NCBI RefSeq assembly: GCF_000403395.2
Contig: NZ_KE159677.1
Location: 97,230 to 161,229 of the forward strand
From: Anaerotruncus sp. G3(2012)
Lineage (GTDB): Bacteria; Bacillota; Clostridia; Oscillospirales; Ruminococcaceae
Length of the DNA: 64,000 bases
Direction of reading: 5' to 3'
This document shows positions 1-64,000 of the stretch, piece by piece (within the stretch, counting starts at the first letter, position 1; each line of letters opens with the position of its first letter). The notes under the pieces are model-generated. The model was not told the origin of the DNA, ran no database searches, and worked only from the letters and a program-made list of their open reading frames with translations. A program made the position numbers and the translations under genes.

Positions 1-61
1 CTATCTTCCAGTGCAAGGGATTGACGTCGATTCCCAAAATTCTATTTGGGAGCGTGTGAAG

Positions 62-1075
62 ATGATACATTCCAACTGGCAGGGCAGTCATTATGAAGCA
101 GGATTTCAGTATGGGGCGCAGGCCCGGCAGGCGGGGGTCTGCCTGCTCACAAAACTGCCGCCCAATCAGGCGGAGCGGCTGGATTTTTCCCGCGCCTGCC
201 TGCCCCTCTATGAACGGCATTTTCCGCAGGTGCTTTCGGAAATACGGGGGATTGCCGCCGGACAGAAGGTCCCGTTCGATCGGATGGCGGCGTTCCTCCT
301 CTCGATGTACGCATTTACCCCGGATGCCCATTGTTCCTGCTTCGCCTTTTCCCAGAATGGGAGCACCATTTTGGGGCGCAACAGCGACTTTTTCACCTGG
401 ATCGAGCCGGTCTGCGACAGCGCTTATTATGCGCTGGACGGGGCTTATCCTTTTATCGGGAACACGACCGCCTGGAGCGAGCTGGAGGATGGTCTGAACG
501 CCTGCGGCCTGGCGGCGGGGCTGACCTATGTCTATTCGGACAGACGCAGGCCGGGCCTGAATGCCGGGATGTTGGTGAGATGCCTGCTTGAAACCTGCGG
601 CTCCACCGACCAGGCAATCGCCGCACTTGAAAGGCTGCCGATCGCCTCTGCGCAGACGATCACCCTTGCCGATGCCAGCGGGAGAATCGCAGTTGTGGAA
701 TGTGACTGCGACCGGCTGGAGGTGCGCCGCCCAGGCCCGGCAGAGGGCGCTGTCTTTGCAGCCAACGGATTCGTCTCCCCTCGGATGCGTCATGGCCGGC
801 CGCCCGCACCGAACAGCCAGGAGGACCTGTTCAGCCTCGACCGTTACCAGACGCTCGAACAGGCATTTTCCAGGCGTCCGGAGAATCCTCTGGCATTTGC
901 GTTCGATCTGCTGTCGGGCGGACAGGGATTCCTCTGCCAGTACGACCGGGAAAATGGCGCGGATACCGTCTGGTCTGCGGTTTATGACCTGACCGGCCGC
1001 AGGTGCTGGTTGGCGGAGGGGAACCCCTCCCGCACCCCCTACCGGGAGGACCAGCGTCTGCATCCCATGTGGTGA
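62..1075 (+). CDS. C45-type autoproteolytic acyltransferase / linear amide hydrolase
   Basis: A 337-residue protein resembling the acyl-CoA:isopenicillin-N acyltransferase / choloylglycine-hydrolase-like Ntn hydrolases (peptidase family C45). The N-terminal part has the G-x-x-Y-x-x-G-F pattern typical of these proteins. The likely nucleophile is the first Cys of the HCSCF motif near residue 91, followed by ILGRNSDF, the usual R-N-x-D. Family members cleave or transfer acyl groups on amide bonds; the substrate cannot be read here. I chose ATG at 62 because a GGGAG lies about 10 bases upstream; an in-frame GTG at 11 is less likely. No signal peptide is evident. It stands alone, with a terminator downstream. 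Confidence 0.75.
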   Translation: MIHSNWQGSHYEAGFQYGAQARQAGVCLLTKLPPNQAERLDFSRACLPLYERHFPQVLSEIRGIAAGQKVPFDRMAAFLLSMYAFTPDAHCSCFAFSQNGSTILGRNSDFFTWIEPVCDSAYYALDGAYPFIGNTTAWSELEDGLNACGLAAGLTYVYSDRRRPGLNAGMLVRCLLETCGSTDQAIAALERLPIASAQTITLADASGRIAVVECDCDRLEVRRPGPAEGAVFAANGFVSPRMRHGRPPAPNSQEDLFSLDRYQTLEQAFSRRPENPLAFAFDLLSGGQGFLCQYDRENGADTVWSAVYDLTGRRCWLAEGNPSRTPYREDQRLHPMW

Positions 1076-1093
1076 GCCGTCCGTTTGATAAAC

Positions 1094-1127
1094 AAGGCAT
1101 ACGCAGCTTTCGCCGCGTATGCCTTTT
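1094..1127. terminator. Bidirectional rho-independent terminator
   Basis: Inverted repeat GGCATACGC / GCGTATGCC followed by TTTT on the plus strand and TTGTTTAT on the minus strand. It separates the convergent hydrolase and MATE genes. Confidence 0.8.
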
Positions 1128-1136
1128 CTGGCCTCT

Positions 1137-2486
1137 TCAGGCAGCTTCAGAAGCCAGTTCTAAATACCGGTTTTTGTACCTGAAGAACATGAACGCAGAC
1201 AGGATAAATGCCATCAATTCCGCCACCGGGGTCGCCAGCCAGATTCCGGTTACACCGAAAACCACCGGGAGCAGGAGCATAGCAATCAGCATGAACACAA
1301 ACGATCTGGAAAACGCAAGGACCGCCGAAACCACCCCATTGGACAGCGCTGTGAACGCCCCGCTGGCAAAGATGTTGAATCCAATGAAAAACAGAGCCAG
1401 TGTACAGAGCCGGTTCCCGGTGACCGCGAGACCGTAAACCGGGTTGTCTGGCCGGGCGAAAACCGAAACCAGCGGTTTGGTGAGCGCCAGAGAGGAAACC
1501 ACCGTCACAGCCGAAATGACCGCAATCACCTCGAAACTGATCCTGAGCAGTTTTTTCAGCTTTTCATCATTTTTCTCCCCGTAATAAAAGCTGATGAGCG
1601 GGGCGACCCCGTAGGAGTAACCCGTATACAGCGAACTTGCGAACATCAGGACATACATGATAATGGTGACAGCCGCGACCCCGTCTTCCCCCACATAGTT
1701 CAGCATGGTCCAGTTGAACATCAGGGTGACGATCCCGGTTACAAGCGCAGTCGCCATTTCAGAGCATCCATTCGAAGCGGCACCCGCCAGAACCCTCCAC
1801 CGGAAAACCGGTTTCTGAAAATGCAGGAGGCTCTTTTTCTGTGCAAACACAAACAGCCCGACTACCGCAGTCACCGAATAGCCCAGCCCGGTTGCGATCG
1901 CTGCACCACCGATCCCCATCTCGAAAACCGCAAGGAAAAGATAGTCCAATACCATGTTCAGCACGCCGCCGGTCACCGAGCAGACCAGGGAAAGCGTCGC
2001 CTTTTCGCTTGCAATCATGTAGAGGGTGAATTGATTCATCAACAGGATGGGGACGATAAACAGCAGATATCGGTTCAGGTATTCCACACAGTAGCCCTTG
2101 ATCGCCGCAGACAGGTTGACGCCGGCAAAAAGAGGCCCTACCGACAGGGAGCCGAGCAGGTACATGGCCGCCCCCACCACAACGTTCACCAGGATCAGGA
2201 AGGTAAAGTCCTCCCTCGCCTCCTGTGCCTGCCGTTCGCCCATCTTCTTCATAATTACCGCGCTGCCCCCTGTGGCGAGCATGGTCGAAATAGCGGTCAC
2301 AAACTGTATCACCGGTGCGGTGAGGTTGATGGCCGACAGCGCGTCCGTACCGATCAGGTTGGATACGAACAGCCCGTCAACCATCGTATAAAAGGACATA
2401 AATACCGTCATCGAGATGGTTGGAACCGCAAACCGCAGGATGTTTCCCAGTGTGACAGGCCGATGGTATCCGTTTTGATTTTTCAT
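1137..2486 (-). CDS. MATE-family multidrug/cation efflux transporter
   Basis: 449 residues with about twelve hydrophobic segments and the MATE signature near the N-terminus (PTISMTVFMSFYTMVDGLF, then GTDALSAINLTAPV). Members export drugs or metabolites in exchange for Na+ or H+ at the cytoplasmic membrane. The start at 2486 is preceded by AAAGGGGAAAC; a longer reading to 2534 would begin inside the -10 region of the promoter. It is divergent from a MerR regulator and has a promoter with the over-long spacer that MerR activators need, so drug-inducible expression is a reasonable inference. The substrate is unknown. It is related to, but clearly distinct from, the second MATE gene at 11292. Confidence 0.9.
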   Translation of the reverse strand: MKNQNGYHRPVTLGNILRFAVPTISMTVFMSFYTMVDGLFVSNLIGTDALSAINLTAPVIQFVTAISTMLATGGSAVIMKKMGERQAQEAREDFTFLILVNVVVGAAMYLLGSLSVGPLFAGVNLSAAIKGYCVEYLNRYLLFIVPILLMNQFTLYMIASEKATLSLVCSVTGGVLNMVLDYLFLAVFEMGIGGAAIATGLGYSVTAVVGLFVFAQKKSLLHFQKPVFRWRVLAGAASNGCSEMATALVTGIVTLMFNWTMLNYVGEDGVAAVTIIMYVLMFASSLYTGYSYGVAPLISFYYGEKNDEKLKKLLRISFEVIAVISAVTVVSSLALTKPLVSVFARPDNPVYGLAVTGNRLCTLALFFIGFNIFASGAFTALSNGVVSAVLAFSRSFVFMLIAMLLLPVVFGVTGIWLATPVAELMAFILSAFMFFRYKNRYLELASEAA

Positions 2487-2505
2487 GGATGTTTCCCCTT
2501 TCAGC

Positions 2506-2534
2506 TTGATTTCCCCCGTGATATGTCTTATCAT
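2506..2534 (+). promoter_or_regulatory. Putative promoter of the merR-type gene
   Basis: TTGATT (2506-2511), 17-bp spacer, TATCAT (2529-2534) on the plus strand. Transcription would start within the MerR dyad, which would give autorepression. The -10 overlaps the -10 of the divergent MATE promoter. Confidence 0.55.
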
Positions 2535-2560
2535 AAACGATACAGTAACTGTACGGTCAA
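2530..2560 (-). promoter_or_regulatory. MerR-type promoter and operator of the MATE gene
   Basis: On the minus strand TTGACC (2555-2560) and TATGAT (2530-2535) are separated by exactly 19 bp. The spacer holds the dyad TACAGT-T-ACTGTA (2541-2553, minus-strand reading). A 19-bp spacer with a central dyad is the hallmark of promoters activated by MerR-family DNA distortion (BmrR, SoxR, MerR). The predicted transcript starts about 37 bases before the MATE start codon. Confidence 0.85.
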
Positions 2561-2575
2561 GGGGGAAATTGAAAA

Positions 2576-3436
2576 ATGAATGAAAAAAGCAGATTGCTTA
2601 CCATCGGCCAGTTTGCGGCCCTGCATGGGATCAACAAAAAAACCCTGATGTGGTATGATGAGATCGGCCTGTTCCGGCCTGCGGCGGTCAACCCGGAAAA
2701 TGGGTACCGCTATTATAACTACCATCAAAGCTCCCTGTTGGAAACCATCCTGCTGCTGCGCGAACTGGACCTTCCCATCAGCGAGATCCAGTCGTTCATG
2801 AAGGAGCGTTCTGCTGCCAATCTGGAGCGCCTTTTGGGAGAACGGCTCGCGGAGCTGGACCGCCGCATCACCCATCTGAAAGCGGTCCGGAAAACCCTGT
2901 CCAACCACCGGGAAAATATGCGGACACTGCTGCACATCGACCTGTCGGAAATCTGCGTTGTCGAAAAAGAGGAACGCTGCCTGGCCACCGTCGACATCAA
3001 TCCGGAGATCACCTTCGAAAAAGAGGTGGAACTGATTACGGCTGAAACCAGAAAATATCAGCTCCGCCGCCTGCACGACGCTTCCTACGGGACGATGATC
3101 CCGGTCGCCAGCCTGCACAACGGCAATTTCGAGGATTACTCCAAACTGTTTATCGAGATTCCGTTCCCCATCCAAAAAGCCGGCCTGCACATCCAGCCCG
3201 CCGGACCGTATTTGAGAGCGTTTTTCAAGGGGGACTGGTCACATCTGCCCGCCCGATATCTGGAAATTCTGGCATATGCGGAGAAGCGGGGGCTGTCGTT
3301 AACCGGTTATTCCTACGAAATGGGGATCAACGAAACCGTGACCGACCGGATCGAGGACTATATTGTGCAGATCGAGATACCGGTCGGCCAGCCGCAGGCT
3401 GCAAATATGCCCCTGGAGCGCAGACAAACGTTGTAA
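2576..3436 (+). CDS. MerR-family regulator with GyrI-like effector domain
   Basis: 286 residues. The N-terminal MerR winged helix (about residues 8-78) reads LTIGQFAALHGINKKTLMWYDEIGLF with the family GYRYY motif. A coiled linker around 80-125 and a C-terminal domain (about 130-275) resemble the BmrR/GyrI ligand-binding fold. It should bind the dyad between itself and the MATE gene and activate the pump when a hydrophobic compound is bound. A GGGGGAAA precedes the ATG at 2576. Being divergent from the regulated pump with a shared control region is the classic BmrR/Bmr arrangement. Confidence 0.9.
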   Translation: MNEKSRLLTIGQFAALHGINKKTLMWYDEIGLFRPAAVNPENGYRYYNYHQSSLLETILLLRELDLPISEIQSFMKERSAANLERLLGERLAELDRRITHLKAVRKTLSNHRENMRTLLHIDLSEICVVEKEERCLATVDINPEITFEKEVELITAETRKYQLRRLHDASYGTMIPVASLHNGNFEDYSKLFIEIPFPIQKAGLHIQPAGPYLRAFFKGDWSHLPARYLEILAYAEKRGLSLTGYSYEMGINETVTDRIEDYIVQIEIPVGQPQAANMPLERRQTL

Positions 3437-3499
3437 CGGCTGCTCCCTGTGAGGCATCCGGGGCGGAGGCCCCGCAGGAAACGTCCCCATCAAAACGAC

Positions 3500-3525
3500 G
3501 AAGCCAGCCCGTGAGGACCGGCTTC
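3500..3525 (-). terminator. Possible terminator of the LCP-like gene
   Basis: GAAGCC / GGCTTC stem with a partly paired interior, about 25 bases past the minus-strand stop codon and followed by GTCGTTTTG. The U-tract is weak. A second GC hairpin (CGGGGC / GCCCCG, 3459-3474) lies just past the MerR stop. Confidence 0.4.
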
Positions 3526-3547
3526 CAATTTTGAGGAAATGTTAATG

Positions 3548-4441
3548 TTAACCAATCGCCTGAAAATACTGGCGCACCAGATTGACGTAGGATTCCGAAA
3601 GCTCGAATGATGCTCCGTCCCCCAGCCAGGTCCCGGAAACCGGCAGGCTCCCCGCAACCTGCGCGTCCAGCTGGGAAAGGAAGTTGGCAGCGCGGCGGCG
3701 CGGCTCGTAATCGGCATAGGAAATGTCGGTATCCACAAGGTTGACCGTCAGCTTGAACAGGCTGGACGACCGCTCTTCCCCTGCCGCATCAAGATTCTGG
3801 TTGATCCATGCGGCAAGCATCCTGCCGAGCAGGCCGCATCGGGCCTCCTGATCCCGCCGGAAGGCAGGGTAAGCAAACAGATCGAACATATCCCGGGCAT
3901 CCAGACGCCGGCTGCCTGCCGCAAGGTTGATTGAGTAACCGTCCCGCCGGTAGGAGATATCCTCGGGCAGCTCAAATTCGACCGATCCGGTCTTTTCAAC
4001 AATCCGCTGGAACGCATCCCCGTCGACCCGCGCATACCGGTCGACCATCACTCCCAGCCGCTCAGAGAGCGCGGCCTTGACCGCTCTGCTGCCTCCGGTT
4101 TCAAATGCCTGCACAAGGGTCAGGTTTTTTCCGTCCAGAGGAACCAGTGTCTGCGGCGGGAGCATGGTAAGCGGTACCTGCCCATACTGCGGATTAAACC
4201 GTACCAGCACAAAATCAACCGGTTCACTGCCCCGCATCCCGATCACCACGGCAGTGAGCGAATCCGAATCATTGGGGCGGTAGGAGAGCTGCTGGCCATC
4301 CGCGGAATCCTTCTGGAGCGTGTTTGGCATCGACGGTTGGACCGCCATCACCGTCCCCACCATAATCAGCGCGAGCAGCAGCAGCGTCAGCGCGAATGCC
4401 AGCAGAAAACTGCGCCAGCGCTCTCTTGGATTGTATTCCAT
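3548..4441 (-). CDS. LytR-CpsA-Psr (LCP) family-like membrane protein
   Basis: 297 residues. There is one N-terminal membrane segment (about 10-33), then an extracytoplasmic domain with an LCP-like layout: DFVLVRFNPQ, a YARVDGDAFQRIVEKTG region and RRDQEARCGLL, matching the R-x-x-D-x-x-R phosphate-binding helix. LCP enzymes attach teichoic acid or capsule glycans to peptidoglycan from lipid carriers. The match is loose and the canonical first Arg motif is not obvious, so it may be a divergent paralogue. The start at 4441 is set by GGAGGGG seven bases upstream; an in-frame ATG at 4459 lies before that ribosome site. The gene is alone, convergent with merR. Confidence 0.65.
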   Translation of the reverse strand: MEYNPRERWRSFLLAFALTLLLLALIMVGTVMAVQPSMPNTLQKDSADGQQLSYRPNDSDSLTAVVIGMRGSEPVDFVLVRFNPQYGQVPLTMLPPQTLVPLDGKNLTLVQAFETGGSRAVKAALSERLGVMVDRYARVDGDAFQRIVEKTGSVEFELPEDISYRRDGYSINLAAGSRRLDARDMFDLFAYPAFRRDQEARCGLLGRMLAAWINQNLDAAGEERSSSLFKLTVNLVDTDISYADYEPRRRAANFLSQLDAQVAGSLPVSGTWLGDGASFELSESYVNLVRQYFQAIG

Positions 4442-4502
4442 CTGATCCCCTCCGGCCATATCATACAGTCAAAACACTTCAAAGCAACCACCTGCCCTGA
4501 AG

Positions 4503-4612
4503 CCGTGGACAAAAGCCACCAGCACACAAAGCACGCTGGATGATCCTTCCATCTGAAGCAAGACATGCTTTTCTCAAGCGCCGCCTGCGGCGAGGCCACC
4601 GCAAGCCCACCC
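4503..4612 (+). repeat. Structured intergenic repeat, copy 1
   Basis: Part of a 419-base gap (4442-4860) without genes. It holds serial hairpins: GTGG/CCAC, CCAGC..GCTGG around CACAAAG, AAGCA/TGCTT and CGCCGC-CT-GCGGCG. The same order of hairpins and much of the primary sequence recur inverted at 6352-6465. The rest of the gap (4613-4799) shows nothing I can name. Confidence 0.55.
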
Positions 4613-4799
4613 TAATTCCCTTCAAGTGGCTTCTACTCCTATATTGCTGGTTCTATCTTTGACCGGACAACGGATGGTTTATACAGGAAACTGAAAAAAT
4701 ACGCGTATGCTCCCGAAAGCGTTAGAAACCGGCGCCATCTCCGCCCTCCCCGCATGAAAAACCGCCCTCTCCCCAGCGGGCACGCGGCTTCCTTTCCCC

Positions 4800-4835
4800 A
4801 AAAACAAAAAACTGAGGCGCCCTAAGGCGCCTCAG
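4800..4835 (-). terminator. Terminator of the tcyP-like gene
   Basis: Perfect stem CTGAGGCGCC / GGCGCCTCAG with a four-base loop. On the minus strand it is followed by TTTTTTGTTTTT. It sits 25 bases beyond the stop codon. Confidence 0.9.
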
Positions 4836-4860
4836 CGTGTGAAAGCATCACTTTCTGTTG

Positions 4861-6267
4861 TTATTTCTTTCCCTGCAGAGCCAAGCTCATGTCATTGTAA
4901 GCAGACTCGTCCAGCGTTCCCATGTGTTTATCTACAACAAGGGCATTGGTGAGGGAACCGGTTACGTTGAGCATGGTTCTGGGCATGTCGATGATGGGGT
5001 CGATCGCCAGGATGGGGCTTACCATCGCGAACTGCGCGCCCATGCCGACACCGGACAGACCAACGGATGCTGCCATGGTTGCGGTTCCGGGGATACCCGC
5101 GATACCAAGCGAACCAATGGTAACAACGAAGATGGTCATTACGATCATGGTGATGTCAATCGGAGTTCCGGTCACGTTGCAAACATAGATGATCAACAGG
5201 GAGGGGAAGATACCCGCGCAGCCCTGCATACCAGCAGTGGTGCCGAAACCGGCTACGAAGCTCGCAGTACCCTGGTTGACGCCCAGCTTTTTGGTCAGCG
5301 TCTCGATGGTCATGGGGAGACAGCCAACGCTCGAGCGCGAAGTAAACGCCATCAGCATCGTCGCATAGGATTTCTTCATATAGGTCACCGGGTTCAGGCC
5401 GTGGACCATCAGGAGGACAAGCTGGATGATGAACTGGATGACTGCCGCCAGATAAAGCGCGACGATGAACTTACCCACCTCAAGGATGGAGGACAGGCCT
5501 CTCTGTGCGATGGTGTTCGCCAGCAGAGCCATTACCGCCCAAGGCATATAATCGAGGATCAGCAGAGCCATATTGATCATGGCTTTATGGGATGCGTTGA
5601 TTGCGTCATACAGCGGCTTTGCAGCCTCTTCGCTCTCGTAGTTGATCCACCAAACTGCCAGGCCGAAGAACGCAGAGAAGATAACCAGACCGATGATGTT
5701 GCTGTTTACCATTGCCTCTACAATGTTGCCAGGGACCAGGTTTCTGATGGTGGTTGCCACCGGGGTGATCTCTTTTGCAGTCGCAGCGCCTTCCGCAACC
5801 ACGGTGCCGCCTTTGCCAACACCGAAAAGCAGACCGATCACGATTCCGGTAACCGCAGAGATCGCGACCATCCCCATGGTGACGATGATGGTCTTTTTCA
5901 CCAGCAGGCCCATGGTCTTGCCCTGCTCCATGTTGATGATAACCTGCATGATGGAGACCATGACCAGCGGTACAACGATCATCTTAATGAGATTGATATA
6001 ACCGTTGCCCACCATTGCATACCATGTGGTGGTCTCGGAGACGAATGCAACCTCCATCGGGGCATCCGGGAAACCGGCCACGAACTGAATCGCCAGGCCC
6101 AGTACAAGTCCGAGACCGGTGCCGATCATGACGACAACCGCGAAATCCATGTGCTTCTTATGGTACAAAATGTGGATCAGGAAGAACAGGGCAACCAGAA
6201 TCGCCAGAAAGACAATCGTCTTTATATCGCTGATCTTTAGGAAACTTTGAAAAAATACGCCTTCCAT
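4861..6267 (-). CDS. tcyP: Dicarboxylate/amino acid:cation symporter, TcyP-like L-cystine transporter
   Basis: 468 residues of the DAACS/GltP fold: eight or more membrane helices, two re-entrant loops and the family motifs MAFTSRSSVGCLP (serine-rich hairpin) and AGIPGTATMAA. The GLNPVTYMKKSYATMLMAFTSR and FGTTAGMQGCAGIFPSL stretches match what I remember of B. subtilis TcyP better than glutamate carriers. The inferred role is Na+/H+-coupled uptake of L-cystine across the cytoplasmic membrane. AAGGAG precedes the ATG. It lies downstream of a C-S lyase and a CoA-disulfide reductase in the same direction, which supports a cystine substrate. A 230-base hairpin-rich gap separates it from them, so it may be separately controlled. 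Confidence 0.8.
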   Translation of the reverse strand: MEGVFFQSFLKISDIKTIVFLAILVALFFLIHILYHKKHMDFAVVVMIGTGLGLVLGLAIQFVAGFPDAPMEVAFVSETTTWYAMVGNGYINLIKMIVVPLVMVSIMQVIINMEQGKTMGLLVKKTIIVTMGMVAISAVTGIVIGLLFGVGKGGTVVAEGAATAKEITPVATTIRNLVPGNIVEAMVNSNIIGLVIFSAFFGLAVWWINYESEEAAKPLYDAINASHKAMINMALLILDYMPWAVMALLANTIAQRGLSSILEVGKFIVALYLAAVIQFIIQLVLLMVHGLNPVTYMKKSYATMLMAFTSRSSVGCLPMTIETLTKKLGVNQGTASFVAGFGTTAGMQGCAGIFPSLLIIYVCNVTGTPIDITMIVMTIFVVTIGSLGIAGIPGTATMAASVGLSGVGMGAQFAMVSPILAIDPIIDMPRTMLNVTGSLTNALVVDKHMGTLDESAYNDMSLALQGKK

Positions 6268-6351
6268 ACCTCAAACTCCTTCTTCTTTCTTTTCGATTTC
6301 GATATGTGGCTTCTAATCCAAGCACCTGAAAAGAATCTTCCGGATCCTTTT

Positions 6352-6465
6352 CGGGCCTGCGGCGGTCCCGCCGCAGGAGGATGCTTTAAGCAGCCTTGCT
6401 TTCGATTGACAGGGGCATCCAGCACACTTTGCGTGCTGGCGGGCAAAAGCGCCCACCGCGGAAAA
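6352..6465 (-). repeat. Structured intergenic repeat, copy 2
   Basis: Inverted copy of the element at 4503-4612. Read on the minus strand it has GGGC/GCCC, CCAGCAC/GTGCTGG around GCAAAGT, AAGCA/TGCTT and CCTGCGGCGG/CCGCCGCAGG in the same order. It fills most of the 229-base gap between the CoA-disulfide reductase and tcyP genes. Confidence 0.55.
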
Positions 6466-6496
6466 CAAGTGCTTGTTTTTCGTGGTTTTGACGGGA

Positions 6497-8194
6497 TTAC
6501 AGGAAATTGTACGCTGTCAATATCTTGTCGCGCCCGGTCATCTTATCGGTGAAATATTCATAATAGCTGATGCCCAAAAACGATCCCGAGATATTGAAAA
6601 GGTTCTCAAATCCGCGGCCTTTCAGCGCCATGATCGCATTATAGCTTCTCTGGCTGGTCCGGCAGTGCAGATACACAGGGCGGTCTTTGGGGATTTCCGA
6701 AACCCGCTGCCGCAGCTCGCCCAGAGGGATATTGACCGCGCCAATCAGATGGCCCGCCTCAAATTCCCCGGGTGTCCGCACATCAATGATGCAGGCATGG
6801 TTTTCCACCAGATCGCGGACCTCGCTCACATGGACCTGCCGGAAAACGCCATGGAGGACGTTCAGCCCTACCAGTGCAGCCAGGTTGACCACATCCCTCG
6901 CTGTACCGAATACAGGCGAATAGCAGAGCTCCAGCTCTTTCAGGTCTTCCAGTGTACCGTTCATGGCAATCAGCGTTGCGATAACGTCGATCCGCTTATC
7001 CACATTCCCTTTTCCGACCGCCTGTGCACCGAGAATCCTTCCGGTAGGCAGTTCGAACACGAGCTTGAAATGAACAGGGGAGCTGCCGGGCATGAGCCCT
7101 ACCTTATCCATGGCCATAGTATAGACCGAGTCGCAGGGAATCTGGTTGGCCTTTGCGGTTTTCTCATTCAGCCCTGTAGCGGCTGCGTTGAGATTGAACA
7201 CCCTGACCGCACAGGAGCCGATCACACCTTTGTTAGCCCCGCGCATCCCATAGATGGCGTCGGCCGCTGTCCTCGCCTGACGCAGGGCAGGCCCCGCAAG
7301 CGGCAGTTTCGCTGACTTGTGGGTCAGGCGCTGGTACACCTCGATGGCATCCCCTACTGCGTAGATATGCGGATCGCTGGTGCGGAAATCCGGCGTGACC
7401 TTGATGGCGCCTGTTTCCCCCAGTTCCAGTCCCGCCGCTTTTGCAAGGGCGGTCTCGGGTACAACACCGATGGCGAGTACCACCGCCTGCGCGGACAGCT
7501 CTCTGCCGGAGCTGAGGAGCACCTTATCCTCTGTAATCGACTTTACGCCGTCCCCGACAAACAGTTCCACGCCCTGGTCGCAAAGCTCTTTCTGGAGGAT
7601 CTGGCTCATGTCATAGTCAAAGGGCGCCATGACCTGGTTGGCAGCTTCCACCACAGAGACCCGTTTTCCGGCCTCCTTCAGGTTTTCCGCGACCTCAAGC
7701 CCGATGAAGCCTCCGCCAACCACTACTACATCCTGGATGTTCTCCCGGTTGACATACTGGTCCAGCTTTACAATATCGTTTACATTGCGCACCGTGAATA
7801 CATGCGGAAGGGAGACCCCCTCAATCGCTTTGGGGCGGATAGGGCTGGAGCCGGGTGAGAGCACCAGTTCATCATAAGCCTCCTCGTATTCCTGACCAGT
7901 GGCACTGTCCTTTACCTGAATCGTTTTGCGGGCTCGGTCAATGCCGCACACCTCATGGTTGACCCGTACATCAATATCATAGGAGGCTTTAAAGCTCTCC
8001 GGGGTCATCATCACGAGGGAATCGCTGTTTTCAACGGTCCGGCTCAGATAATATGGAAGAGAGCAGTTGGAAAAAGATACATGCTCCCCTCGCTCGAAAA
8101 TGCTGATAGAGGCATCCGCGTCCAAACGTCTGATCCGGGCCGCTGCGGAAGCTCCGCCGGCAACGCCTCCTACCACAAGCACTCGTTTTCCCAT
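6497..8194 (-). CDS. CoA-disulfide reductase with C-terminal rhodanese domain (CoADR-RHD)
   Basis: 565 residues. FAD/NAD(P)H pyridine-nucleotide-disulfide oxidoreductase domains occupy about 1-440: VLVVGGVAGGASAAA dinucleotide fold, a second GGGFIGLEVAENL fold and YAVGDAIEV. A rhodanese domain covers about 465-560 with the active loop HCRTSQR. The single active-site Cys is Cys44 in FSNCSLPYY, where most family members have NCG. Such fusions reduce CoA-disulfide, CoA-persulfide or polysulfide with NAD(P)H. The start at 8194 has AAGGAAG seven bases upstream, and the first residue begins the nucleotide-binding strand. It lies 44 bases after the C-S lyase stop, so the two are probably one operon. 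Confidence 0.9.
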   Translation of the reverse strand: MGKRVLVVGGVAGGASAAARIRRLDADASISIFERGEHVSFSNCSLPYYLSRTVENSDSLVMMTPESFKASYDIDVRVNHEVCGIDRARKTIQVKDSATGQEYEEAYDELVLSPGSSPIRPKAIEGVSLPHVFTVRNVNDIVKLDQYVNRENIQDVVVVGGGFIGLEVAENLKEAGKRVSVVEAANQVMAPFDYDMSQILQKELCDQGVELFVGDGVKSITEDKVLLSSGRELSAQAVVLAIGVVPETALAKAAGLELGETGAIKVTPDFRTSDPHIYAVGDAIEVYQRLTHKSAKLPLAGPALRQARTAADAIYGMRGANKGVIGSCAVRVFNLNAAATGLNEKTAKANQIPCDSVYTMAMDKVGLMPGSSPVHFKLVFELPTGRILGAQAVGKGNVDKRIDVIATLIAMNGTLEDLKELELCYSPVFGTARDVVNLAALVGLNVLHGVFRQVHVSEVRDLVENHACIIDVRTPGEFEAGHLIGAVNIPLGELRQRVSEIPKDRPVYLHCRTSQRSYNAIMALKGRGFENLFNISGSFLGISYYEYFTDKMTGRDKILTAYNFL

Positions 8195-8238
8195 ATATTC
8201 ACTTCCTTTACAACTACAGCTGAATCGCAGGGGCCTGT

Positions 8239-9426
8239 TTACTGCCGCTCTTTGATGTTGGTGATAATGCGCTCCACTGCTGTGCGGATATTCTTGGTAT
8301 CCGTAGCCAGATTGATCCGGATAAATCCGTGACCGGTGAAGCTGAACCACTCTCCTACATCGCAGGCAAGGCGGCATTTTTTCTGGATGAACTCCTCGAC
8401 CTCTTTGCCGGGGATGTAGCCGCGCAGGTCGATCCACGAGAGGTAGGTTCCCTCAAGAGGGGTCACCACGATCTTCGGGAGCTCTTTCGCAAACTCCTGT
8501 TTCATATAGTCGTAGTTATGGCGGATCAGGGCTTTCACATTGTCAAACCACTCCTCGCCGCCACGGTATGCGGCTTCCACTGCGGTGAGACCCATGAGAT
8601 TTGCCTCTGCCGAGCCTATGCTCTTTATGTAAGCGTCGTACTTCTCCATCAGCTTCTCATCGTAAATGATGACATGAGAATGGATCAGGCCAGCCAGGTT
8701 AAAGGTCTTGGATGCAGCATTGAGGATGATCAGGATGTCCTTATACTTGCCGCCCTTCACCAGCGCGGTGGAGACGAACGGGTTGGTATCATAAGCGAAA
8801 TCCTGATGGATCTCATCGGCCAATACCAGCACATTGTGCCGCTTGCAGATATCCAGCACGCCGTCCAGCTCTTCCTCGGTCCATACGCGGCATACCGGGT
8901 TATGGGGCGAGCAGAGGATGAACATTTCCACCTGGTTCTCGGTGACCGCTTTTTCGAATTTTTCCAGATCCAGGACATAGTGACCGTCCTGGTTGTCCAG
9001 TTCACATGTGACGAGGTTTCTGCCAGTATTCAGGATCGCGTCATAGAACGGATAGTATACGGGCGGGCAGATAACGACCGAAGCTTTTTCCTGGGTGTAG
9101 GCCCTTACCGCTGTGTACAGGGAGCCTACCACGCCGGTGGCGAACCGAACGTTATTTTTGGCCAGCTCAATCCCATGGCGCTTTTTCTGCCATGCAAAAA
9201 ACGCCTCATAATAATGGTCCTCTACCCTGCCGTAGCCAAAAACGCCATGCTCTACGCGTTTTGCAAGGGCCTCGCGCACCGACGGAGGGGACTGAATCTC
9301 CATATCTGCAACCCACAATGCAAGCAGGTCAGCATCCCCGAAGATATCCTGAAGCGAATCCCATTTCAGGGTACCGGTTCCTCTCCGTTCCACGCAGTTT
9401 TCCTTACAGAACTTCTCGAAATCCAT
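8239..9426 (-). CDS. patB: PatB/MalY-type PLP-dependent C-S beta-lyase
   Basis: 395 residues of the class I/II aminotransferase fold. The PLP lysine is in NAASKTFNLAGL, with SPHNPVCRVW and ADEIHQDF upstream and FIRINLAT near the C-terminus as in MalY/PatB. These enzymes split cystathionine, cysteine or cystine into pyruvate, ammonia and a thiol or persulfide. It is first in an operon with a CoA-disulfide reductase-rhodanese, and a cystine importer follows. The expected flow is cystine in, cleavage to a persulfide, then persulfide handling. The divergent MarR regulator and the palindrome between them suggest repression. Exact substrate preference cannot be read. Confidence 0.9.
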   Translation of the reverse strand: MDFEKFCKENCVERRGTGTLKWDSLQDIFGDADLLALWVADMEIQSPPSVREALAKRVEHGVFGYGRVEDHYYEAFFAWQKKRHGIELAKNNVRFATGVVGSLYTAVRAYTQEKASVVICPPVYYPFYDAILNTGRNLVTCELDNQDGHYVLDLEKFEKAVTENQVEMFILCSPHNPVCRVWTEEELDGVLDICKRHNVLVLADEIHQDFAYDTNPFVSTALVKGGKYKDILIILNAASKTFNLAGLIHSHVIIYDEKLMEKYDAYIKSIGSAEANLMGLTAVEAAYRGGEEWFDNVKALIRHNYDYMKQEFAKELPKIVVTPLEGTYLSWIDLRGYIPGKEVEEFIQKKCRLACDVGEWFSFTGHGFIRINLATDTKNIRTAVERIITNIKERQ

Positions 9427-9452
9427 TTTGAGTAACCCCTTTCATTTGTATT

Positions 9453-9469
9453 TACCAGAACCTCTGGTA
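9453..9469. promoter_or_regulatory. 17-bp palindromic operator, likely MarR site
   Basis: Perfect dyad TACCAGA-acc-TCTGGTA between the patB start codon and its promoter, about +15 to +31 of the predicted transcript. Its size fits a MarR-dimer site acting as a block to transcription. Confidence 0.65.
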
Positions 9470-9489
9470 TAGTTTATCTCGTAAACAAT

Positions 9490-9518
9490 ATTGTAGCACG
9501 CGTTACGTTTCTTGTCAA
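9490..9518 (-). promoter_or_regulatory. Promoter of patB operon
   Basis: On the minus strand a consensus TTGACA, 17-bp spacer and TACAAT preceded by an extended TGC. This is one of the strongest promoter matches in the window. The remainder of 9519-9658 is AT-rich and shows no gene. Confidence 0.85.
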
Positions 9519-9658
9519 TGAAATTTGTAATTTCCGTAATAATGTATTCTCATTTTCTTAATAATTAGGTGATTTTCACAAGAATAAATATTTCTTTTTG
9601 GTGAAATTGTTTTGCGATTTAACTATTCCCAAATATGAAACGGGCTTCCCCGCTCATC

Positions 9659-9687
9659 TTGCAATGGAAAATCAGATATGATATGAT
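9659..9687 (+). promoter_or_regulatory. Promoter of the marR-type gene
   Basis: TTGCAA, 17-bp spacer, TATGAT; the -10 lies in a short tandem ATATG/ATATG. Confidence 0.6.
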
Positions 9688-9722
9688 GGAACCATACAAA
9701 AGCTCAGGGAGGAAATGCCTAT

Positions 9723-10196
9723 ATGGGCCAGTTTTCAGATATAGACCAAGTTTACCAAAAAGAGACCCGCAAAGCGAATATGCTGTATGAATTTGTCATT
9801 CTGTATCACAATTACATCTATGCCCAGCATACCTACGAGGCTGAAAACTGCAATATGATGGAGATACACACCCTTACCTATATTGACGACAGCCCGGGTA
9901 TCACGGTGACCCAGCTATCCAAAATCTGGCACAAAAGCAAAAGCGCCATCTCCCAGACGGTGAAAAAGCTGATGGAAGCTGGATATGTGGAAAAGCGCTA
10001 TACAGAGTATGACAAGAAAACCGCCTGCCTGTATGTGACCGAAAAGGGAAAGCGGCTTTCCAGCATCCATAAGGCCTACGATGTTGCAGACATCACCCAG
10101 ACAACCGCACTTCTGGTGGAACAGTGCAGCGAGGCGGATCTGGAGGCTTTTTACCGGATCATCGAGCAATACATCAAACTTCTGAAAGCTGAGTGA
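9723..10196 (+). CDS. MarR-family transcriptional regulator
   Basis: 157 residues. The winged-helix core (about 45-125) reads ITVTQLSKIWHKSKSAISQTVKKLMEAGYVEKRY followed by the wing DKKTACLYVTEKG, typical of MarR. N- and C-terminal helices would form the dimer interface. GGGAGGAAA precedes the ATG. It is divergent from the patB operon and a perfect 17-bp palindrome lies between them, so it most likely represses that operon. A sulfur compound is a plausible but unproven ligand. It ends 50 bases before a strong terminator. Confidence 0.9.
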   Translation: MGQFSDIDQVYQKETRKANMLYEFVILYHNYIYAQHTYEAENCNMMEIHTLTYIDDSPGITVTQLSKIWHKSKSAISQTVKKLMEAGYVEKRYTEYDKKTACLYVTEKGKRLSSIHKAYDVADITQTTALLVEQCSEADLEAFYRIIEQYIKLLKAE

Positions 10197-10245
10197 TGGC
10201 GCGGTATCCTGTGCCGGCACAGGGCATGGGAATGTAGCCAGTGGG

Positions 10246-10283
10246 AAAAAGCGTACCCAACGTTTGGAGGGGTGCGCTTTTTT
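10246..10283 (+). terminator. Terminator of marR-type gene
   Basis: Stem AAAAAGCGTACCC / GGGTGCGCTTTTT with one G-U pair and a TTTTTT tail. Confidence 0.85.
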
Positions 10284-10417
10284 ATGTGGGTTAAGGCTTA
10301 CACAACGCTTTTCAGGGGCGTTTAAACTGCCTTGAGCCCGGAAAGCATGAACTGCCCGAGGCGAACTGTTATGTGCGGAAAAACCGCAAGAATGATGAAA
10401 AACGGATTTGACTGTTT

Positions 10418-10426
10418 TGGTACAAT
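10418..10426 (+). promoter_or_regulatory. Possible extended -10 promoter of the araC-GNAT/MATE pair
   Basis: TGG-TACAAT 22 bases before the start codon, without a good -35. It is the only promoter-like site in the 160 bases upstream of the gene. Confidence 0.4.
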
Positions 10427-10447
10427 CAGTGGGAAAGGAGGGAACCC

Positions 10448-11299
10448 ATGGGCAACCATCAGGTTGAGAACATCGCAGCGGCCATTTCCTATATTGAAGC
10501 GCATCTCTATGAAAAACTGGATTTAGATACGGTTGCAAATGCGGTTTGCTATTCCAAGTACCATCTGCACCGGATGTTTACAGGCACAGTTGGGATAACA
10601 CCTCACGACTACATCCAGCGCAGACAACTAACCGAGGCGGCAAAACTGCTGGTATTTTCGAAAAAGCCAATCATCGAAATTGCACTGGCTGCTGGCTACG
10701 AAAGCCAACAGGCGTTTACTTCCATCTTCAAAGCCATGTATAAACAGACGCCGTTGGAGTATAGGCAAAACGGGGCCTTTTACCCTCTTCAGCTGGAATT
10801 TCTATTAAACAAAAATCCATCTGTACCCGGTGGGATGCCGCAAAAAATCTCTTATGCTGCACCGGCGGACATTCCCGCCTGGATGAACTTTGTCCCGCTT
10901 GTGATTGGCGGTTTTCCCCATCTTGATGCAGCCTCCCATCTGGAGCAGGCCAAACGGTATATTCAGCGGTCCCAGGCCCTTGTGATGCGGGACGGCCCTA
11001 CCATCATTGGGGCCGCCGCATTTTCCTGCCAGGCCGGGAGTATCGATTTTCTGGCTGTGCATCCGCAATACCGGCATTACGGAGTGGCAAAATCGCTCCT
11101 CGACTTTATGGTCTGCCATCCGTTTGCAGGCCGTGAAATCAGCATCACAACCTTTCGAGAGGGGGATAAGGCCGACACCGGACAGCGCGAGGAATACAAG
11201 CGGCTTGGATTTGCCGAATCGGAGCTTCTCACTGAGTTTGGCTACCCCACCCAGCGGTTGATTCTGCCGCCAAAACAGGAGGAAAACAGCAATGGATGA
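10448..11299 (+). CDS. AraC-type regulator fused to a GNAT acetyltransferase domain
   Basis: 283 residues. Residues about 5-105 carry two AraC helix-turn-helices (VANAVCYSKYHLHRMF and IIEIALAAGYESQQAFTSIFK). Residues about 125-280 resemble a GNAT N-acetyltransferase, with the acetyl-CoA loop as IDFLAVHPQYRHYGVAKSLL. This pairs DNA binding with a small-molecule acetyltransferase or an acetyl-CoA sensor domain. AAAGGAGG precedes the ATG. The last codons overlap the MATE start by eight bases, so the two are translationally coupled. The GNAT part may detect or inactivate a substrate of the pump; that is inference. Confidence 0.85.
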   Translation: MGNHQVENIAAAISYIEAHLYEKLDLDTVANAVCYSKYHLHRMFTGTVGITPHDYIQRRQLTEAAKLLVFSKKPIIEIALAAGYESQQAFTSIFKAMYKQTPLEYRQNGAFYPLQLEFLLNKNPSVPGGMPQKISYAAPADIPAWMNFVPLVIGGFPHLDAASHLEQAKRYIQRSQALVMRDGPTIIGAAAFSCQAGSIDFLAVHPQYRHYGVAKSLLDFMVCHPFAGREISITTFREGDKADTGQREEYKRLGFAESELLTEFGYPTQRLILPPKQEENSNG

Positions 11300-12620
11300 T
11301 AATATTTTAGACCAGGAATGGAGCGCAGGTTCACTCCTGCGCTTTGCGTTTCCCACCATCACCATGATGATTTTCATGGGACTGTATACCATCGTGGACA
11401 CAATTTTTGTAGCGCAGTTTGTGAATACCGATGCGCTTTCCGCCATCAACATTGTGTGCCCTATCATCAATAGCACAGTTGGTCTGGGAACGATGATTGC
11501 AACAGGCGGAAATGCCATCATTTCCCGAAAAATGGGAGCTGGCAGACAGCGGGAAGCAAAGGAGGATTTTACCCTGTTGGTGATCACAGGGGCTGTGGCT
11601 GGATTTCTGATTCTTCTGGGTGGGATCATCTGGATCGACAAAATCATTTACGCGCTCGGAGCCAGCGGCCTGCTCTTTCCCTATTGCAAAGGCTACCTTA
11701 TGACACTGCTTCTATTCATTCCGGCAAATGTACTGCAAACGCTCTTCTCAAACCTGTTTGCAACAGCCGGAAAACCGGGCCTCGGCTTCGGTCTGTCCGT
11801 TTTGGCAGGCACAGCGAACCTCATTTTGGATTACATTTTCATTGTCCCCTGCGGCCTGGGCATCCGGGGCGCCGCTTTGGGGACGGGCTTCGGCTATCTG
11901 ATCCCCACAGCTGTCGGGCTGGTCTATTTTGCCCGGAGCAAAGGGCCCCTGTCTTTTACAAAGCCAAAATGGAAAGGGGCCGTAATCTGGGAGAGTTGCT
12001 TTAACGGCTCTTCCGAAATGGTAAGCCAGCTTGCAGCAGCCGTCACAACGTTTCTGTTCAACCGCACAATGATGCACCTGTTGGGGGAAGATGGTGTTGC
12101 TGCGATCACCATTATCATCTACTCCCAATTTCTGCTGAACACGCTGTATATCGGCTTTTCGATCGGGGTGGCGCCCATCATCGGGTTTCACTATGGAAAT
12201 AAAAATGACGTGCAGCAGAAAAAGGTGTTCTCCATCAGTATGCGGTTTATCGCGGCGGCATCAGTGGTACTATTTTTAGGGTCTATATTTGGCGGCTCCC
12301 GTATCGTGCGCCTGTTTGCGGAGGAAACATCGGAAGTCTACCGCATTGCCGCAGACGGATTTGCTATTTTTTCATACAGCTTCCTGTTCTGCGGTTTGAA
12401 CAGCTTTACATCTGCGATGTTCACAGCCCTGTCAAACGGAAAACTATCTGCTGTCCTTTCATTCCTGCGGACGTTTGGCCTGCTGACAGGCGGCATCCTG
12501 CTGCTGCCCCGCATTTGGGGAATAACGGGGGTATGGCTGGCTGTCCCCGTTGCAGAGGGGATCATGGCGGCTGTCTCTGCGATTTTCCTTGCCCATTATC
12601 GGAAACGGTATGCCTACTGA
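11292..12620 (+). CDS. MATE-family efflux transporter (second copy)
   Basis: 442 residues with about twelve membrane helices and the MATE motifs FPTITMMIFMGLYTIVDTIFV and NTDALSAINIVCPI. It shares its domain layout with the MATE protein at 1137-2486 but sequence identity is only moderate, so it is a diverged paralogue rather than a recent duplicate. It overlaps the AraC-GNAT gene and is read with it. Function is expected to be cation-coupled export of a drug-like or endogenous toxic compound. Confidence 0.9.
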   Translation: MDDNILDQEWSAGSLLRFAFPTITMMIFMGLYTIVDTIFVAQFVNTDALSAINIVCPIINSTVGLGTMIATGGNAIISRKMGAGRQREAKEDFTLLVITGAVAGFLILLGGIIWIDKIIYALGASGLLFPYCKGYLMTLLLFIPANVLQTLFSNLFATAGKPGLGFGLSVLAGTANLILDYIFIVPCGLGIRGAALGTGFGYLIPTAVGLVYFARSKGPLSFTKPKWKGAVIWESCFNGSSEMVSQLAAAVTTFLFNRTMMHLLGEDGVAAITIIIYSQFLLNTLYIGFSIGVAPIIGFHYGNKNDVQQKKVFSISMRFIAAASVVLFLGSIFGGSRIVRLFAEETSEVYRIAADGFAIFSYSFLFCGLNSFTSAMFTALSNGKLSAVLSFLRTFGLLTGGILLLPRIWGITGVWLAVPVAEGIMAAVSAIFLAHYRKRYAY

Positions 12621-12669
12621 ACCATTCATCCAGACAGTGCAGACACGCGGATATTTCCAGGAAAACAAG

Positions 12670-12712
12670 AACCGCCGAAAGCCTTCATTCCACAGGGCTT
12701 TCGACGGTTTTC
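12670..12712 (+). terminator. Terminator of second MATE gene
   Basis: Stem AACCGCCGAAAGCC / GGCTTTCGACGGTT, one mismatch, followed by TTTTCT. It ends immediately before the tRNA fragment. Confidence 0.8.
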
Positions 12713-12759
12713 TGGCGTCGCTAAGAGGATTCGAACCTCCGGCCTACCGCTTAGGAGTA
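12713..12759 (-). tRNA. 3' half of tRNA-Arg(CCT): attachment-site remnant
   Basis: Read on the minus strand it has an anticodon loop CTCCTAA, 3' anticodon strand GCGGT, variable loop AGGCC, T-arm GGAGG-TTCGAAT-CCTCT, acceptor strand TAGCGAC, discriminator G and encoded CCA. The 5' half is missing: bases before the loop cannot pair with GCGGT and no D-arm follows. This is what remains on one side when an element integrates into a tRNA 3' end. The intact gene should lie at the other end of the original element, outside this window. Confidence 0.75.
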
Positions 12760-12812
12760 CGGCGTACCATTTCGTAAATTGTTCATATCATATCTTCCCG
12801 TGTTGTTTCTTC

Positions 12813-12966
12813 GCAAATTGTGCTGCCTGGAGGCAGGTCAATTTGCACAAATTCCCCTGAAATATGCTGCCTTACAACGGCTTTTCAAATGTCGTATTAG
12901 CAAGATATTAGCAGGAACCCCTTGTGACGGAGGGCTTTCAGGGGCCATTTCAAAATGATATTAGCA
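12813..12966. repeat. Left-end repeats of the conjugative element
   Basis: A nested hairpin GCAAATTG..TGCCT-gg-AGGCA..CAATTTGC (12813-12846) is followed by three copies of ATTAGCA at 12896, 12907 and 12960, two preceded by AT. They lie between the attachment remnant and the excisionase-like gene. They are possible integrase/excisionase binding sites. The rest of 12760-12982 has no gene. Confidence 0.45.
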
Positions 12967-12982
12967 CAGGGAGGTTAATCTT

Positions 12983-13186
12983 ATGAGCACCAACGAAAAG
13001 GGGACGCCCCAAAGCAGAACATACACCGTGAATGACATCGCAGCCATTCTCGGTATCGGCCGCACTACGGCCTATAAGCTCGCCAACTCCGGAGCGTTCA
13101 AAACAATCCGCATCGGCAACATGATCCGCATCTCCAGAAAGTCCTTTGAGGATTGGCTGAAGATGGAGGAAATAATAAAAGAATAG
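12983..13186 (+). CDS. Excisionase-like helix-turn-helix protein
   Basis: 67 residues of the MerR-like excisionase family: YTVNDIAAILGIGRTTAYKLANSG followed by the short wing IRIGNMIRISRKSFEDWL. In Tn916/Tn1549-type elements such proteins bind element ends and bias the integrase towards excision, or regulate transfer genes. GGGAGG precedes the ATG. It is the first gene inside the tRNA boundary, where an integrase would be expected next to it, but none is present. Confidence 0.8.
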   Translation: MSTNEKGTPQSRTYTVNDIAAILGIGRTTAYKLANSGAFKTIRIGNMIRISRKSFEDWLKMEEIIKE

Positions 13187-13221
13187 ACTTAGGCGGATTT
13201 TTTATAGCGCAAGGTAAAAAA

Positions 13222-13252
13222 CAGGGCCCCATAACTGGGGCCCTGCTTTTTA
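13222..13252. terminator. Bidirectional terminator
   Basis: CAGGGCCCC-ataact-GGGGCCCTG with CTTTTT on the plus side and TTTTTT on the minus side. It serves the excisionase-like gene and the convergent gene at 13250. Confidence 0.85.
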
Positions 13253-14209
13253 AACTGCCAACTCGTCGTGTCCATAGAGTAGCTTATCCAGCTCGTAATC
13301 GCTCATTATCTGGGGGCAACTACGATATGAAAACCTGTGATCGGTGTGAAATTCGTCGACCATTCTAGGATAGCGGTGCCCCATTTCAAGCAAGTATGCT
13401 TTGTCAGGAGTCCCCTTTATTTCAAAGGCTCGAATCTCCTTTTTGGCGGGGGGCTTCCAAGTTTCTACCCCATTCTTGTCGACCTTGCGGTGGCACAGAT
13501 CGCTTCTAATATCGAGATGCTCTTGCTGTCGATAGCGCAGGGCATATTTCTGGAGAAGTTCTCCCGGAGATGACAACATGCGCCTACCAACAAAGCATTT
13601 GGGAACAAGCAATGTTTGATAGCTTCCTGAACTAATTCTGGGGAATTCTCTTCTTTCCCAGCGGTGAGTCGTAGAATTCCACATACAAAAAATGGCAGGA
13701 ATGTCACCCGCATTTGAGATGCCCCAATACTCGTACTGTTCGAGGGTATAGTCAATCAGAACCGCCCGGATAATGTTGGTTGTCAGGTCTGAAAGACGGT
13801 CATAACCAAAGTTTGGAGTCCACAAATGAAGATCACCAAGTTGAGTAATCAGTCCCTTGTCAAAGAGATGCTCTCTTATCATCTCCTCAACAATCGGCAT
13901 TAGGATTTCGGGAGATGTACCCCGTCCTTGCGAACGGGAAGCAGAAAGACCTAGATGCGTTTCGTTAGGTTCCCGTCCAAAAGACAGCATGTCGTACAAA
14001 CGCTTCGAGTTTCTCTCCGCCGCAACCTGGCAAAGTGTGGCGAAGAAATCATCTATGCAGTGAGATGCGGATGCTGAAATGGGATGGTTACTAAGCGCAA
14101 TACGCTCAGGATCGACATATAGACTGGTATCCGTTTCAAGGCGGATGTCTACGAAGTCGATGTCCTTATGCCCAGTAATTGGAAGGCGGTGGAATGTAGA
14201 AAAATTCAT
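13250..14209 (-). CDS. Unrecognised 319-residue protein carried by the element
   Basis: I do not recognise this family with confidence. It is soluble, with no signal peptide or membrane segment. Notable stretches are FVDIRLETDTSLYVDPERI near residue 20, a SRSQGRG motif near 90 and a C-terminal half rich in aromatic and charged residues. AAGGAG lies eight bases before the ATG at 14209. It is oriented against the conjugation genes and has its own terminator, so it looks like cargo. A role in element or host defence is possible from position only. Confidence 0.6.
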   Translation of the reverse strand: MNFSTFHRLPITGHKDIDFVDIRLETDTSLYVDPERIALSNHPISASASHCIDDFFATLCQVAAERNSKRLYDMLSFGREPNETHLGLSASRSQGRGTSPEILMPIVEEMIREHLFDKGLITQLGDLHLWTPNFGYDRLSDLTTNIIRAVLIDYTLEQYEYWGISNAGDIPAIFCMWNSTTHRWERREFPRISSGSYQTLLVPKCFVGRRMLSSPGELLQKYALRYRQQEHLDIRSDLCHRKVDKNGVETWKPPAKKEIRAFEIKGTPDKAYLLEMGHRYPRMVDEFHTDHRFSYRSCPQIMSDYELDKLLYGHDELAV

Positions 14210-14263
14210 CTTTATTCTCCTTAAAATCTAAAAATTTTTTGGCCATCTATGTTAGCCCCCTTC

Positions 14264-14292
14264 TTGATTTTTAAGGAGGAATCCTGTACAAT
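14264..14292 (+). promoter_or_regulatory. Promoter of the structured leader RNA
   Basis: TTGATT, 17-bp spacer, TACAAT; predicted start near 14299. Confidence 0.6.
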
Positions 14293-14298
14293 AAATTG

Positions 14299-14427
14299 GC
14301 TGTTGCGATACAGGACACCTCCAAGCATAAGATGTGCGTCACCACATACTTATGCTTTTTGACCACCGGTGGTATCGCTTAAGGACCTCTCTGAATCTTA
14401 GGAAATTTCAGAGAGGTCCTTTTTTAT
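14299..14427 (+). ncRNA. Structured leader / attenuator RNA ending in a strong terminator
   Basis: The predicted transcript contains a stem AAGCATAAG-ATGTG / CACAT-ACTTATGCTT, a palindrome ACCACCGGTGGT and a 15-bp terminator stem AAGGACCTCTCTGAA / TTCAGAGAGGTCCTT plus TTTTTTATT. A 16-codon ORF, MCVTTYLCFLTTGGIA (14329-14379), spans the first two hairpins and ends just before the terminator, as leader peptides do in ribosome-sensing attenuators. The next plus-strand gene is 400 bases on. It may be an orphan attenuator of a lost gene, a small RNA, or a control point for the transfer genes. Confidence 0.5.
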
Positions 14428-14697
14428 TCCACCGGGACTACCTTCTGCATTGGAATCCCCCCCTCTGTAACTTAAGCGCTGTAGATGATGTTTCTGCGTT
14501 CGGCACTTGGCAGTCAATGGTTTGGACTGCTAGCCAACTATACTATAGCACTTGCCCCGCATATAGTCAACAGGTAAACTGCAACGAAATGAGGTTTTTT
14601 CTCATTATAATGTAAATATTTTGTTAACAGGCATAAAACTGCGTATTTTATAGAGGTATTTCCTCAAAGATAAGATTGCTTTGCTTGAAAGAAATCT

Positions 14698-14727
14698 GCC
14701 ATAGGACTTTGTCCTATGGCCCTTTTT
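14698..14727 (+). terminator. Rho-independent terminator upstream of the transfer genes
   Basis: GCCATAGGAC-ttt-GTCCTATGGC followed by CCTTTTTAT. Between the first terminator and this one (14428-14697) I see no gene. Confidence 0.75.
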
Positions 14728-14824
14728 ATACCCAAATTTATCTCTTACCCATTGCTCACGGTGTATTGCCATAATAGATACGCCTATTGTATGAAAGACT
14801 ACCCCGAAAGGAGTCGAGAATCCC

Positions 14825-14953
14825 ATGTTCCTTCTCCCACAATTGGCTGGATGTCCGCCGCCCATAGATTTTCCCTACCAGGGTTTCTGGACGGCATATA
14901 GGCCGCTTTTTCCCAAAAAACGAACACTTTTCCAGACCGCCGAAAGGAGGTGA
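14825..14953 (+). CDS. Small conserved-looking ORF upstream of repA
   Basis: 42 codons starting MFLLPQLAGCPPPIDFPYQG, ending in the ribosome site of the next gene. AAAGGAG lies 11 bases before the ATG. Proline- and aromatic-rich, no recognised domain. I recall similar small ORFs at this position in related elements but cannot confirm. Confidence 0.35.
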   Translation: MFLLPQLAGCPPPIDFPYQGFWTAYRPLFPKKRTLFQTAERR

Positions 14954-14957
14954 TTTG

Positions 14958-15851
14958 ATGGCGGTATTTCGCATTGAGAAAACCCGCGACTACACGGTGA
15001 TGTCCAACCACCACCTGCGCAACGCAGAGCTGTCGCTGAAATCCAAAGGTCTGCTCTCCATGATGCTGTCCTTGCCGGAGGACTGGAACTATACCACCAG
15101 GGGCCTTGCAAAAATCTGCAAGGAGGGCACAGACAGCATTGGATCAGCCCTGAAGGAGCTGGAACGGGCCGGGTACATAGTCCGCAATCGCCTGCGGGAC
15201 AGCAAGGGCAAGATCGTGGATGTGGAGTATGTCATCTATGAGACGCCCCATCCCCCGGACACGGGCCAGCCGTGTGAGGACGAGCCGGATACGGCTTGTC
15301 CAGATACGGAAAACCCGGATATGGATAACCCATGTCTGGAAAACCGGCCGCAATTAAATAAAGAGAAAAGAAATCCTGAAGAACAAAATACTGATTCACC
15401 AAGTACGGAAGGATCAAATCCTATCCAATCAAGCCCCCCAACCCCCGCAGGGGCCAAACGGACCGGACGGGACTGGGTGCGGGAGCGAGAGAGCTATCGG
15501 GAACTGATTTTGGAGAATATCGAGTATGACTATCTATGCCGGGATGACCGGCTGGACCGGGATATGCTGAACGAGCTGGTGGAGCTCATGGTGGATACCG
15601 TCTGTTCCCGCAGGGAAACGATCCGCATTGCCGGGGACGACTATCCGGCGGAGGTGGTGAAATCTCGGTTCCTGAAGCTGAACAGCTCCCACATCGATTA
15701 TGTGTTGGACCGTATGCGGGAGAACACCACCTATGTCCGCAACATCAAGAAATATCTGCTGGCTGCCCTGTATAACGCCCCGGCCACTATCGACAGCTAC
15801 TATGCGTCCCTGGTGAACCACGACCTGTACGGCAGCGGAGAAAGGAGGTAA
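14958..15851 (+). CDS. RepA/DUF6017-type replication initiator of the conjugative element
   Basis: 297 residues. The N-terminal part (about 1-105) is a winged helix: FRIEKTRDYTVMSNHHLRN, then LSLPEDWNYTTRGLAKICKEG and LKELERAGYIVRNR. The middle is a low-complexity Pro/Glu/Asp linker. The C-terminal region (about 170-290) is the DUF6017 type. In Tn1549-like elements this gene precedes pcfB and the coupling protein and is thought to act in element replication. AAAGGAGG lies seven bases before the ATG. It is followed after six bases by pcfB. Confidence 0.8.
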   Translation: MAVFRIEKTRDYTVMSNHHLRNAELSLKSKGLLSMMLSLPEDWNYTTRGLAKICKEGTDSIGSALKELERAGYIVRNRLRDSKGKIVDVEYVIYETPHPPDTGQPCEDEPDTACPDTENPDMDNPCLENRPQLNKEKRNPEEQNTDSPSTEGSNPIQSSPPTPAGAKRTGRDWVRERESYRELILENIEYDYLCRDDRLDRDMLNELVELMVDTVCSRRETIRIAGDDYPAEVVKSRFLKLNSSHIDYVLDRMRENTTYVRNIKKYLLAALYNAPATIDSYYASLVNHDLYGSGERR

Positions 15852-15857
15852 TCACTC

Positions 15858-16346
15858 ATGCAGGAAGAAGTCACCCAGCGCACCGTTGCCCTCTGTGTGG
15901 AGGCTACCAAGCTCTCTGCCGGGATGCTGCAACAGGCCATGAAAAAAGTGCTGGACGAGATGCAGAAAGGTGTGACCGGCCATAAGACCAAGCTGCACCA
16001 CGGCAAGCAGACCCTCCGGCAGCTGATGAAGCACAACACCGGCGTTTCCAACATCGAGATCACCGACCAGAACATCCGGGCCTTTTCCGCCACCGCCAAG
16101 AAGTACGGCATTGACTTTGCTCTGAAAAAGGACACCAGCGGCGAGATACCTCGCTACCTGGTGTTTTTCAAGGGGCGGGATGCCGATGTTATCACGGCGG
16201 CCTTTCGGGAGTTTTCCGCAAAGAACCTGGAGAAAGAGAAAAAGCCCTCCATCCGCAAGGAGCTGGAGCAGGCAAAGCAGCAGTCCAAAGCCCAGCACCG
16301 TCAGCGGGAGAAGGTCAAGACCAAAGACCGGGGTGTGGAATTATGA
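15858..16346 (+). CDS. PcfB family conjugation accessory protein (DUF3801)
   Basis: 162 residues matching the PcfB/DUF3801 pattern: VTQRTVALCVEATKLSAGML, a GKQTLRQLMKH helix, YGIDFALKKD and a basic, Lys/Gln-rich C-terminal tail. In pCF10, PcfB is associated with the coupling protein during relaxosome docking. Here it overlaps the VirD4-type gene by four bases, as is usual. Confidence 0.85.
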   Translation: MQEEVTQRTVALCVEATKLSAGMLQQAMKKVLDEMQKGVTGHKTKLHHGKQTLRQLMKHNTGVSNIEITDQNIRAFSATAKKYGIDFALKKDTSGEIPRYLVFFKGRDADVITAAFREFSAKNLEKEKKPSIRKELEQAKQQSKAQHRQREKVKTKDRGVEL

Positions 16347-17659
16347 CGGTTGACTGGAAGAAAAAGCTGTTCCCCAACCTCCCGTATCTTCTGTTTGTCT
16401 ATCTCTTTGATAAGCTCTGCCAGGCGGTGCGCCTTGCGCCCGGCCTTGACGCCTCTGAAAAGTTCCTGCATCTGAGCCAGGGCTTTACGGAGGCGTTTTC
16501 TTATGCGGCACCAAGCCTGCATCCGTTGGACCTGCTGGTGGGTATCGCCGGGGCGGTCATCGTCCGGCTGGCGGTGTACGCCAAGAGCAAGAATACAAAG
16601 AAATATCGCAAGGGCGTTGAGTACGGCAGCGCACGATGGGGCACGGCGGCCGATATTGCCCCCTATGTCGATCCGGTCCCCGACTGGAACATCCCTCTGA
16701 CCCAGACGGAAAAGCTCACCATGTCCAGCCGCCCCAAAAATCCCAAGTACGCCCGGAACAAAAACATCCTGGTCATCGGCGGCAGCGGCAGCGGCAAGAC
16801 CCGTTTCTTCGTCAAACCCTCCCTCATGCAGATGCACAGTTCCTATGTGGTCACCGATCCCAAAGGACAGCTTTTGTCCGAGGTGGGGACCATGCTGCGC
16901 CGGGGTGCCCCCAAGCTAGACGAGAACGGAAAGCCCATGCGGGATGCCCGCGGGAAGGTCATCTATGAGCCGTACCGCATTAAAGTCCTCAACACCATCA
17001 ACTTCAAAAAGAGCATGAAATACAACCCCTTCGCCTACATCCGGTCAGAGAAAGACATCCTCAAATTGGTCAATGTCATCATCGCCAACACCAAAGGTGA
17101 CGGAGAGAAATCCTCGGAGGATTTTTGGGTCAAGGCCGAGCGCCTTTTGTACTGCGCCCTGATCGGGTACATCTGGTACGAAGCGGAGCCGGAGGCGCGA
17201 AACTTCCTCACGCTGCTGGAGCTTATCAACGCATCCGAGGCCAGAGAGGACGACGAGGAATTTCAAAGCCCCGTTGATCTGCTGTTTGCCAAGCTGGAAA
17301 AGGAGCACCCGGATCACTTCGCCGTGAAGCAGTACCGGAAATTCAAGTTGGCTGCCGGCAAGACCCTGAAATCAATTCTGATTAGCTGCGGCGCCCGCCT
17401 TGCCCCCTTCGATATAGCGGAGCTGCGGGAGATCATGTCGGACGATGAACTGGAACTGGATACCCTGGGCGACCGGAAAACAGCGCTGTTCCTCATTATG
17501 AGCGACACGGACACCACCTTCAACTTCGTCATCGCCATGCTGCAAAGCCAGCTTTTCAACCTTCTTTGCGATAAGGCGGACGACGTGTACGGCGGCAGGC
17601 TGCCGGTCCATGTGCGGTGCCTCCTTGACGAGTTCGCCAACAGTGCGACACGTTCCTAA
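16343..17659 (+). pseudogene. VirD4/TraG-type coupling protein, interrupted by a group II intron
   Basis: About 433 native residues (16343-17642), then six codons of intron sequence. It has two N-terminal membrane segments, Walker A as VIGGSGSGKTRFFVKPS and Walker B as CLLDEFAN at the very end. Family members have 550-600 residues, so the last 150 are missing. The intron begins at GTGCGAC right after the Walker B codons, a conserved site and a favoured kind of intron target. Splicing would normally repair this, but the 3' part of the intron and the 3' exon are absent from the window, so the gene is dead here. Confidence 0.85.
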
Positions 17660-19082
17660 CTGAAAAGGTTAGGCGTGAAGCTGAGAAAAATATATGAAAA
17701 TTGAAAGGAGTTTCGAGAACAAATCGGTTTCATAGAACTGATATTCCGACAGGTGGAATGACGGGGTAACGCCCTGAAACGCCTGCCCTAAGACTGCGCC
17801 GGGCATGGTGCAAGCGCAAAGACACACTGTGTCCGAGAGCGCGCAGAAGTCGGCGGAAGTCTGCCCTAACGGGTCAAGCCGAGGAAAGCGTCCCAGCGGT
17901 GGGGTGTGCAGATGATACGCCGGGGGTCTATAAAATGCCTATGGTGAGAATGTGCGGTGAAGCGCACTGACGAAGCCCTGAATGTACGGGTCAAGACGAA
18001 TGAGCCGCAGAAATGCGGTTGCCGCCTATGGCGGTGTGCGTGGGGACGAGTAAGAGTTGTTAGTATGAAACTCCCTGCGGCGTTACAGGCGCCGCCCAAG
18101 CGCACTGGCTTAAAGGGGCCACCTAAAGGTATATGCACAGATAGGAATATTGGAACGTGGAAAGGTTGGAGCATGGAGCGCATTGCGGCGCTGTGAAGTG
18201 CTGGCACGGAAAGCAGACTGTATAACGTGCCTTTATCCAACTGAGAGCGGTGCCACGACCGTTGAAGCTGCTGTAATGGCGGTGGAGGAACAGGCACCAG
18301 TCGGCTTTGAAAGCAAGAATAAAAGAACAGTATTCATAGGTTCGAGTATGACTAAGAAAGGCACACCCCAAAGGAGGTATGCCGACTATGACAGTGAAGA
18401 AATTGCAAAAGAAAGCGAAACTGCGCAACGCTGAATACTTCGGCTTGCAGGAGGTATTGGACAGGCTCTATGCCCAAAGTGCGGAAAACAAACGCTTTAC
18501 CGTGCTGATGGAGTTGGTGGCCGCCGATGAAAATATCTTACTTGCTTACCGAAATATCAGCAAAAACAAGGGCAGCAAAACGGCGGGAACGGACGGAAAA
18601 ACTGTCCGCTACCTGTCAAAGTTCACAAACACAGCACTCATTCACTATATAAAAAGGCGGTTGGAGCAGTACCAGCCCCAGCCGGTGCGCCGGGTGGAAA
18701 TTCCCAAAGGAGACACAGGGAAAACTCGCCCTCTGGGAATCCCTACGATTGCCGACAGGCTGATCCAGCAATGCTTCCTGCAAATTCTGGAACCAATATG
18801 CGAAGCGAAATTCCATGAGCGGAGCAACGGTTTCCGTCCCAACAGGAGCGCAGAACACGCGCTGGCACAGTGCTACGCAATGATACAAAAACGCGGTCTG
18901 CATTATGTGGTTGATATTGATATAAAAGGTTTCTTCGATAATGTCAGCCACGGAAAACTGCTCAAGCAGATGTGGAATATGGGGATACAGGACAAGCGTG
19001 TGCTGAGTATCATATCCGCCATGCTGAAAGCGGAAGTAGCAGGAATCGGTTTTCCGCAAAAGGGGACGCCGCAGGGCGGTAT
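17643..19082 (+). mobile_element. Group II intron, 5' part only
   Basis: Starts with the group II 5' consensus GTGCG, followed by about 740 bases of structured non-coding sequence (domain I-IV region) and the intron-encoded protein. The copy ends abruptly near 19082 in the middle of the reverse transcriptase. Domains V and VI and the 3' splice site are missing. Confidence 0.8.
18388..19082 (+). pseudogene. Group II intron reverse transcriptase/maturase, truncated
   Basis: N-terminal 232 codons of a group II intron RT. Visible are RVEIPKGDTGKTRPLGIPTI, the FHERSNGFRPNRSAEHAL motif, DIDIKGFFDNV (catalytic Asp of motif 3) and GTPQGGI (motif 4). The YADD motif, maturase domain X and endonuclease are lost because the sequence switches to unrelated DNA at about 19082. 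The reading frame runs on to 19269 in foreign sequence. AAAGGAGG lies ten bases before the ATG at 18388. Confidence 0.85.
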
Positions 19083-21587
19083 CACTATACTCAAATTACG
19101 AGTATCTGTTTCTAGCGAAGCTGCATCGGGGAATGAGAAATGGAGTTCCAGCAACCGCCCCCCATTTTGTAGACATTCTTTTGGAATTTTAAATTCCAGC
19201 TTCTTATCCCCCGTATGCAGTTCTCCCGAAAAAAGTGTTTGTTCTGCGGAGGATATTTCTATATACTGACGATCATGCAATATATAGGCAATATCGAAGG
19301 ATGCCAACAAGTCAACCTCTACTGCCTCCGCCAACGGTAATCTCATAGACGCTTCTTTTTCCGCAAACCATGTATGGGTATTCTCATAGCTGCCCAGCCC
19401 CTTTGTAAAGAACTCCGCGCCATTTCCGTTTTCAGCCAAGAAGGAGAGTTCTTCGCCCAATGTATAGAAACTGTCTGTATCACCAAATATTCCTTCCTCC
19501 AAATCGGTTTCTTCGATTTGAATACTGGTCAAAGCCATAGCCAAAACCCTGGAATCCACATCAAAGGCATCCGGCTGTTCAAAGTCGATCCAGACCTGAC
19601 CATCCCGAATATATTCATTTGGAATAACATAGGAAAACTTCTTCGTATTTGGATAAATGGTAAATTCATAAGCATAATCATTTCCGAGTTTTATGCGGAT
19701 ATCCTGTTTATCGCCCGCAATTGTAAGCAGATTAAATGTAATCAGCAAGTTTTGATCCGTCGGCTCTGTCAGGTTTAGGCGAGCCAGAACATGGTGGTCC
19801 ACGGTCCACGTATGGGTCTCTTCATAATAACTCAGACCAAAATCAAAATATTTTTCGCCTGTTCCACTCTGCTTTAAGAAGGAAATCGCATCTCCCAGAT
19901 GGTAGCTGCGATCTATCACCTGCGTTTCCGCGGGTTTATAAATGATATCATCCCGATATTTACTGTTTGGCAGTCGAACATCATCAAAAAATACATAATG
20001 ATAGAGATCTGGAAGATAATTGCCTGGACCGTTGACCCAGTCGTAAGTATAAAAATAGTAATCTCTAATCCGTTGTTCATCCGGAGTATAGTCAAAAATC
20101 CCCTTTTCTGTTGTCTCGCTTCCCAATTCAGATCGTAATGTTGGATGAATATCCGCATAAGAAACAGGGGCTTCTGAAATTTGAAATGCCCCCCGGTCTC
20201 CACTTCTTTTAACCATGAGCAACGGATTTTCATGCAGATTAACTCCCCCATGATCCGCCATAATAAAAATTGTAGTATTGTCATATATATCTGTTTCTTT
20301 TAAATTCTCCAAATAGGCAGACGCAATTTTTAGCGCTCCTTTTGAAGAAGTCAAAACATCTGTATCAGATACTTTTTCCACATTTTCATTGGTTCTATAG
20401 GGAGGATGAGCTCCATATAAATGGATCAATTTAAATGTCTTTTGGGAGCTATTCATAGTAAAAGGTTCATTACACAACTGGTTATAAAATTGTATATCAT
20501 CTTCACTGGACATCGCACGATAAATATTGATACTGGAATCTGCGAGCTGCTTATAATTCTCAAAATCCCCTGAGTAGAACCAGAATGGTTTTTTTAAATA
20601 GTGCGGCATATAACTAAATGCCGTAAACTTATAAAATAAACCACCTAATCCTGACAAAGAGCTTACTTTTGCTTTTTGATGTGTAAAATTCACTACATTT
20701 TCCCCAAATTCAGGGGGAATAAAAATACTATTTGTGTATAAGCCCACGCTATAATCCTGTTTTTCCAGTTCCTCGAAGAGAGGAACTGAATCGTAAGCAT
20801 TAGATAGATATTTTTTATATGGTACACTATTATCGTATGCACGCCCAGTTAATATATATGGTATCGACGGTATGGTATTGGTAAACATTCCAACTGTGTC
20901 GGGAAAATAGGTAAATCCGTCAAATGCCTCTGTCACTGTAGGGTCTTGAGATAAAATATCATTGAAATAAGCAGCATCAAATCTGTCAAGTATCAATAAA
21001 ACAATATTTTTTTCCGTAGACATATCAAAGAGATGATCCGTCGTTAGAATCTGATCTTCTTTCCTGAGATCAGTGGTAAAGAGTAAAGTTGCAAGCGTAA
21101 TCAATTGAACACATACAATGCAGATCGAAATCAGCTTTGCCGCCGTCAAAAACAGTTCCCTTTTCCATCGAAGCAGCCCTAATGGAATTATAAAACACAG
21201 AACCCATGCAAGCGTATCTACAATCCCATAGAGGGTATATTCTTCCCATGCAATCGTTGTTCCGTCCAGAACACCATAACGGATTGCCAGAAAATTCCCC
21301 TGAATATATAACGCAATCCCGAGACCAAAAACAAGCGCACATAGGATACTATGAAACTTCTCATTTACAACAGATAAAACCCCAATAAGGCATAAAAAGA
21401 CAATTGTGAAAGATAGTAAAAGCATCGGCAGAATGTCTGTAATGGTAAACCAAAGATCAGAGATATTGGTCAGATACAGCTGTAATGGCCCAAACAGCAA
21501 AAATGTAAAACAAACCAGCAATGAAACACTGGCATTCAGCGCCCATCTTCTAGACCATCGTTTGGTCCAAGATGTTTTTTCTTCCAA
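18903..21587 (-). CDS. Membrane sulfatase-fold enzyme with two C-terminal beta-sandwich domains (3' end altered)
   Basis: About 835 native residues, then about 60 codons read from antisense intron sequence. Five N-terminal membrane helices (about 15-185) precede an alkaline-phosphatase/sulfatase superfamily domain (about 190-520). Candidate metal ligands are in LLILDRFD and MADHGG, and the likely nucleophile Thr is in the TNTIPSIP loop. Relatives transfer phosphoglycerol or phosphoethanolamine to glycans outside the membrane. Two similar domains follow (about 575-690 and 715-835), each with ETHTW or NTHTW. TTG start at 21587 with GGAGGGG upstream. The breakpoint at 19082 removes only the last few native residues. 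Last gene of the glycan operon. Confidence 0.8.
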   Translation of the reverse strand: MEEKTSWTKRWSRRWALNASVSLLVCFTFLLFGPLQLYLTNISDLWFTITDILPMLLLSFTIVFLCLIGVLSVVNEKFHSILCALVFGLGIALYIQGNFLAIRYGVLDGTTIAWEEYTLYGIVDTLAWVLCFIIPLGLLRWKRELFLTAAKLISICIVCVQLITLATLLFTTDLRKEDQILTTDHLFDMSTEKNIVLLILDRFDAAYFNDILSQDPTVTEAFDGFTYFPDTVGMFTNTIPSIPYILTGRAYDNSVPYKKYLSNAYDSVPLFEELEKQDYSVGLYTNSIFIPPEFGENVVNFTHQKAKVSSLSGLGGLFYKFTAFSYMPHYLKKPFWFYSGDFENYKQLADSSINIYRAMSSEDDIQFYNQLCNEPFTMNSSQKTFKLIHLYGAHPPYRTNENVEKVSDTDVLTSSKGALKIASAYLENLKETDIYDNTTIFIMADHGGVNLHENPLLMVKRSGDRGAFQISEAPVSYADIHPTLRSELGSETTEKGIFDYTPDEQRIRDYYFYTYDWVNGPGNYLPDLYHYVFFDDVRLPNSKYRDDIIYKPAETQVIDRSYHLGDAISFLKQSGTGEKYFDFGLSYYEETHTWTVDHHVLARLNLTEPTDQNLLITFNLLTIAGDKQDIRIKLGNDYAYEFTIYPNTKKFSYVIPNEYIRDGQVWIDFEQPDAFDVDSRVLAMALTSIQIEETDLEEGIFGDTDSFYTLGEELSFLAENGNGAEFFTKGLGSYENTHTWFAEKEASMRLPLAEAVEVDLLASFDIAYILHDRQYIEISSAEQTLFSGELHTGDKKLEFKIPKECLQNGGRLLELHFSFPDAASLETDTRNLSIVIPPCGVPFCGKPIPATSAFSMADMILSTRLSCIPIFHICLSSFPWLTLSKKPFISISTT

Positions 21588-21617
21588 ATTTTACCCCTCC
21601 AATTTTAAATGTCTGCT

Positions 21618-22991
21618 TTAACAAACGAAGATGTCTGCGACAGCGATTCCCAAAGTCCTGTTATCCGGAGTTTGGGATAGATCGCATGGCCTCCATGTAC
21701 GATCCACTTCAAAATCAATTTCGATAATCATCCCATTTTTATAATGTTTCTCCAGATAAAACTCCAGTGTGTCCGTCTGCTCTAAAATATAGCGTTCCAT
21801 GACAGGCATACCGTCTACCTGCAAAGAAAGCGCTAACCCATCCAGATTATTGATATAAGTAATCGACAATTTTTGAGGGTTATCCACTGTGACTGTGTAA
21901 AAGAGCACAGCCCGCTTGGCTGACATCCATCTCAGGGAACCCCATTCATAGTTTTCGGTCTCATGCCAGTTCTCAACAAAATAAGTGGACGGATATTGTG
22001 CGCTGGAAACCTCCATCAACTGTTTGAGGCGGTCCAATTCTTTTCTGGTAAACTGAATATCCAGATGATACATTCTGAATTCTCGATCAAGTTCACAGGC
22101 TCCATAACATCCTCCTGTGTTCCTGCCACAAGTTTGTATGCTTCTTTGAAAGGTTTCCTGTCTTTTACCACTGCAAAAAATAGCATCCAAGTTTTGTTCT
22201 CCCAAATTTCCGATGATAACAGATGCTCTTTTATGCCGGGGATTTTGATATTTTACAACGCATAGCGCAATATCCCCGTTCGGTCCGATCGTCACATTTT
22301 GTATGCCGCTATGACAGTCTGTTAAGGCAAATTCCGCCTGGGAAAGTACATACTTCTGATCCATTTTTGTATGAAGATAAGGATATATCTTAGAAGAATA
22401 AACAATATCTGTATAATGGTTTTTCCCATGGTAGTTCACTTCCGGAATGATTGTCTGCTGAACCTCCAGACGCCGTAATTCTTCCTGTATATCCTCAATC
22501 TGGTCAATATTGTCCTCCTGAATTACAGTATTTATTACAAATGGGATATCGTATTTCTTTAGCAGCTCAACCGTTTTCAGTGCCCTCTGATAAGCCTGCT
22601 GATTCCCTCGAATCTTATTGTGGGTCTCTCCGATTCCATCAATAGAAACTGCAAAATAAACGAGCTCTTTATTGGGAATCATCTGGCAGATTTCTTCTAT
22701 GCTCTGAATATAATATCCATTGGTAGTAATCGACTGAAAAACTCCGGCTTGGTTCATCAATCGGACAAACTCTTTCAAATCCTTTTTTAAAAATGGCTCC
22801 CCACCACTGATATTTACCCTCTGTAGGCTTTGTGCACATTTGGAAGACAAAAGCGACTGTGCTATATCCGCACAATTCACCTCCTCTTCCTCTCTAAAAT
22901 GTTCAAATGTATAACAGCTTTTACACTTATAATTGCATCTCAATGTTGGAAGATATGTAACCTCTTTCAGCTCATCTGAAAAATCAAACAT
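21618..22991 (-). CDS. Radical SAM protein with SPASM-like cysteines and C-terminal beta-sandwich
   Basis: 457 residues. The [4Fe-4S] site is CNYKCKSC (Cys19, 23, 26) followed by the GGEP motif (NISGGEPFLKKD). Extra cysteines at about 225-305 (TDCHSG, ALCVV, CGRNTGGCYGAC) fit a SPASM/twitch-type auxiliary cluster. The last 125 residues form a domain with RWMSAKRAV and RPCDLSQTPDNRTLGIAV, resembling the domains of the neighbouring sulfatase-fold protein. AGGAGG lies before the ATG. Radical SAM-SPASM enzymes mostly modify peptides; being inside a glycan operon and having a glycan-type domain suggests modification of a sugar polymer or its carrier. The reaction is unknown. Confidence 0.8.
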   Translation of the reverse strand: MFDFSDELKEVTYLPTLRCNYKCKSCYTFEHFREEEEVNCADIAQSLLSSKCAQSLQRVNISGGEPFLKKDLKEFVRLMNQAGVFQSITTNGYYIQSIEEICQMIPNKELVYFAVSIDGIGETHNKIRGNQQAYQRALKTVELLKKYDIPFVINTVIQEDNIDQIEDIQEELRRLEVQQTIIPEVNYHGKNHYTDIVYSSKIYPYLHTKMDQKYVLSQAEFALTDCHSGIQNVTIGPNGDIALCVVKYQNPRHKRASVIIGNLGEQNLDAIFCSGKRQETFQRSIQTCGRNTGGCYGACELDREFRMYHLDIQFTRKELDRLKQLMEVSSAQYPSTYFVENWHETENYEWGSLRWMSAKRAVLFYTVTVDNPQKLSITYINNLDGLALSLQVDGMPVMERYILEQTDTLEFYLEKHYKNGMIIEIDFEVDRTWRPCDLSQTPDNRTLGIAVADIFVC

Positions 22992-23027
22992 GATTCACTT
23001 CCTCCTATTCAGAAATTGTATTTCGAT

Positions 23028-25283
23028 TTATAAATCTTTTAACAGACGGGGAAGCTCTCCATAGTCTTCAAACATCAAATCTCCATCTTCCAGCTGCTCT
23101 TTTAATCCTCCTACATTCCTTGCAATGCACTTTTTTTCAAATAATTTGGCTCGTCCCAACACAGCAGAAGTCCATATTTCACGATAAGGGATTACAACAT
23201 AATCACATGCGATCAGCCATGTATCAAAAAGCTCATCAGATACAAATTCGCTTTTTAAAAAGATGTTGGGATATGTATCAGCATACCTTTGAAGCAGGTT
23301 CAAATACTGGATTGTTTCGTCGTAAACCAAACGCAAAGAGCCGACCATATAAAACTGTTTTTCTTTTTGGTCTTTCATTCTGGTGAATGCCTTAGCTACC
23401 TGATCAAAAGCCTTATGTGGCTGGATAAATCCGATGCACAAAAACACCTTTTTATCCAAAGGGATTCCCAGTTCTGCCCGGGCCTGCCTCTGTGGAATAT
23501 CCCGTGCTTTTACATAATACTGATGTGGGAGAATCACTTTTGTCTGCTCTGGATCACAGGGAATCCCTAGGTGTTCACAAAAAGAGGTCCGCTCTGTTTC
23601 AGTATGAAAAATCGTAAGGGGGACCGCTTTCCACTTTTCACATTTATACCTGTTTTCAACCAAATCCTGCTGGTACTGCTCTCCTGTGCTCCCCCGGTCC
23701 ACTGGAAAAAGTATCTCATGACAAACAACTTCTATATTGGGATTGTCGCGGAACACCTCTGTAAACGCCTGATGAATTTTAATCCGGGTCATGAAATCCT
23801 TACCCTCATAGAAGAAGGACGCATGGTATTGAATGATAATGCGGTCATATTCTGTTTTGAATCGCTTCAAAGCCAGAATTTTTTCAGGTGTATTCAGTTC
23901 CATGTGGTATTTTCCATTTCCCCGAATAGCCAATACATCCACATGTGCTCCATGGCTGCGCAGATACTTTACCTGCTGCTGGGCATAAGCGCCTATCCCG
24001 CACTTCTCTGGCGGATAGGTGGAAATCATTAAAATTTTTTCCGTCACATTCTTCTTTTCATCAAACTTTTGCACAAGGGTTTGCCCCAACCCAAGCGACA
24101 GACGTTCCCAGCTATATCTGCTTTCAGCTTCCAATCTTCCCCACTTACGCAGAGAAAGCATCTGCTCTTGATCTCCCAGCAAGCCCTGAATCTGCTCTGC
24201 CAGGCTGTCGGCCGAGTGATCGCATAGCCGATAAATCCGCCCGTTTGTATTCTCTATTCCTCTTGCACCAATATCTGTCGTAATAATCGGCAGACCAGCA
24301 GCCATAAAATCAAACATTTTGATATTGGTACCTGAGCCCGAAAGCATGGGATTGATTGCAATGTCACAGGCATGGAGATAATCTATCTTTTCATTTTCTT
24401 CCAAAAAACCTGTAACGATAACATTTGGATAGCGTGCAGCGTCGATCTCTCGGAACTGATCGCCCACCCCGCCCAAAAGGATAAACTGATATTGTGGGAG
24501 CATCTCGGCGGCCTGCAAAATTAGCCGGCCCGCTTCCACATTTGGGGCATAGTTGCTGCCAATAAAGCAAGCTGCCGGTTTCGAGATCTTTAGCCTGCGG
24601 CGTAAAGCCTCCTTTTCTGCTGCATCTTCAAGAGGGCCGATTCGGCTTGTAAAAACACCGTTCGGGACAATGATAATCTTGTCTGGCTCCACCCTATAAA
24701 GCGTGATAAAACTTTGTTTGTCCTCCTGTGAGCACGCCAATATCAGATCTGCCGCATGGCAGAGTTCATGTTCACAGCGCACCACGCCGCGGCAGATCTG
24801 ATCCGCTAACGGGGTACCGTCATCCAGCAGGCCCACCCGCAGCAATCCCTCGCAATTGTGAGAGTCATAGACAATAAGCTGTTTTTCCTCATCCAGCACT
24901 GGCGCAACAAACGGAAAAAGCCATTGATGGGAAAAGACAACGACATCCGCCTTTTTTGCTTCCTCGCAGGCGCGGGCGATCAGTTCTTCCGAAAGACGTC
25001 CTTGAAGCGGGAACGCGGAATCAATGCATCCCTTTCCCAGCCGGGCGGAAAGATCATCATGAGCTTTAAAATGCGCTTCGGACAGAGGGACATCAATTTC
25101 GGTCAGATTCTCCGATAGCTTATGCTGTCGGAACTTTGGTCCCCTCCAGTCATACGAGCCTACATAAGTTGCCTCGATATTTCGATCCAATCCGCTGTAT
25201 AACCCCATCAAACGTAAACGACCGCCTCCAACAGGCGGATCTATCGGCTGCATATCCAAGATTGTCACATTCAGCTTTTTCAT
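23028..25283 (-). CDS. Tandem GT4-type glycosyltransferase (two GT-B modules)
   Basis: 751 residues with two GT-B units. Module 1 (about 1-405) has VVGGGRLRLMGLY, FIGSNYAPNVEAG and the sugar-nucleotide loop MLSGSGTNIKMFDFMAAGLPIITT. Module 2 (about 415-750) opens with ILMISTYPPEKCGIGAYAQQ and has LCIGFIQPHKAFD and CDYVVIPYREIWTSAVLGRA. Each module likely adds one sugar from a nucleotide donor on the cytoplasmic face, giving a two-sugar step by one protein. It sits between the radical SAM and another GT4 gene in the same direction. Sugars cannot be predicted. Confidence 0.85.
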   Translation of the reverse strand: MKKLNVTILDMQPIDPPVGGGRLRLMGLYSGLDRNIEATYVGSYDWRGPKFRQHKLSENLTEIDVPLSEAHFKAHDDLSARLGKGCIDSAFPLQGRLSEELIARACEEAKKADVVVFSHQWLFPFVAPVLDEEKQLIVYDSHNCEGLLRVGLLDDGTPLADQICRGVVRCEHELCHAADLILACSQEDKQSFITLYRVEPDKIIIVPNGVFTSRIGPLEDAAEKEALRRRLKISKPAACFIGSNYAPNVEAGRLILQAAEMLPQYQFILLGGVGDQFREIDAARYPNVIVTGFLEENEKIDYLHACDIAINPMLSGSGTNIKMFDFMAAGLPIITTDIGARGIENTNGRIYRLCDHSADSLAEQIQGLLGDQEQMLSLRKWGRLEAESRYSWERLSLGLGQTLVQKFDEKKNVTEKILMISTYPPEKCGIGAYAQQQVKYLRSHGAHVDVLAIRGNGKYHMELNTPEKILALKRFKTEYDRIIIQYHASFFYEGKDFMTRIKIHQAFTEVFRDNPNIEVVCHEILFPVDRGSTGEQYQQDLVENRYKCEKWKAVPLTIFHTETERTSFCEHLGIPCDPEQTKVILPHQYYVKARDIPQRQARAELGIPLDKKVFLCIGFIQPHKAFDQVAKAFTRMKDQKEKQFYMVGSLRLVYDETIQYLNLLQRYADTYPNIFLKSEFVSDELFDTWLIACDYVVIPYREIWTSAVLGRAKLFEKKCIARNVGGLKEQLEDGDLMFEDYGELPRLLKDL

Positions 25284-25314
25284 TGTCCTCTTCCTCTACA
25301 AAAAGCAATTAAAA

Positions 25315-26337
25315 TCAGTCCAAAGCATCCCACAGGGTTTGGACAACATGATCCCAAGTGATATTTTCAATGTCTTGCATTCCATTTTTGCCCATCTGAG
25401 CAGCATCTTCCTTATGCATGTAAAAATAGTCTATCCATTGCGCCAGCTCTTCTGGACGAGGTTCTGCTGCAAATCCATTGATCCCCTGCCTGATGAACCG
25501 GGCAGGTTCCCCTGAATCCACACAAGTCAAAACCGGTTTGCAGCTTTTGAAAGCTTCATGCAAAATATATCCATAATCTTCCCGAACGGGCGTAAACGCG
25601 ACTGCCAACGCATTGGCATAATATTCTCGTATCTGTGCCTCCGAGAGATACCCCAAAAATTCTATTCTCTCGTCCCTACCCGCCATCGCTTTTAATGCCT
25701 CCATTTGATCCCCTTTTCCAGCAATTTTCAGGTGGATAGGCGACTTGACATATTTCATAGCCTGTATCATCAGGTCAACCCGTTTCCATTTATGCAACCG
25801 CCCAGGCATAAAAATATAATCCTGGGCCTCCCCACAATAAAATCCTGAAGCTGTAATTCCAGGATGAAGCGGAATGCTACCCACACCAATAAACTCCAAG
25901 AGTCGATCGGTCACCTCATGCCCGATCGAGAACAGTTTTCTGGTTCTTGGAGGAGAAAGGAGTTCCCGGTCCATCCGGAAAAGCAGTTTCTGACGCTCGA
26001 CATTTTGCGGATCACCACTGATTTCATTGAACATATCATAGAATACCCGCACCGTATGCATCAGATAACACACATGATTGGGATGCTGTACTGCGAAAGT
26101 TGGGGCTTTAGAGGAAATGACCGCGTCGTACTGGCTCAGATCCAGATCATAGCAAACCTGATAGCCTCTTAAAATATCCTCGTATGTATTTTCGCAGCAG
26201 GGAACTTCCAAAAGTGTGACATGTGGGACATATCGGCAGAAATTCTCATATAGTTTTTGATGAAAAATTTCCGCCCCGCCTTGTGCCCCAGAGAGCTGTA
26301 CGTTCGCAATGATCGCAAGGCTATTACATTTCCCCAT
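25315..26337 (-). CDS. GT4-type glycosyltransferase
   Basis: 340 residues of GT-B fold. The N-terminal motif LSGAQGGAEIFHQKLY, a central FMPGRLHKWKRVDLMIQAM and the C-terminal FTPVREDYGYILHEAFKSCKPVLTC with the E-x7-E-like pattern place it in family GT4. It starts one base after the stop of the methyltransferase gene, so the genes are co-translated. It should extend the surface glycan in the cytoplasm. Confidence 0.9.
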   Translation of the reverse strand: MGKCNSLAIIANVQLSGAQGGAEIFHQKLYENFCRYVPHVTLLEVPCCENTYEDILRGYQVCYDLDLSQYDAVISSKAPTFAVQHPNHVCYLMHTVRVFYDMFNEISGDPQNVERQKLLFRMDRELLSPPRTRKLFSIGHEVTDRLLEFIGVGSIPLHPGITASGFYCGEAQDYIFMPGRLHKWKRVDLMIQAMKYVKSPIHLKIAGKGDQMEALKAMAGRDERIEFLGYLSEAQIREYYANALAVAFTPVREDYGYILHEAFKSCKPVLTCVDSGEPARFIRQGINGFAAEPRPEELAQWIDYFYMHKEDAAQMGKNGMQDIENITWDHVVQTLWDALD

Positions 26338-26338
26338 C

Positions 26339-28036
26339 TTATTTTACCCCCACAACTGCGTAATCCTGGGGGCCATAAAGCAGCCGGTTCAGCATGTCCA
26401 CATTTGTATCCCAAACTTGCTGGTTCCCATCCAGACAGACTGGATGCATCAGTGTTTGGGTATAACGCACTGGATTAGCTTCGATAATCTGAACATCCCG
26501 GAATCCGGAACGCTCTGCCAGAAAACGAATCATGTCTTTATGGAGCGGACGGATATGTGTGGGGTCTACATAGAAATAAGATGATGCGGTAACAATGTTG
26601 GCCGAATTGGGCGTTTCGAACAGAATCATTCCATCCGGCTTGAGAACGCGCCTGCATTCCTGAAGCAAGATCAACAGGGCTTCTAAGGGAAGATGCTCGA
26701 TCAACTGGATTCCTGTAATCAAATCTACACTTTCAGCCCCCAGCTCTTGGAGGTAGCCGATGCACTCTTGCTCTTTTACGGGATGTCCATTTTGACGGCA
26801 CAGCTCCAGCTGTATCCCATTGATGTCGACCCCCATGTATTGCCCAACACCATTTTCTTTCCACAAATCCAACATCTCGCCTCTTCCGCATCCAATGTCT
26901 ACGAAAGATTTTTTTGATAGATCTCCAAAATGTCGCTGGAACAGAGGGATATAAATCGTCAGACGATCACGGATGTCCTCCTGTGTGCCACGGAACTGCT
27001 CTTCAAAATCATGGTAAAAAACAGAATCCAAGCCAGTAGGCTTCTCACTCCCGACAACAGAGGCGGAGCCCGTCTGTGTTGTTCCCTGATTTCTCCATTG
27101 GATGGTTGCTCGTACATGCATCAGTTTCTCGCTTGTATCTCTGATATGAGCTTCCTGCTGGTTGAGCCGTTCTATCAATTTGAAAAATGCTTGTTGCTGC
27201 TCCTCTGACAGCTGATGGTACAACTCGTCCCGAAGAGAAGAAACCTTCTCCTGCTGCCCATTGAGATTGCCTCTCAGTTCTTCCTGGCAGGCTTGCATTT
27301 TCTCCTGTGTCCGCTTGTGCTCCTCCACATTGGACAGCAGCATATCCAGATTTTTTCTTTGATCTTCCAAGTCGGATAAAAGCTGCTCCAGCATTTGATC
27401 CTGCCTCTCCGAATTAGATAGAAATTGCTCCAAGTCCTGCTTCTGCCTCTCCGAACTGGATAGGAATTGCTCCAAGTCCTGTTTCTGCTTATCAGTCTCC
27501 GTTTTGCATTCCTCTAACGCAAAAAAGAAGGATTGTTCCATCTGATTTAATTTCTGAACCAACCCGCTCTCAAATATCTGTAATTTTTGATACATCTGAT
27601 TATTTTCTTCTTTCAGTTTATGTATCAACGCATCCTGCTCATCCAAACGGCCACGCAGTGCATCCTGCCCGCTGATTAAACCAACCAAAATCTTTTTCAG
27701 TAGTTGCAGCGTCGTTATGAGAATTCCATTGAATTCTCGGATATCCCGATTGGTAAGCTCTGCAATCCGAAGATAAATCTTTTCAACAGCACGGGCAAAT
27801 TTCCGTACCAGCCCTTTTTTTCGATACATTGGAGATTTTTTCTGCCCAATCTGCCTTCCTACCCCCGCTTGTGCAAGGTTTTCGTCTACCATTTTTAATT
27901 CGAGGAAATACTGGTTATCGGTAGTTCGCTCTGCATGGTTGGATATGGCTGGAGCAGCCGATTCGATACAATTTCTATTCCGTATTTCCCGCATAATTTC
28001 ATCTAATGAAGATTCACTGAGCTTCAAATAATCCAT
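26339..28036 (-). CDS. SAM methyltransferase with long coiled coil (WbdD-like chain terminator candidate)
   Basis: 565 residues. About 100-345 is a long coiled coil containing four tandem 14-residue units beginning QKQDLEQFLSSSER (residues 184-239). A class I SAM methyltransferase follows (about 360-550): VDIGCGRGEML as motif I, QLIEHLPLEALLILL and GMILFETPNSANI. In E. coli, WbdD caps O-antigen by methyl/phosphate transfer and its coiled coil acts as a ruler of chain length, next to a Wzm/Wzt exporter. The same neighbours occur here. No kinase domain is seen. Start at 28036 chosen from GGAAGAGG upstream; in-frame ATGs at 28063 and 28090 lack a ribosome site. Confidence 0.8.
   Translation of the reverse strand: MDYLKLSESSLDEIMREIRNRNCIESAAPAISNHAERTTDNQYFLELKMVDENLAQAGVGRQIGQKKSPMYRKKGLVRKFARAVEKIYLRIAELTNRDIREFNGILITTLQLLKKILVGLISGQDALRGRLDEQDALIHKLKEENNQMYQKLQIFESGLVQKLNQMEQSFFFALEECKTETDKQKQDLEQFLSSSERQKQDLEQFLSNSERQDQMLEQLLSDLEDQRKNLDMLLSNVEEHKRTQEKMQACQEELRGNLNGQQEKVSSLRDELYHQLSEEQQQAFFKLIERLNQQEAHIRDTSEKLMHVRATIQWRNQGTTQTGSASVVGSEKPTGLDSVFYHDFEEQFRGTQEDIRDRLTIYIPLFQRHFGDLSKKSFVDIGCGRGEMLDLWKENGVGQYMGVDINGIQLELCRQNGHPVKEQECIGYLQELGAESVDLITGIQLIEHLPLEALLILLQECRRVLKPDGMILFETPNSANIVTASSYFYVDPTHIRPLHKDMIRFLAERSGFRDVQIIEANPVRYTQTLMHPVCLDGNQQVWDTNVDMLNRLLYGPQDYAVVGVK
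27320..27487 (-). repeat. Four in-frame 42-bp tandem repeats inside the coiled coil
   Basis: Each unit encodes 14 residues (two heptads); units 1 and 2 differ by one residue and units 3 and 4 are more diverged. Unit loss or gain would change the coiled-coil length without breaking the frame. Confidence 0.8.
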
Positions 28037-28149
28037 TGTTCCTCTTCCTTCGCTATTTTTCATAAAATGATTTTTTAGGCCAGAAACCAAATGCAGAGTC
28101 CATCAAGACTACATCTATTTACAGAAAACACCTCCATAACCCATCTGTT

Positions 28150-28902
28150 TTACCCAATCTGAAAATTTCCAGATAAAAATGCCTCATACTGGTCACAGAT
28201 CGGCTCCATCTCCCCGAATGCAACCTGCTTTCCCCGGTGTAACCACAGCACCTTGTTGCATAGCTCCCGGATCTGCCGGAGCGAGTGAGACACCAGAATC
28301 GTTGCCGCACCACCGTCGATAATCTCCCGCATCTTGGTCGCGCTCTTTTCCTGGAATGCACCATCCCCTACCGACAGCACCTCATCCAGAATCAGAATTT
28401 CCGGCTGCACCAGCGATGCAATCGAGAATGCCAGCCTTGACTGCATCCCCGTCGACAGCTGTTTGAACGGCCTTTCCTCAAACTCTCTTAATTCTGAAAA
28501 ATTCAGAATCTGCTCATAGGTTTCATCCATGAATTCTTTCGTATATCCCAGCATCGCTCCGCGCAGATAAGCATTCTCTTTCACGGTCAGATCACCATCA
28601 AAGCCGGATGCCAGTTCCAGCAGCGCAGAAATATTCCCATTCCGTTCAATCTTCCCCGATCTCGGCTCCATCACCCCAATAACCGCCTTGAGCAGCGTCG
28701 ATTTTCCTGCGCCGTTCGTCCCGATGATCCCCAGCATATCCCCTTCTTTCAGCTCAAACGAAACGTCCTCCACCGCCATAAACGTTTCCACATAGTACTG
28801 ATGCTTCAGATGCCGCATTGTCCATTCCTTCAATCCAATATCCTTGAAATCCCCGATCTTATAGCTGATCGATACATGTTCTGCTTTCAACATTGTTTTC
28901 AT
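28150..28902 (-). CDS. Polysaccharide/teichoic-acid ABC exporter ATPase (Wzt/TagH type)
   Basis: 250 residues. Walker A is IIGTNGAGKSTLL, the signature is FKQLSTGMQSRLAFS, Walker B is ILILDEVLSVGD and the H-loop is LVSHS. The VEDVSFELKEGDMLGIIG start and the DEVLSVGD motif are typical of Wzt/TagH. It lacks the C-terminal carbohydrate-recognition domain of E. coli O8/O9a Wzt. With the permease encoded just upstream it should flip a lipid-linked glycan outward. ATG at 28902 has AGAGGG six bases upstream; a TTG overlapping the permease stop is an alternative. Confidence 0.92.
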   Translation of the reverse strand: MKTMLKAEHVSISYKIGDFKDIGLKEWTMRHLKHQYYVETFMAVEDVSFELKEGDMLGIIGTNGAGKSTLLKAVIGVMEPRSGKIERNGNISALLELASGFDGDLTVKENAYLRGAMLGYTKEFMDETYEQILNFSELREFEERPFKQLSTGMQSRLAFSIASLVQPEILILDEVLSVGDGAFQEKSATKMREIIDGGAATILVSHSLRQIRELCNKVLWLHRGKQVAFGEMEPICDQYEAFLSGNFQIG

Positions 28903-28916
28903 CGCAAACCCTCTAC

Positions 28917-29684
28917 TCAAACATAATACAGGAACTCATGGTTGTACTTTTTGTACATGTAAGCCCCCACCGCAAAGGCTCCCAGCGCATACGCCGCCGC
29001 CAGCAGATGGAATCCCAGCGAAGGGATCGCCCCATCAATCACGATCTTCCGGAAATAGCGGATATACAGATAGATCGGGTTCGCCAGAAACAGGAGCTGG
29101 GCCGTTTCGCTGTAGACATCGATCGTATAGAAGATGGCAGATAACCACATTAACAGCTGGGTCAAGATGCCCCACAAATACTGCATGTCCCGGAAGAACA
29201 CGAACAGTGCCGACAGGATCAGGCCCACCCCCAGATTGAACACGATCATGCAGACCACCGGATAGACCAGCAAGAAAAATTTCCATGTGAACGGAATCCC
29301 ATCAAAGGCCGTAAACGCAAAGAAGATCAACAGGGTCAGCCCGAAGTTGATGAGCGACGACACATTCTGGGAAAACAGAAATAGATACTTCGGCACATTT
29401 ACCTTGGTAAAGATTCCTGCATTCCCCACCAGCGAGGTCATCCCCAGATTGGTGGCATCCGTGAAATACGAAAACACCAGCTGTCCGGCGAACAGATAGA
29501 TCGCATAATGGTTGACGTTATTTCCAAACAGATTGCTGAATACCAGCCACATAATCAGCAGGTTCATCAGCGGGGACAGGATACTCCATGCCATCCCCAG
29601 GATCGTCCTCTTGTATTTTTTCGCGAAGTCCCGCTTCACCAGCTCTCCAAATAAAAACTGGTGTTGCTTTAATCTTTGCAGCAT
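28917..29684 (-). CDS. Polysaccharide/teichoic-acid ABC exporter permease (Wzm/TagG type)
   Basis: 255 residues, six predicted membrane helices, ABC-2 type. The N-terminal VKRDFAKKYKRTILGMAWSILSPLMNLLI is the classic Wzm/TagG entry. It is the first gene of the glycan operon after a hairpin-rich leader and pairs with the ATPase downstream. Located in the cytoplasmic membrane, it should form the channel for the lipid-linked polymer. Confidence 0.93.
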   Translation of the reverse strand: MLQRLKQHQFLFGELVKRDFAKKYKRTILGMAWSILSPLMNLLIMWLVFSNLFGNNVNHYAIYLFAGQLVFSYFTDATNLGMTSLVGNAGIFTKVNVPKYLFLFSQNVSSLINFGLTLLIFFAFTAFDGIPFTWKFFLLVYPVVCMIVFNLGVGLILSALFVFFRDMQYLWGILTQLLMWLSAIFYTIDVYSETAQLLFLANPIYLYIRYFRKIVIDGAIPSLGFHLLAAAYALGAFAVGAYMYKKYNHEFLYYV

Positions 29685-29689
29685 GCTTG

Positions 29690-29985
29690 TCGTTTCCTTT
29701 CTGGATTTCTATTGGACCTGTTTCGCATCTCTGGCAGGGGGCTTTTTCTCTTACAAAAAGCCCCCTCTTGGCTCTGACCAAAAGTCGGCGCCAATTCACC
29801 CCCTAAATGCGCTTCTCAGGCGGGCGCCCAGCGCCCAGGAAGGTGTTCCGCTTGCTGCGGCAAGCAGCCAAAGGCTCTGCCTTTGGAAACCGCGATTTTT
29901 TACTCCGGCCTAAGAGCCGACGCTTCGCGTCGGTTGGCCTATGTACGCCGCTGCGGCGGCAGTGAAAAAAATCGACTAAAACTTT
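29690..29985. repeat. Array of hairpins in the leader of the glycan operon
   Basis: The 328-base gap between the exporter and the recombinase genes has no gene but many stems: GGGGGCTTTTT/AAAAAGCCCCC (29737-29764), GCTTGCTGCGGCAAGC, CCAAAGGC/GCCTTTGG, GGCC..CCGACGC/GCGTCGG..GGCC and GCCGCTGCGGCGGC. An outer pair CGATTTTTTACT (29892) and AGTGAAAAAAATCG (29961) encloses the last two. Confidence 0.6.
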
Positions 29986-30012
29986 TATGATTGGACTTTC
30001 AAAAGCAGTGCA

Positions 30013-30870
30013 TCACGCTTCCCACCCGATCGCGCTCTGCTCCTGCTCCAGCACCCGATCCAGCGCCTGCTCCACCAGCAGTGCGACATTATTTTCTATG
30101 TCGGACCGGGTGTTCTGGTACAGCCTCTTCAGGCACCTAGGATTTCCTTTCTCCTCCGGAATCCGGGCTTCCACACAAAGCCGCCGGATCGCTATTGACA
30201 CATAGGTCCTGTTGAGAGGGCCTCCGTCCTTATTCTGAAAAATCGGCCCGGATGTGTAGCCATTCCGCCGGATATATCCCGATAATTCCTTCCGCAAGCA
30301 TTCTGGAATTCGTACACGTTGCTCTACCTTATGGGGGAAATGGACAATCTCCCCCTTCTGGACCGCTTCCACTGTGACATTGGGGAGTTCCTGCACAGAT
30401 AATCCTGTGGAAGCAAACAGTTTGACCAGCAGGTACAGCCGCTCTTTATCCAAAGCTTTCGCGGTGCGCAGCAGCTGAACATATTCTTCGCGGGTCAGCT
30501 CTGGCTGGAGACTGCTTTTCGGCTTCAGCTGGCTTGCCAGCTGACACTCCCGATGCCCTACAAAGTCCAGATAGGAGTTCGCAATCGACAGGAACATATT
30601 GACAGTACCTGGCGTGTACTCCATTTCCACCAACTCTTCCCGCCACCGTTCCAGCGCACCCTGACGGATAAACTTATCCTCCGGCAGCGCCTGATAGAGA
30701 CGGTTCAGCCCCCTCCGGTACCATTGCAGCGTCCCTTCCACACGGCCCCTGCTTTGGCAGGCATCCAAGAACTGCTCTATGCTTTCTTGCGTCAATAGAA
30801 CTCCTGTTTCCATCCTTCTATGCTGATGCGTCGGACGCTCTCCCTGTATATGCTGCCTCGTCTGGGGCAC
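30013..30870 (-). CDS. Tyrosine-recombinase-like protein lacking catalytic residues
   Basis: 285 residues with the fold pattern of XerC/D-type recombinases: an N-terminal SAM-like core-binding domain (about 20-105) and a C-terminal domain. The catalytic set is gone. TGLSVQEL replaces the usual TGLRxSEL, NPRCLKRLYQ replaces HxLRH, and no LGH motif or C-terminal Tyr follows. It is 31% or so shorter in conserved motifs than its neighbour but is an open, well-formed gene with AAGGAGG before a GTG start at 30870. It may have become a DNA-binding partner or regulator of the active recombinase upstream. Confidence 0.75.
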   Translation of the reverse strand: MPQTRQHIQGERPTHQHRRMETGVLLTQESIEQFLDACQSRGRVEGTLQWYRRGLNRLYQALPEDKFIRQGALERWREELVEMEYTPGTVNMFLSIANSYLDFVGHRECQLASQLKPKSSLQPELTREEYVQLLRTAKALDKERLYLLVKLFASTGLSVQELPNVTVEAVQKGEIVHFPHKVEQRVRIPECLRKELSGYIRRNGYTSGPIFQNKDGGPLNRTYVSIAIRRLCVEARIPEEKGNPRCLKRLYQNTRSDIENNVALLVEQALDRVLEQEQSAIGWEA

Positions 30871-31088
30871 GCTGCTTCCTCCTTCCAAACATTCATCACA
30901 AAATTAATAACCTGTTTCAAAACAGGGGCGAAAAAAAGCGACTCCCACGATAAATGATCGAAGATCATGGTTATCATAGCATAAAAACCTTGATATGACA
31001 AGTGGAAAAGCTGTTTTTCTGCGCGACAGATAACGCCGGACAAAGCGTTCTTTCTCCGGCATATATTTGTTTGCCTTCCTTCTTCAGG

Positions 31089-31114
31089 CCGCACCTTTGG
31101 GTGCGGCTTTTTTC
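31089..31114 (+). terminator. Plus-strand terminator between two minus-strand genes
   Basis: GCCGCACC-tttg-GGTGCGGC followed by TTTTTT on the plus strand only. No plus-strand gene precedes it. The surrounding gap (30871-31186) also has CCTGTTT/AAACAGG and GATAA-ATGATC-gaa-GATCAT-gg-TTATC stems. Confidence 0.65.
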
Positions 31115-31186
31115 TGTTTTGGAGCGCTGAAAGACAGCGCCCCTTCATGCAGTGAATCTCAATCTATTAATTCTGTTGCATCTTTC

Positions 31187-32032
31187 TTAACAGATCAAAC
31201 CCATCCGTTCCATCTGTCGGACATGCTCCGCTTCGGTGGAGATGAGATAGAGCCGGGTTGTTTCAATGCTGGAATGGCCCAACACATCCGCCAGCTTTGC
31301 CACATCCCGGCAAACCCGATAGAAGGTTTGGGCAAACAGGTGCCGCAGGTTGTGCGGAAAGACCTTGGAAGGTGCAACCCCCGCCTTTTCGCAGAGCGAC
31401 TTCATCTCCGCCCATATCTGGCGGCGGCTCATCCCTTTTCCGTTTCTGGTGAGGAATACCTCTCCGGAGACGATTTTTCTTTTTCCAGCGTATTTTTTCA
31501 GCTTCCGGCAGAGCTTCCCTGGGAGCAGAATCGTGCGAATCTTTCCTTTTAGAGCAATTTCTGTACGTCCTGCCCGGATTGCTTCCGCTGTGATATATTT
31601 TACCTCGCTCACCCGGATCCCTGTCGCACAAATCGTTTCCATAAGCAGTGCCAGACGTTCCCGCCCCAAGCTATGGGCAGTCTCCATCAGCCGGATATAC
31701 TCCTGTTTGCTCAACTGTTTCTCGGTGCTGCGAAACAATCTTCGCTGGATCTTAAGATACTTGGTCCGGCAATCGTTCCGTCCCAAAAACGAGAGGAATT
31801 TGTTAAGTGCGGAGAGTTTCCCATTGATGGTCACCGGTTTACGGCCTGCTTGCAGGAGATATCCCCTCCATTCCCCCATACGTTCCCTGCTTATTTCCCG
31901 GTCTTTCAGCCATATGAAGAAATCCTTTACATCCCGTGAATATTTGTCAATGGTCGCCGTTTCCCGCTCCTCTTCCCGTAAATATCTCGAAAACTCCCTG
32001 ATTTGCTCCACTGTCGATGTACGATATTCCAT
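31187..32032 (-). CDS. Tyrosine recombinase (XerC/D or phase-variation type), catalytic set intact
   Basis: 281 residues. The N-terminal core-binding domain covers about 5-95. The catalytic residues are present: Arg in ATGIRVSEV, the beta-hairpin Lys region ALKGKIRTILLP, HNLRH, GHSS and the nucleophile Tyr in TTRLYLIS. Such single genes beside surface-structure loci often invert promoters. It is divergent from spoIIID and upstream of a degenerate paralogue and the glycan operon, all on the minus strand. ATG at 32032 has GGAGG eight bases upstream. The target site is not identified. Confidence 0.88.
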   Translation of the reverse strand: MEYRTSTVEQIREFSRYLREEERETATIDKYSRDVKDFFIWLKDREISRERMGEWRGYLLQAGRKPVTINGKLSALNKFLSFLGRNDCRTKYLKIQRRLFRSTEKQLSKQEYIRLMETAHSLGRERLALLMETICATGIRVSEVKYITAEAIRAGRTEIALKGKIRTILLPGKLCRKLKKYAGKRKIVSGEVFLTRNGKGMSRRQIWAEMKSLCEKAGVAPSKVFPHNLRHLFAQTFYRVCRDVAKLADVLGHSSIETTRLYLISTEAEHVRQMERMGLIC

Positions 32033-32174
32033 CCTCCAAACCTCCAATTTGAGTTTTAATGGTTCTATCATATCATCTTTATCGTTCTGAGCAATCTTTC
32101 GTTTCGCTTATAGCCAAAATAGGAATCTGTTTTTTCTGCCAAACAGGTTTATCTATTCAACGGAAAATGACATG

Positions 32175-32200
32175 ATTACCTCTGTCTCCCGCATATAAAT
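32175..32200 (+). promoter_or_regulatory. Possible sigma-E promoter of spoIIID
   Basis: ATGATT, 14 bases, CATATAAAT resembles the sigma-E pattern (ATATT-14/15-CATACAAT). Transcription would begin near 32207, after an in-frame ATG at 32199 and before the ribosome site, which supports the TTG start at 32232. spoIIID is sigma-E dependent in B. subtilis. Confidence 0.45.
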
Positions 32201-32231
32201 GGACTATCACCACCATGGGGAGGGAGCGTAC

Positions 32232-32363
32232 TTGAAAGGACTGCCGGAGGAACGTGCTATCACGTTCGCCCACTACATCATTGATCACAATACTACGGTC
32301 CGTGCTACTGCAAAGGAATTTCACATAAGCAAGTCTACTGTACATATGGATGGGGTAAAATAG
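32232..32363 (+). CDS. spoIIID: spoIIID, 5' half (interrupted by the 23.4-kb element)
   Basis: Encodes the first 40 residues of SpoIIID, the mother-cell DNA-binding regulator made under sigma-E, then three element-derived codons (GVK) and TAG. The helix-turn-helix VRATAKEFHISKSTVHMD matches the SpoIIID pattern (VR-x-x-AKEFGVSKSTVHKD). TTG start at 32232 is set by GGGGAGGGAG. The break falls at GGATG (32348-32352) at the end of the recognition helix; the remaining 46 codons are at 55752-55892. The truncated peptide lacks the C-terminal basic region needed for DNA binding, so SpoIIID should be inactive until the element leaves. Confidence 0.9.
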   Translation: MKGLPEERAITFAHYIIDHNTTVRATAKEFHISKSTVHMDGVK

Positions 32364-32395
32364 AACGGTTAATATGGATCGTCAAGTAGAGCAGT

Positions 32396-32427
32396 AAGGC
32401 CAGCACCTGATTGTGGGTGCTGGCCTT
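32396..32427. terminator. Hairpin just inside the left element end
   Basis: AAGGCCAGCACC / GGTGCTGGCCTT, 12 bp, followed by GTTATGCTATTTCC on the plus strand. It lies 33 bases after the stop of the spoIIID 5' half and before the convergent XRE gene, so it would stop spoIIID transcription entering the element. Confidence 0.55.
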
Positions 32428-32448
32428 GTTATGCTATTTCCTATCATT

Positions 32449-32769
32449 CTAAATCGTCTCGATCAAGCAATCAAGTATAGCCTCAATCTTATGCTGCTTC
32501 TCCAAGTCCAGCCCTCCCAGCTTCTCCGCCAGAGGTGTCCATCGAATGGGAGTATCCACCGTAACATAGGCTGACAGGATGGCATCAGCTCCGGTTCCAA
32601 GGGCGTTGCAGATGTCAATCAAGGTAGGCAGGGCTGGCATCAGTAACCCACGTTCAATCCGTGAGATCGAGTTAGAGGCCACATCCGTTATCTCCGCAAG
32701 CTGCTCCTGGGTCATGCCTCTCTCCTTGCGTATGCGCTGTATCGCTTGTCCTCCCTGCTTGAAGTCCAC
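32449..32769 (-). CDS. XRE-family regulator
   Basis: 106 residues. The N-terminal Cro/CI-type helix-turn-helix (about 7-65) reads IRKERGMTQEQLAEITDVASNSISRIERG. A short C-terminal region would dimerise. It is the leftmost gene of the element, facing the junction and divergent from the SLOG gene; the position fits an element repressor. Confidence 0.85.
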   Translation of the reverse strand: MDFKQGGQAIQRIRKERGMTQEQLAEITDVASNSISRIERGLLMPALPTLIDICNALGTGADAILSAYVTVDTPIRWTPLAEKLGGLDLEKQHKIEAILDCLIETI

Positions 32770-32899
32770 CGCTATCCCTCCTGCGTCGATATTTCACCCA
32801 TATTATGAGCGAACTAGACGTGTTAATTCCAGAACGCTATGGACAAAACTCGACGTATAGAGTATAATTAGGAGCAGTTCTTTGTGGAGGTGTTCCCCT

Positions 32900-33421
32900 A
32901 TGCTGGATAGCTGCTGTGCTTTCACAGGTCATCGGCCACACAAGCTCCCATGGCGGTACAATGAAGCTGATAGCCGCTGCTTGGCCCTGAAAGCGGCGTT
33001 AGCAGGGCAGATTACGCAGCTAGTCGATGCTGGGGTGACAGACTTCTACAGTGGTGGAGCTGATGGGGTAGACTGCTGGGCGGCATTGATCGTCCTGGAG
33101 CTGAGGAAAAAGAACCCTGCGCTGAGGCTCCACATGCTCCTGCCCCACGAAGGACAGGCGGACAAGTGGAGTGATTCAGCACAGGAGAGGTATCATTCAA
33201 TCTTGAAGAAGGCTGACTCCGTAGAGTATGTGAGCCGTGAGTATTACGATGGCTGTATGCTTGACCGGAACCATCGGCTGGTAGAAGCCACTGGGGTACT
33301 GCTGGCGGTCTATAATGGGGAGCGACGTGGTGGTACTGCGGCTACTGTCCGATACGCTCGGAAGCTAGGTAGAGGAATCATCATTCTCGATCCGGTCACG
33401 CTTGAAGTCGCCGAGGATTAA
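32900..33421 (+). CDS. SLOG/DUF1273-like (YpsA-type) protein
   Basis: 173 residues. CAFTGHRPHKLPWRY at the N-terminus, FYSGGADGVDCWAALIVLEL and YNGERRGGTAATVRYARKLGRGIIIL are the usual motifs of DUF1273/SLOG Rossmann-like proteins, which are proposed to bind or cleave nucleotide-derived ligands. GGAGG lies before the ATG at 32900. It is common in phages and plasmids of Firmicutes; its task there is unknown. Confidence 0.85.
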   Translation: MLDSCCAFTGHRPHKLPWRYNEADSRCLALKAALAGQITQLVDAGVTDFYSGGADGVDCWAALIVLELRKKNPALRLHMLLPHEGQADKWSDSAQERYHSILKKADSVEYVSREYYDGCMLDRNHRLVEATGVLLAVYNGERRGGTAATVRYARKLGRGIIILDPVTLEVAED

Positions 33422-33647
33422 GTCGGATGAGCGGTAGCCGCAACTATATATTCTTATCTCGGTGGCAGGAAGATGATCTCGCAGCTCAGTGGAATCAGCT
33501 TGCGCGAAGAGCGGATATTCGATTTCGAAAACATAGCAGGAACCTTTTAACGACCCTTCAAAAGCACCTTTTGACGACTGGATTTTAGGCGTCGGACGAT
33601 GATAAACTATGAACAGTATACTCTTGCCGGGAAAGGAGGATGGGACT

Positions 33648-33977
33648 TTGATTGACATTGATCTGGATAACCTCAATGAAGAAGATGTCTATAACGCCTT
33701 TGGTGTTGACGGCAATGAGGGCGAGGCTCTGAACGACATATACCTGGAACTCTATGAGCTGATCGGTCGCGATGGTATGCTCAAGCTGTTCAAGTATTTC
33801 CGTGGTGACAAGATCGACTGTCCCATGCGGCTGTACCGTCCAGAGTTTATCGCTGACTTAGCCAAGCAGACCACAGACCGACGGGAACGTGCCAAGATTG
33901 CGAGAGCTGCCGGGTACACGGTGAAGTTCATAGAAGGTATGCTGCGGAAGCGTCGGGATGAAGAGGAACCCGAATGA
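33648..33977 (+). CDS. Mor-like putative transcription activator
   Basis: 109 residues from a TTG start with AAAGGAGG eight bases upstream; an in-frame ATG at 33609 without a ribosome site would add 13 residues. The part LYELIGRDGMLKLFKYFRGDKI and the terminal helix-turn-helix (RERAKIARAAGYTVKFIEGML) resemble the Mor/C family of phage Mu middle/late activators. The likeness is structural and modest. The gap 33422-33647 shows nothing else. Confidence 0.55.
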   Translation: MIDIDLDNLNEEDVYNAFGVDGNEGEALNDIYLELYELIGRDGMLKLFKYFRGDKIDCPMRLYRPEFIADLAKQTTDRRERAKIARAAGYTVKFIEGMLRKRRDEEEPE

Positions 33978-34011
33978 AGTACACACAACAAAGAGTAGGA
34001 GGAAAATAGAA

Positions 34012-34812
34012 ATGTTCTGTCACAAGTGCGGAGCGCAGATAGCCGAGGGAGCTGTCTTCTGCCATAAATGCGGTACGAAGGCGGTCTATGAGGAGGATGC
34101 TGCCCAACCCGCCGAGCAAGCTGTTGTCAGCGTAGCACCGGTAGCGGCTGCTCCAATGCGCTCTACCAACACAATGACCAATCAGGATAACTTCAAGGAG
34201 TTTGTGGACAACCACATTCAAGCAACCACTAAGTTTCGGTCGGCAGAGGATCTTCTGAAAAATAGTAAACCACAGATGTTCCTGTGGCTTTGCTTTGGTA
34301 TCCCTGCGGTCATAGGTCTTGTAGCAGGCGGTCCGGTAGGTTCCTTGCTATTTGGCCTTGTATTTGGACACACAGCTAGGTGGATAGCTGGTGGAATCAT
34401 TCGTAATAAGTACATCGCAGAAACTGTGGGGAGATTGAATGGGAAGATTGACATCAACGATCTGCTCCGGTTTCTAAATGAGTATTTGAACTATCTGTAT
34501 CCATATTTCCATGAAGGAAAGCTCAATGCAGGTGTTTTGAGGATTCCATTTGGCATAAAGCAGAAGAGTACAGCAATTATTCATGTGATACCTGATAAAG
34601 AAAGCGCCGGTGCCGATAGCTGGAAATATGTATTTGATGCAGAAAACGATCCAACTGTGCTTTCACGCATCATAGGAATTACTATTTTCTCAGTTATCCA
34701 AATTTACAGCCCAAAGCACACCTGTCTGTTTAAGACGGTTCCAATCTTGCAAGCGGCTATGGAATACTATTTGAAACAATACAGGGAGGGTACTAATCAT
34801 GTTTTGTCCTAA
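34012..34812 (+). CDS. Zinc-ribbon membrane protein
   Basis: 266 residues. An N-terminal zinc ribbon, FCHKCGAQIAEGAVFCHKCG, has the CxxC-x12-CxxC spacing. A hydrophobic region (about 105-140, LCFGIPAVIGLVAGG...) probably spans the membrane, followed by a domain rich in Tyr/Phe with no match I know. AGGAGG precedes the ATG at 34012. It overlaps the next gene, another zinc-ribbon membrane protein, by 14 bases; the two are one unit. Confidence 0.7.
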   Translation: MFCHKCGAQIAEGAVFCHKCGTKAVYEEDAAQPAEQAVVSVAPVAAAPMRSTNTMTNQDNFKEFVDNHIQATTKFRSAEDLLKNSKPQMFLWLCFGIPAVIGLVAGGPVGSLLFGLVFGHTARWIAGGIIRNKYIAETVGRLNGKIDINDLLRFLNEYLNYLYPYFHEGKLNAGVLRIPFGIKQKSTAIIHVIPDKESAGADSWKYVFDAENDPTVLSRIIGITIFSVIQIYSPKHTCLFKTVPILQAAMEYYLKQYREGTNHVLS

Positions 34813-36568
34813 ATGTGGTGCTAAAGTTCTTGATGGCGCAGAGTTTTGCCAGAAATGCGGTACTAAATTGGCTGCAAATACATCCACGTCTAACCTGACA
34901 GATTCACCACATCCAAAAAATAAGACTACGGTGGCTGATCCAAAGAGGAAGAAATCTAAAAAGCTGTTTATTATCCTTGGTGTAGTCCTTGCTTTCATTG
35001 TGATACTAATTGTAGCAAATGCTGATAATTTAGCAGAGAGAGGCGCGCAAGATCAAAAAGACGAAGAACATATAAAATCTCAGCAACAGGATTCCGCAAG
35101 TGTAAATCTTTCGGAAATTTACATAAACGAAGAAGAGGGGTTTTCTTTCAACTACCCAAGTGCATGGGTTCCTGTTAGCGAGGAGGAATATTCAAGTCGC
35201 TTCGGCAGCATCGAAGGTGAAGAATATCCCCTGGTTCTGCTTGCAAACGAAACTGACGATCTTCCAGAGGCAAATACCTACATCATGGTATCAAAAATCC
35301 CTGCAACGCAGGATGCCATAAATCATCTCTTTATAGATGACGAGCAGTTTGCGGCTACATTTGACAATGATGTTACTATTAAAAACACATTAACTGCTGA
35401 GATAGATGGCGTTGCGGCGAGAGAAATTACTTATCTAACTTCGGACGGGATTGGTTATCAGAGCTACTTCTATGCGATTGGAACTGCAATCTATCGGATT
35501 GATTTCAGTTGGAGGGGAGAAACATCTGGAAACAATCAAAGGTTTTTTGATGCAATCATAGACAGCTATAAGATTACTTCCCCCGAAACTGCCACTGTAA
35601 CTGATACCTCCGGCAAACTGCTCTGCAAAAATATATCAGTTGATGCAATTATGCAAATGACCGCAGATGAGGTTATTGCTACTTTTGGCGAACCTGAAAT
35701 ATATATCGAAAATGAAAGTATTGAATACGGTGCTGATGCTCCAGAATGGATGTATTTTGACATTTCTAGTGGAAACACAGTGTTTAGTTTCAGTGCTAAT
35801 TCAGAGGAATTTACGTTGAATGGGCAAGGTCTTAATTTGTATTTTGACGATCTCGTAAGCCTGCTTGGTAATGATTATAATAGCCTTGGGGGATCGGGAT
35901 ACGAGTGGATTATTGGAAATCTCTCTTATATTTTCTATATTCCTCCAGAGGACTATATTGCTTATAGCCTCGTGATTTCCAAGTTTGATACAGATGTCCC
36001 GGTTGATAACGATGCGCTTCTGGAACAAAATGAATACTACACCAACTCAGACTCTGAGTTATATGGCAGATGGAGATCCAGCGAAGGGAATTCTATTGAA
36101 CTCTCCGAAGGGGGTTCTGGCAGCATGAGCTTTTGCCTGTGGAGCCAAGATCAATTAGGGAAATGTGATTACATTTTGTGGCAGGCCAATAATGGACATC
36201 TAACATTGGAACCTCATTTCTCATATCAAATGAACTACGAATATATGCCAAAGTCGGAGAAAAATCCTCATGATTATATAGCCCTTCCAATTTGGGGGAA
36301 ATTCTACCGTGTAAAAGGGACTGAGGGTGACAGCATTGTTGGATCTTGGGCGATTGAGTCTGTCAATTCGGACCGCACTAGCCTTGGGCTTTATGAAGAT
36401 GGAACCGGATATTGGTATGGACACGATGCTTATTATTGGAATGCCACCGATACAAACCTTGAAATTTGCATAAGTCTTCAAACTGGATGCGATTACTATG
36501 TGGCTGGCGATATGCTTGAATTGTTTTTCTCTAATGGCAGTATGATCTTTACCAGAGTTGGAAGCTGA
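34799..36568 (+). CDS. Zinc-ribbon, single-span protein with PsbP/DcrB-like extracellular domain
   Basis: 589 residues. A cytoplasmic zinc ribbon FCPKCGAKVLDGAEFCQKCG (2-21) and a basic stretch precede one membrane segment (about 52-73, LFIILGVVLAFIVILIV). The exterior part has a region EEEGFSFNYPSAWVPVSEEEY like PsbP/DcrB lipoproteins (about 112-260), then repeated small domains ending with VGSWAIESVN...LGLYEDGTGYW, a lipocalin-like pattern. Low GC and codon use differ from the GC-rich genes around 37-43 kb. Function unknown. Confidence 0.7.
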   Translation: MFCPKCGAKVLDGAEFCQKCGTKLAANTSTSNLTDSPHPKNKTTVADPKRKKSKKLFIILGVVLAFIVILIVANADNLAERGAQDQKDEEHIKSQQQDSASVNLSEIYINEEEGFSFNYPSAWVPVSEEEYSSRFGSIEGEEYPLVLLANETDDLPEANTYIMVSKIPATQDAINHLFIDDEQFAATFDNDVTIKNTLTAEIDGVAAREITYLTSDGIGYQSYFYAIGTAIYRIDFSWRGETSGNNQRFFDAIIDSYKITSPETATVTDTSGKLLCKNISVDAIMQMTADEVIATFGEPEIYIENESIEYGADAPEWMYFDISSGNTVFSFSANSEEFTLNGQGLNLYFDDLVSLLGNDYNSLGGSGYEWIIGNLSYIFYIPPEDYIAYSLVISKFDTDVPVDNDALLEQNEYYTNSDSELYGRWRSSEGNSIELSEGGSGSMSFCLWSQDQLGKCDYILWQANNGHLTLEPHFSYQMNYEYMPKSEKNPHDYIALPIWGKFYRVKGTEGDSIVGSWAIESVNSDRTSLGLYEDGTGYWYGHDAYYWNATDTNLEICISLQTGCDYYVAGDMLELFFSNGSMIFTRVGS

Positions 36569-36586
36569 CAATTCACATTCACAAAT

Positions 36587-36614
36587 AAAAGGGGGGATGT
36601 GGTCGCCCCTTTTC
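36587..36614 (+). terminator. Terminator-like hairpin
   Basis: AAAAGGGG / CCCCTTTT stem downstream of the zinc-ribbon gene pair, followed by CCCTG, so the U-tract is only the four T of the stem. Confidence 0.45.
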
Positions 36615-36648
36615 CCTGCACGCAGCTTGTAGTGAGGAGATATAGCCA

Positions 36649-36834
36649 ATGAATACGAAGAATCTAACCCATTATGTGAACCCGCCATGCGCCAAGTGTC
36701 CGTACAAGCTGGGCTTGGTACATACGGTAGTCAATCCTTGTCCTCAGTGCAAGGAGAGCGGCTATCAGACGTTCGAGAGATTCCAGAAGCAAGCGTTGGG
36801 AGATAGCTCGACCTCTGAGCATGGGAAAAGGTAA
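36649..36834 (+). CDS. Small four-cysteine (zinc-binding) protein
   Basis: 61 residues with CAKCPY and CPQCKESGY, a CxxC pair spaced by 16 residues, suggesting a small zinc ribbon. GAGGAG lies before the ATG. No known family. It is followed by a terminator. Confidence 0.6.
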   Translation: MNTKNLTHYVNPPCAKCPYKLGLVHTVVNPCPQCKESGYQTFERFQKQALGDSSTSEHGKR

Positions 36835-36859
36835 AGCTGTAGAATTGGATACATGGTCA

Positions 36860-36890
36860 CAAGGACGCCTGTGTTGGGTGTCCTTGTTTT
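36860..36890 (+). terminator. Rho-independent terminator
   Basis: CAAGGAC-g-CC / GG-GTCCTTG-TTTT. Confidence 0.65.
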
Positions 36891-36959
36891 CATCGTATGG
36901 TGTTCGCCCTCAACGACATATTCTATCAATGACATCAATAGGAAATGGAGTGATCTGCA

Positions 36960-37088
36960 TTGTCCAAGAAAAAGATTCTCAAAGCAATCCTGCTCGCCCT
37001 CTCTGTCCTGCTGACGGCGGCACAGAGCACAGATGGAAAGGAGGAACCTGCGAAGTTCAACGATGACCCTGACACATACTCGGAATAG
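36960..37088 (+). CDS. Small signal-peptide-like protein
   Basis: 42 residues from a TTG start with GGAG nine bases upstream. The first half, MSKKKILKAILLALSVLLTA, is a basic stretch plus a hydrophobic core as in secretion signals or a single membrane anchor; the rest is acidic and polar. Stop overlaps the next terminator. Function unknown. Confidence 0.45.
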   Translation: MSKKKILKAILLALSVLLTAAQSTDGKEEPAKFNDDPDTYSE

Positions 37089-37121
37089 AGGGCTTCCCGT
37101 GTGGGAGGCCCTCTATTTCTC
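37087..37121 (+). terminator. Rho-independent terminator
   Basis: AGAGGGC-TTCCC / GGGA-GGCCCTCT followed by ATTTCTCT. Confidence 0.6.
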
Positions 37122-37164
37122 TGCCCAAATCAACAAAATCAAAACAAAATAGGAGGTAACTGTT

Positions 37165-38100
37165 ATGCCCGCTAATGTTGAAACTATGTTCTACGTCCGT
37201 GAAAAGCCCTGGCACGGCCTGGGTACTGAGGTGCAGGAGGCCCCTACCTCCGCTGACGCTCTGATCTACGCTGGCCTGGATTGGGAGGTCATTCAGAAGA
37301 ACGTCTACTCCGAGGATGGCTCCTTGATCGCAGGGTACAAAGTGAACACCCGCAGCACCGACAGCGCCGCCCTGGGTATCGTCAGTGACCGCTACAAGGT
37401 GGTGCAGAACGAGGACGCTTTCCAGTTCACCGATGATCTGCTGGGGGCTGGTGTGACCTACGAGACGGCGGGAGCGTTGCAGGGTGGCCGCAAGGTCTGG
37501 ATGCTGGCCCGTATGCCTCACCGCTACATCATCGCCGGGGACGAGATCGCCCCCTATCTGGTGGTGATGAACTCCCACGATGGTAGCAGCGGTATCAAGG
37601 TTGCCATGACCCCCATCCGTGTTGTCTGCCAGAATACCCTTAACCTGGCTTTGGACAGTGCCAAGCGCATCTGGACCACCAAGCACACCGAGAACGTCAT
37701 GCTCCGTGTCCACGAGGCCGAGGAAACCCTGGGACTGGCTGAGAAATACATGGGTGAGCTGGGCCGTGGCATTGATACCCTGTCCAGGATCAGGCTGACC
37801 GATAAGACGGTCATGGACTTCATGAATGAGTTCTTCCCCGTCACCCTGGATATGCCCGATGTGCAGCGCAAGAACAATCTTCGTCTGTTGGAGGACATGA
37901 AGCGGCGGTACTGGGAGGCTCCCGATCTCTCCAACGTAGGAAAGAACGGCTACCGCTTCGTCAATGCCATCAGCGACTTTGCCACCCATGCCGATCCCAT
38001 CCGCAAGACCAGGAACTACAACGAGAACCTGTTCCTCCGCACTGTCGAGGGCAATCCCATGATCGACAAGGCGTACAAGATGGCACTGGCGGCGGCGTGA
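37165..38100 (+). CDS. DUF932 phage/plasmid-like protein
   Basis: 311 residues of the DUF932 / TIGR03299 family: MFYVREKPWHGLGTEV, LGIVSDRYKVVQNEDAFQF and GSSGIKVAMTPIRVVCQNTLN are its fixed motifs. The family is found in phages and plasmids near recombination genes; its biochemistry is unknown. It starts a run of GC-rich genes and is followed, after a terminator-like hairpin, by a YqaJ-type nuclease. Confidence 0.9.
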   Translation: MPANVETMFYVREKPWHGLGTEVQEAPTSADALIYAGLDWEVIQKNVYSEDGSLIAGYKVNTRSTDSAALGIVSDRYKVVQNEDAFQFTDDLLGAGVTYETAGALQGGRKVWMLARMPHRYIIAGDEIAPYLVVMNSHDGSSGIKVAMTPIRVVCQNTLNLALDSAKRIWTTKHTENVMLRVHEAEETLGLAEKYMGELGRGIDTLSRIRLTDKTVMDFMNEFFPVTLDMPDVQRKNNLRLLEDMKRRYWEAPDLSNVGKNGYRFVNAISDFATHADPIRKTRNYNENLFLRTVEGNPMIDKAYKMALAAA

Positions 38101-38116
38101 TGTTCTATGGCAAATA

Positions 38117-38152
38117 GGGAGCGCATGGCTACAGGCTGTGCGCTCCTTATTC
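38117..38152 (+). terminator. Terminator-like hairpin
   Basis: GGGAGCGCA / TGTGCGCTCC followed by TTATTCTATTT. Confidence 0.6.
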
Positions 38153-38178
38153 TATTTCAATGAAAGTGAGGTTATCAT

Positions 38179-39123
38179 ATGCCTGCAAAAGTATTGGTAT
38201 CTACCGAGAATATGCCCTATGCTGACTGGTTGGAGTACCGCAAGCAGGGCATCGGAGGTTCGGACGCTTCTGTAGTCTGCGGTATCAACCGCTATAAGTC
38301 CCCTGTGGAGCTGTGGCTGGATAAGACGGGCCAGCTCCCGCCCCAGGAAGCCGGAGAAGCTGCCTACTGGGGGACGCAGTTGGAGCCGTTCGTCCGGGCC
38401 GAGTTCACCAAGCGCACCGGAATTGAGGTCAGCTATAAGAGTGAACTGCTCCAGAGCGAGGAGCATCCCTTCATGCTGGCGAACCTGGATGGCATCTGTG
38501 AAGTCCCGGATGTTGGCACTTGTATCTTCGAGGCCAAGACTGCCTCCGCTTACAAGGCTGGGGAGTGGGAAGATACCATCCCGGACGAGTACATGCTTCA
38601 GGTACAGCACTACATGGCCGTCACTGGTTATGCCGGAACCTACATTGCGGTGCTGATCGGCGGCAACACGTTCAAATGGCGGTTTGTGGAGCGTGACGAG
38701 GAATTGATTTCTATGCTCATTGAGCTGGAAGCGGCCTTCTGGAACCATGTCCAGGACTGTACGCCCCCGCCGCTGGATGGCTCCGATGCCTCTGCCAAGT
38801 TCCTTGCTGACCGCTTCCATGACAGCATTCCCAAGTCCCACATCACTTTGCCCGACACTGCCGCTGATCTGCTGGCCCAGTATGATGAAGCCTGTGAGCA
38901 GTTGGAGATCGTCACCGAGCGGAAGCAGAAGGCCGAGAATCTTCTGAAGGAGATGATGGGCGAGAATGAGGTTGGGACTACTGGTGATCGGATTGTCACC
39001 TGGAAGAGCGTGTCCCAGGAGCGGCTTGACAGCAAGACCTTGAAGGCCGAGCATCCCGCTCTCTATAAGAAGTACGCCAATAAGTCATCCTACCGCCGCT
39101 TTACGATCAAGGCGGCGAGTTAA
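38179..39123 (+). CDS. YqaJ-type viral recombinase / exonuclease
   Basis: 314 residues of the PD-(D/E)XK lambda-exonuclease family. YADWLEYRKQGIGGSDASVVCGINRYKSPVELWLDKTG is the YqaJ entry motif; ANLDGIC..TCIFEAKTAS supplies the catalytic D..ExK, and QVQHYMAVTGY follows. It should resect double-strand ends for single-strand annealing. No RecT is recognisable next to it; the following gene may take that place. Confidence 0.9.
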   Translation: MPAKVLVSTENMPYADWLEYRKQGIGGSDASVVCGINRYKSPVELWLDKTGQLPPQEAGEAAYWGTQLEPFVRAEFTKRTGIEVSYKSELLQSEEHPFMLANLDGICEVPDVGTCIFEAKTASAYKAGEWEDTIPDEYMLQVQHYMAVTGYAGTYIAVLIGGNTFKWRFVERDEELISMLIELEAAFWNHVQDCTPPPLDGSDASAKFLADRFHDSIPKSHITLPDTAADLLAQYDEACEQLEIVTERKQKAENLLKEMMGENEVGTTGDRIVTWKSVSQERLDSKTLKAEHPALYKKYANKSSYRRFTIKAAS

Positions 39124-39139
39124 ATTTGGGAGGTTCATT

Positions 39140-39928
39140 ATGGATAATACGAAACTGAAAGGCCGCATGAGCGGCAAGGTGCAGGAGTTGCAGCAGCCTG
39201 CCGGAAATCAGACCATCACCGTTACCTCTGCGCCGGAAACCTCTCTGGCCCAGGTGGATTCCACCTATCTGGCCCTGACCAACAACGCCCTTGACATCAT
39301 CCGGGCCAACTTGAAGAGCCAGCCGTTGACGCTGGATCTCTTCGACATCGTGAAGTCGCCCTCCGGCGGTTCCACCGTGTTTGAGGTTCCGGGGTTGGCG
39401 GGGAACGAGGCCGCCATGGAGCTGACGGGCATTGTGCTGGACTACACTACTCCCAGGGCCTATTGGGATACCCCTGATCCGGTGGAGGGTACGCCGCCTG
39501 TCTGCATGAGCCAGAACAGCATCATCTCCCACGATGGGAAAGCCTGTGCGCACTGCCCTTACAACGACTTCGGCTCCAAGGATGGCGACAGCAACGCCAA
39601 GGCGTGTAAGGAATCGGTGCTTCTGTTCCTCCTGCGGCCCAACAGCATCATTCCCCTGCTGGTTCGGGTTCCCGTGACCAGCAAGCCCAGGTTCTTGAAA
39701 TACTCCACCCGGCTGCTGAGTACCCTGACGCCGATCTCCAGTGTGGTCACGAAGATCACTTTGGAGAAGGCCACCAGCAAGCAGGGTAAGCCCTACGCCC
39801 TGTTCAACTTCCAGACGGTCAGCACTCTCAGCCCAGAGGAAGCGGCCCAGGCAAAGGCGTTCGGGCAGCAGTTCATGGAGATCGTGAACGCTGCCCAGAT
39901 GGTGCCGGAGCTGGCGCAGGCCAGCTAA
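39140..39928 (+). CDS. Unrecognised 262-residue protein beside the YqaJ nuclease
   Basis: No domain I can name. It has a CMSQNSI..CAHCPYNDFGS..CKES cysteine group around residues 120-155 that could bind zinc, and a beta-rich C-terminal half. It starts 17 bases after yqaJ. In many phages the exonuclease neighbour is an annealing or single-strand-binding protein; that role is inference from position only. Confidence 0.6.
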   Translation: MDNTKLKGRMSGKVQELQQPAGNQTITVTSAPETSLAQVDSTYLALTNNALDIIRANLKSQPLTLDLFDIVKSPSGGSTVFEVPGLAGNEAAMELTGIVLDYTTPRAYWDTPDPVEGTPPVCMSQNSIISHDGKACAHCPYNDFGSKDGDSNAKACKESVLLFLLRPNSIIPLLVRVPVTSKPRFLKYSTRLLSTLTPISSVVTKITLEKATSKQGKPYALFNFQTVSTLSPEEAAQAKAFGQQFMEIVNAAQMVPELAQAS

Positions 39929-39947
39929 GATAAGATGCGCTACGATG

Positions 39948-39983
39948 GCCCGGTGTCCCTGCCTTGCGGCAGGGATGCCGGGC
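39948..39983 (+). terminator. Intergenic hairpin, possible attenuator
   Basis: GCCCGG-tg-TCCCTGCC-ttgc-GGCAGGGA-tg-CCGGGC followed by TATTTACTTTT, between two co-directed genes. Confidence 0.5.
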
Positions 39984-40006
39984 TATTTACTTTTGGAGGA
40001 ATCACT

Positions 40007-40549
40007 ATGAACTATAGCGAACTGAAACGGGTCTTCCGGGAGCTGAAAGCTACCTCTCCCAGGGATGATCTGACGGCGCACATCATCTTCACGGAGGACA
40101 GCTTTGCCACACAGTATCCGTTGTTGAGCCGTACCTATCGTTTCAACAGCGACAACAAAGGGTTCCGTCCTCGTATGTTCAGCAACTCTATCTTTGCCTA
40201 CTGCCTGGATAAGACCTCCGATCAGGGTGTCCGGCTGGACTGGTACATGGCTGAGGAAGGGAATCCTGGCGGCTGGAAGGTAGAGGACTGCTACATCCTA
40301 GAGCAGATGCGGGATGTGGCAGCTATTCCCAACCTGACCAGCACAGAGCAGGGTGACGGGACTGTCTGCTACTTCTTCGGTGACACCTGTATCCGGGTCC
40401 ATGAATCCTACGAGGGTGGAAAGGTTCACCTGGAGCCTGTGCGAGGGGATCAGACCGCTTGCGGTGAGTGGGTAGAGCTGTCTGTTGACCGGGTATACGG
40501 CTACTGTACCCTGCTGGAACGGCATCTGAATAGAAAGGAAGGGCGTTGA
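40007..40549 (+). CDS. Unrecognised 180-residue protein
   Basis: ATG at 40007 preceded by GGAGG. Mixed alpha/beta, no membrane segment, several scattered Cys. No family recognised. It is followed after two bases by the next small gene and belongs to a long run of short, tightly packed element genes. Confidence 0.6.
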   Translation: MNYSELKRVFRELKATSPRDDLTAHIIFTEDSFATQYPLLSRTYRFNSDNKGFRPRMFSNSIFAYCLDKTSDQGVRLDWYMAEEGNPGGWKVEDCYILEQMRDVAAIPNLTSTEQGDGTVCYFFGDTCIRVHESYEGGKVHLEPVRGDQTACGEWVELSVDRVYGYCTLLERHLNRKEGR

Positions 40550-40551
40550 AC

Positions 40552-40752
40552 ATGAAGATTGGCGATTCTGTTTATACGCCCCGGTTCTGCACAGTTCGGA
40601 TTACCGCTGTCTTTACTACAGAGGCGGAGGCCCGTGCTGCCGGGTACTGCGAACCGACCTACTACAAGGGCGATCACATTATCCTTGGGAAATCCCTGGA
40701 TATGTACCACATGGAGTTCGCCGCTGTCCCCAAGGGAGCGAGCCATGAGTAG
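40552..40752 (+). CDS. Small element protein (66 residues)
   Basis: Begins MKIGDSVYTPRFCTVRITAVF. The GDxVYTP opening recurs in small phage/plasmid proteins of unknown function. It starts two bases after the previous stop and overlaps the next gene by eight bases, implying translational coupling. Confidence 0.55.
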   Translation: MKIGDSVYTPRFCTVRITAVFTTEAEARAAGYCEPTYYKGDHIILGKSLDMYHMEFAAVPKGASHE

Positions 40753-40963
40753 AAAACATAAAAAGGTACACGGCAGGCCCACGCTCAAGAGGTTCTGTGA
40801 TCCTGGCGTTTGCGACTGCTGCCAGTACATCGGCGAGGGTGATTTCCTGTGTGATAAGCACATGGAACTCGTAGTCTCTGACTGGGAGCCAACTGAATCC
40901 TACCTGATGTGCCAGAACCAGGACAAAGCTGCTGGAGGTGGTGCAGATGGAAAAGAAACTTAA
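40745..40963 (+). CDS. Small cysteine-rich protein (72 residues)
   Basis: RFCDPGVCDCCQYIGEGDFLC is a compact Cys cluster, followed by CDKHMELVV, likely zinc binding. Basic N-terminus. Overlaps genes on both sides. No family recognised. Confidence 0.5.
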   Translation: MSRKHKKVHGRPTLKRFCDPGVCDCCQYIGEGDFLCDKHMELVVSDWEPTESYLMCQNQDKAAGGGADGKET

Positions 40964-41150
40964 AATCTGGCGTGTCAATTCAAAGTTCCTTGGCCTGGTC
41001 ATAGACTTCCGTACTCCGTCGGGCCTCTTTCTGACGAAAGAAGGCCGTAAATGGGTGGCGGTGGACAACACCACCGGGGACGCATGGACAGAGGAATTTC
41101 CCCGGAAGCGTCAGGCCATCCGCTGGCTGCGGGGGAAATTTGAGATATAG
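40947..41150 (+). CDS. Small element protein (67 residues)
   Basis: MEKKLKIWRVNSKFLGLVIDFRTP start with GGAGG eight bases upstream. Basic, beta-rich, with a C-terminal helix QAIRWLRGKFE. No known function; overlaps the preceding gene by 17 bases. Confidence 0.5.
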   Translation: MEKKLKIWRVNSKFLGLVIDFRTPSGLFLTKEGRKWVAVDNTTGDAWTEEFPRKRQAIRWLRGKFEI

Positions 41151-41165
41151 AAGGAAGGTGTTACT

Positions 41166-41540
41166 ATGCGTGTCTTAGTAGTTGAACCGGAGCGCAGACC
41201 GGAAGTGCGGGAAATTGATGATTCCCTGAAAGTCATGCAGGAGATCGTAGGGGGCTTGATTCAGCCTATCTATCCTTTCGATGATCCCGTTGCGCTGGTT
41301 TGCAATGATGAGGGTAAGCTGATGAACCTACCGGCGAATCGGGGGTTGCGGGATAAGGATGGACAGTTCTACGACATTGTGTCCGGGACCTTCTTCCTGT
41401 GCGGTGCTCCCGCTGACAGTGACCACTTCACCAGTTTGACCCCCGAGCAGATCGAGCAGTATCAGGAACGGTTCTGCACTCCGGAAATGTTTTGGGGTAT
41501 GGATGGCCGTATCGTTTGCCTGCCGCTGGAAGTTGATTGA
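41166..41540 (+). CDS. DUF3846 protein
   Basis: 124 residues: MRVLVVEPERRPEVREIDDS, then IQPIYPFDDPVALVCNDEGKLMNLPANR, the characteristic DUF3846 core, often near antirestriction-type genes in clostridial mobile elements. Function unknown. GAAGG precedes the ATG, and the stop precedes the BRCT gene by 11 bases. Confidence 0.8.
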   Translation: MRVLVVEPERRPEVREIDDSLKVMQEIVGGLIQPIYPFDDPVALVCNDEGKLMNLPANRGLRDKDGQFYDIVSGTFFLCGAPADSDHFTSLTPEQIEQYQERFCTPEMFWGMDGRIVCLPLEVD

Positions 41541-41551
41541 GAGGTGGGAAC

Positions 41552-41791
41552 ATGAATCCTGATAACCCTTTCATCGGGAAGTCCATAGCGGTCACGGGTA
41601 AGCTGGACAACTACACCCGTGATGGTATCAAAGCTCGGTTGCTGGAACTGGGAGCCAAGCCCGTATCCAAGGTGAGTGGGAGAACGGATTACCTGATCCT
41701 GGGAACGAGGCCCGGCAATAAGCTGGTCAAGGCTCTGGCCCTGGAAATCACCGTCCTGTCTGAGCAGGAATTTGAGCGTATGAACAGTTAG
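41552..41791 (+). CDS. Stand-alone BRCT-domain protein
   Basis: 79 residues that are almost only a BRCT domain, like the C-terminus of bacterial DNA ligase LigA: FIGKSIAVTGKLDNYTRDGIKARLLELGAKPVSKVSGRTDYLILG. BRCT modules bind DNA ends or other repair proteins. GAGGTGGGAAC precedes the ATG. Single BRCT proteins occur in phages and plasmids. Confidence 0.85.
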   Translation: MNPDNPFIGKSIAVTGKLDNYTRDGIKARLLELGAKPVSKVSGRTDYLILGTRPGNKLVKALALEITVLSEQEFERMNS

Positions 41792-41844
41792 CGGAGCGGC
41801 GGGGTGGATTGCCCCGCTGCTTCTTTATAGGAGGTCATCCAGAT

Positions 41845-42222
41845 ATGAGGGACATATCTGCGAAACGTGCTGTCGAGCTGAGGTGGCCCGAGGTCAGCGG
41901 CATTGTAGCAAAAGAAATCAAGGAAGTCCTAGGGCTTCAAGTCCAGTGCAGGGCCAATGTGGTAGACGGCTCATTTTGGGATGTGACATTTATAAACTGC
42001 CGTCTCCCCCTTCCGAAGCTCTGCCAGCTCTTGCAGGCTACACAGGCCGCACCGGAGGACTGGGAAGATGCTCTGCCTGATGAGGGTGGCACAGATGTCG
42101 GCGGCATTGGAATCGTGCTGGCTGAGAAATTGATCGCCCGACACCTGCATCTCACCTGGGAACACCATTTGATTACTGCGGACAGTTTATGGCTGGTCGG
42201 GGTGGCAGACATCCCCTGCTGA
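41845..42222 (+). CDS. Unrecognised 125-residue protein
   Basis: AGGAGG lies before the ATG at 41845. Soluble, with LRWPEVSGIVAKEIKEVLG and a PEDWEDALPDEGG acidic loop. No family recognised. Part of the same run of small genes. Confidence 0.5.
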   Translation: MRDISAKRAVELRWPEVSGIVAKEIKEVLGLQVQCRANVVDGSFWDVTFINCRLPLPKLCQLLQATQAAPEDWEDALPDEGGTDVGGIGIVLAEKLIARHLHLTWEHHLITADSLWLVGVADIPC

Positions 42223-42270
42223 GAATTATCCCATGTATCAATAAAAACCATCATGAAGGAGTTGAGAAGA

Positions 42271-42777
42271 ATGAGGGCTTTGCGGCCTATGACACAGGAA
42301 GAACGGGACTTTGCGGAGCAGCACCACAACCTGGTGATCGACTTTCTCCGTTACAGGCGTCTCCCGATGGACGAGTTCTATGATGTCGTGATCTTCGGCT
42401 ATCTCTCCGCTGTGCAGCAGTACATCCGTAACCCCCCAATGGGGGTGAACTTCAAAGCTATGGCGTTCCGGGCCATGAAGGACGCCGTTCTCCGGGAAGG
42501 TGAATATCATTCCCGTGCCAAGCGTTGCGGCGTCACCGTAGGGCTGGATGATGTTGAACTTACAGACCCCAGGCAGGATACCGAGCGGCGGGTTGAGGGC
42601 AAGGCCCTTCTGGAACAGGTGGTGAACGTGGCTACTCCGAGAGAGGCCAGGATCATCAACCTTCTGATTGATGGCTTTACTCTCCATGAAGTGGCACGGC
42701 TCCTGAAGATACCAAAGGGTGCTGCTGTAAACTGCATGGAGGACTTCTGCTGCCGGGCCAGAGTTGCCATTGGCTGA
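42271..42777 (+). CDS. Sigma-70-like (ECF-type) protein
   Basis: 168 residues with a region-2-like half (LVIDFLRYRRLPMDEFYDVVIFGYLSAVQQYIRNPP, then FKAMAFRAMKDAVLREGEYHSR) and a region-4-like half (LLEQVVNVATPREARIINLLIDGFTLHEVARLLKIPKGAA). AAGGAG lies before the ATG at 42271. Small phage/plasmid sigma-like factors of this type drive element genes. Its target promoters are unknown. Confidence 0.75.
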   Translation: MRALRPMTQEERDFAEQHHNLVIDFLRYRRLPMDEFYDVVIFGYLSAVQQYIRNPPMGVNFKAMAFRAMKDAVLREGEYHSRAKRCGVTVGLDDVELTDPRQDTERRVEGKALLEQVVNVATPREARIINLLIDGFTLHEVARLLKIPKGAAVNCMEDFCCRARVAIG

Positions 42778-42838
42778 AATCAAGGCTGGGGCCGGTGGTT
42801 ATCGGTTCCAGCCAATTACTATTTTATGGAGGTGGAGC

Positions 42839-43048
42839 ATGAAAGTCAAGGCTTATATCCACAGTCTGAAAGATCATGAGCACGACCGCCATGTGTTGGG
42901 CGAGGCGGAGATCATTGAGTGCATCGGCGACAACCGTTATCTGGCCGAGGTCAACGGCGTTCGGTGTACGGCCATCTTCAACTTTTTCACCGGGGCCTAC
43001 TATGTCGATGACGTGTACGGCATCCAGAAGGAGGCTGTCAATGGGTAG
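42839..43048 (+). CDS. Small element protein (69 residues)
   Basis: MKVKAYIHSLKDHEHDRHVLG start preceded by GGAGGTGG. Beta-rich; the VNGVRCTAIFNFFTGAYYVDDVYG part is frequent in clostridial mobile elements but unnamed. It overlaps the next gene by eight bases. Confidence 0.6.
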   Translation: MKVKAYIHSLKDHEHDRHVLGEAEIIECIGDNRYLAEVNGVRCTAIFNFFTGAYYVDDVYGIQKEAVNG

Positions 43049-43223
43049 ACCGAGATTCAAGGTGACTATCACCGAGACATTGAAGCGGACAGTTGAGGTA
43101 GAGGCCAACGATCAGTGGGAGGCCGAACAGATGGTATCCGATGGTTGGCATGGCAGCAAGTACATCCTGAGTGCGGACGACTTCGCAGATGTGGAGTTTG
43201 AGGCCGCACCTGTGTTGAAGTAG
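43041..43223 (+). CDS. DpnD/PcfM-like small protein
   Basis: 60 residues: KVTITETLKRTVEVEANDQWEAEQMVSDGWHGSKYILSADDFADVEFEA follows the DpnD/PcfM C-terminal pattern found on conjugative plasmids. Function unknown. Last gene of the 40-43-kb run. Confidence 0.7.
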   Translation: MGRPRFKVTITETLKRTVEVEANDQWEAEQMVSDGWHGSKYILSADDFADVEFEAAPVLK

Positions 43224-43268
43224 GCGTCTCAAATACGGTCGTTAGTGGGACGGGCCTAGTGGGGCTGG

Positions 43269-43305
43269 AATACCCCTTTGAAATCAGGTGGTATTAAGGG
43301 GTATT
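43269..43305. repeat. Inverted repeat upstream of the resolvase
   Basis: AATACCCCTT / AAGGGGTATT, perfect 10-bp arms 17 bases apart, 67 bases before the resolvase start. It may be a resolution-site arm or a terminator of the preceding genes. Confidence 0.5.
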
Positions 43306-43371
43306 TCATCCCAGAACTCGTTCCAATATCTATATCCCTATTCTTATACGTTAATGGGAAGGAAGTGGAGG

Positions 43372-43956
43372 ATGAAGAACTACACATTCGGATACGCCCG
43401 TGTCAGCACCGAGCAGCAGAACCTTGACCGCCAACTGGATGCTCTCAGGAAATACGGGTGCGATACGATCTACAATGAAAAGATGACGGGAACCAAGCGT
43501 GACCGTCCTGAGCTGGCGAAGATACTCGACCGGATGACCGAGGGTGATACCGTGGTGATCGAATCCCTGTCGAGGCTGGGGCGCAGTACCAAGGACTTGA
43601 TCGAGCTGACAGAGTTGTTTCAATCCAAGGGTGTTCACCTGGTCAGCTTGAAAGAATCCATTGATACCAGTACATCCACGGGCAAATTGCTGTTCACTCT
43701 CATGTCGGCCATCGCTCAGTTTGAACGTGATGTGATTGCTGACCGTACCCGTGAAGGATTGAAGTCAGCTAGGGCCAGAGGAAGGACAGGTGGCAGACCC
43801 AGGACAGATGCCGATGCCGTCAGGAAGGCCATCAAGCTCTACAATACCCGGCAGTATTCCATCAGGGAAATCGAGGAACTTACCGGAGTTAAGAAGTCTA
43901 CCTTGTACCGGAACCTACCAACTCAGAGCGGACTGAATGGTAATAAACTAGACTAA
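43372..43956 (+). CDS. Small serine recombinase (resolvase/invertase family)
   Basis: 194 residues. FGYARVSTEQQNLDRQLDAL carries the nucleophile Ser; VVIESLSRLGRSTKDLIEL and FERDVIADRTREGL follow; a C-terminal helix-turn-helix (YSIREIEELTGVKKSTLYRNL) completes the Tn3/Hin pattern. It could resolve dimers of the excised circle. A GGAAGTGGAGG precedes the ATG. It converges with, and overlaps by nine bases, the Rep-like gene. Confidence 0.9.
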   Translation: MKNYTFGYARVSTEQQNLDRQLDALRKYGCDTIYNEKMTGTKRDRPELAKILDRMTEGDTVVIESLSRLGRSTKDLIELTELFQSKGVHLVSLKESIDTSTSTGKLLFTLMSAIAQFERDVIADRTREGLKSARARGRTGGRPRTDADAVRKAIKLYNTRQYSIREIEELTGVKKSTLYRNLPTQSGLNGNKLD

Positions 43957-45159
43957 CTGCATTTCGGGGAAAGCTACTCTAGCGAGAGAAACATCATTAT
44001 ATGCGTGCATGAGATTGGGGATACGCGTAATACCCCAATCTCTGGGAATGGTTACAGGGTTGATGCCAATGTCGGATAAGTCTTTCAGGGTGCGTTTGAA
44101 GGCTACCAAGTCTTCCCCTTGGTGCAACGCCTTTGCTCTGGCCAGACTCCGGCGTTGGCTCACCTCCTGCAAAGCACCAAGCAGACGATTTCTTTTTTGC
44201 TTATTGAAGTCCTGTCGCAGGATAATCTTCTCAGCCTTGGACAGTGTAAACCAGTCGCCTTTGCCAACCGCCATTTTGTAATGATAGTTGACCACTTTCA
44301 GGCAGGCTTGGTATTTAAGTAGGTCATGGTACTTGTTGATACTGTCGTTGCCATCTTTCTCTGCTCTTCGTGAGAGAGCATACACCTTGGGATACTTGCA
44401 TTGAACCTCGAATCGAATAATGTCCTGTGCTTCTTTTAACATAGCCTGCGAGATAGAACCTGGATTCTTTTGATTTCTCTCCCGTAACTCCACTTGCTTC
44501 CCATAGCAGTTGATGTTCGCAGACTTGCATATCAGATAGAAGCTATCTGGTTTGCTCTTCATTCGGTGGGCCGTGCTGTCGAACTCAGTCCATTCCCCGA
44601 AATGTGGTGGTACATCTCCTCGCCGGATCAGCTTCATGACTTGCTCGGAGCTACACTCAGGGGCAAGCTCATTCAAAGAGAAGTTAATGCAGTAGTCGAT
44701 CCGTTTGATTCGGTAATAGTCAAAGGTTCTTAATACAGGAGATATACTCCGCGCTATACGATTGAAGTTGATTATAGCGACTTCCATATCGTCTTCAGTT
44801 GCGGCGTTGACGTAATCATGATTGCCGCCAAGGATTTTCGGGTTGATTGTGGCCTCAATGGTATACTCCTTGTAAGCATTGCTTTGCATATCAGATCGGA
44901 TCATCCATTTAACACCATGATCTTTATCTGGATAACTGATTTTAAGATTTAGCGGAAGAACAAGTCTTGTTCCCATATGTATGGGACTATACTCACGCCA
45001 TTCTTTTTCTCCTCCTGGTAAGGTAGTTAGCATAAGCATCCTGATAGTACCTGGTTGCTTGGAGTGTCTATAGAAGTGCTTGATTAGCCGCTCTGTTTCA
45101 TCGTGGGTCAATCGTAAGACCATGTCCACGGTGTGGAATCCTAATGATGATCTTCGCAT
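43948..45159 (-). CDS. Replication-initiator-like protein (first of two)
   Basis: 403 residues, ATG at 45159 with AAAGGAG upstream. The middle reads YRIKRIDYCINFSLNELAPE ... FYLICKSANINCYGKQVELRERNQ ... IIRFEVQCKYPKVYALSR, a pattern of Rep_trans/rolling-circle-like initiators in clostridial plasmids and elements. No clear catalytic Tyr motif can be assigned. It is divergent from parB across a long non-coding region, a typical place for an origin. Family assignment is moderate. Confidence 0.55.
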   Translation of the reverse strand: MRRSSLGFHTVDMVLRLTHDETERLIKHFYRHSKQPGTIRMLMLTTLPGGEKEWREYSPIHMGTRLVLPLNLKISYPDKDHGVKWMIRSDMQSNAYKEYTIEATINPKILGGNHDYVNAATEDDMEVAIINFNRIARSISPVLRTFDYYRIKRIDYCINFSLNELAPECSSEQVMKLIRRGDVPPHFGEWTEFDSTAHRMKSKPDSFYLICKSANINCYGKQVELRERNQKNPGSISQAMLKEAQDIIRFEVQCKYPKVYALSRRAEKDGNDSINKYHDLLKYQACLKVVNYHYKMAVGKGDWFTLSKAEKIILRQDFNKQKRNRLLGALQEVSQRRSLARAKALHQGEDLVAFKRTLKDLSDIGINPVTIPRDWGITRIPNLMHAYNDVSLARVAFPEMQLV

Positions 45160-45863
45160 CGTGCGTCTCCTTTCGGGTAGGTAATCTATAATCAAATCGT
45201 GTAACGGGCTACTATGAAGGACTACTCGCAGAAGGGACTCGGATATAATAAATGGAGTTTACCATCCCTCTAGCGTGCCGGTATTTGCCGTAAGTGCTGG
45301 ATGAGGAACAAGAGAAAGAACGCTCGCTCTACATCAACAGCTTGGAGGTCTTGTCATCCATTCCTTCGTGGTACCTGTTTGGATGTGTGATCTCAATCAT
45401 GGCTCTATACTTCCTGCACCTTCGGTGTGTGCTCCTGGAACCTCATCACTAATAGCAACGGTACTCTCATCTCATGGCATCATGAGCATCATCGCTAAGG
45501 TGGTGTGGCTGAGCTTCACTGCATAACAAGAACATCTCGTAACTCTTGTCCTTCATATTGTGAGGTTGTTGATTCGCAGTTTCTGCATCATCATGATTGT
45601 ACTAGAAGGTAGGTGTGTGTATCGTAATGAGTCCTATCATGAGACCTGATTATCAACTTGTATGTATATAAAAACTTTATAGATAGTAATACTGATACTA
45701 GAGACGATCATGCAACAAGACAAGCAGCGGGGCAGGGCCATCACGCCCTGCCCCGTGTTGTTCGTTCTCAATTAAGTTGAGTAGTCATGCCCTGCATTTC
45801 CCCTCTCACGACCTGTTCTCAATTTGATAACAAGAGATTCTTGACAGATTCTTTCAAAGACTC
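45160..45863. other. Long non-coding region between rep-like and parB genes, possible origin
   Basis: About 700 bases with no convincing gene in any frame. The right part is AT-rich with TATATAAAAAC near 45670. A perfect hairpin CGGGGCAGGG-ccatcacg-CCCTGCCCCG (45728-45755) is followed by TGTTGTTC, and repeats beginning GTTCTCAAT lie at about 45765 and 45813. Confidence 0.45.
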
Positions 45864-45892
45864 TGGACTTTCCGACAGGAATCATATATAAT
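45864..45892 (+). promoter_or_regulatory. Promoter of parB-like gene
   Basis: TGGACT, 17-bp spacer, consensus TATAAT, 27 bases before the start codon. Confidence 0.65.
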
Positions 45893-45919
45893 AGAAGAAC
45901 AACGAGAGGAGGATTTACC

Positions 45920-46858
45920 ATGGCAGATAATCCTAATAACGGTATCATTGAGCCAATCAGGAGAAACAGCAATGCCAGCTCAGATAAGAACTGTCCTTCC
46001 TTAAAAATAACAAATATCAAGCTGGACACCCTAGTACCCTTTGCCGATCATCCCTTCAAACTATACGAAGGGCAGCAGTTGGCAGATCTGGTTTGTAGTA
46101 TCAGAGACAATGGAGTTGAACAGCCTATTATCGTTCGTTCAATCGGTGATAAGAAGTACGAGATACTTGCAGGGCATAACAGAGTTCATGCAGCAAGAGA
46201 AGCAGGGTTGGATACTGTTCCTGCTATTATCCGTGATGATCTAAGTGATGAAGATGCCAAGATACTTGTTGTCGAGAGTAACTTCAACCAGCGGTCTGTA
46301 AAGGAAATGAAGCCCAGCGAGCTTGCTAACTCGCTTCATATGCTGAACGAGGCCATGAAGAAAAAACCTGGGTATCGTTCGGACTTACAGGAGCCGGAGG
46401 ATGGTTCTCAATCTGATAACAGGTTGCGGACAATGCACGTCATTGGCAAGAAACACGATCTGTCACAAGCGACCATCGCTCGGTACATCCGTATAGCTCA
46501 GTTGTCCGAGGGATTACTGGAGTGCTTGGACAGCAAAATGATAGGGCTGGGTGTCGCAGAGCAGTTATCTTATCTACGGCCAGACGAGCAAGCTATCGTA
46601 CAAAGTCTGGTTGAAGGTGATACTAAAATAGACTTACAGCAAGCCCGGGAACTGAAAAGGCAATCGTCCGACCATGAGCTTAGCGAGGATGAAATCAATG
46701 AGATCATTAGCCCCAAGGCCACTGTTCCCAAAAGGAGGGCAATTAAACTGAGAGAAGAACTCTTCACGAGGTACTTCACTGAGGGCGAGACGCCAGAAGA
46801 AATCGAGAATACCATTGCAAGAGCCTTAGAGCTGCTTCGGTCGCAGTCCACATCCTAA
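45920..46858 (+). CDS. parB: ParB-family partition protein
   Basis: 312 residues. The ParB N-terminal domain (about 30-125) has LVCSIRDNGVEQPIIVR, YEILAGHNRVHAAREAG and the CTP-site-like VESNFNQRS. A central helix-turn-helix (GKKHDLSQATIARYIRIAQL) would bind parS. AGAGGAGG precedes the ATG. No parA is found on the element. It may act in partition of the excised circle or as a regulator. Confidence 0.9.
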   Translation: MADNPNNGIIEPIRRNSNASSDKNCPSLKITNIKLDTLVPFADHPFKLYEGQQLADLVCSIRDNGVEQPIIVRSIGDKKYEILAGHNRVHAAREAGLDTVPAIIRDDLSDEDAKILVVESNFNQRSVKEMKPSELANSLHMLNEAMKKKPGYRSDLQEPEDGSQSDNRLRTMHVIGKKHDLSQATIARYIRIAQLSEGLLECLDSKMIGLGVAEQLSYLRPDEQAIVQSLVEGDTKIDLQQARELKRQSSDHELSEDEINEIISPKATVPKRRAIKLREELFTRYFTEGETPEEIENTIARALELLRSQSTS

Positions 46859-47038
46859 AATAGATGAAGCCTTTTTGCTATACGACAAAGGGGCTTCATT
46901 GCTTCTATCAAGTTAAAATATCCCACTGAGGATTACTGAGAACTCCTGTTGATTGTCAGCCCACGGTCTGTCTCTGTGTATGAAACACATCGGTTCACAA
47001 CCTTCCTGTAAAAAAATTTGCAAAGGAGGCGGACCATC

Positions 47039-48013
47039 ATGATCCTAAATCAAGCTTTTGAACTATCCATGATACTTGACACAGACCACTTTCGGAGGCT
47101 TTTCAATGCCAAGACTAGCTACCTGAAGGAGCTTGGCGATGAATATCTCGATCCATCCTTGGCTGAAAAGGGCATCACAATTATCTACCGGGCCAGCAAA
47201 TACAAAAAGAAAGTCCGAGTTCTTGTCAACGCTGGCATGGTCGTGGATGACCCTTCCGACACCGACAAACTACTCCACAAACTGGGCAAGCGCATCTCTG
47301 AATACTTCGATCACAATTACAAGCTGGATGACTTCACACTGTCCGGTGTGACCCTTACTCTTGACATTGCCATTGGTAGCCGTGAGAAAGTTTCGGATTA
47401 CTTGAAGGTCTTGCAACGGATCGGCAAGGTAAAAGGCTTCTCTCCTGTCAACTACGATTGTTTTGACGAGAAGGCCAGCTTCTGCCTATATGGAAATAGC
47501 AACGACATCGACTTTCTTTTATATAATCTGGAAGCTGTTACCGTGGGCCAGCTTCGGAACGCAGACGCAGGTCGGAAGCAGCTACAGTCAGCAAGTATGC
47601 AGACCAAGGGTATCCTACGGGCAGAGGTGAAGCTCACCAAGCCCAAGGCTATTCGAGAATACACGGATGTAGCCGATACCTCCGGTCAGGTTTCGGAGTT
47701 AATAAAAGCCAGCACGGACGCATTCATGGACACCTTTGCACGGGTGGTTCCCTTTGGGGGCTTTTATAAGAAGGATGCCGCCGTTGAGATCGTCCATAGT
47801 GAGGTTACAGACAATATCATGCGAAGGAAGATGCTACGGCTCCTAGCCTTGATACCCGACAAGAAATCTCTGTACCTGGCTCAGAAAGCACTAAATTGTC
47901 GGGATGTGGAGAAGGTCATGATAGCCTTTACAAAGATCAACTTATCTCCCGTGACCATTAGCAAGCGGCACGAGGTCAAGCACCTCAACAACCTCTACTC
48001 CTATTTTTTATAG
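47039..48013 (+). CDS. Replication-initiator-like protein (second of two)
   Basis: 324 residues, ATG at 47039 with AAAGGAGG upstream. FTLSGVTLTLDIAIGS, ASFCLYGNSNDIDFLLYN and ILRAEVKLTKPKAIREY fall in the same order as the corresponding parts of the protein at 43948-45159, so I read both as relatives with the same fold. Its role as an initiator is inferred. Confidence 0.5.
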   Translation: MILNQAFELSMILDTDHFRRLFNAKTSYLKELGDEYLDPSLAEKGITIIYRASKYKKKVRVLVNAGMVVDDPSDTDKLLHKLGKRISEYFDHNYKLDDFTLSGVTLTLDIAIGSREKVSDYLKVLQRIGKVKGFSPVNYDCFDEKASFCLYGNSNDIDFLLYNLEAVTVGQLRNADAGRKQLQSASMQTKGILRAEVKLTKPKAIREYTDVADTSGQVSELIKASTDAFMDTFARVVPFGGFYKKDAAVEIVHSEVTDNIMRRKMLRLLALIPDKKSLYLAQKALNCRDVEKVMIAFTKINLSPVTISKRHEVKHLNNLYSYFL

Positions 48014-48054
48014 GTATCATGAGGGGCTGCACCATGAGTAGCCCCTCGTATGTT

Positions 48055-48249
48055 TTATTGTTTCTCAGTCAGTGCTTGGTACAGCTTCACAGGCAGCTCG
48101 AAAGAAACATACTTCTCAGGCTCGTCCACGCCGTAGACCTTTTGCAGCAAGGCCAGCCAGAAGGCTTGCGTCTCCTGCCTCTCGTCGCCCCGGCCCTTCC
48201 AGTCCGCCGCAAACCGGGCGGCGGCGGTGCGTCTCTCTACATCCGTCAT
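48055..48249 (-). pseudogene. N-terminal remnant of a DNA methyltransferase-type gene
   Basis: 64 codons: MTDVERRTAAARFAADWKGRGDERQETQAFWLALLQKVYGVDEPEKYVSFE-like opening is that of large type II N6-adenine methyltransferases of about 900-1000 residues. The frame stops after VKLYQALTEKQ and nothing of the catalytic domain follows. It is a decayed leftover. Confidence 0.55.
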
Positions 48250-48369
48250 CGTGCTGTACCTCCGATGGAATTTTCTTGGAATCAGTATACCACACCTGGC
48301 AGGAACAAGCAACCAGTTTGAAGCGGGGACTAGCAACCGGTAACTGGAATAAGATTGTTATAAAAACAC

Positions 48370-48405
48370 GGTGGTATGGGTGGTACGATACCACCATACC
48401 ACCCA
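48370..48405. repeat. Near-perfect inverted repeat
   Basis: GGTGGTATGGGTGGTA / TACCACCATACCACC with one bulged base and a three-base centre. It lies between the methyltransferase remnant and the next gene's terminator; purpose unknown. Confidence 0.55.
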
Positions 48406-48435
48406 CATACGTATGCTTAACCTGGAAACTTATAA

Positions 48436-48462
48436 GGGACGCTGCCACCAGCGCAGCGTCCC
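48436..48462. terminator. Terminator of the DUF6076-type gene
   Basis: GGGACGCTGC / GCAGCGTCCC with TTATAAGTTT on the minus strand and TTATTTTTTT further off on the plus strand. Confidence 0.7.
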
Positions 48463-48470
48463 TCATCATC

Positions 48471-49775
48471 TTATTTTTTTAACCACTCCTGGAACTGGGC
48501 AACGTCTAATTCGCCAGCTCTGGCTTTGTCCAACCTCAGCTTTGCCTCGCTGTACCAGCGTACAAAGTCCTCCTTGCTCATTGTCCCTTTCCTTACACGG
48601 GCGTGATGCGTCTTGTAAGCCCGATTGTAAATCAAGAGGGCTTCATCAGACGCCATCTTTTTCTGAAAAGACTGCTGGGAACCGATAGCGGAACAGCGCA
48701 TCCCAGAGCCATCGACTCGATCACAATAGGCAATTCTTCGATTGGCGGCAACGAAGTATTTACCGCAATGCCTACACTTCCGAACCATCACCTTATCCTG
48801 GAGCATCGACCATAGTTCCAGGTACAATAGCTGGCGCAGGTTGTTAATCCTGTATTCCTCATAGGGTTTGTTCACTGTAATTTCCCTTGCGTGTTCAATA
48901 GCCGAGCAAAAGGTTTCTTCCATGTCAGCGGGGATACCATCACGCCCCACATTCAATTTACCAAGAGCATAGAGCGGGTAAAACTTATCATCCAGCTCAC
49001 GGCTATGTTCCACCGCTCGGCTGTAATCATGTCCGCTTTGATATAAGGTTGGATGTTTAAGAGAAAGACGCTTGGGCACAGTCATTTCAGACCCGCTACT
49101 TGCCACAATGTTGCCGTAGAGCCATATGCGCTGGGGTGTTGTCAACGTCTCTAACCCCGGTGCCGCTATGTCCAAAAGGAAGTAGAGCATATTATAGATC
49201 TCACGCTGCGTCCTGATCTCACGGCTAAACCCCGCAGGCATCTCTCTCGGTACACCGTAGATAGCCGTCTCTATCTCATCATCGGGTTGCTCGGCGGTGT
49301 AGGCGTTCCCACCAGTCCGTTCAAGGTATTCATTATAAAAGTCGCTTGGGTAAGTATCCCCTAATTTCAGCAAGGGGGCCAGCAGTGCCGTTATTCTTTC
49401 CACATACCATGCTTCGGAGAAGTCGGGGATAGTCCCATCTTGGCGGTAGCAGGAATAGAGCAGGAGATCATTAAAGTAGTCGCCGATTGCTCTAATGAAA
49501 ACCTCCCGGACTTCATGCCTGTAATACGGGTGAGCATCTATTAAAACTCTCTTCATCTGGTCAACAGCGACATCACCGCCTGGGCGATCATGCAGCTTGA
49601 AAGTTGCAATATCCATCTGCTGAGAAATGTATTGGTCAAACAGGTCGGGCAGGCATGATAAGTCCTGGACAACGTAATGGAATAGGAGTTCGTGAGAGTT
49701 GTCCTCAGAAAATAGAAGATAGTGCCCCTCATCAAAATAACCATACCCGCAATCATCAAATCCAACGTAGGCCAC
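48471..49775 (-). CDS. DUF6076-like protein with C-terminal zinc finger
   Basis: 434 residues, GTG start with AGGAGG seven bases upstream. The C-terminal part has CRHCGKYFVAANRRIAYCDR..C, a zinc-ribbon pattern used in DUF6076 proteins and in some recombinase-associated proteins, followed by a basic helical tail (VRKGTMSKEDFVRWYSEAK). The N-terminal 300 residues are unassigned. It is transcribed towards the methyltransferase remnant. Confidence 0.7.
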   Translation of the reverse strand: MAYVGFDDCGYGYFDEGHYLLFSEDNSHELLFHYVVQDLSCLPDLFDQYISQQMDIATFKLHDRPGGDVAVDQMKRVLIDAHPYYRHEVREVFIRAIGDYFNDLLLYSCYRQDGTIPDFSEAWYVERITALLAPLLKLGDTYPSDFYNEYLERTGGNAYTAEQPDDEIETAIYGVPREMPAGFSREIRTQREIYNMLYFLLDIAAPGLETLTTPQRIWLYGNIVASSGSEMTVPKRLSLKHPTLYQSGHDYSRAVEHSRELDDKFYPLYALGKLNVGRDGIPADMEETFCSAIEHAREITVNKPYEEYRINNLRQLLYLELWSMLQDKVMVRKCRHCGKYFVAANRRIAYCDRVDGSGMRCSAIGSQQSFQKKMASDEALLIYNRAYKTHHARVRKGTMSKEDFVRWYSEAKLRLDKARAGELDVAQFQEWLKK

Positions 49776-49851
49776 AGTATCCCTCCTAAAAATATATAGG
49801 TAACGCCACCGGCTGGTAGAAAGCTAAATAGAGCGTCATTCAAAGTTCCAC

Positions 49852-49880
49852 TTGACAGCCGCTTACGACTGTGATATTAT
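49852..49880 (+). promoter_or_regulatory. Promoter upstream of the 50-52-kb genes
   Basis: Consensus TTGACA, 17-bp spacer, TATTAT. The following leader (49890-50098) holds a 48-codon ORF (49907-50053) without a good ribosome site; I do not call it a gene. Confidence 0.7.
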
Positions 49881-50098
49881 TGTAATAGAAAGTTGAATGA
49901 TTGTCAATGGCACATTCTTCAACCCAATACGAATTGAGGCACTACTCCGGCAACAACCAAGCCTGCGGGTTTTGTCTAGCAGATATAGCATGTCTGCGGC
50001 TCAGAACTACATCACGCCTGGGTTACGAAGTGGAGGTGACGGAGCAATTCTGAATTGGTTGTAGATGATCTCGATATTTCAAAAAGGAGGGAATTGTC

Positions 50099-50482
50099 AT
50101 GGCAACTATACTGGATAAGTACGAAAACAATACGAATGAGATAGCTGTGCCTGTCGGTGAGTCCGCTGGCAAAGCTGAACAGCGGTGCGCCCTTAGCCGG
50201 AAGGAGCGGAAGATTTTCAAAGCTCTGGCAAAGGCTTTGCGTAAGCACAACAAGTTGATGAAGCAGGAGGCCGAGAGGCGGAGAGCGGAGGAAGAGGCCG
50301 CCGCAAAGGCTGCTGCCGAGAAGGCCGCCAAGCGCAAGAACGGCGCTGGGGGCTTCTTAGGCGGGTTTACGAAGGTGATCTGCAAGGTTCTCCCGCAGAT
50401 CGTGACTGCCACTGTCACGGCAGTGTTGGGCTTCTTCTTCCATCGCAAACCTTCCAAGAGAGCCCTGCGAGCTGCTTTATGA
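50099..50482 (+). CDS. Small protein with coiled coil and C-terminal membrane segment
   Basis: 127 residues. An Ala/Glu/Lys-rich helix (about 55-85) is followed by a Gly-rich turn and a hydrophobic stretch KVLPQIVTATVTAVLGFFF near residue 95-113, then a basic tail. AAAGGAGG precedes the ATG. It overlaps the ATPase gene by four bases (ATGA). No family recognised. Confidence 0.65.
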   Translation: MATILDKYENNTNEIAVPVGESAGKAEQRCALSRKERKIFKALAKALRKHNKLMKQEAERRRAEEEAAAKAAAEKAAKRKNGAGGFLGGFTKVICKVLPQIVTATVTAVLGFFFHRKPSKRALRAAL

Positions 50483-52134
50483 ACCAGACGATGCAGCCTC
50501 GGCGTCCCGAGTGGGTTTTCTTTAATGAATCTGGAGTACCCATCTCCACCTTCATCCCCTCGGCAGTCGGCGTAGTCAGGGTAGTCGGTTCCACTGATGA
50601 ACGGGAGGCTGTTAGGGTACGACTACGGTTTAAGAATGGCAGCGATACAGAAACCACTGTCCCACTATCAGACCTTAACCGTGTGGATTGGTTCAAGATA
50701 GACCATCGCTGCCTGACGAACTCGGAGTACCGTCGGGCCAGAAGGTACATTGCCGATACTATCCGCGCCGGGGTCAGCAACGTCCCTGTGGAGAGGCGGT
50801 ACGTCCTTGACCGGACCGGGATTTACCATATTGGCGATTCAATTATCTTTGTTGCGGGGAACCGGGTCATCACCCAGTCCTCCGCACCGAGAACTGATCC
50901 AGACTTTGAACTGGGACAGCTCCCGCTCCGCCTGGATATTGACGAGAATATCGACATCAGTACGGCTATTGACCGCATGATGCGGCTCATCAGTCTCAGC
51001 CCTGAGATCGGACCAGTCCTTGCGGCACACACAATATCTGGAATTATCAGGGCAGCTTTCAAAAAGGCTGGCATGACCCCCTGTGCGGTGTTGGTCATTG
51101 TCGGAAAATCCGGGATGCTGAAATCGAACTATGTTCCCCATTTAGTTCAGCTTTACAATCGAGCCGATGGAATCGGCCCTACTACCCGGTTCAACTCGAC
51201 AAAGAGGTTTATTGAGGATGCTCTGTATGAGTACAGTGAGTGTACGGCGGTCCTTGATGACCTGCATACAGCAGAATCCAGAGGTATCAAACGGCAGAAT
51301 GAGGATACCGCTGAGGAAATTATCCGGCGTATCGCGGATGATACAGGTCGTGGTCGTACGGACGGCAAGTCTCTGGTGCAACGGAGCTTCCGAGGCAATG
51401 CAGTGTTTATCGGCGAGTACAGTATTGGAAAGGCGTCCACGATCCCCCGTGCTTTGATTGCCAACATTACGAAACCTCCCAATGGCGCTATCCTTGACGA
51501 ATACCAGCGCAGTCAACCGCTTCTGGTATCGACCTTTTACCATCATTTCATCCAGTGGTATGTTGACCACTTTGATGAAATTCGGGATGCCATTGACGCA
51601 CGGCTCACTCAGCTACGCAGGGCAACGGCTTCCTCCACTACTCACGGTAGGCTGCGGGATACCCAGTTCTACCTCGAAACCTCCTACATGGTGTTGCTGG
51701 AGTTTTGCAAGGATTCTGGGTTCTGCTCTGAAGAAGATGCCAGGGATACATACTGTAGTTTCAGCACCCAGCTTCACAAGCTAGTCCAAGCACAGGAAGC
51801 CCGATTCAGGGAGAGTGTAGAGGTAAAAGCGATTGACTATCTTGCTCTCATTCGGGATCTTTATAAGAAAGGCTACTTCCGAGTAGCAAAGGATGTACAG
51901 GATTTCAAGCCTGAAAAGCATGATGGTTTAATTTACTATGGCTGCCTTTGCCTAAGAGGTAAGTGCCTGGAACAGAAGCTCAAAAGCATCCAATCAAATT
52001 TGAGCCTTGACGCTTGTGTGTCAGTCTTACTTAGTAGGGATGCACTCAAACTGGTCGAGAGCAAGAACACCGTGCAGATCAACGGCACTGGTGGCAAACG
52101 GTTCTACGCTATCAAACTCAGCAAGCTACGATAA
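50479..52134 (+). CDS. DUF927/primase-helicase-like ATPase
   Basis: 551 residues. Walker A-like VIVGKSGMLKSNYVP (about 208-220), Walker B CTAVLDDLH (about 255) and an arginine-bearing IANITKPP/FRGNAVFIGEY region match the P-loop core of DUF927-type helicases encoded by phages and plasmids. The N-terminal 190 residues may be a DNA-binding or primase-linked part without recognised motifs. Likely used for element replication. Coupled to the small membrane-anchored protein upstream. Confidence 0.7.
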   Translation: MNQTMQPRRPEWVFFNESGVPISTFIPSAVGVVRVVGSTDEREAVRVRLRFKNGSDTETTVPLSDLNRVDWFKIDHRCLTNSEYRRARRYIADTIRAGVSNVPVERRYVLDRTGIYHIGDSIIFVAGNRVITQSSAPRTDPDFELGQLPLRLDIDENIDISTAIDRMMRLISLSPEIGPVLAAHTISGIIRAAFKKAGMTPCAVLVIVGKSGMLKSNYVPHLVQLYNRADGIGPTTRFNSTKRFIEDALYEYSECTAVLDDLHTAESRGIKRQNEDTAEEIIRRIADDTGRGRTDGKSLVQRSFRGNAVFIGEYSIGKASTIPRALIANITKPPNGAILDEYQRSQPLLVSTFYHHFIQWYVDHFDEIRDAIDARLTQLRRATASSTTHGRLRDTQFYLETSYMVLLEFCKDSGFCSEEDARDTYCSFSTQLHKLVQAQEARFRESVEVKAIDYLALIRDLYKKGYFRVAKDVQDFKPEKHDGLIYYGCLCLRGKCLEQKLKSIQSNLSLDACVSVLLSRDALKLVESKNTVQINGTGGKRFYAIKLSKLR

Positions 52135-52435
52135 GAGCGCAATTTAGGGGACGGTGTTTCCACCCCCTGAAAAATGAACTTCGCGCAGGCTGCGTAAATC
52201 GACAGCCGAAGCCATCCTGCGGCCCTCTGGACTGTGGGTGGTCCTCTCCCTGCGAGGTGAGGAAAATGCACAGAGAAGTACGGGTTCCCTTTGTAATGCG
52301 ATGCCGCCGTATCTCTTCTGCCTTTGACTACATATTCTCTTGATAGCACACAGGAAGTACGGTTTCGATGTACTACTTCCGGCTCTGCTCTCATAGGATT
52401 GGACGAGGCATCAAGGAGGAGGTGGCAATGCCGCA
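52135..52435. other. 300-base region before the small 52436 gene
   Basis: No long gene. It has a weak hairpin after the ATPase stop (TTTAGGGG / CCCCCTGAA), a stem GGAAGTA / TACTTCC (52353-52380) and a possible 23-codon ORF beginning ATGTAC near 52370 whose TGA overlaps the ATG at 52436. Confidence 0.4.
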
Positions 52436-52621
52436 ATGAAGCAGCGCAAGCTCAACTACCGGTTCCACGATCCCAACCCAGCGGCAGTGACCGCCGACTA
52501 CATACTAAAAATTTTAATTGAGGCCAACGCGGGAAAGGTGGAGGCGGCAATACAAAATGCCGCCGATACCACCCTCGCTGCCGATGAGGGACCGGATCGC
52601 TGCCAGGGACACTCCGCATGA
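52436..52621 (+). CDS. Small 61-residue protein, candidate recombination directionality factor
   Basis: Begins MKQRKLNYRFHDPNPAAVTA and continues with a helix DYILKILIEANAGKVEAAIQ. AAGGAGGAGGTGG lies upstream, and its ATG overlaps a TGA. I recall very similar short proteins beside serine recombinases in clostridial elements. Large serine recombinases need a small partner for excision and these are typically short, basic and near the recombinase. This is the best candidate in the element on those grounds, but it is inference. A strong terminator begins before its stop. Confidence 0.6.
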   Translation: MKQRKLNYRFHDPNPAAVTADYILKILIEANAGKVEAAIQNAADTTLAADEGPDRCQGHSA

Positions 52622-52641
52622 TGCGGGGTGTCCCCTTTTTT
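52606..52641. terminator. Strong bidirectional terminator
   Basis: GGGACACTCCGCAT / ATGCGGGGTGTCCC followed by TTTTTT, between the small gene and the convergent ATPase. Confidence 0.85.
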
Positions 52642-52644
52642 GCC

Positions 52645-54051
52645 CTACACCTCATAGTATTCCAGTATATCCGCATACTCCACCAGCGTCACATTGCCTA
52701 ACTCAGTTGCCCTTTCCATACAGCCCTTGGTAAAGCCGGACTTAGAGAACAGAAAGCAGTACACCTTACTGTGTTGGAACAGATGGCTGCGGTGAACCAG
52801 TGTTTCCAATACCCCCAGGTCAACTCGTTCATTTGTCCACTTGCACTCGCCAAAGAGGGCGGTGGTCTTGTCCTGTTCCCCCAGTATGTCGATCTCCGCC
52901 TGTGTCTTTTCAATGGGGTCATTGCCCCACCAGCGACCCAGGGAAGCAAACTCCACCGGGGAGCGCCCATCCAGCAGCAGCTTCCAAAGATACTGTTTAC
53001 ATATCTCTTCAAACACCTTGCCCATGTAGTGGTCGAGCTGCGGCGCGATGCGCTGGTACACCAGGTCAGCGGCTCCACGGGCAATCAAGGAATTGTTCTC
53101 CAGCACAAAGCGATGCCAGAAGCGGAACATATTATCCTCGATGGAGTACAGGGACTTACGGGAAGCCTTCTCCCCATAGGGAGTCTCCTTCTGCACGATC
53201 CCCAGGCTGATGAGATTCTTGATGTAGCTGGCGCAGACGTTGGTATCCTCGCCGACCTTGCTTGAAATCTCCGACATCCGAGAAGCCCCTGCTGCAATGG
53301 CGGTAATGATTGCCGTGTAAATGGCTGGTTCCCGCACCTCCTGCTTCAGAAGGTTCACCGGCTCCTCATAGAGAAAGGAAATGGGATTGAGGAAGGTGTT
53401 CTTGATGTTTTCCTCAATACTCAGACGGTCGTTGATTTGCAGCAGGTATTGTGGTGTCCCTCCGACGATCCCGTAGGCCAACGCCTTGTCCTCGCCTTTG
53501 AAGTGGTTGAAATAGCGGCAGGTTTCCTCGAAGTCGAAGGGCAGCAGTTTCATCTGTGCCGTGCGCCTGCCGTAGAGCGGGGCCTTATATGCCAACACCT
53601 GATCCTCCATATAGGACATGGACGAGCCGCAGAGAATCAACATCAGCTTGGAGGTATCCTTATTTTTGTCGATCAGGAGCTGCAAGGTGGAAGCAAGGCT
53701 TTTGGAGGACCGTGCCACATAGGGGTACTCATCCAGCACGAGGATCACCCGTTCCTTCTCCGCCATCTTAAAAACACATTCCAGCGCCGCCTGGAAGGAC
53801 ACGAAGGAAGTCTCCGCCGCAATGCCGCTGGCGTACTCCAGGATGCTCTTGCTGAGGTTCTCCAGGTTCTGCTTGGCATTGCTCTCCACGCCCATGAAAT
53901 AGATAGCTTTCTTACCCTGGATAAACTGGGTCAGAAGGGCTGTCTTTCCCACGCGGCGGCGGCCATACACAACTGCAAACTCAAACTTGCCTGATGCGTA
54001 TAGTTGCTCCAGCGATTTCAACTCCCGCTCTCTTCCGATAAACATAGCCAC
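52645..54051 (-). CDS. AAA ATPase with DUF234 (archaeal-type ATPase)
   Basis: 468 residues. Walker A FAVVYGRRRVGKTALLTQF (about 24-42), Walker B VILVLDEYPYVARS, sensor CGSSMSYMEDQ, a winged helix around 245-300 (GASRMSEISSKVGEDTNVCASYIKNL) and a C-terminal PD-(D/E)XK-like DUF234 domain (EIDILGEQDKTTALFGECKW). Such STAND-like/DUF234 proteins are frequent in gut bacteria; roles in stress, defence or toxin control are suspected. It is convergent to the small gene and divergent from the recombinase. Confidence 0.9.
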   Translation of the reverse strand: MAMFIGRERELKSLEQLYASGKFEFAVVYGRRRVGKTALLTQFIQGKKAIYFMGVESNAKQNLENLSKSILEYASGIAAETSFVSFQAALECVFKMAEKERVILVLDEYPYVARSSKSLASTLQLLIDKNKDTSKLMLILCGSSMSYMEDQVLAYKAPLYGRRTAQMKLLPFDFEETCRYFNHFKGEDKALAYGIVGGTPQYLLQINDRLSIEENIKNTFLNPISFLYEEPVNLLKQEVREPAIYTAIITAIAAGASRMSEISSKVGEDTNVCASYIKNLISLGIVQKETPYGEKASRKSLYSIEDNMFRFWHRFVLENNSLIARGAADLVYQRIAPQLDHYMGKVFEEICKQYLWKLLLDGRSPVEFASLGRWWGNDPIEKTQAEIDILGEQDKTTALFGECKWTNERVDLGVLETLVHRSHLFQHSKVYCFLFSKSGFTKGCMERATELGNVTLVEYADILEYYEV

Positions 54052-54138
54052 ACCCCCATTCTTCTCATTTAGTATACCACATCAGCCACAAGTTAGTCAA
54101 TCATGATCTACTAAAGGTAGTTCCACTAAATTTCGGCA

Positions 54139-54167
54139 TTGATTCTCTAGCGAAGGTGTGCTATCAT
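54139..54167 (+). promoter_or_regulatory. Promoter of the large serine recombinase
   Basis: TTGATT, 17-bp spacer, TATCAT. A CATACAGA overlaps the -10 and resembles a sigma-E -10, but no matching -35 is seen, so vegetative transcription is the simpler reading. Confidence 0.55.
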
Positions 54168-54211
54168 ACAGATATAGTAGAACGTCTTGATTTTAATGGA
54201 GAGGTTTACCT

Positions 54212-55759
54212 ATGAACATTGCCGCTTACTGCCGTGTCTCCACGGAGAAAGAAGACCAGCTCAACAGTCTGGAGGCACAGAAGGAGTTCTTCTCTGAGTA
54301 CACTCAGCGTACCGGAGACACCCTCATCCGCCTGTACGCTGACGAGGGCCTGTCCGGCACGAAGATCAAGAACCGTAAGGAGTTCCTGCGCATGATGGCG
54401 GACGCCGAGCACCACTTGTTCGACATGGTGGTAGTCAAGGACATCTCCCGCTTTGCCCGGAACACGGTTGACCTGCTGCAAAATGTCCGCAGGCTGAAGG
54501 CCCTGGGCATCGAGACCCAGTTCCTCACCGCCAACATGACCAGCATGGGCAACAGCGAGTTTGTTTTAACCATCTTCGGTGCGCTGGCTCAGGAGGAGAG
54601 TGCCAACACCTCCAAGCGGGTGAAGTTCGGCAAGAAGCTGAACGCCGAGAAGGGGCGTGTCCCAAACATCGTCTACGGCTACGACAAGACCATCGGCGAC
54701 TACTTCAACCTGACCATCAACCAGGAGGAGGCTGCTGTCATCCGGCAGATCTATCACTGGTACACCCAGGAGGGCTACGGCTCCGCCAAGATTGCCAATA
54801 TGCTCAACGAGCGTGGCCTGAAGACCAAACGCAACTGCCAGTGGAGCCAGAACGCTGTGGGGCATATCCTCCGAAACGAGCTGTATACCGGGAAGATCAT
54901 CAATGGCAAGCAGGAGGTCACGGACTTCCTCACCGGACAGCGGGCGGACAGGGACGAAACTGACTGGATCGTGGTGGACAAGCCCGAGCTGCGCATCATT
55001 GACGATGAAACCTTCCAACAAGCACAGGAAGTCCTGCACTCCCGGCACAGTGCTTTCAAGATCACTCGGGAGCGGCAGAGCAATAAGCACCTGTTCTCTA
55101 CCCTCATCAAGTGTAAGGAGTGCGGCTGGTCTTTCCGGCGTACCGTCCGCACCTATAAAAACACCTATGTACGCTGGGTCTGCTCCGGTCACAACGGACG
55201 GGGAGCCGACAGCTGCCCCAACGCCGTGACGGTGGATGAGGAGGAACTGATCGAGGTCTTGCAGGAATACTTCGCCGGACTGCTGAAAGCAAAGAAGTCC
55301 GTCATCAGCTATGTGGTGAACCAGTTTCAGAAGGTCTACAAGGCCAAGGACGAGAATCTGGACTACGAGAGAGAATTGACCGCCCAGCTTGCCAAGCTGC
55401 AAAAGACCCGGCAGAAGTACATGGATATGTACGCCGATGACCTGATCTCCCGTGACGAGCTGAACGCCAAGATCGGCGGGATGCGCAAGGAGATTGAGCG
55501 GCTGGAGAACGAATTGAAGATGATCTCCTACAACCTGACCAAAGGGGAGCAGTTGGAGAGCGTCCTGACCAGCACCTTCAAGGAGATCGAGGACATCACC
55601 GACGTACATCAGATGACCAACACCCAGCTCAAGCGTATTATACAGAAGATCGAGGTAGATAAAGAGGGGAATGTTGACATCTACCTGCGCCTTTTGGGCG
55701 ATTTAGGGCTGGACAGTACCGTTCTAATTAGCGATAACCTTACACAAGGATGTAACTGA
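54212..55759 (+). CDS. Large serine recombinase of the spoIIID element
   Basis: 515 residues. The catalytic domain (1-150) has AAYCRVSTEKEDQLNSLEAQ with nucleophile Ser10 and VVVKDISRFARN. The recombinase domain (about 160-270) and a zinc-ribbon domain (CKECGWSFRR..WVCSGHNGRGADSC) follow, then a coiled coil (about 370-450). It belongs to the same class as SpoIVCA (skin), SprA (SP-beta) and TndX-type enzymes. GGAGAGG precedes the ATG. The last codons, QGCN and TGA, run through the attachment core into spoIIID sequence. In the excised circle the frame would end QGWGKIERLIWIVK instead. It should excise the element during sporulation given a directionality partner. Confidence 0.92.
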   Translation: MNIAAYCRVSTEKEDQLNSLEAQKEFFSEYTQRTGDTLIRLYADEGLSGTKIKNRKEFLRMMADAEHHLFDMVVVKDISRFARNTVDLLQNVRRLKALGIETQFLTANMTSMGNSEFVLTIFGALAQEESANTSKRVKFGKKLNAEKGRVPNIVYGYDKTIGDYFNLTINQEEAAVIRQIYHWYTQEGYGSAKIANMLNERGLKTKRNCQWSQNAVGHILRNELYTGKIINGKQEVTDFLTGQRADRDETDWIVVDKPELRIIDDETFQQAQEVLHSRHSAFKITRERQSNKHLFSTLIKCKECGWSFRRTVRTYKNTYVRWVCSGHNGRGADSCPNAVTVDEEELIEVLQEYFAGLLKAKKSVISYVVNQFQKVYKAKDENLDYERELTAQLAKLQKTRQKYMDMYADDLISRDELNAKIGGMRKEIERLENELKMISYNLTKGEQLESVLTSTFKEIEDITDVHQMTNTQLKRIIQKIEVDKEGNVDIYLRLLGDLGLDSTVLISDNLTQGCN

Positions 55760-55892
55760 TCGTTTAAAGAAAATCAACCCCACGATCTATGCGCAGGTCA
55801 AGCAGGTACTTGATCTAAACAAGTCTGAACGGCACATCCGGGGCGGGATTGCCACGCGGGAAAAGTATGCACGAATCAAAAGCTACGGATGA
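55748..55892 (+). CDS. spoIIID: spoIIID, 3' half
   Basis: Reads (from GGATG) VTDRLKKINP, then YAQVKQVLDLNKSERHIRGG and ATREKYARIKSYG before TGA at 55890-55892. This is the C-terminal half of SpoIIID; the B. subtilis protein has VTERLPEINP-like and SIRHLRGGEATKLKY-like sequences at the same place. It has no start codon or ribosome site of its own. Joined to 32232-32351 it gives an 86-residue SpoIIID, a normal length for Clostridia. It overlaps the last codons of the recombinase in another frame. Confidence 0.9.
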
Positions 55893-55948
55893 GGATTTGT
55901 TTTTCGTCTGGATGTGAAACAGGCGTTCATGCCCTGTAGAGTAGAAAA

Positions 55949-55985
55949 GTCCGCCTCTCCGGAATACGGAAAGGCGGACCTTTTT
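55949..55985. terminator. Bidirectional terminator after spoIIID
   Basis: GTCCGCCT-CTCCG / CGGA-AAGGCGGAC followed by TTTTTATT; shared by spoIIID and the convergent RACo-like gene. Confidence 0.85.
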
Positions 55986-55986
55986 A

Positions 55987-57516
55987 TTATGGGGTAAAAA
56001 GCATCTGTTCGATATATCTTTCGTTGAAAAATGGGTCGGATGCCAATTCGATCGTACGGGCATCCTGTGCAATCCGTTCGGCCTCGTGCAGAGCAGGTTC
56101 CGACTGTGCGCAGAGACAGGCGCCCATTCCTGCCGCATTGCCCATCGAAACCACTGGCGCGCTGATACGAGGCAGCAGCCCAATCCGCATGGCGGCAGCA
56201 GGGTCGATATAACTGCCGAACCCACCCGCCAGACTGACTCCTGCCAGCCGGTCACAGGAGACCCCTGCGTGATGCAACAGAGTGTCCGCCCCCGCAGCGA
56301 TCGCAGCCTTTGCGAGCTGGAGCTGCCGGATGTCCTGTTGGGTCAGCACCACCCCATTCTGCAGGGGAAATTCCTCCCCATATCGTTCGTCCAGCAGGCC
56401 GGTTTCATCGAGCAGGCCCGCTTCCAGCAGTGCCGCGACCGCGTGAATCGCGCCAGTGCCGCAGATTCCCAATGCGGGGCCGCCACCGATCACCCGGCAA
56501 TCCGGGATGCCTTCCCGGATTGCAACCCGGTCGATTGCACCTGGCCCGGCGGTACGGCCACACCGAAGCCCTGCCCCCTCGAACGCGGGACCCGCGGCGG
56601 TCGAGCAGCAGAACAGGCCGTCCGGGGTCATCAGCGCCATCTCACCATTGGTGCCGACGTCGATCAACAGCTCCCACTGGCGCAACGGAGAGGAAAGCAG
56701 TGCGCAGGTCAAGTCCCCGCCCAGATAAGCGCTGATGCAGGGCGCCAGATAAACCTGTACCGCAGGCGAAAGGGACGGGAACCATCCCCGGGCGCTGTAG
56801 AGCACGCCGAACAGGCTCTGTGGGATATAGGGAGCGGCGGCGATACCCGATGGATCCAACCCTGCCGCCAGATGGAGCATGGTTGTGTTTCCGGTGAGCA
56901 CCACGCCCCGCACAGCCTGTTTTGGAACGCCGGCTGTTTCAAGCAGGGAGATAAACAGCCTGTCCAACTGCCGCAGGATCGCTTCCCGCAGTGGGACAAC
57001 CCCTTTTTGAGAAACGGAGGCGATCCGGGAGATTACATCCGCGCCATAGGGGGCCTGCGCATTCAGCTCACTGGTGGATGGACAGGCCCCGCTAAACGGC
57101 TCGGAGAGGCTGACCAGATAAACGGCAACCGTTGTAGTGCCGATGTCGGCGGCGAGCGCATATCCCTCCGCTCCAAACAGGGAGCTGCCCTCCCAACTGT
57201 TGACCTGTCCGGCAGTCTGTATCTGCGCAGACACCGCTTCCCCAACCTCAATCGTGCAATCCCCCACCGCTTCGGCCGCACAGGCGAGCCGCCAGTTTTC
57301 GAGCTGTTCCCCAATGGTCAGCAGCCGGCGTTCTTCTTGGGAGAGCGGGGAGAGTGCGCCGTATGCGCGGACCTTGCATTTTCCGCAGGTATGCGCACCC
57401 CCGCAGGGTTTCGCCAGCGGAACCTCTGCCTGCTCAAGCAGAGCGGAAAGCAGGGTGGGCGCATCCAACGGGAGTATCCGCCTTATGCCGGCATACCGGA
57501 TAACGACAGCTGCCAT
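55987..57516 (-). CDS. RACo-like ASKHA ATPase with N-terminal [2Fe-2S] ferredoxin domain
   Basis: 509 residues. A plant-type ferredoxin domain (1-90) has Cys38, 44, 47 and 79 (CGGAHTCGKC..C). The ASKHA actin-like ATPase follows: ALAADIGTTTVAVYL, VLTGNTTMLHLAAG, LLIDVGTNGEMAL and SLAGGFGSY. Relatives reductively reactivate the Co(II) state of corrinoid methyltransferases using ATP. No corrinoid protein or methyltransferase is in the window. ATG at 57516 is preceded by GGAGGGGGAG, one base after the PAP2 stop. Confidence 0.88.
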   Translation of the reverse strand: MAAVVIRYAGIRRILPLDAPTLLSALLEQAEVPLAKPCGGAHTCGKCKVRAYGALSPLSQEERRLLTIGEQLENWRLACAAEAVGDCTIEVGEAVSAQIQTAGQVNSWEGSSLFGAEGYALAADIGTTTVAVYLVSLSEPFSGACPSTSELNAQAPYGADVISRIASVSQKGVVPLREAILRQLDRLFISLLETAGVPKQAVRGVVLTGNTTMLHLAAGLDPSGIAAAPYIPQSLFGVLYSARGWFPSLSPAVQVYLAPCISAYLGGDLTCALLSSPLRQWELLIDVGTNGEMALMTPDGLFCCSTAAGPAFEGAGLRCGRTAGPGAIDRVAIREGIPDCRVIGGGPALGICGTGAIHAVAALLEAGLLDETGLLDERYGEEFPLQNGVVLTQQDIRQLQLAKAAIAAGADTLLHHAGVSCDRLAGVSLAGGFGSYIDPAAAMRIGLLPRISAPVVSMGNAAGMGACLCAQSEPALHEAERIAQDARTIELASDPFFNERYIEQMLFTP

Positions 57517-57517
57517 C

Positions 57518-58051
57518 TCACTCCCCCTCCATTTTTCGAATCGGAATCCACAGTTCAAACAGCCAGCGTGCAGCATAGGCGCAGCCGGTCCCAAGCAGCG
57601 CTCCCGCGAGCAGGTCGGTGGGATAGTGCACCGACAGGTAAAGTCGCGAAAACAGGATCAGCAAAGCGGCTGCCAGCGCCACCCGGCCCCACCGCTTAGG
57701 GTCCATCATCCAGACCACCATTGCCCCTGCAAACGAAACCGCGGCATGGCCCGAGGGGAACGAGTAAGAGGGCTCCGGCGGGATCAGAAGCTGGAGGTTG
57801 GGCAGGCGGGTATAAGGGCGGGCGCGCTGGAACAGGTTTTTCAGCGTCCCCTCCCCAAAGATCAACATGAGCAGCAGGGAAAGCGCCATCACGCCGCCCC
57901 ATTTGCGGGTGGGCTTATAACAGAGCAGGAGCAGGCAGACCGCCACCCAGAGATAGCCGTTATCCCCCAGGTGGGTAATCCAGACCATGATGCGGTCCAG
58001 AACCGGATGATGCAGGTTCTGCGCAACCCACTCGACGATCTTTAACTCCAT
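57518..58051 (-). CDS. PAP2-family membrane phosphatase
   Basis: 177 residues with about five membrane helices and the three PAP2 motifs KNLFQRARP, PSGH and SRLYLSVHYPTD. Such enzymes dephosphorylate undecaprenyl diphosphate or phosphatidyl phosphates at the membrane's outer face. It is the first gene of a two-gene unit with the RACo-like gene; that coupling looks accidental in function. Confidence 0.9.
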   Translation of the reverse strand: MELKIVEWVAQNLHHPVLDRIMVWITHLGDNGYLWVAVCLLLLCYKPTRKWGGVMALSLLLMLIFGEGTLKNLFQRARPYTRLPNLQLLIPPEPSYSFPSGHAAVSFAGAMVVWMMDPKRWGRVALAAALLILFSRLYLSVHYPTDLLAGALLGTGCAYAARWLFELWIPIRKMEGE

Positions 58052-58167
58052 GGCAATACCTCCCGATTTAAAATGTATCTGTTATGAAAGTGGTTTGACT
58101 ATACCATATTTCCAGGAAAAAAGATAGGGCCGGGCTGGAAAATCTTTCGCCGGAGCCTATTTTGTGC

Positions 58168-58173
58168 TATACT
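58168..58173 (+). promoter_or_regulatory. Extended -10 promoter of the phosphohexomutase gene
   Basis: TGTGC-TATACT with a poor -35 (TTTCGC) 17 bases upstream. Confidence 0.45.
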
Positions 58174-58257
58174 GTAAACAAGAATCGAGGCATTTGAACA
58201 GGATCAAATGGTTTTTGCGCAATCTGTTTTCATCTATATCTTTCAGGAGGGTTTTTT

Positions 58258-59778
58258 ATGTCGATTACCAGACAGGAAATGCGCCGGCTGCAAAATGGCA
58301 GTGACGTGCGGGGAGTTGCGGTGGAAGGGATAGAGGGACAGCCCGTCACCCTGACCGGCGAGGCCGCAAACCGGATTGCCCAGGCGTTCGCACGCTGGCT
58401 TTCCGCCAAAACCAGAAAGCCGGCGGAAGATCTGCGGATCAGCGTGGGGCACGATTCCCGCATCTCCGCGCCCGCACTCAAGGCGGAGGTGCTGGGCGGC
58501 CTGCGGGCGCAGAAGGCTGCCGCGCTTGACTGCGGGCTGGCATCCACCCCCTCAATGTTTATGTCGGTCCTCTTCCCCGAGACCGCTTGTGACGGGGCGA
58601 TTATGATTACCGCCAGCCATCTCCCGTTCAACCGCAACGGCCTGAAATTTTTCGATGCAGACGGAGGGCTGGAGCACGCTGATATCACCGCCCTGCTCGA
58701 GGATGCCGGAGGGCTGGACGCCGCAGAGGCATCGCTGGAAGGGATCGAACCGGTCGACCTGCTCTCCCTCTATGCCGCAAGCCTGCGCAAAAAAATCTGC
58801 GACGGGGTCAAGGCGGAGGATTATGCGCATCCGCTGGCAGGGCTGAAAATCGCGGTTGACGCGGGCAACGGGGCGGGCGGCTTTTTTGTCGAGCAGGTGC
58901 TGAAACCGCTCGGGGCGGACACCTCCGGCAGCCGCTATCTGGACCCGGACGGGACGTTCCCCAATCACATCCCCAACCCGGAGGACAAGCAGGCGATGGA
59001 GGCGGTGCGGCAGGCAACGCTCGAGAGCCACGCCGACCTCGGGATCATCTTTGATACCGATGTTGACCGGATGTCCGCGGTCCTGCACGACGGTTCGGAG
59101 GTCAACCGGGATGCGATCATCGCCATGATGGCAGCGATCCTCGCGGACGAATACCCAGGCGGAACGGTCGTCACCGATTCGGTCACCTCCGACCGGCTGA
59201 CCCGCTTCCTGGAGGAGGACCTCGGGATGAAACACCACCGGTTCAAACGCGGCTATAAAAATGTCATCAACGAGTCCCGGCGGCTGAACGCCGAGGGGAT
59301 TCTCTCGCCGCTCGCAATCGAGACCTCTGGACATGGCGCGCTCTCGGAAAACTACTTCCTGGATGATGGGGCCTATCTCGCGGTCAAGCTGTTAATCGCC
59401 GCCGCAAACGCCCGCAGGCAGGGCAAGCAGGTCGATTCGCTCATCGCCGGCCTGCCGCCCCTCTTCGAAGCGCGGGAGTACCGGATGAAGATCGCCGGGG
59501 AGGGGTTCCAGCGCTATGGACAGGAGGTGCTGGAGGCATTTGAAGCCCGCGCACAGGAGCGGGGGTTCCAGATCGCTCCCAACTCTTATGAGGGGGTGCG
59601 CCTCTCGTTCGACAGCGAGGCAGTGCAGGGCTGGATGCTGCTGCGGATGTCGCTGCATGACCCGCTGATGCCGCTCAACCTTGAGGGGCGCCGCGAGGGG
59701 GACTGTGCCCGTCTGACAGGGATCGCCAAAGAGCTGCTCGCCGGGTTTGACCGGCTCGACCTCTCCCCGCTCGGCTGA
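58258..59778 (+). CDS. Phosphoglucomutase/phosphomannomutase family protein
   Basis: 506 residues of the alpha-D-phosphohexomutase fold. The phosphoserine loop is MITASHLPFNRNGLKF (most members have TASHNP), the Mg2+ loop is FDTDVDRMS, the sugar loop ETSGHGA and the C-terminal phosphate loop SYEGVRLSF. It interconverts hexose 1- and 6-phosphates for glycan precursor supply. AGGAGG precedes the ATG. The GTP-like QTN of typical PMM is not present, so its exact sugar is open. Confidence 0.9.
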   Translation: MSITRQEMRRLQNGSDVRGVAVEGIEGQPVTLTGEAANRIAQAFARWLSAKTRKPAEDLRISVGHDSRISAPALKAEVLGGLRAQKAAALDCGLASTPSMFMSVLFPETACDGAIMITASHLPFNRNGLKFFDADGGLEHADITALLEDAGGLDAAEASLEGIEPVDLLSLYAASLRKKICDGVKAEDYAHPLAGLKIAVDAGNGAGGFFVEQVLKPLGADTSGSRYLDPDGTFPNHIPNPEDKQAMEAVRQATLESHADLGIIFDTDVDRMSAVLHDGSEVNRDAIIAMMAAILADEYPGGTVVTDSVTSDRLTRFLEEDLGMKHHRFKRGYKNVINESRRLNAEGILSPLAIETSGHGALSENYFLDDGAYLAVKLLIAAANARRQGKQVDSLIAGLPPLFEAREYRMKIAGEGFQRYGQEVLEAFEARAQERGFQIAPNSYEGVRLSFDSEAVQGWMLLRMSLHDPLMPLNLEGRREGDCARLTGIAKELLAGFDRLDLSPLG

Positions 59779-59804
59779 TTCCGCTACAGACAGCCTGTCC
59801 TTCC

Positions 59805-59836
59805 GCAAAAAGCGGGGAGATTTTCCCGCTTTTTGC
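59805..59836 (+). terminator. Terminator of the phosphohexomutase gene
   Basis: GCAAAAAGCGGG-gagatttt-CCCGCTTTTTGC. Confidence 0.8.
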
Positions 59837-59865
59837 TTGACCCGGTTCCCGCAACGGGGTATAAT
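59837..59865 (+). promoter_or_regulatory. Promoter of glyS
   Basis: TTGACC, 17-bp spacer, TATAAT. The transcript would begin about 40 bases before glyS, leaving no room for a T-box leader. Confidence 0.85.
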
Positions 59866-59911
59866 AATGCACATGACTTTCCGTTACTGAGAGATTGAGA
59901 GGATGACGCTA

Positions 59912-61303
59912 ATGAAGCATAGTGATAAAACGATGGAAAAGGTGGTAAACCTTTGCAAGAGCCGCGGTTTTGTCTATCCCGGCTCCGAGATTTACGGCGG
60001 CCTTTCCAATTCATGGGATTACGGCCCGCTCGGTGTTGAGTTCAAAAACAATGTCAAACGCGCCTGGTGGAAAAAGTTTGTACAGGAGTCCCCCTACAAC
60101 GTCGGGCTGGATTCGGCCATCCTGATGAATCCGCAGGTGTGGGTGGCATCGGGGCATGTGGGCGGCTTCTCCGACCCGCTGATGGACTGCAAGGACTGCA
60201 AGACCCGCCATCGTGCGGACAAGCTGATCGAAGATGTGACCGGTGAAGCTGCGGACGGCTGGACCAACGAACAGATGATGTCCTATATCCAGGAGCATCA
60301 CATCAAATGTCCTGACTGCGGCGGGGAAAATTTCACCGACATCCGTAAATTCAACCTGATGTTCAAAACCTTCCAGGGGGTGACCGAGGACGCAAAAAGC
60401 GAACTTTATCTGCGCCCGGAAACCGCGCAGGGCATCTTTGTCAACTTCCAGAACGTCCAGCGCACCACCCGCAAAAAACTGCCGTTCGGCGTTGGGCAGA
60501 TCGGCAAATCCTTCCGCAATGAGATCACCCCTGGAAACTTCATCTTCCGGATCCGCGAGTTCGAGCAGATGGAGCTGGAATTCTTCTGCAAGCCTGACAC
60601 TGACCTGGAGTGGTTCCAGTACTGGCGCGGCTTCTGCGAAAACTGGCTGCTCTCGCTCGGCATGGCCAAAGAGAACCTGCGCCTGCGCGACCATGCCCAG
60701 GAGGAGCTGTCGTTCTATTCCAAGGCAACCACCGACATCGAATACCTCTTCCCGTTTGGCTGGGGCGAACTGTGGGGGATTGCCGACCGCACCAATTACG
60801 ACCTGGGCCGTCACTCGGAGGAATCCGGAAAAGCCCTCGACTACTTCGACCAGGAGACCAACGAACGGTATGTCCCCTATGTGGTGGAACCGTCGCTCGG
60901 CGCCGACCGTGTCGCGCTGGCCTTCCTTTGTGACGCTTATGACGAAGAGGTTGTCAGCACCGACGACAAGGGCAAGGAGGACATCCGGGTCGTCATGCGT
61001 CTGCATCCTGCACTCGCCCCGTTCAAGGCCTGTGTGCTGCCCCTCTCCAAAAAGCTGAACGAGGGCGCGGGCAAAATTTATGAAACCCTCTCCAAAGAGT
61101 TTATGGTCGATTATGACGACGCAGGCTCGATCGGAAAACGGTACCGCCGTCAGGACGAGATCGGTACCCCGCTCTGCATCACCTATGACTTTGATTCCGA
61201 GACGGATGGCTGTGTGACTGTCCGCGACCGTGACACGATGGCGCAGGAGCGCATCAAGGTCGAAGCGCTTGCAGAGTATGTCAGGGCAAAAATTCAGTTT
61301 TAA
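59912..61303 (+). CDS. glyS: Glycyl-tRNA synthetase, alpha2 type
   Basis: 463 residues of class II aa[24 protein letters not shown] is the fixed entry, a [20 protein letters not shown] zinc insertion follows (about 85-155), then motif 2 [26 protein letters not shown] and motif 3 [15 protein letters not shown], with an anticodon-binding C-terminal domain. It charges tRNA-Gly. ATG at 59912 chosen over 59903 because GAGAGG is nine bases upstream of the former. A tRNA-Pro gene follows. Confidence 0.97.
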
Positions 61304-61309
61304 ATGATT

Positions 61310-61342
61310 CCCGGCGGGGTGAAAAAATCGCCCCGCCGGTTT
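61310..61342 (+). terminator. Terminator of glyS
   Basis: CCGGCGGGG / CCCCGCCGG followed by TTTG; the U-tract is short and abuts the tRNA promoter. Confidence 0.6.
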
Positions 61343-61369
61343 GACACCGGCGCTAGATTCTGATATACT
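61341..61369 (+). promoter_or_regulatory. Promoter of tRNA-Pro
   Basis: TTGACA, 17-bp spacer, TATACT, ending 18 bases before the tRNA. Confidence 0.85.
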
Positions 61370-61387
61370 ATTATCATATGGAAAATC

Positions 61388-61463
61388 CGGGGTGTAGCGC
61401 AGTTGGTAGCGCGCCTGCTTTGGGAGCAGGATGCCGTGGGTTCGAATCCCGCCACTCCGACCA
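61388..61463 (+). tRNA. tRNA-Pro (anticodon TGG)
   Basis: Acceptor CGGGGTG / CACTCCG, D-arm with AGTTGGTAG, anticodon arm CCTGC-TTTGGGA-GCAGG (anticodon TGG), T-arm GTGGG-TTCGAAT-CCCGC and encoded ACCA. All stems pair. Confidence 0.97.
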
Positions 61464-61469
61464 AATCCA

Positions 61470-61518
61470 ACACCATCTATTGGCAGCTCATGCGAGTTCG
61501 GTAGATGGTGTTTGGTTT
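61470..61518 (+). terminator. Terminator of tRNA-Pro
   Basis: ACACCATCTA / TAGATGGTGT, followed by TTGGTTT. Confidence 0.6.
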
Positions 61519-61636
61519 AGGCCCCATAATGATGCTACAGATGGAAAAAATCCAGCGAAGCGCCGGATCATTCCGCTCCATCTAAGAAAACAAAGCGGCT
61601 GTATCGGAATGACAGAACCGACAGGAGACGTTGTAT

Positions 61637-62317
61637 ATGTGTATAGGGATTGTTGCAGCAACGAAAGCGGAGATAGCCCCATTCACTGCCGCCATGCGCA
61701 ATATCGAAACGGAAGAATATTCCATGCTGAAATTCCACAAGGGGAACTATGCTGGCATCGACGTAATTGCCTTATTCTGCGGCGTTTGCAGGGTGAACGC
61801 CGCGATTGCTGCACAAATATTGATTGACCGGTATCAGGTGGAACAGATCATCGTTATTGGCGTTGCGGGCGCAATCAACCCGGATTTACAGATTGGGGAT
61901 ACCGTTATTTCTTCGCAGGTCGCTTATCATGATGTTGCCGATGAAATCTTAACGCAATATCACCCGTGGATGGAAAGCATTTATTTTACAGCCGACCCAA
62001 GCCTGGTGCATGGCATAAGCCTGGCGAATGCCGATGATCCCTCCGTGATGACCGGCAGGATCGTAACAGGAGAATCTTTTATCGACCAGGAGGGGCGCGA
62101 AGAAATCATTGAAAGATATGATCCGCTGTGTGTCGATATGGAAACCGCTGGCGTCGCCCATGTCTGTTATGCCAACACGGTCCCCTTTGCCGCCATTCGT
62201 TCCATGAGCGATACCCCCCACGAGAGCGGAAGCGGCGCGTTTGAAAAATACTGCAAAACGGCAGCGGAGAAATCGGTGCGAGTGCTGATCCGCTACCTGG
62301 ATACCGCCTACCGGTAG
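61637..62317 (+). CDS. mtnN: 5'-methylthioadenosine/S-adenosylhomocysteine nucleosidase
   Basis: 226 residues of the PNP/UDP phosphorylase fold. IGIVAATKAEIAPF at the N-terminus, VIGVAGAINPDLQIGDTVIS, CVDMETAGVAHVCY with the substrate-binding Glu, and IRSMSD with the catalytic Asp are MTAN motifs. It cleaves MTA and SAH to adenine plus the thiosugar, recycling by-products of SAM use. ATG at 61637 has AGGAG nine bases upstream; a TTG six bases earlier is an alternative. Confidence 0.93.
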   Translation: MCIGIVAATKAEIAPFTAAMRNIETEEYSMLKFHKGNYAGIDVIALFCGVCRVNAAIAAQILIDRYQVEQIIVIGVAGAINPDLQIGDTVISSQVAYHDVADEILTQYHPWMESIYFTADPSLVHGISLANADDPSVMTGRIVTGESFIDQEGREEIIERYDPLCVDMETAGVAHVCYANTVPFAAIRSMSDTPHESGSGAFEKYCKTAAEKSVRVLIRYLDTAYR

Positions 62318-62392
62318 CGTGGACCACCTTTGCTGTTTTTTCACCTTACGGCAGCACGATCTGAGGTATTGAATAAATCCAAAAAATTTGGT

Positions 62393-62432
62393 AAAGTGTA
62401 TTGGATAGCTTGATAGCACCGATACACTTTTT
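62393..62432 (+). terminator. Terminator of mtnN
   Basis: AAAGTGTAT / ATACACTTT followed by TT, with a 20-base loop. Confidence 0.6.
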
Positions 62433-62467
62433 CAATTGATACAGACAATCAAAAAAGGAGGAGAAGG

Positions 62468-63853
62468 ATGGTTTTCAGCAGCCTGCTGTTTCTTTTCCGG
62501 TTTTTGCCGGCAGCATTTCTCGCTTACTATCTGACGCCAAAAAAATGCAAAAATCTGACCCTTCTGATCGTAAGCCTGATTTTTTATTCGTGGGGGGAAG
62601 TCCGATACTTCCCAATCATGCTTTCGATTATTCTGGTCAACTATCTCGCCGGGCTTGGGATCGGCCGATGGAGGGGTCACCGGGAGCTCTGCCGGGGGAT
62701 TCTCGCAGTTTCTGTGGTGTTCAGCGTGGGATTCCTCGCATTTTTCAAATACAGCAATTTCCTGCTGATGAATCTCAATGCGCTATTTGGAACCTCCTTC
62801 CCGATGCTTGAGGTCACAAAAAACCTGCCTCTCGGGATCAGCTTTTACACCTTCCAGATTATGACCTATACCATCGACGTCTATTTCCACAAGATCGAGG
62901 TAGAGCGCAATATCATTGACTTTGGGACGTTTGTTGTCCTCTTCCCGCAGCTGATTGCCGGCCCAATCGTGAAATATTCGGATATCAACCGCGAACTGAA
63001 AGACCGCCAGATCACGCTTGATGCGATACAGGACGGAATCGCGCTGTTTATCTTCGGGCTGGGGAGCAAGGTACTGCTTGCAAACAACATTGGCGCGCTC
63101 TGGACCGAGGTGGAATCCGCGGGATTCACGAACCTTTCGACCGCCGGGGCCTGGCTCGCTCTTTCTGCCTATGCCCTGCAAATCTACTTTGACTTTTCCG
63201 GTTACTCGCTCATGGCGATCGGGATGGGACGGGCGCTCGGGTTTCATTTCCCGCAGAACTTCAACTATCCTTACGTCTCCCGCAGCCTGACTGAATTCTG
63301 GCGCAGATGGCACATGACCCTTGGCGGCTGGTTCCGGGAATACCTCTATTTCCCACTGGGCGGCAATCGGGTCAGCAGATGGAAACAGTACCGCAACCTG
63401 TTCCTGATCTGGTTCGCAACCGGCCTGTGGCATGGTGCGGCCTGGAATTTTGTGCTCTGGGGGCTGTACTTTTTTGTGATGCTGAGTTTTGAACGGTTGT
63501 TCCTGCAGCGCTTTCTGGACCGTTACCGGCTGTTCTCGCATCTCTATGTCTTAATCGGGCTGCAGATCAGCTGGGTCCTGTTCGCGATTACCGATATGAA
63601 AAAAACCGGGACGTTTTTCTCGTTGCTTTTTCTGCCGCACAGCGGGAACGACTGGATGTATTATCTGCGAAACTACGGGATCATCATGGCAGTTGGGGTC
63701 GTGTTCTCGCTGCCGGTGCTCAATCTGCTCCGCGACCGTTTGCCAAAGCTCTGCAAATGGCTGGCAGTCCCGTTCCTCGGGCTGATTTTGCTGTTGTCGG
63801 TCGCATATCTCGTGGATTCCACCTACAATCCATTCCTGTATTTCCGTTTTTAA
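62468..63853 (+). CDS. MBOAT O-acyltransferase (AlgI/PatA-like)
   Basis: 461 residues, about ten membrane helices. FSSLLFLFRFLPAAFLAYY opening, SFYTFQIMTYTIDVY, LIAGPIVKY, YFDFSGYSLMAIGMGRALGF, FWRRWHMTLGGWFREYLYFPLGGNR and the catalytic His in GLWHGAAWNF are all AlgI-type. It moves acetyl or other acyl groups across the membrane onto a surface glycan, normally with an AlgJ/DHHW-type partner whose start lies at the window edge. GGAGGAG precedes the ATG. Confidence 0.95.
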   Translation: MVFSSLLFLFRFLPAAFLAYYLTPKKCKNLTLLIVSLIFYSWGEVRYFPIMLSIILVNYLAGLGIGRWRGHRELCRGILAVSVVFSVGFLAFFKYSNFLLMNLNALFGTSFPMLEVTKNLPLGISFYTFQIMTYTIDVYFHKIEVERNIIDFGTFVVLFPQLIAGPIVKYSDINRELKDRQITLDAIQDGIALFIFGLGSKVLLANNIGALWTEVESAGFTNLSTAGAWLALSAYALQIYFDFSGYSLMAIGMGRALGFHFPQNFNYPYVSRSLTEFWRRWHMTLGGWFREYLYFPLGGNRVSRWKQYRNLFLIWFATGLWHGAAWNFVLWGLYFFVMLSFERLFLQRFLDRYRLFSHLYVLIGLQISWVLFAITDMKKTGTFFSLLFLPHSGNDWMYYLRNYGIIMAVGVVFSLPVLNLLRDRLPKLCKWLAVPFLGLILLLSVAYLVDSTYNPFLYFRF

Positions 63854-63866
63854 GGAGGGATAAAAG

Positions 63867-63971
63867 ATGCAAAAAATCAAGCGGTGTCTGCCTCTGATCG
63901 CGATTTTATCGCTGTCAGCGGCATACTTTGTGTATTACACCTGCAATCCATTCCTGTATTTCCGTTTTTAA
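63867..63971 (+). CDS. 34-residue ORF made by a short tandem duplication
   Basis: Begins MQKIKRCLPLIAILSLSAAY like a membrane anchor of the expected AlgJ-like partner, then ends CNPFLYFRF, a copy of the last residues of the AlgI-like protein. The same ribosome site and MQKIK start recur at 63985. It looks like a hybrid left by duplication of about 115 bases. Confidence 0.55.
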   Translation: MQKIKRCLPLIAILSLSAAYFVYYTCNPFLYFRF

Positions 63972-63984
63972 AGGGGGGATAAAG

Positions 63985-64000
63985 ATGCAAAAAATCAAAC
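63985..64000 (+). CDS. Start of the next gene (partial)
   Basis: GGGGGG lies eight bases before an ATG opening MQKIK, cut by the window end. By position and by the first five residues it should be the AlgJ/DHHW-type partner of the O-acyltransferase. Confidence 0.45.

Follow-up and report, generated by a model that had tools for sequence, protein, structure and literature searches.

A candidate developmentally excised element within spoIIID of Anaerotruncus sp. G3(2012) and its relatives

Elements that interrupt sporulation genes

Excision of skin from sigK and of SP-beta from spsM is carried out by large serine recombinases (LSRs) in the sporulating mother cell and forms part of the developmental programme. 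For the skin element in sigK of C. difficile, a constitutive LSR (CD1231) and a recombination directionality factor (RDF) of 72 amino acids (CD1234), controlled by sigma-E and SpoIIID, have been described (PMC5025042). SP-beta, in spsM of B. subtilis, uses the LSR SprA and a small RDF, SprB, that has a mother-cell promoter (PMC6957869). The element gin in gerE of B. cereus ATCC 10987 is described as having GirC/GirX and three recombinase genes (PMC5595907), and other intervening elements include yin in yabG of C. botulinum and vfbin in spoVFB of B. weihenstephanensis (PMC10747680). No element that intervenes in spoIIID was found in the literature searched. SpoIIID stands below sigma-E and above sigma-K, so that gating of its gene by rearrangement would shift the logic of skin and SP-beta to an earlier mother-cell decision.

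The window analysed here is a stretch of 64,000 nucleotides from a 3.62-Mb draft genome of 24 contigs that is 96% complete, and the spoIIID gene in it is split by an element of 23,400 bp. As in C. difficile skin, an LSR-type element splits the gene for a mother-cell regulator and is accompanied by a small RDF, here a candidate (referred to below as the helper), but the interrupted gene is spoIIID, which acts one step earlier. The predicted promoter of the helper would have to be independent of SpoIIID, since SpoIIID would be absent before excision, whereas CD1234 is controlled by both sigma-E and SpoIIID. The locus shares with SP-beta an LSR, a small RDF (again a candidate) and a link to phages, in that one phage contig carries an LSR relative and an uncut attP. 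It differs in that spsM is not a regulator gene and in that no capsid, tail or terminase protein was found among the window proteins scanned against Pfam, NCBIfam and PHROGs, so that the element does not appear to be a complete temperate prophage. Like gin, it is a non-prophage element with an LSR and a candidate RDF in a very small gene for a mother-cell transcription factor, whereas the gene, the class and the recombinase are different and gin has three recombinase genes. Both yin and vfbin also lie within sporulation genes, although the targets differ, and the putative RDF of yin is described with a possible sigma-K promoter (PMC10747680) rather than the sigma-E-like one predicted here.

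The split gene, its crossover and the element

The features of the locus are as follows.

32191..32202, + strand: -10 region of the spoIIID promoter, sigma-E-like, GCATATAAATGG; the box type is that of intact spoIIID upstreams and its function is inferred
32232..32342, + strand: 5' part of spoIIID, TTG start at 32232, 37 codons to the crossover
32343..55742, + strand: spoIIID-intervening element, 23,400 bp
32343..32344, + strand: probable attL crossover CA, placed from attP symmetry and intact relatives
32345..32389, + strand: left element end with one half of attP (arm TAGAACGGT at 32361-32369); continuing the LSR frame through the circle junction gives an LSR tail of 14 codons, YGWGKIERLIWIVK, and a stop
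32449..32769, - strand: Cro/CI-type HTH regulator (Pfam HTH_3)
32882..33421, + strand: YspA/SLOG-family protein, cargo (Pfam PF06908)
37165..38100, + strand: phage/plasmid-like protein TIGR03299, cargo (PHROG 1221)
38179..39123, + strand: lambda-type/RecE-like exonuclease, cargo
43288..43956, + strand: small serine resolvase, cargo
45920..46858, + strand: ParB-like partition protein, cargo
52371..52399, + strand: predicted sigma-E-like box TACTACTT-N12-TCATAGGAT 5' of the RDF candidate
52436..52621, + strand: RDF candidate (predicted function), 61 amino acids, conserved HxPN motif
52645..54051, - strand: ATPase_2/DUF234 ATPase, cargo
54139..54167, + strand: predicted sigma-A-like promoter TTGATT-N17-TATCAT 5' of the LSR gene, read by eye
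54212..55759, + strand: LSR; Resolvase, Recombinase and zinc-ribbon domains; the final four codons and the stop fall in host spoIIID sequence
55718..55726, + strand: other attP arm, ACCGTTCTA, within the LSR coding sequence
55743..55892, + strand: 3' part of spoIIID (HKDVTDRLKK...KSYG), beginning with the attR CA, stop at 55890-55892

Both halves of spoIIID and the terminal LSR gene lie where the original prediction had placed them. A second intact spoIIID would have spoken against that prediction; the two pieces are the sole spoIIID of the window and alone exceed the cut-off of the Pfam SpoIIID profile in the source genome, where the search found no second intact copy in the 96% complete draft. 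The insertion target sets the element apart from sigK skin, and a full-length sigK-like gene is located elsewhere (G000:C22:152272-152913; 293.6 bits, short of the curated cut-off of 298.65). XerC/D-like genes to the left of spoIIID (30013-32071) were set aside because they had no match in 12 spoIIID loci of relatives, some of these loci being cut by contig ends.

It had been proposed that the halves join in frame at GGATG, giving an SpoIIID of 86 residues that contains STVHMD. The length holds, but the joint does not: GGATG was discarded as the core since Met would then stand at a position that is Lys in 30 of 31 intact genes checked (L023 has Thr). All five intact genomes of the genus encode STVHKD, by GTACATAARGAY in four and by GTCCACAAGGAC in one. 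Given the Lys of intact genes, the ATG (Met) at the left junction derives from the attP of the element and the AAG (Lys) at the right junction from the host. Comparison of these sequences puts the crossover within TACA, and the crossover dinucleotide is most likely CA (32343/55743), which within TACA forms the centre of the attP dyad; dyads were centred on CA in all three cases computed (the window, G005 and L224). The corrected join, STVHKDVTDRLKK, has 86 amino acids and the conserved STVHKD motif. The locus has in common with skin-type elements two in-frame gene parts that exact excision would rejoin, a short att core flanked by inverted repeats (about 50 bp) and a site-specific recombinase of the LSR type encoded by the element.

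We consider it probable (roughly 0.83) that a mobile element in spoIIID is cut out by its own LSR, together with the directionality-factor candidate, in the mother cell during sporulation, which would rebuild the 86-residue SpoIIID. The LSR would be available from its sigma-A-type (vegetative) promoter. Once sigma-E is active in the mother cell it would transcribe spoIIID as well as the gene for the helper, which would switch the LSR from integration to excision, and recombination of attL with attR at CA would restore STVHKD, so that SpoIIID could be made and the sigma-K stage could follow. The forespore would retain the element, which would allow its inheritance at little cost. An assembly or binning artefact, in which the halves come from a misjoined contig, might be suspected in a draft of 24 contigs, but is extremely improbable given that like junctions occur in independent genomes, including two with both halves on one contig, namely Schaedlerella arabinosiphila DSM 106076 (L150; a 6.3-Mb contig) and the 4.1-Mb one-contig genome G575.

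Conservation and distribution of split spoIIID

Within the genus, which we infer to be Marasmitruncus, spoIIID is intact in five of 11 genomes and in pieces in the other six, five of which have two halves and one the 5' half alone. Neither half has decayed in the genus. Values of pN/pS for the two halves are 0.13 and 0.095 in split genomes versus 0.13 and 0.086 in intact ones, and between G000 and G007 dN is 0 for both halves at dS of 0.61 and 0.81, compared with a dS of 0.72 for a flanking host gene and 0.73-1.14 for four cargo genes. The LSR (dS 0.42) and the helper (0.48) are less diverged than the rest in this pair and two cargo genes far more, and later exchange of these genes is therefore possible.

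The idea that rearrangement gates spoIIID is strengthened by the single copy, the uninterrupted relatives, the lack of decay in the genus and the recurrence of the split at the same codon with related recombinases. Alternatively, a plain mobile parasite may have knocked out spoIIID in a host that is asporogenous or SpoIIID-independent, with excision being an occasional transfer of the element. SpoIIID is described as less crucial than sigma-K for sporulation of C. difficile (PMC5025042) and thus need not be essential everywhere, and 61 of the 396 genomes of the family lack any match to spoIIID. Such a knock-out is nonetheless improbable, as the halves are as constrained as those of intact genes (dN 0 at a dS of about 0.7) while most element genes have diverged at least as much as the halves between G000 and G007, and G000 carries spo0A, spoIVA and sigE/sigK-like genes. 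A sigma-E-like helper promoter would also be purposeless, and the type strain Marasmitruncus massiliensis P3646, which has no spoIIID other than a split one, has been described as a spore former with visible spores (PMC9584879). The interval in M. massiliensis spans 125 kb. Its LSR belongs to a more distant group (48%) and is 36 kb away from the closer end, and the fetched parts of the interval yielded no helper homolog.

Across the family, the genus included, at least 29 of 396 genomes have spoIIID in pieces, with both halves in 19 and one half in 10, the latter being apparent splits since a break at a contig end is indistinguishable from an insertion. The corresponding figure is up to 15 of 391 genomes in the class sample, where 14 genomes were taken for the weakness of their best match, so that genomes with an intact plus a split copy would be missed; the family count likewise took 26 weak-match genomes, together with six of the genus. 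The split at the same codon, for which a class-wide search had been suggested, recurs in at least six families with related recombinases. Not counted as split were G152 (adjacent frameshifted pieces) and G563 (a weak yet full-length match), and G085 and G379 were dropped for matches below the cut-off. Two genomes of the class, G684 and G752, are represented by a weak 5' match alone, which contains three stops.

LSRs at least 51% identical occur in 22 of the 396 family genomes, all of which have a spoIIID half; in six this is one half only (G036, G039, G156, G295, G346 and G357), and G368 has an intact match besides. Among named genomes, the spoIIID 3' half lies downstream of 47 of 53 LSRs that are at least 48% identical to that of the window, versus three of 13 at 40-47% and none of 14 below. 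Pieces are the only spoIIID in 38 of 41 named LSR-bearing genomes, the others being G399 and G417, with an intact gene and the LSR elsewhere, and G432, with an LSR and no spoIIID. With the same codon split in many Clostridia, annotation that expects an uninterrupted spoIIID would record possible sporulators as lacking the gene. Excision is directly testable in the named strains with a split gene, M. massiliensis P3646 and S. arabinosiphila DSM 106076.

The helper, the recombinase and its tail

The unannotated helper of about 60 amino acids and the LSR are the only genes common to all ten complete elements (5.4-37 kb), and co-occurrence, size and promoter make the helper a candidate RDF. It matches no Pfam family, and its predicted structure, a single long helix for most of its length and uncertain at the ends (mean pLDDT 80, pTM 0.46), is not diagnostic. 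A matrix derived from the promoters of intact spoIIID genes finds matches in the helper upstreams (41 upstreams, Fisher p 1.5e-15, leaving out 14 helper matches, some of them duplicates, that the motif search missed), and there is no such enrichment for LSR upstreams (42; p 0.07) or other ORFs (90; p 0.12). These results do not support the LSR promoter as the developmental switch. A simpler box test, on all 56 distinct helper upstreams long enough, found the box at 20-80 bp in 27 versus seven of 1146 other ORFs, although the pattern was composed after some upstreams had been viewed and the upstreams are related by kinship. The best matrix match upstream of the window helper scores 9.2 bits and is a different one from the box at the conserved position. 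The original prediction is refined as to developmental control, which would be exerted through the small directionality-factor candidate and its sigma-E-like promoter, not through the LSR.

Excision could also be developmental but respond to another signal, such as read-through from the spoIIID promoter, stress or a late vegetative regulator acting on the LSR or the helper, the protein of about 60 amino acids being something other than an RDF, for instance a repressor or partition helper. The helper and LSR genes directly follow the 5' half in G226 and G075, where the spoIIID promoter itself could drive both, and this explanation would accommodate the uninformative fold and the 29 of 56 helper upstreams that lack the strict box. 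We regard it as unlikely because the helper is the one gene besides the LSR common to all ten elements and because sigma-E-like boxes are enriched 5' of the helper and not of the LSR. The LSR-helper pairs are candidate reversible integrase tools.

The window LSR is related by profile to SPbeta YokA structures. It was unexpected that in most elements attP falls within the LSR gene, and integration strips a conserved 14-residue tail. A broader reading, which we advance tentatively and at slightly under even odds, is that spoIIID, whose product would be the first mother-cell regulator after sigma-E, is a class-wide landing site for phages and small integrative elements that has repeatedly been made into a rearrangement switch with a sigma-E-only directionality factor, the LSR being built around its own attP and truncated by integration. 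The circle form would encode the full-length LSR with its conserved tail, whereas after integration the HK codons of spoIIID would give the LSR its stop (ACA-TAA) and the tail would be lost. The form of the enzyme would then report the integrated state, and loss of the tail could lock integration until the factor appears. In the myxophage Mx8, attP lies inside int and integration alters the C-terminus of the integrase. The C-terminus of the recombinase is likewise changed here, but the enzyme is an LSR and its stop codon is supplied by the host target gene.

One phage contig carries an LSR relative together with an uncut attP and the tail. A search of IMG/VR for free forms gave one good LSR relative (69%), the others among the 80 matches listed being at most 45% identical. 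Codon 11 of the tail is Trp in 15 of 20 open cases versus two of nine that are not open (p 0.014), which becomes 16 of 21 and none of seven when G008 (cut by a contig end) is moved to the open class and G792 (at a contig end) is dropped. The sample for tail-codon pN/pS comprised 16 tails picked for a stop at codon 15, a position at which the stop is found in 13 of the 20 open cases versus one of the nine others.

The split spoIIID gene and its joint

As the original prediction held, spoIIID is split and its halves flank the element; a search of the 24-contig draft genome (3.62 Mb) located just these two pieces and no other copy.

32232-32342, spoIIID 5' half
55743-55892, spoIIID 3' half

The joint had also been placed in a GGATG shared by both junctions, which is contradicted by the residue found there in intact genes and 3' halves. 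All five genus genomes with an uninterrupted gene read STVHKD at the site (GTACATAARGAY in four, GTCCACAAGGAC in one), and of 31 intact genes checked, 30 have this lysine. Where an element is present, the 5' half mostly continues across the left junction (attL) into TACATATGG, TACATACAG or TACATACGG, giving methionine or threonine, and at the right junction (attR) the 3' half usually starts with TACAYAARGA, giving lysine. Since intact genes and 3' halves carry lysine and element-bearing 5' halves mostly carry methionine or threonine, the methionine codon comes from attP, the joint of the circle. When the right and left ends of the element are joined as attP, complementary bases lie symmetrically about a CA, with a run of nine pairs at offset 17-25 in the window and one of 15 pairs in Marasmitruncus massiliensis Marseille-P3646 (G005). 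From this symmetry we infer that the crossover step is the CA within TACA; placed there (32343/55743), it gives an element of 23,400 bp and a rebuilt SpoIIID of 86 residues with STVHKDVTDRLKK. The one intact gene with threonine (locus L023, G055:C75:18932-19165) reads STVHTD (GCATACAGATG) and resembles the attL sequence of split genes; a former element may have left this as a scar, or gene conversion may have produced it.

Distribution, recombinase and selection

Relatives with an uninterrupted spoIIID, which the original prediction proposed to look for, make up five of the 11 genomes of the genus; five others have two halves and one (G009) has the 5' half only. In the family, spoIIID matches were found in 335 of 396 genomes, and 23 of the 26 that looked broken have the gene in pieces. 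One genome (G152) has a frameshift instead and two (G085, G379) gave matches below the cut-off, and these were left out of the count. With the six of the genus, at least 29 family genomes carry spoIIID in pieces, 19 with both halves and 10 with a single half; G368, which also has an intact match, comes on top of these. The 3' halves start at profile position 27-36 and the 5' halves stop at 39-44, while that of G295 reaches position 57, through a stop. In the class sample (matches in 280 of 391 genomes), 13 of 14 picked genomes look split, G563 being intact, for a total of up to 15 with the window's own genome (G000) and G199 included, nine of them with both halves. The break falls at STVH/KD in the junctions read, so the split at the same codon elsewhere in Clostridia that had been proposed as a check was indeed found. 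Six families (f1, f15, f21, f30, f48, f69) are firm, with both halves or with the large serine recombinase (LSR) adjoining the 3' half. In f59 the LSR adjoins the 3' half but the 5' match is weak with stops, and the split in f3, f22 and f53 is no more than apparent. Among the named hosts are Lachnospiraceae, Oscillospiraceae and Anaerobacterium, plus two records whose titles give Selenomonadales and Pelosinus (L190, L194), which we take to be Negativicutes.

Two class genomes (G684:C27, G752:C37) have an intact 3' half and a sole, weak 5' match with three stops, possibly a decayed or unrelated piece; the 3' half of G684 adjoins a distant LSR. Genome G372 holds three copies of the 5' half with attL (C11:580-696, C40:261-377, C40:9559-9675; L088, L090), of which the two on C40 lie 9.3 kb from each other and are near-identical over some 250-300 bp. 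These copies may stem from repeated duplication of promoter and 5' half.

At 21 of the 26 family and genus loci that hold a 3' half (that of the window among them), the LSR or a relative lies directly upstream of it; the others are G226 and G075, with the LSR at the left end, G152, G005 and G167. LSRs at least 51% identical to that of the window occur in 22 of the 396 family genomes, and in all 22 spoIIID is in pieces or one half was found. Those at 42-48% occur also with intact spoIIID (G092, G220) or without spoIIID (G047). Among 80 named loci, the 3' half follows the LSR at 47 of 53 with identity of at least 48% (44 of these within 200 bp), at 3 of 13 with 40-47% and at 0 of 14 below 40%. 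The six misses at 48% or above are L144 and L166 (intact spoIIID, LSR elsewhere), L189 (without spoIIID), L195 (M. massiliensis itself), and L201 and L208 (contig ends). At class level, the same codon is also occupied by LSRs with just 33-35% identity, and the site may therefore have been reached more than once. In L144 and L166 the LSR and candidate helper (see below) stand beside other sequence, possibly as off-target integrations or retargeted relatives. Outside the element, two XerC/D-like tyrosine recombinase genes lie directly left of spoIIID (30013-32071, minus strand); no match to the pair turned up at 12 loci from relatives, some of which were truncated.

Decay of the halves in relatives, which had been named as evidence against a working gene, is not what the substitution rates indicate. 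Split and intact genomes of the genus have the same pN/pS for the 3' half (0.13 in each); for the 5' half the values are 0.095 and 0.086, respectively. Between G000 and G007, which have a run of cargo in common, both halves are without amino-acid change at dS of 0.61 and 0.81, and a flanking host gene has a dS of 0.72. For element genes, dS is 0.42 (LSR), 0.48 (helper) and 0.73-1.14 (four cargo genes), two further genes being too diverged for good measurement. Joint descent with spoIIID kept functional is the simplest reading of these values; independent insertions or exchange are possible alternatives. M. massiliensis P3646 has spoIIID only as a split copy, its halves 125 kb apart with an LSR of a more distant group between them, and its description reports spores visible on SEM micrographs (PMC9584879).

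A candidate helper and predicted excision

Ten complete single-contig elements (5.4 to 37.3 kb) have just two genes in common, the LSR and a 48-67-residue protein, the candidate helper, a putative recombination directionality factor (RDF).

52436-52621, candidate helper in the window

The other clusters present in at least six of the ten correspond to the spoIIID 3' half or to reading frames that overlap the LSR, and further cargo is common only pairwise (G000/G007, G075/G226). A Pfam search assigned the helper to no family, the 120 listed of its 828 homologs in the protein collection are all unnamed or hypothetical, and structure prediction suggests mainly one helix. A profile built from it gave matches at 36 of the 53 named loci whose LSR is at least 48% identical.

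Transcription of spoIIID is sigma-E-dependent. A two-box promoter matrix built from the upstreams of 31 intact spoIIID genes (TCATATnC-N12-GCATATACA) scored much higher on 41 helper upstreams than on dinucleotide-shuffled sequence (Fisher p 1.5e-15), with p values of 0.07 for LSR upstreams (n=42) and 0.12 for other ORFs (n=90). A sigma-E-like regular pattern lies 20-80 bp upstream of 27 of 56 helpers versus 7 of 1146 other ORFs; its p value of 3e-33 is only indicative, as the upstreams are related and had been looked at before the pattern was drawn up. By eye, TTGACA/TATAAT-like sequences precede several LSRs. A constitutive LSR together with a small RDF under sigma-E would excise the element and make SpoIIID; excision, its timing and the activity of the helper are predictions. 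The skin element of C. difficile follows the same logic, with a constitutive LSR and a small RDF under sigma-E (PMC5025042). It differs in that its CD1234 depends on SpoIIID, a dependence not open to the helper, since SpoIIID would be made only after excision. Interrupted genes named in PMC10747680 are sigK, spsM, spoVFB, gerE and yabG. Literature searches naming spoIIID, covering listings, abstract openings and text passages in a collection with few subscription papers, brought up no spoIIID-intervening element.

In elements where the LSR frame is open into the core, the circle would add to the LSR a tail like YGxxKxERxxWxxx with a stop at codon 15. Tryptophan at codon 11 occurs in 16 of 21 open-frame LSRs versus 0 of 7 that are out of frame with the core (Fisher p 0.0007), and the stop in 14 of 21 versus 0 of 7 (p 0.006), values that follow two reclassifications (G008 moved to the open class, G792 dropped) and concern related sequences. 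Over tail codons 9-14 of 16 chosen tails, pN/pS is 0.52 in the LSR frame and 0.72 and 1.20 in the others; conservation of KxER overlaps an attP arm and may be partly at the DNA level. In the integrated state, host codons give an immediate stop (ACA/TAA) in 15 of 21 open-frame LSRs, and in the window they add QGCN and then a stop. A role for the tail is a prediction. A 62.4-kb IMG/VR contig (L224, IMGVR_UViG_3300028833_003189) has DNA polymerase, endolysin and tail-protein matches, and its LSR (69% identical, 528 residues) continues across an attP that is uncut and has the dyad, and ends in a tail of this kind. It looks tailed-phage-like and is predicted, from its sequence, to be a phage lysogenising through spoIIID.

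Split spoIVA in the genus

A second mother-cell gene, spoIVA, is in pieces in four of the 11 genus genomes (G005, G006, G008 and G010). In M. massiliensis (C2:445076-451735, locus L335) the element is 5.2 kb with an LSR (30% identical) immediately next to the 3' half, the dyad is TTCTGTTTG/CAAACAGAA, and the joined flanks read APSIHMMAANITTEVSPIVGSEKQSEE. In G008 and G010 the 5' piece is broken at the same PSIH site, in G006 at another. A literature search found no spoIVA-intervening element. By eye, the cargo in L335 (G005:C2:446950-449640) has the look of an IlvD-like dihydroxy-acid dehydratase and a bile-acid/sodium-symporter-like gene.
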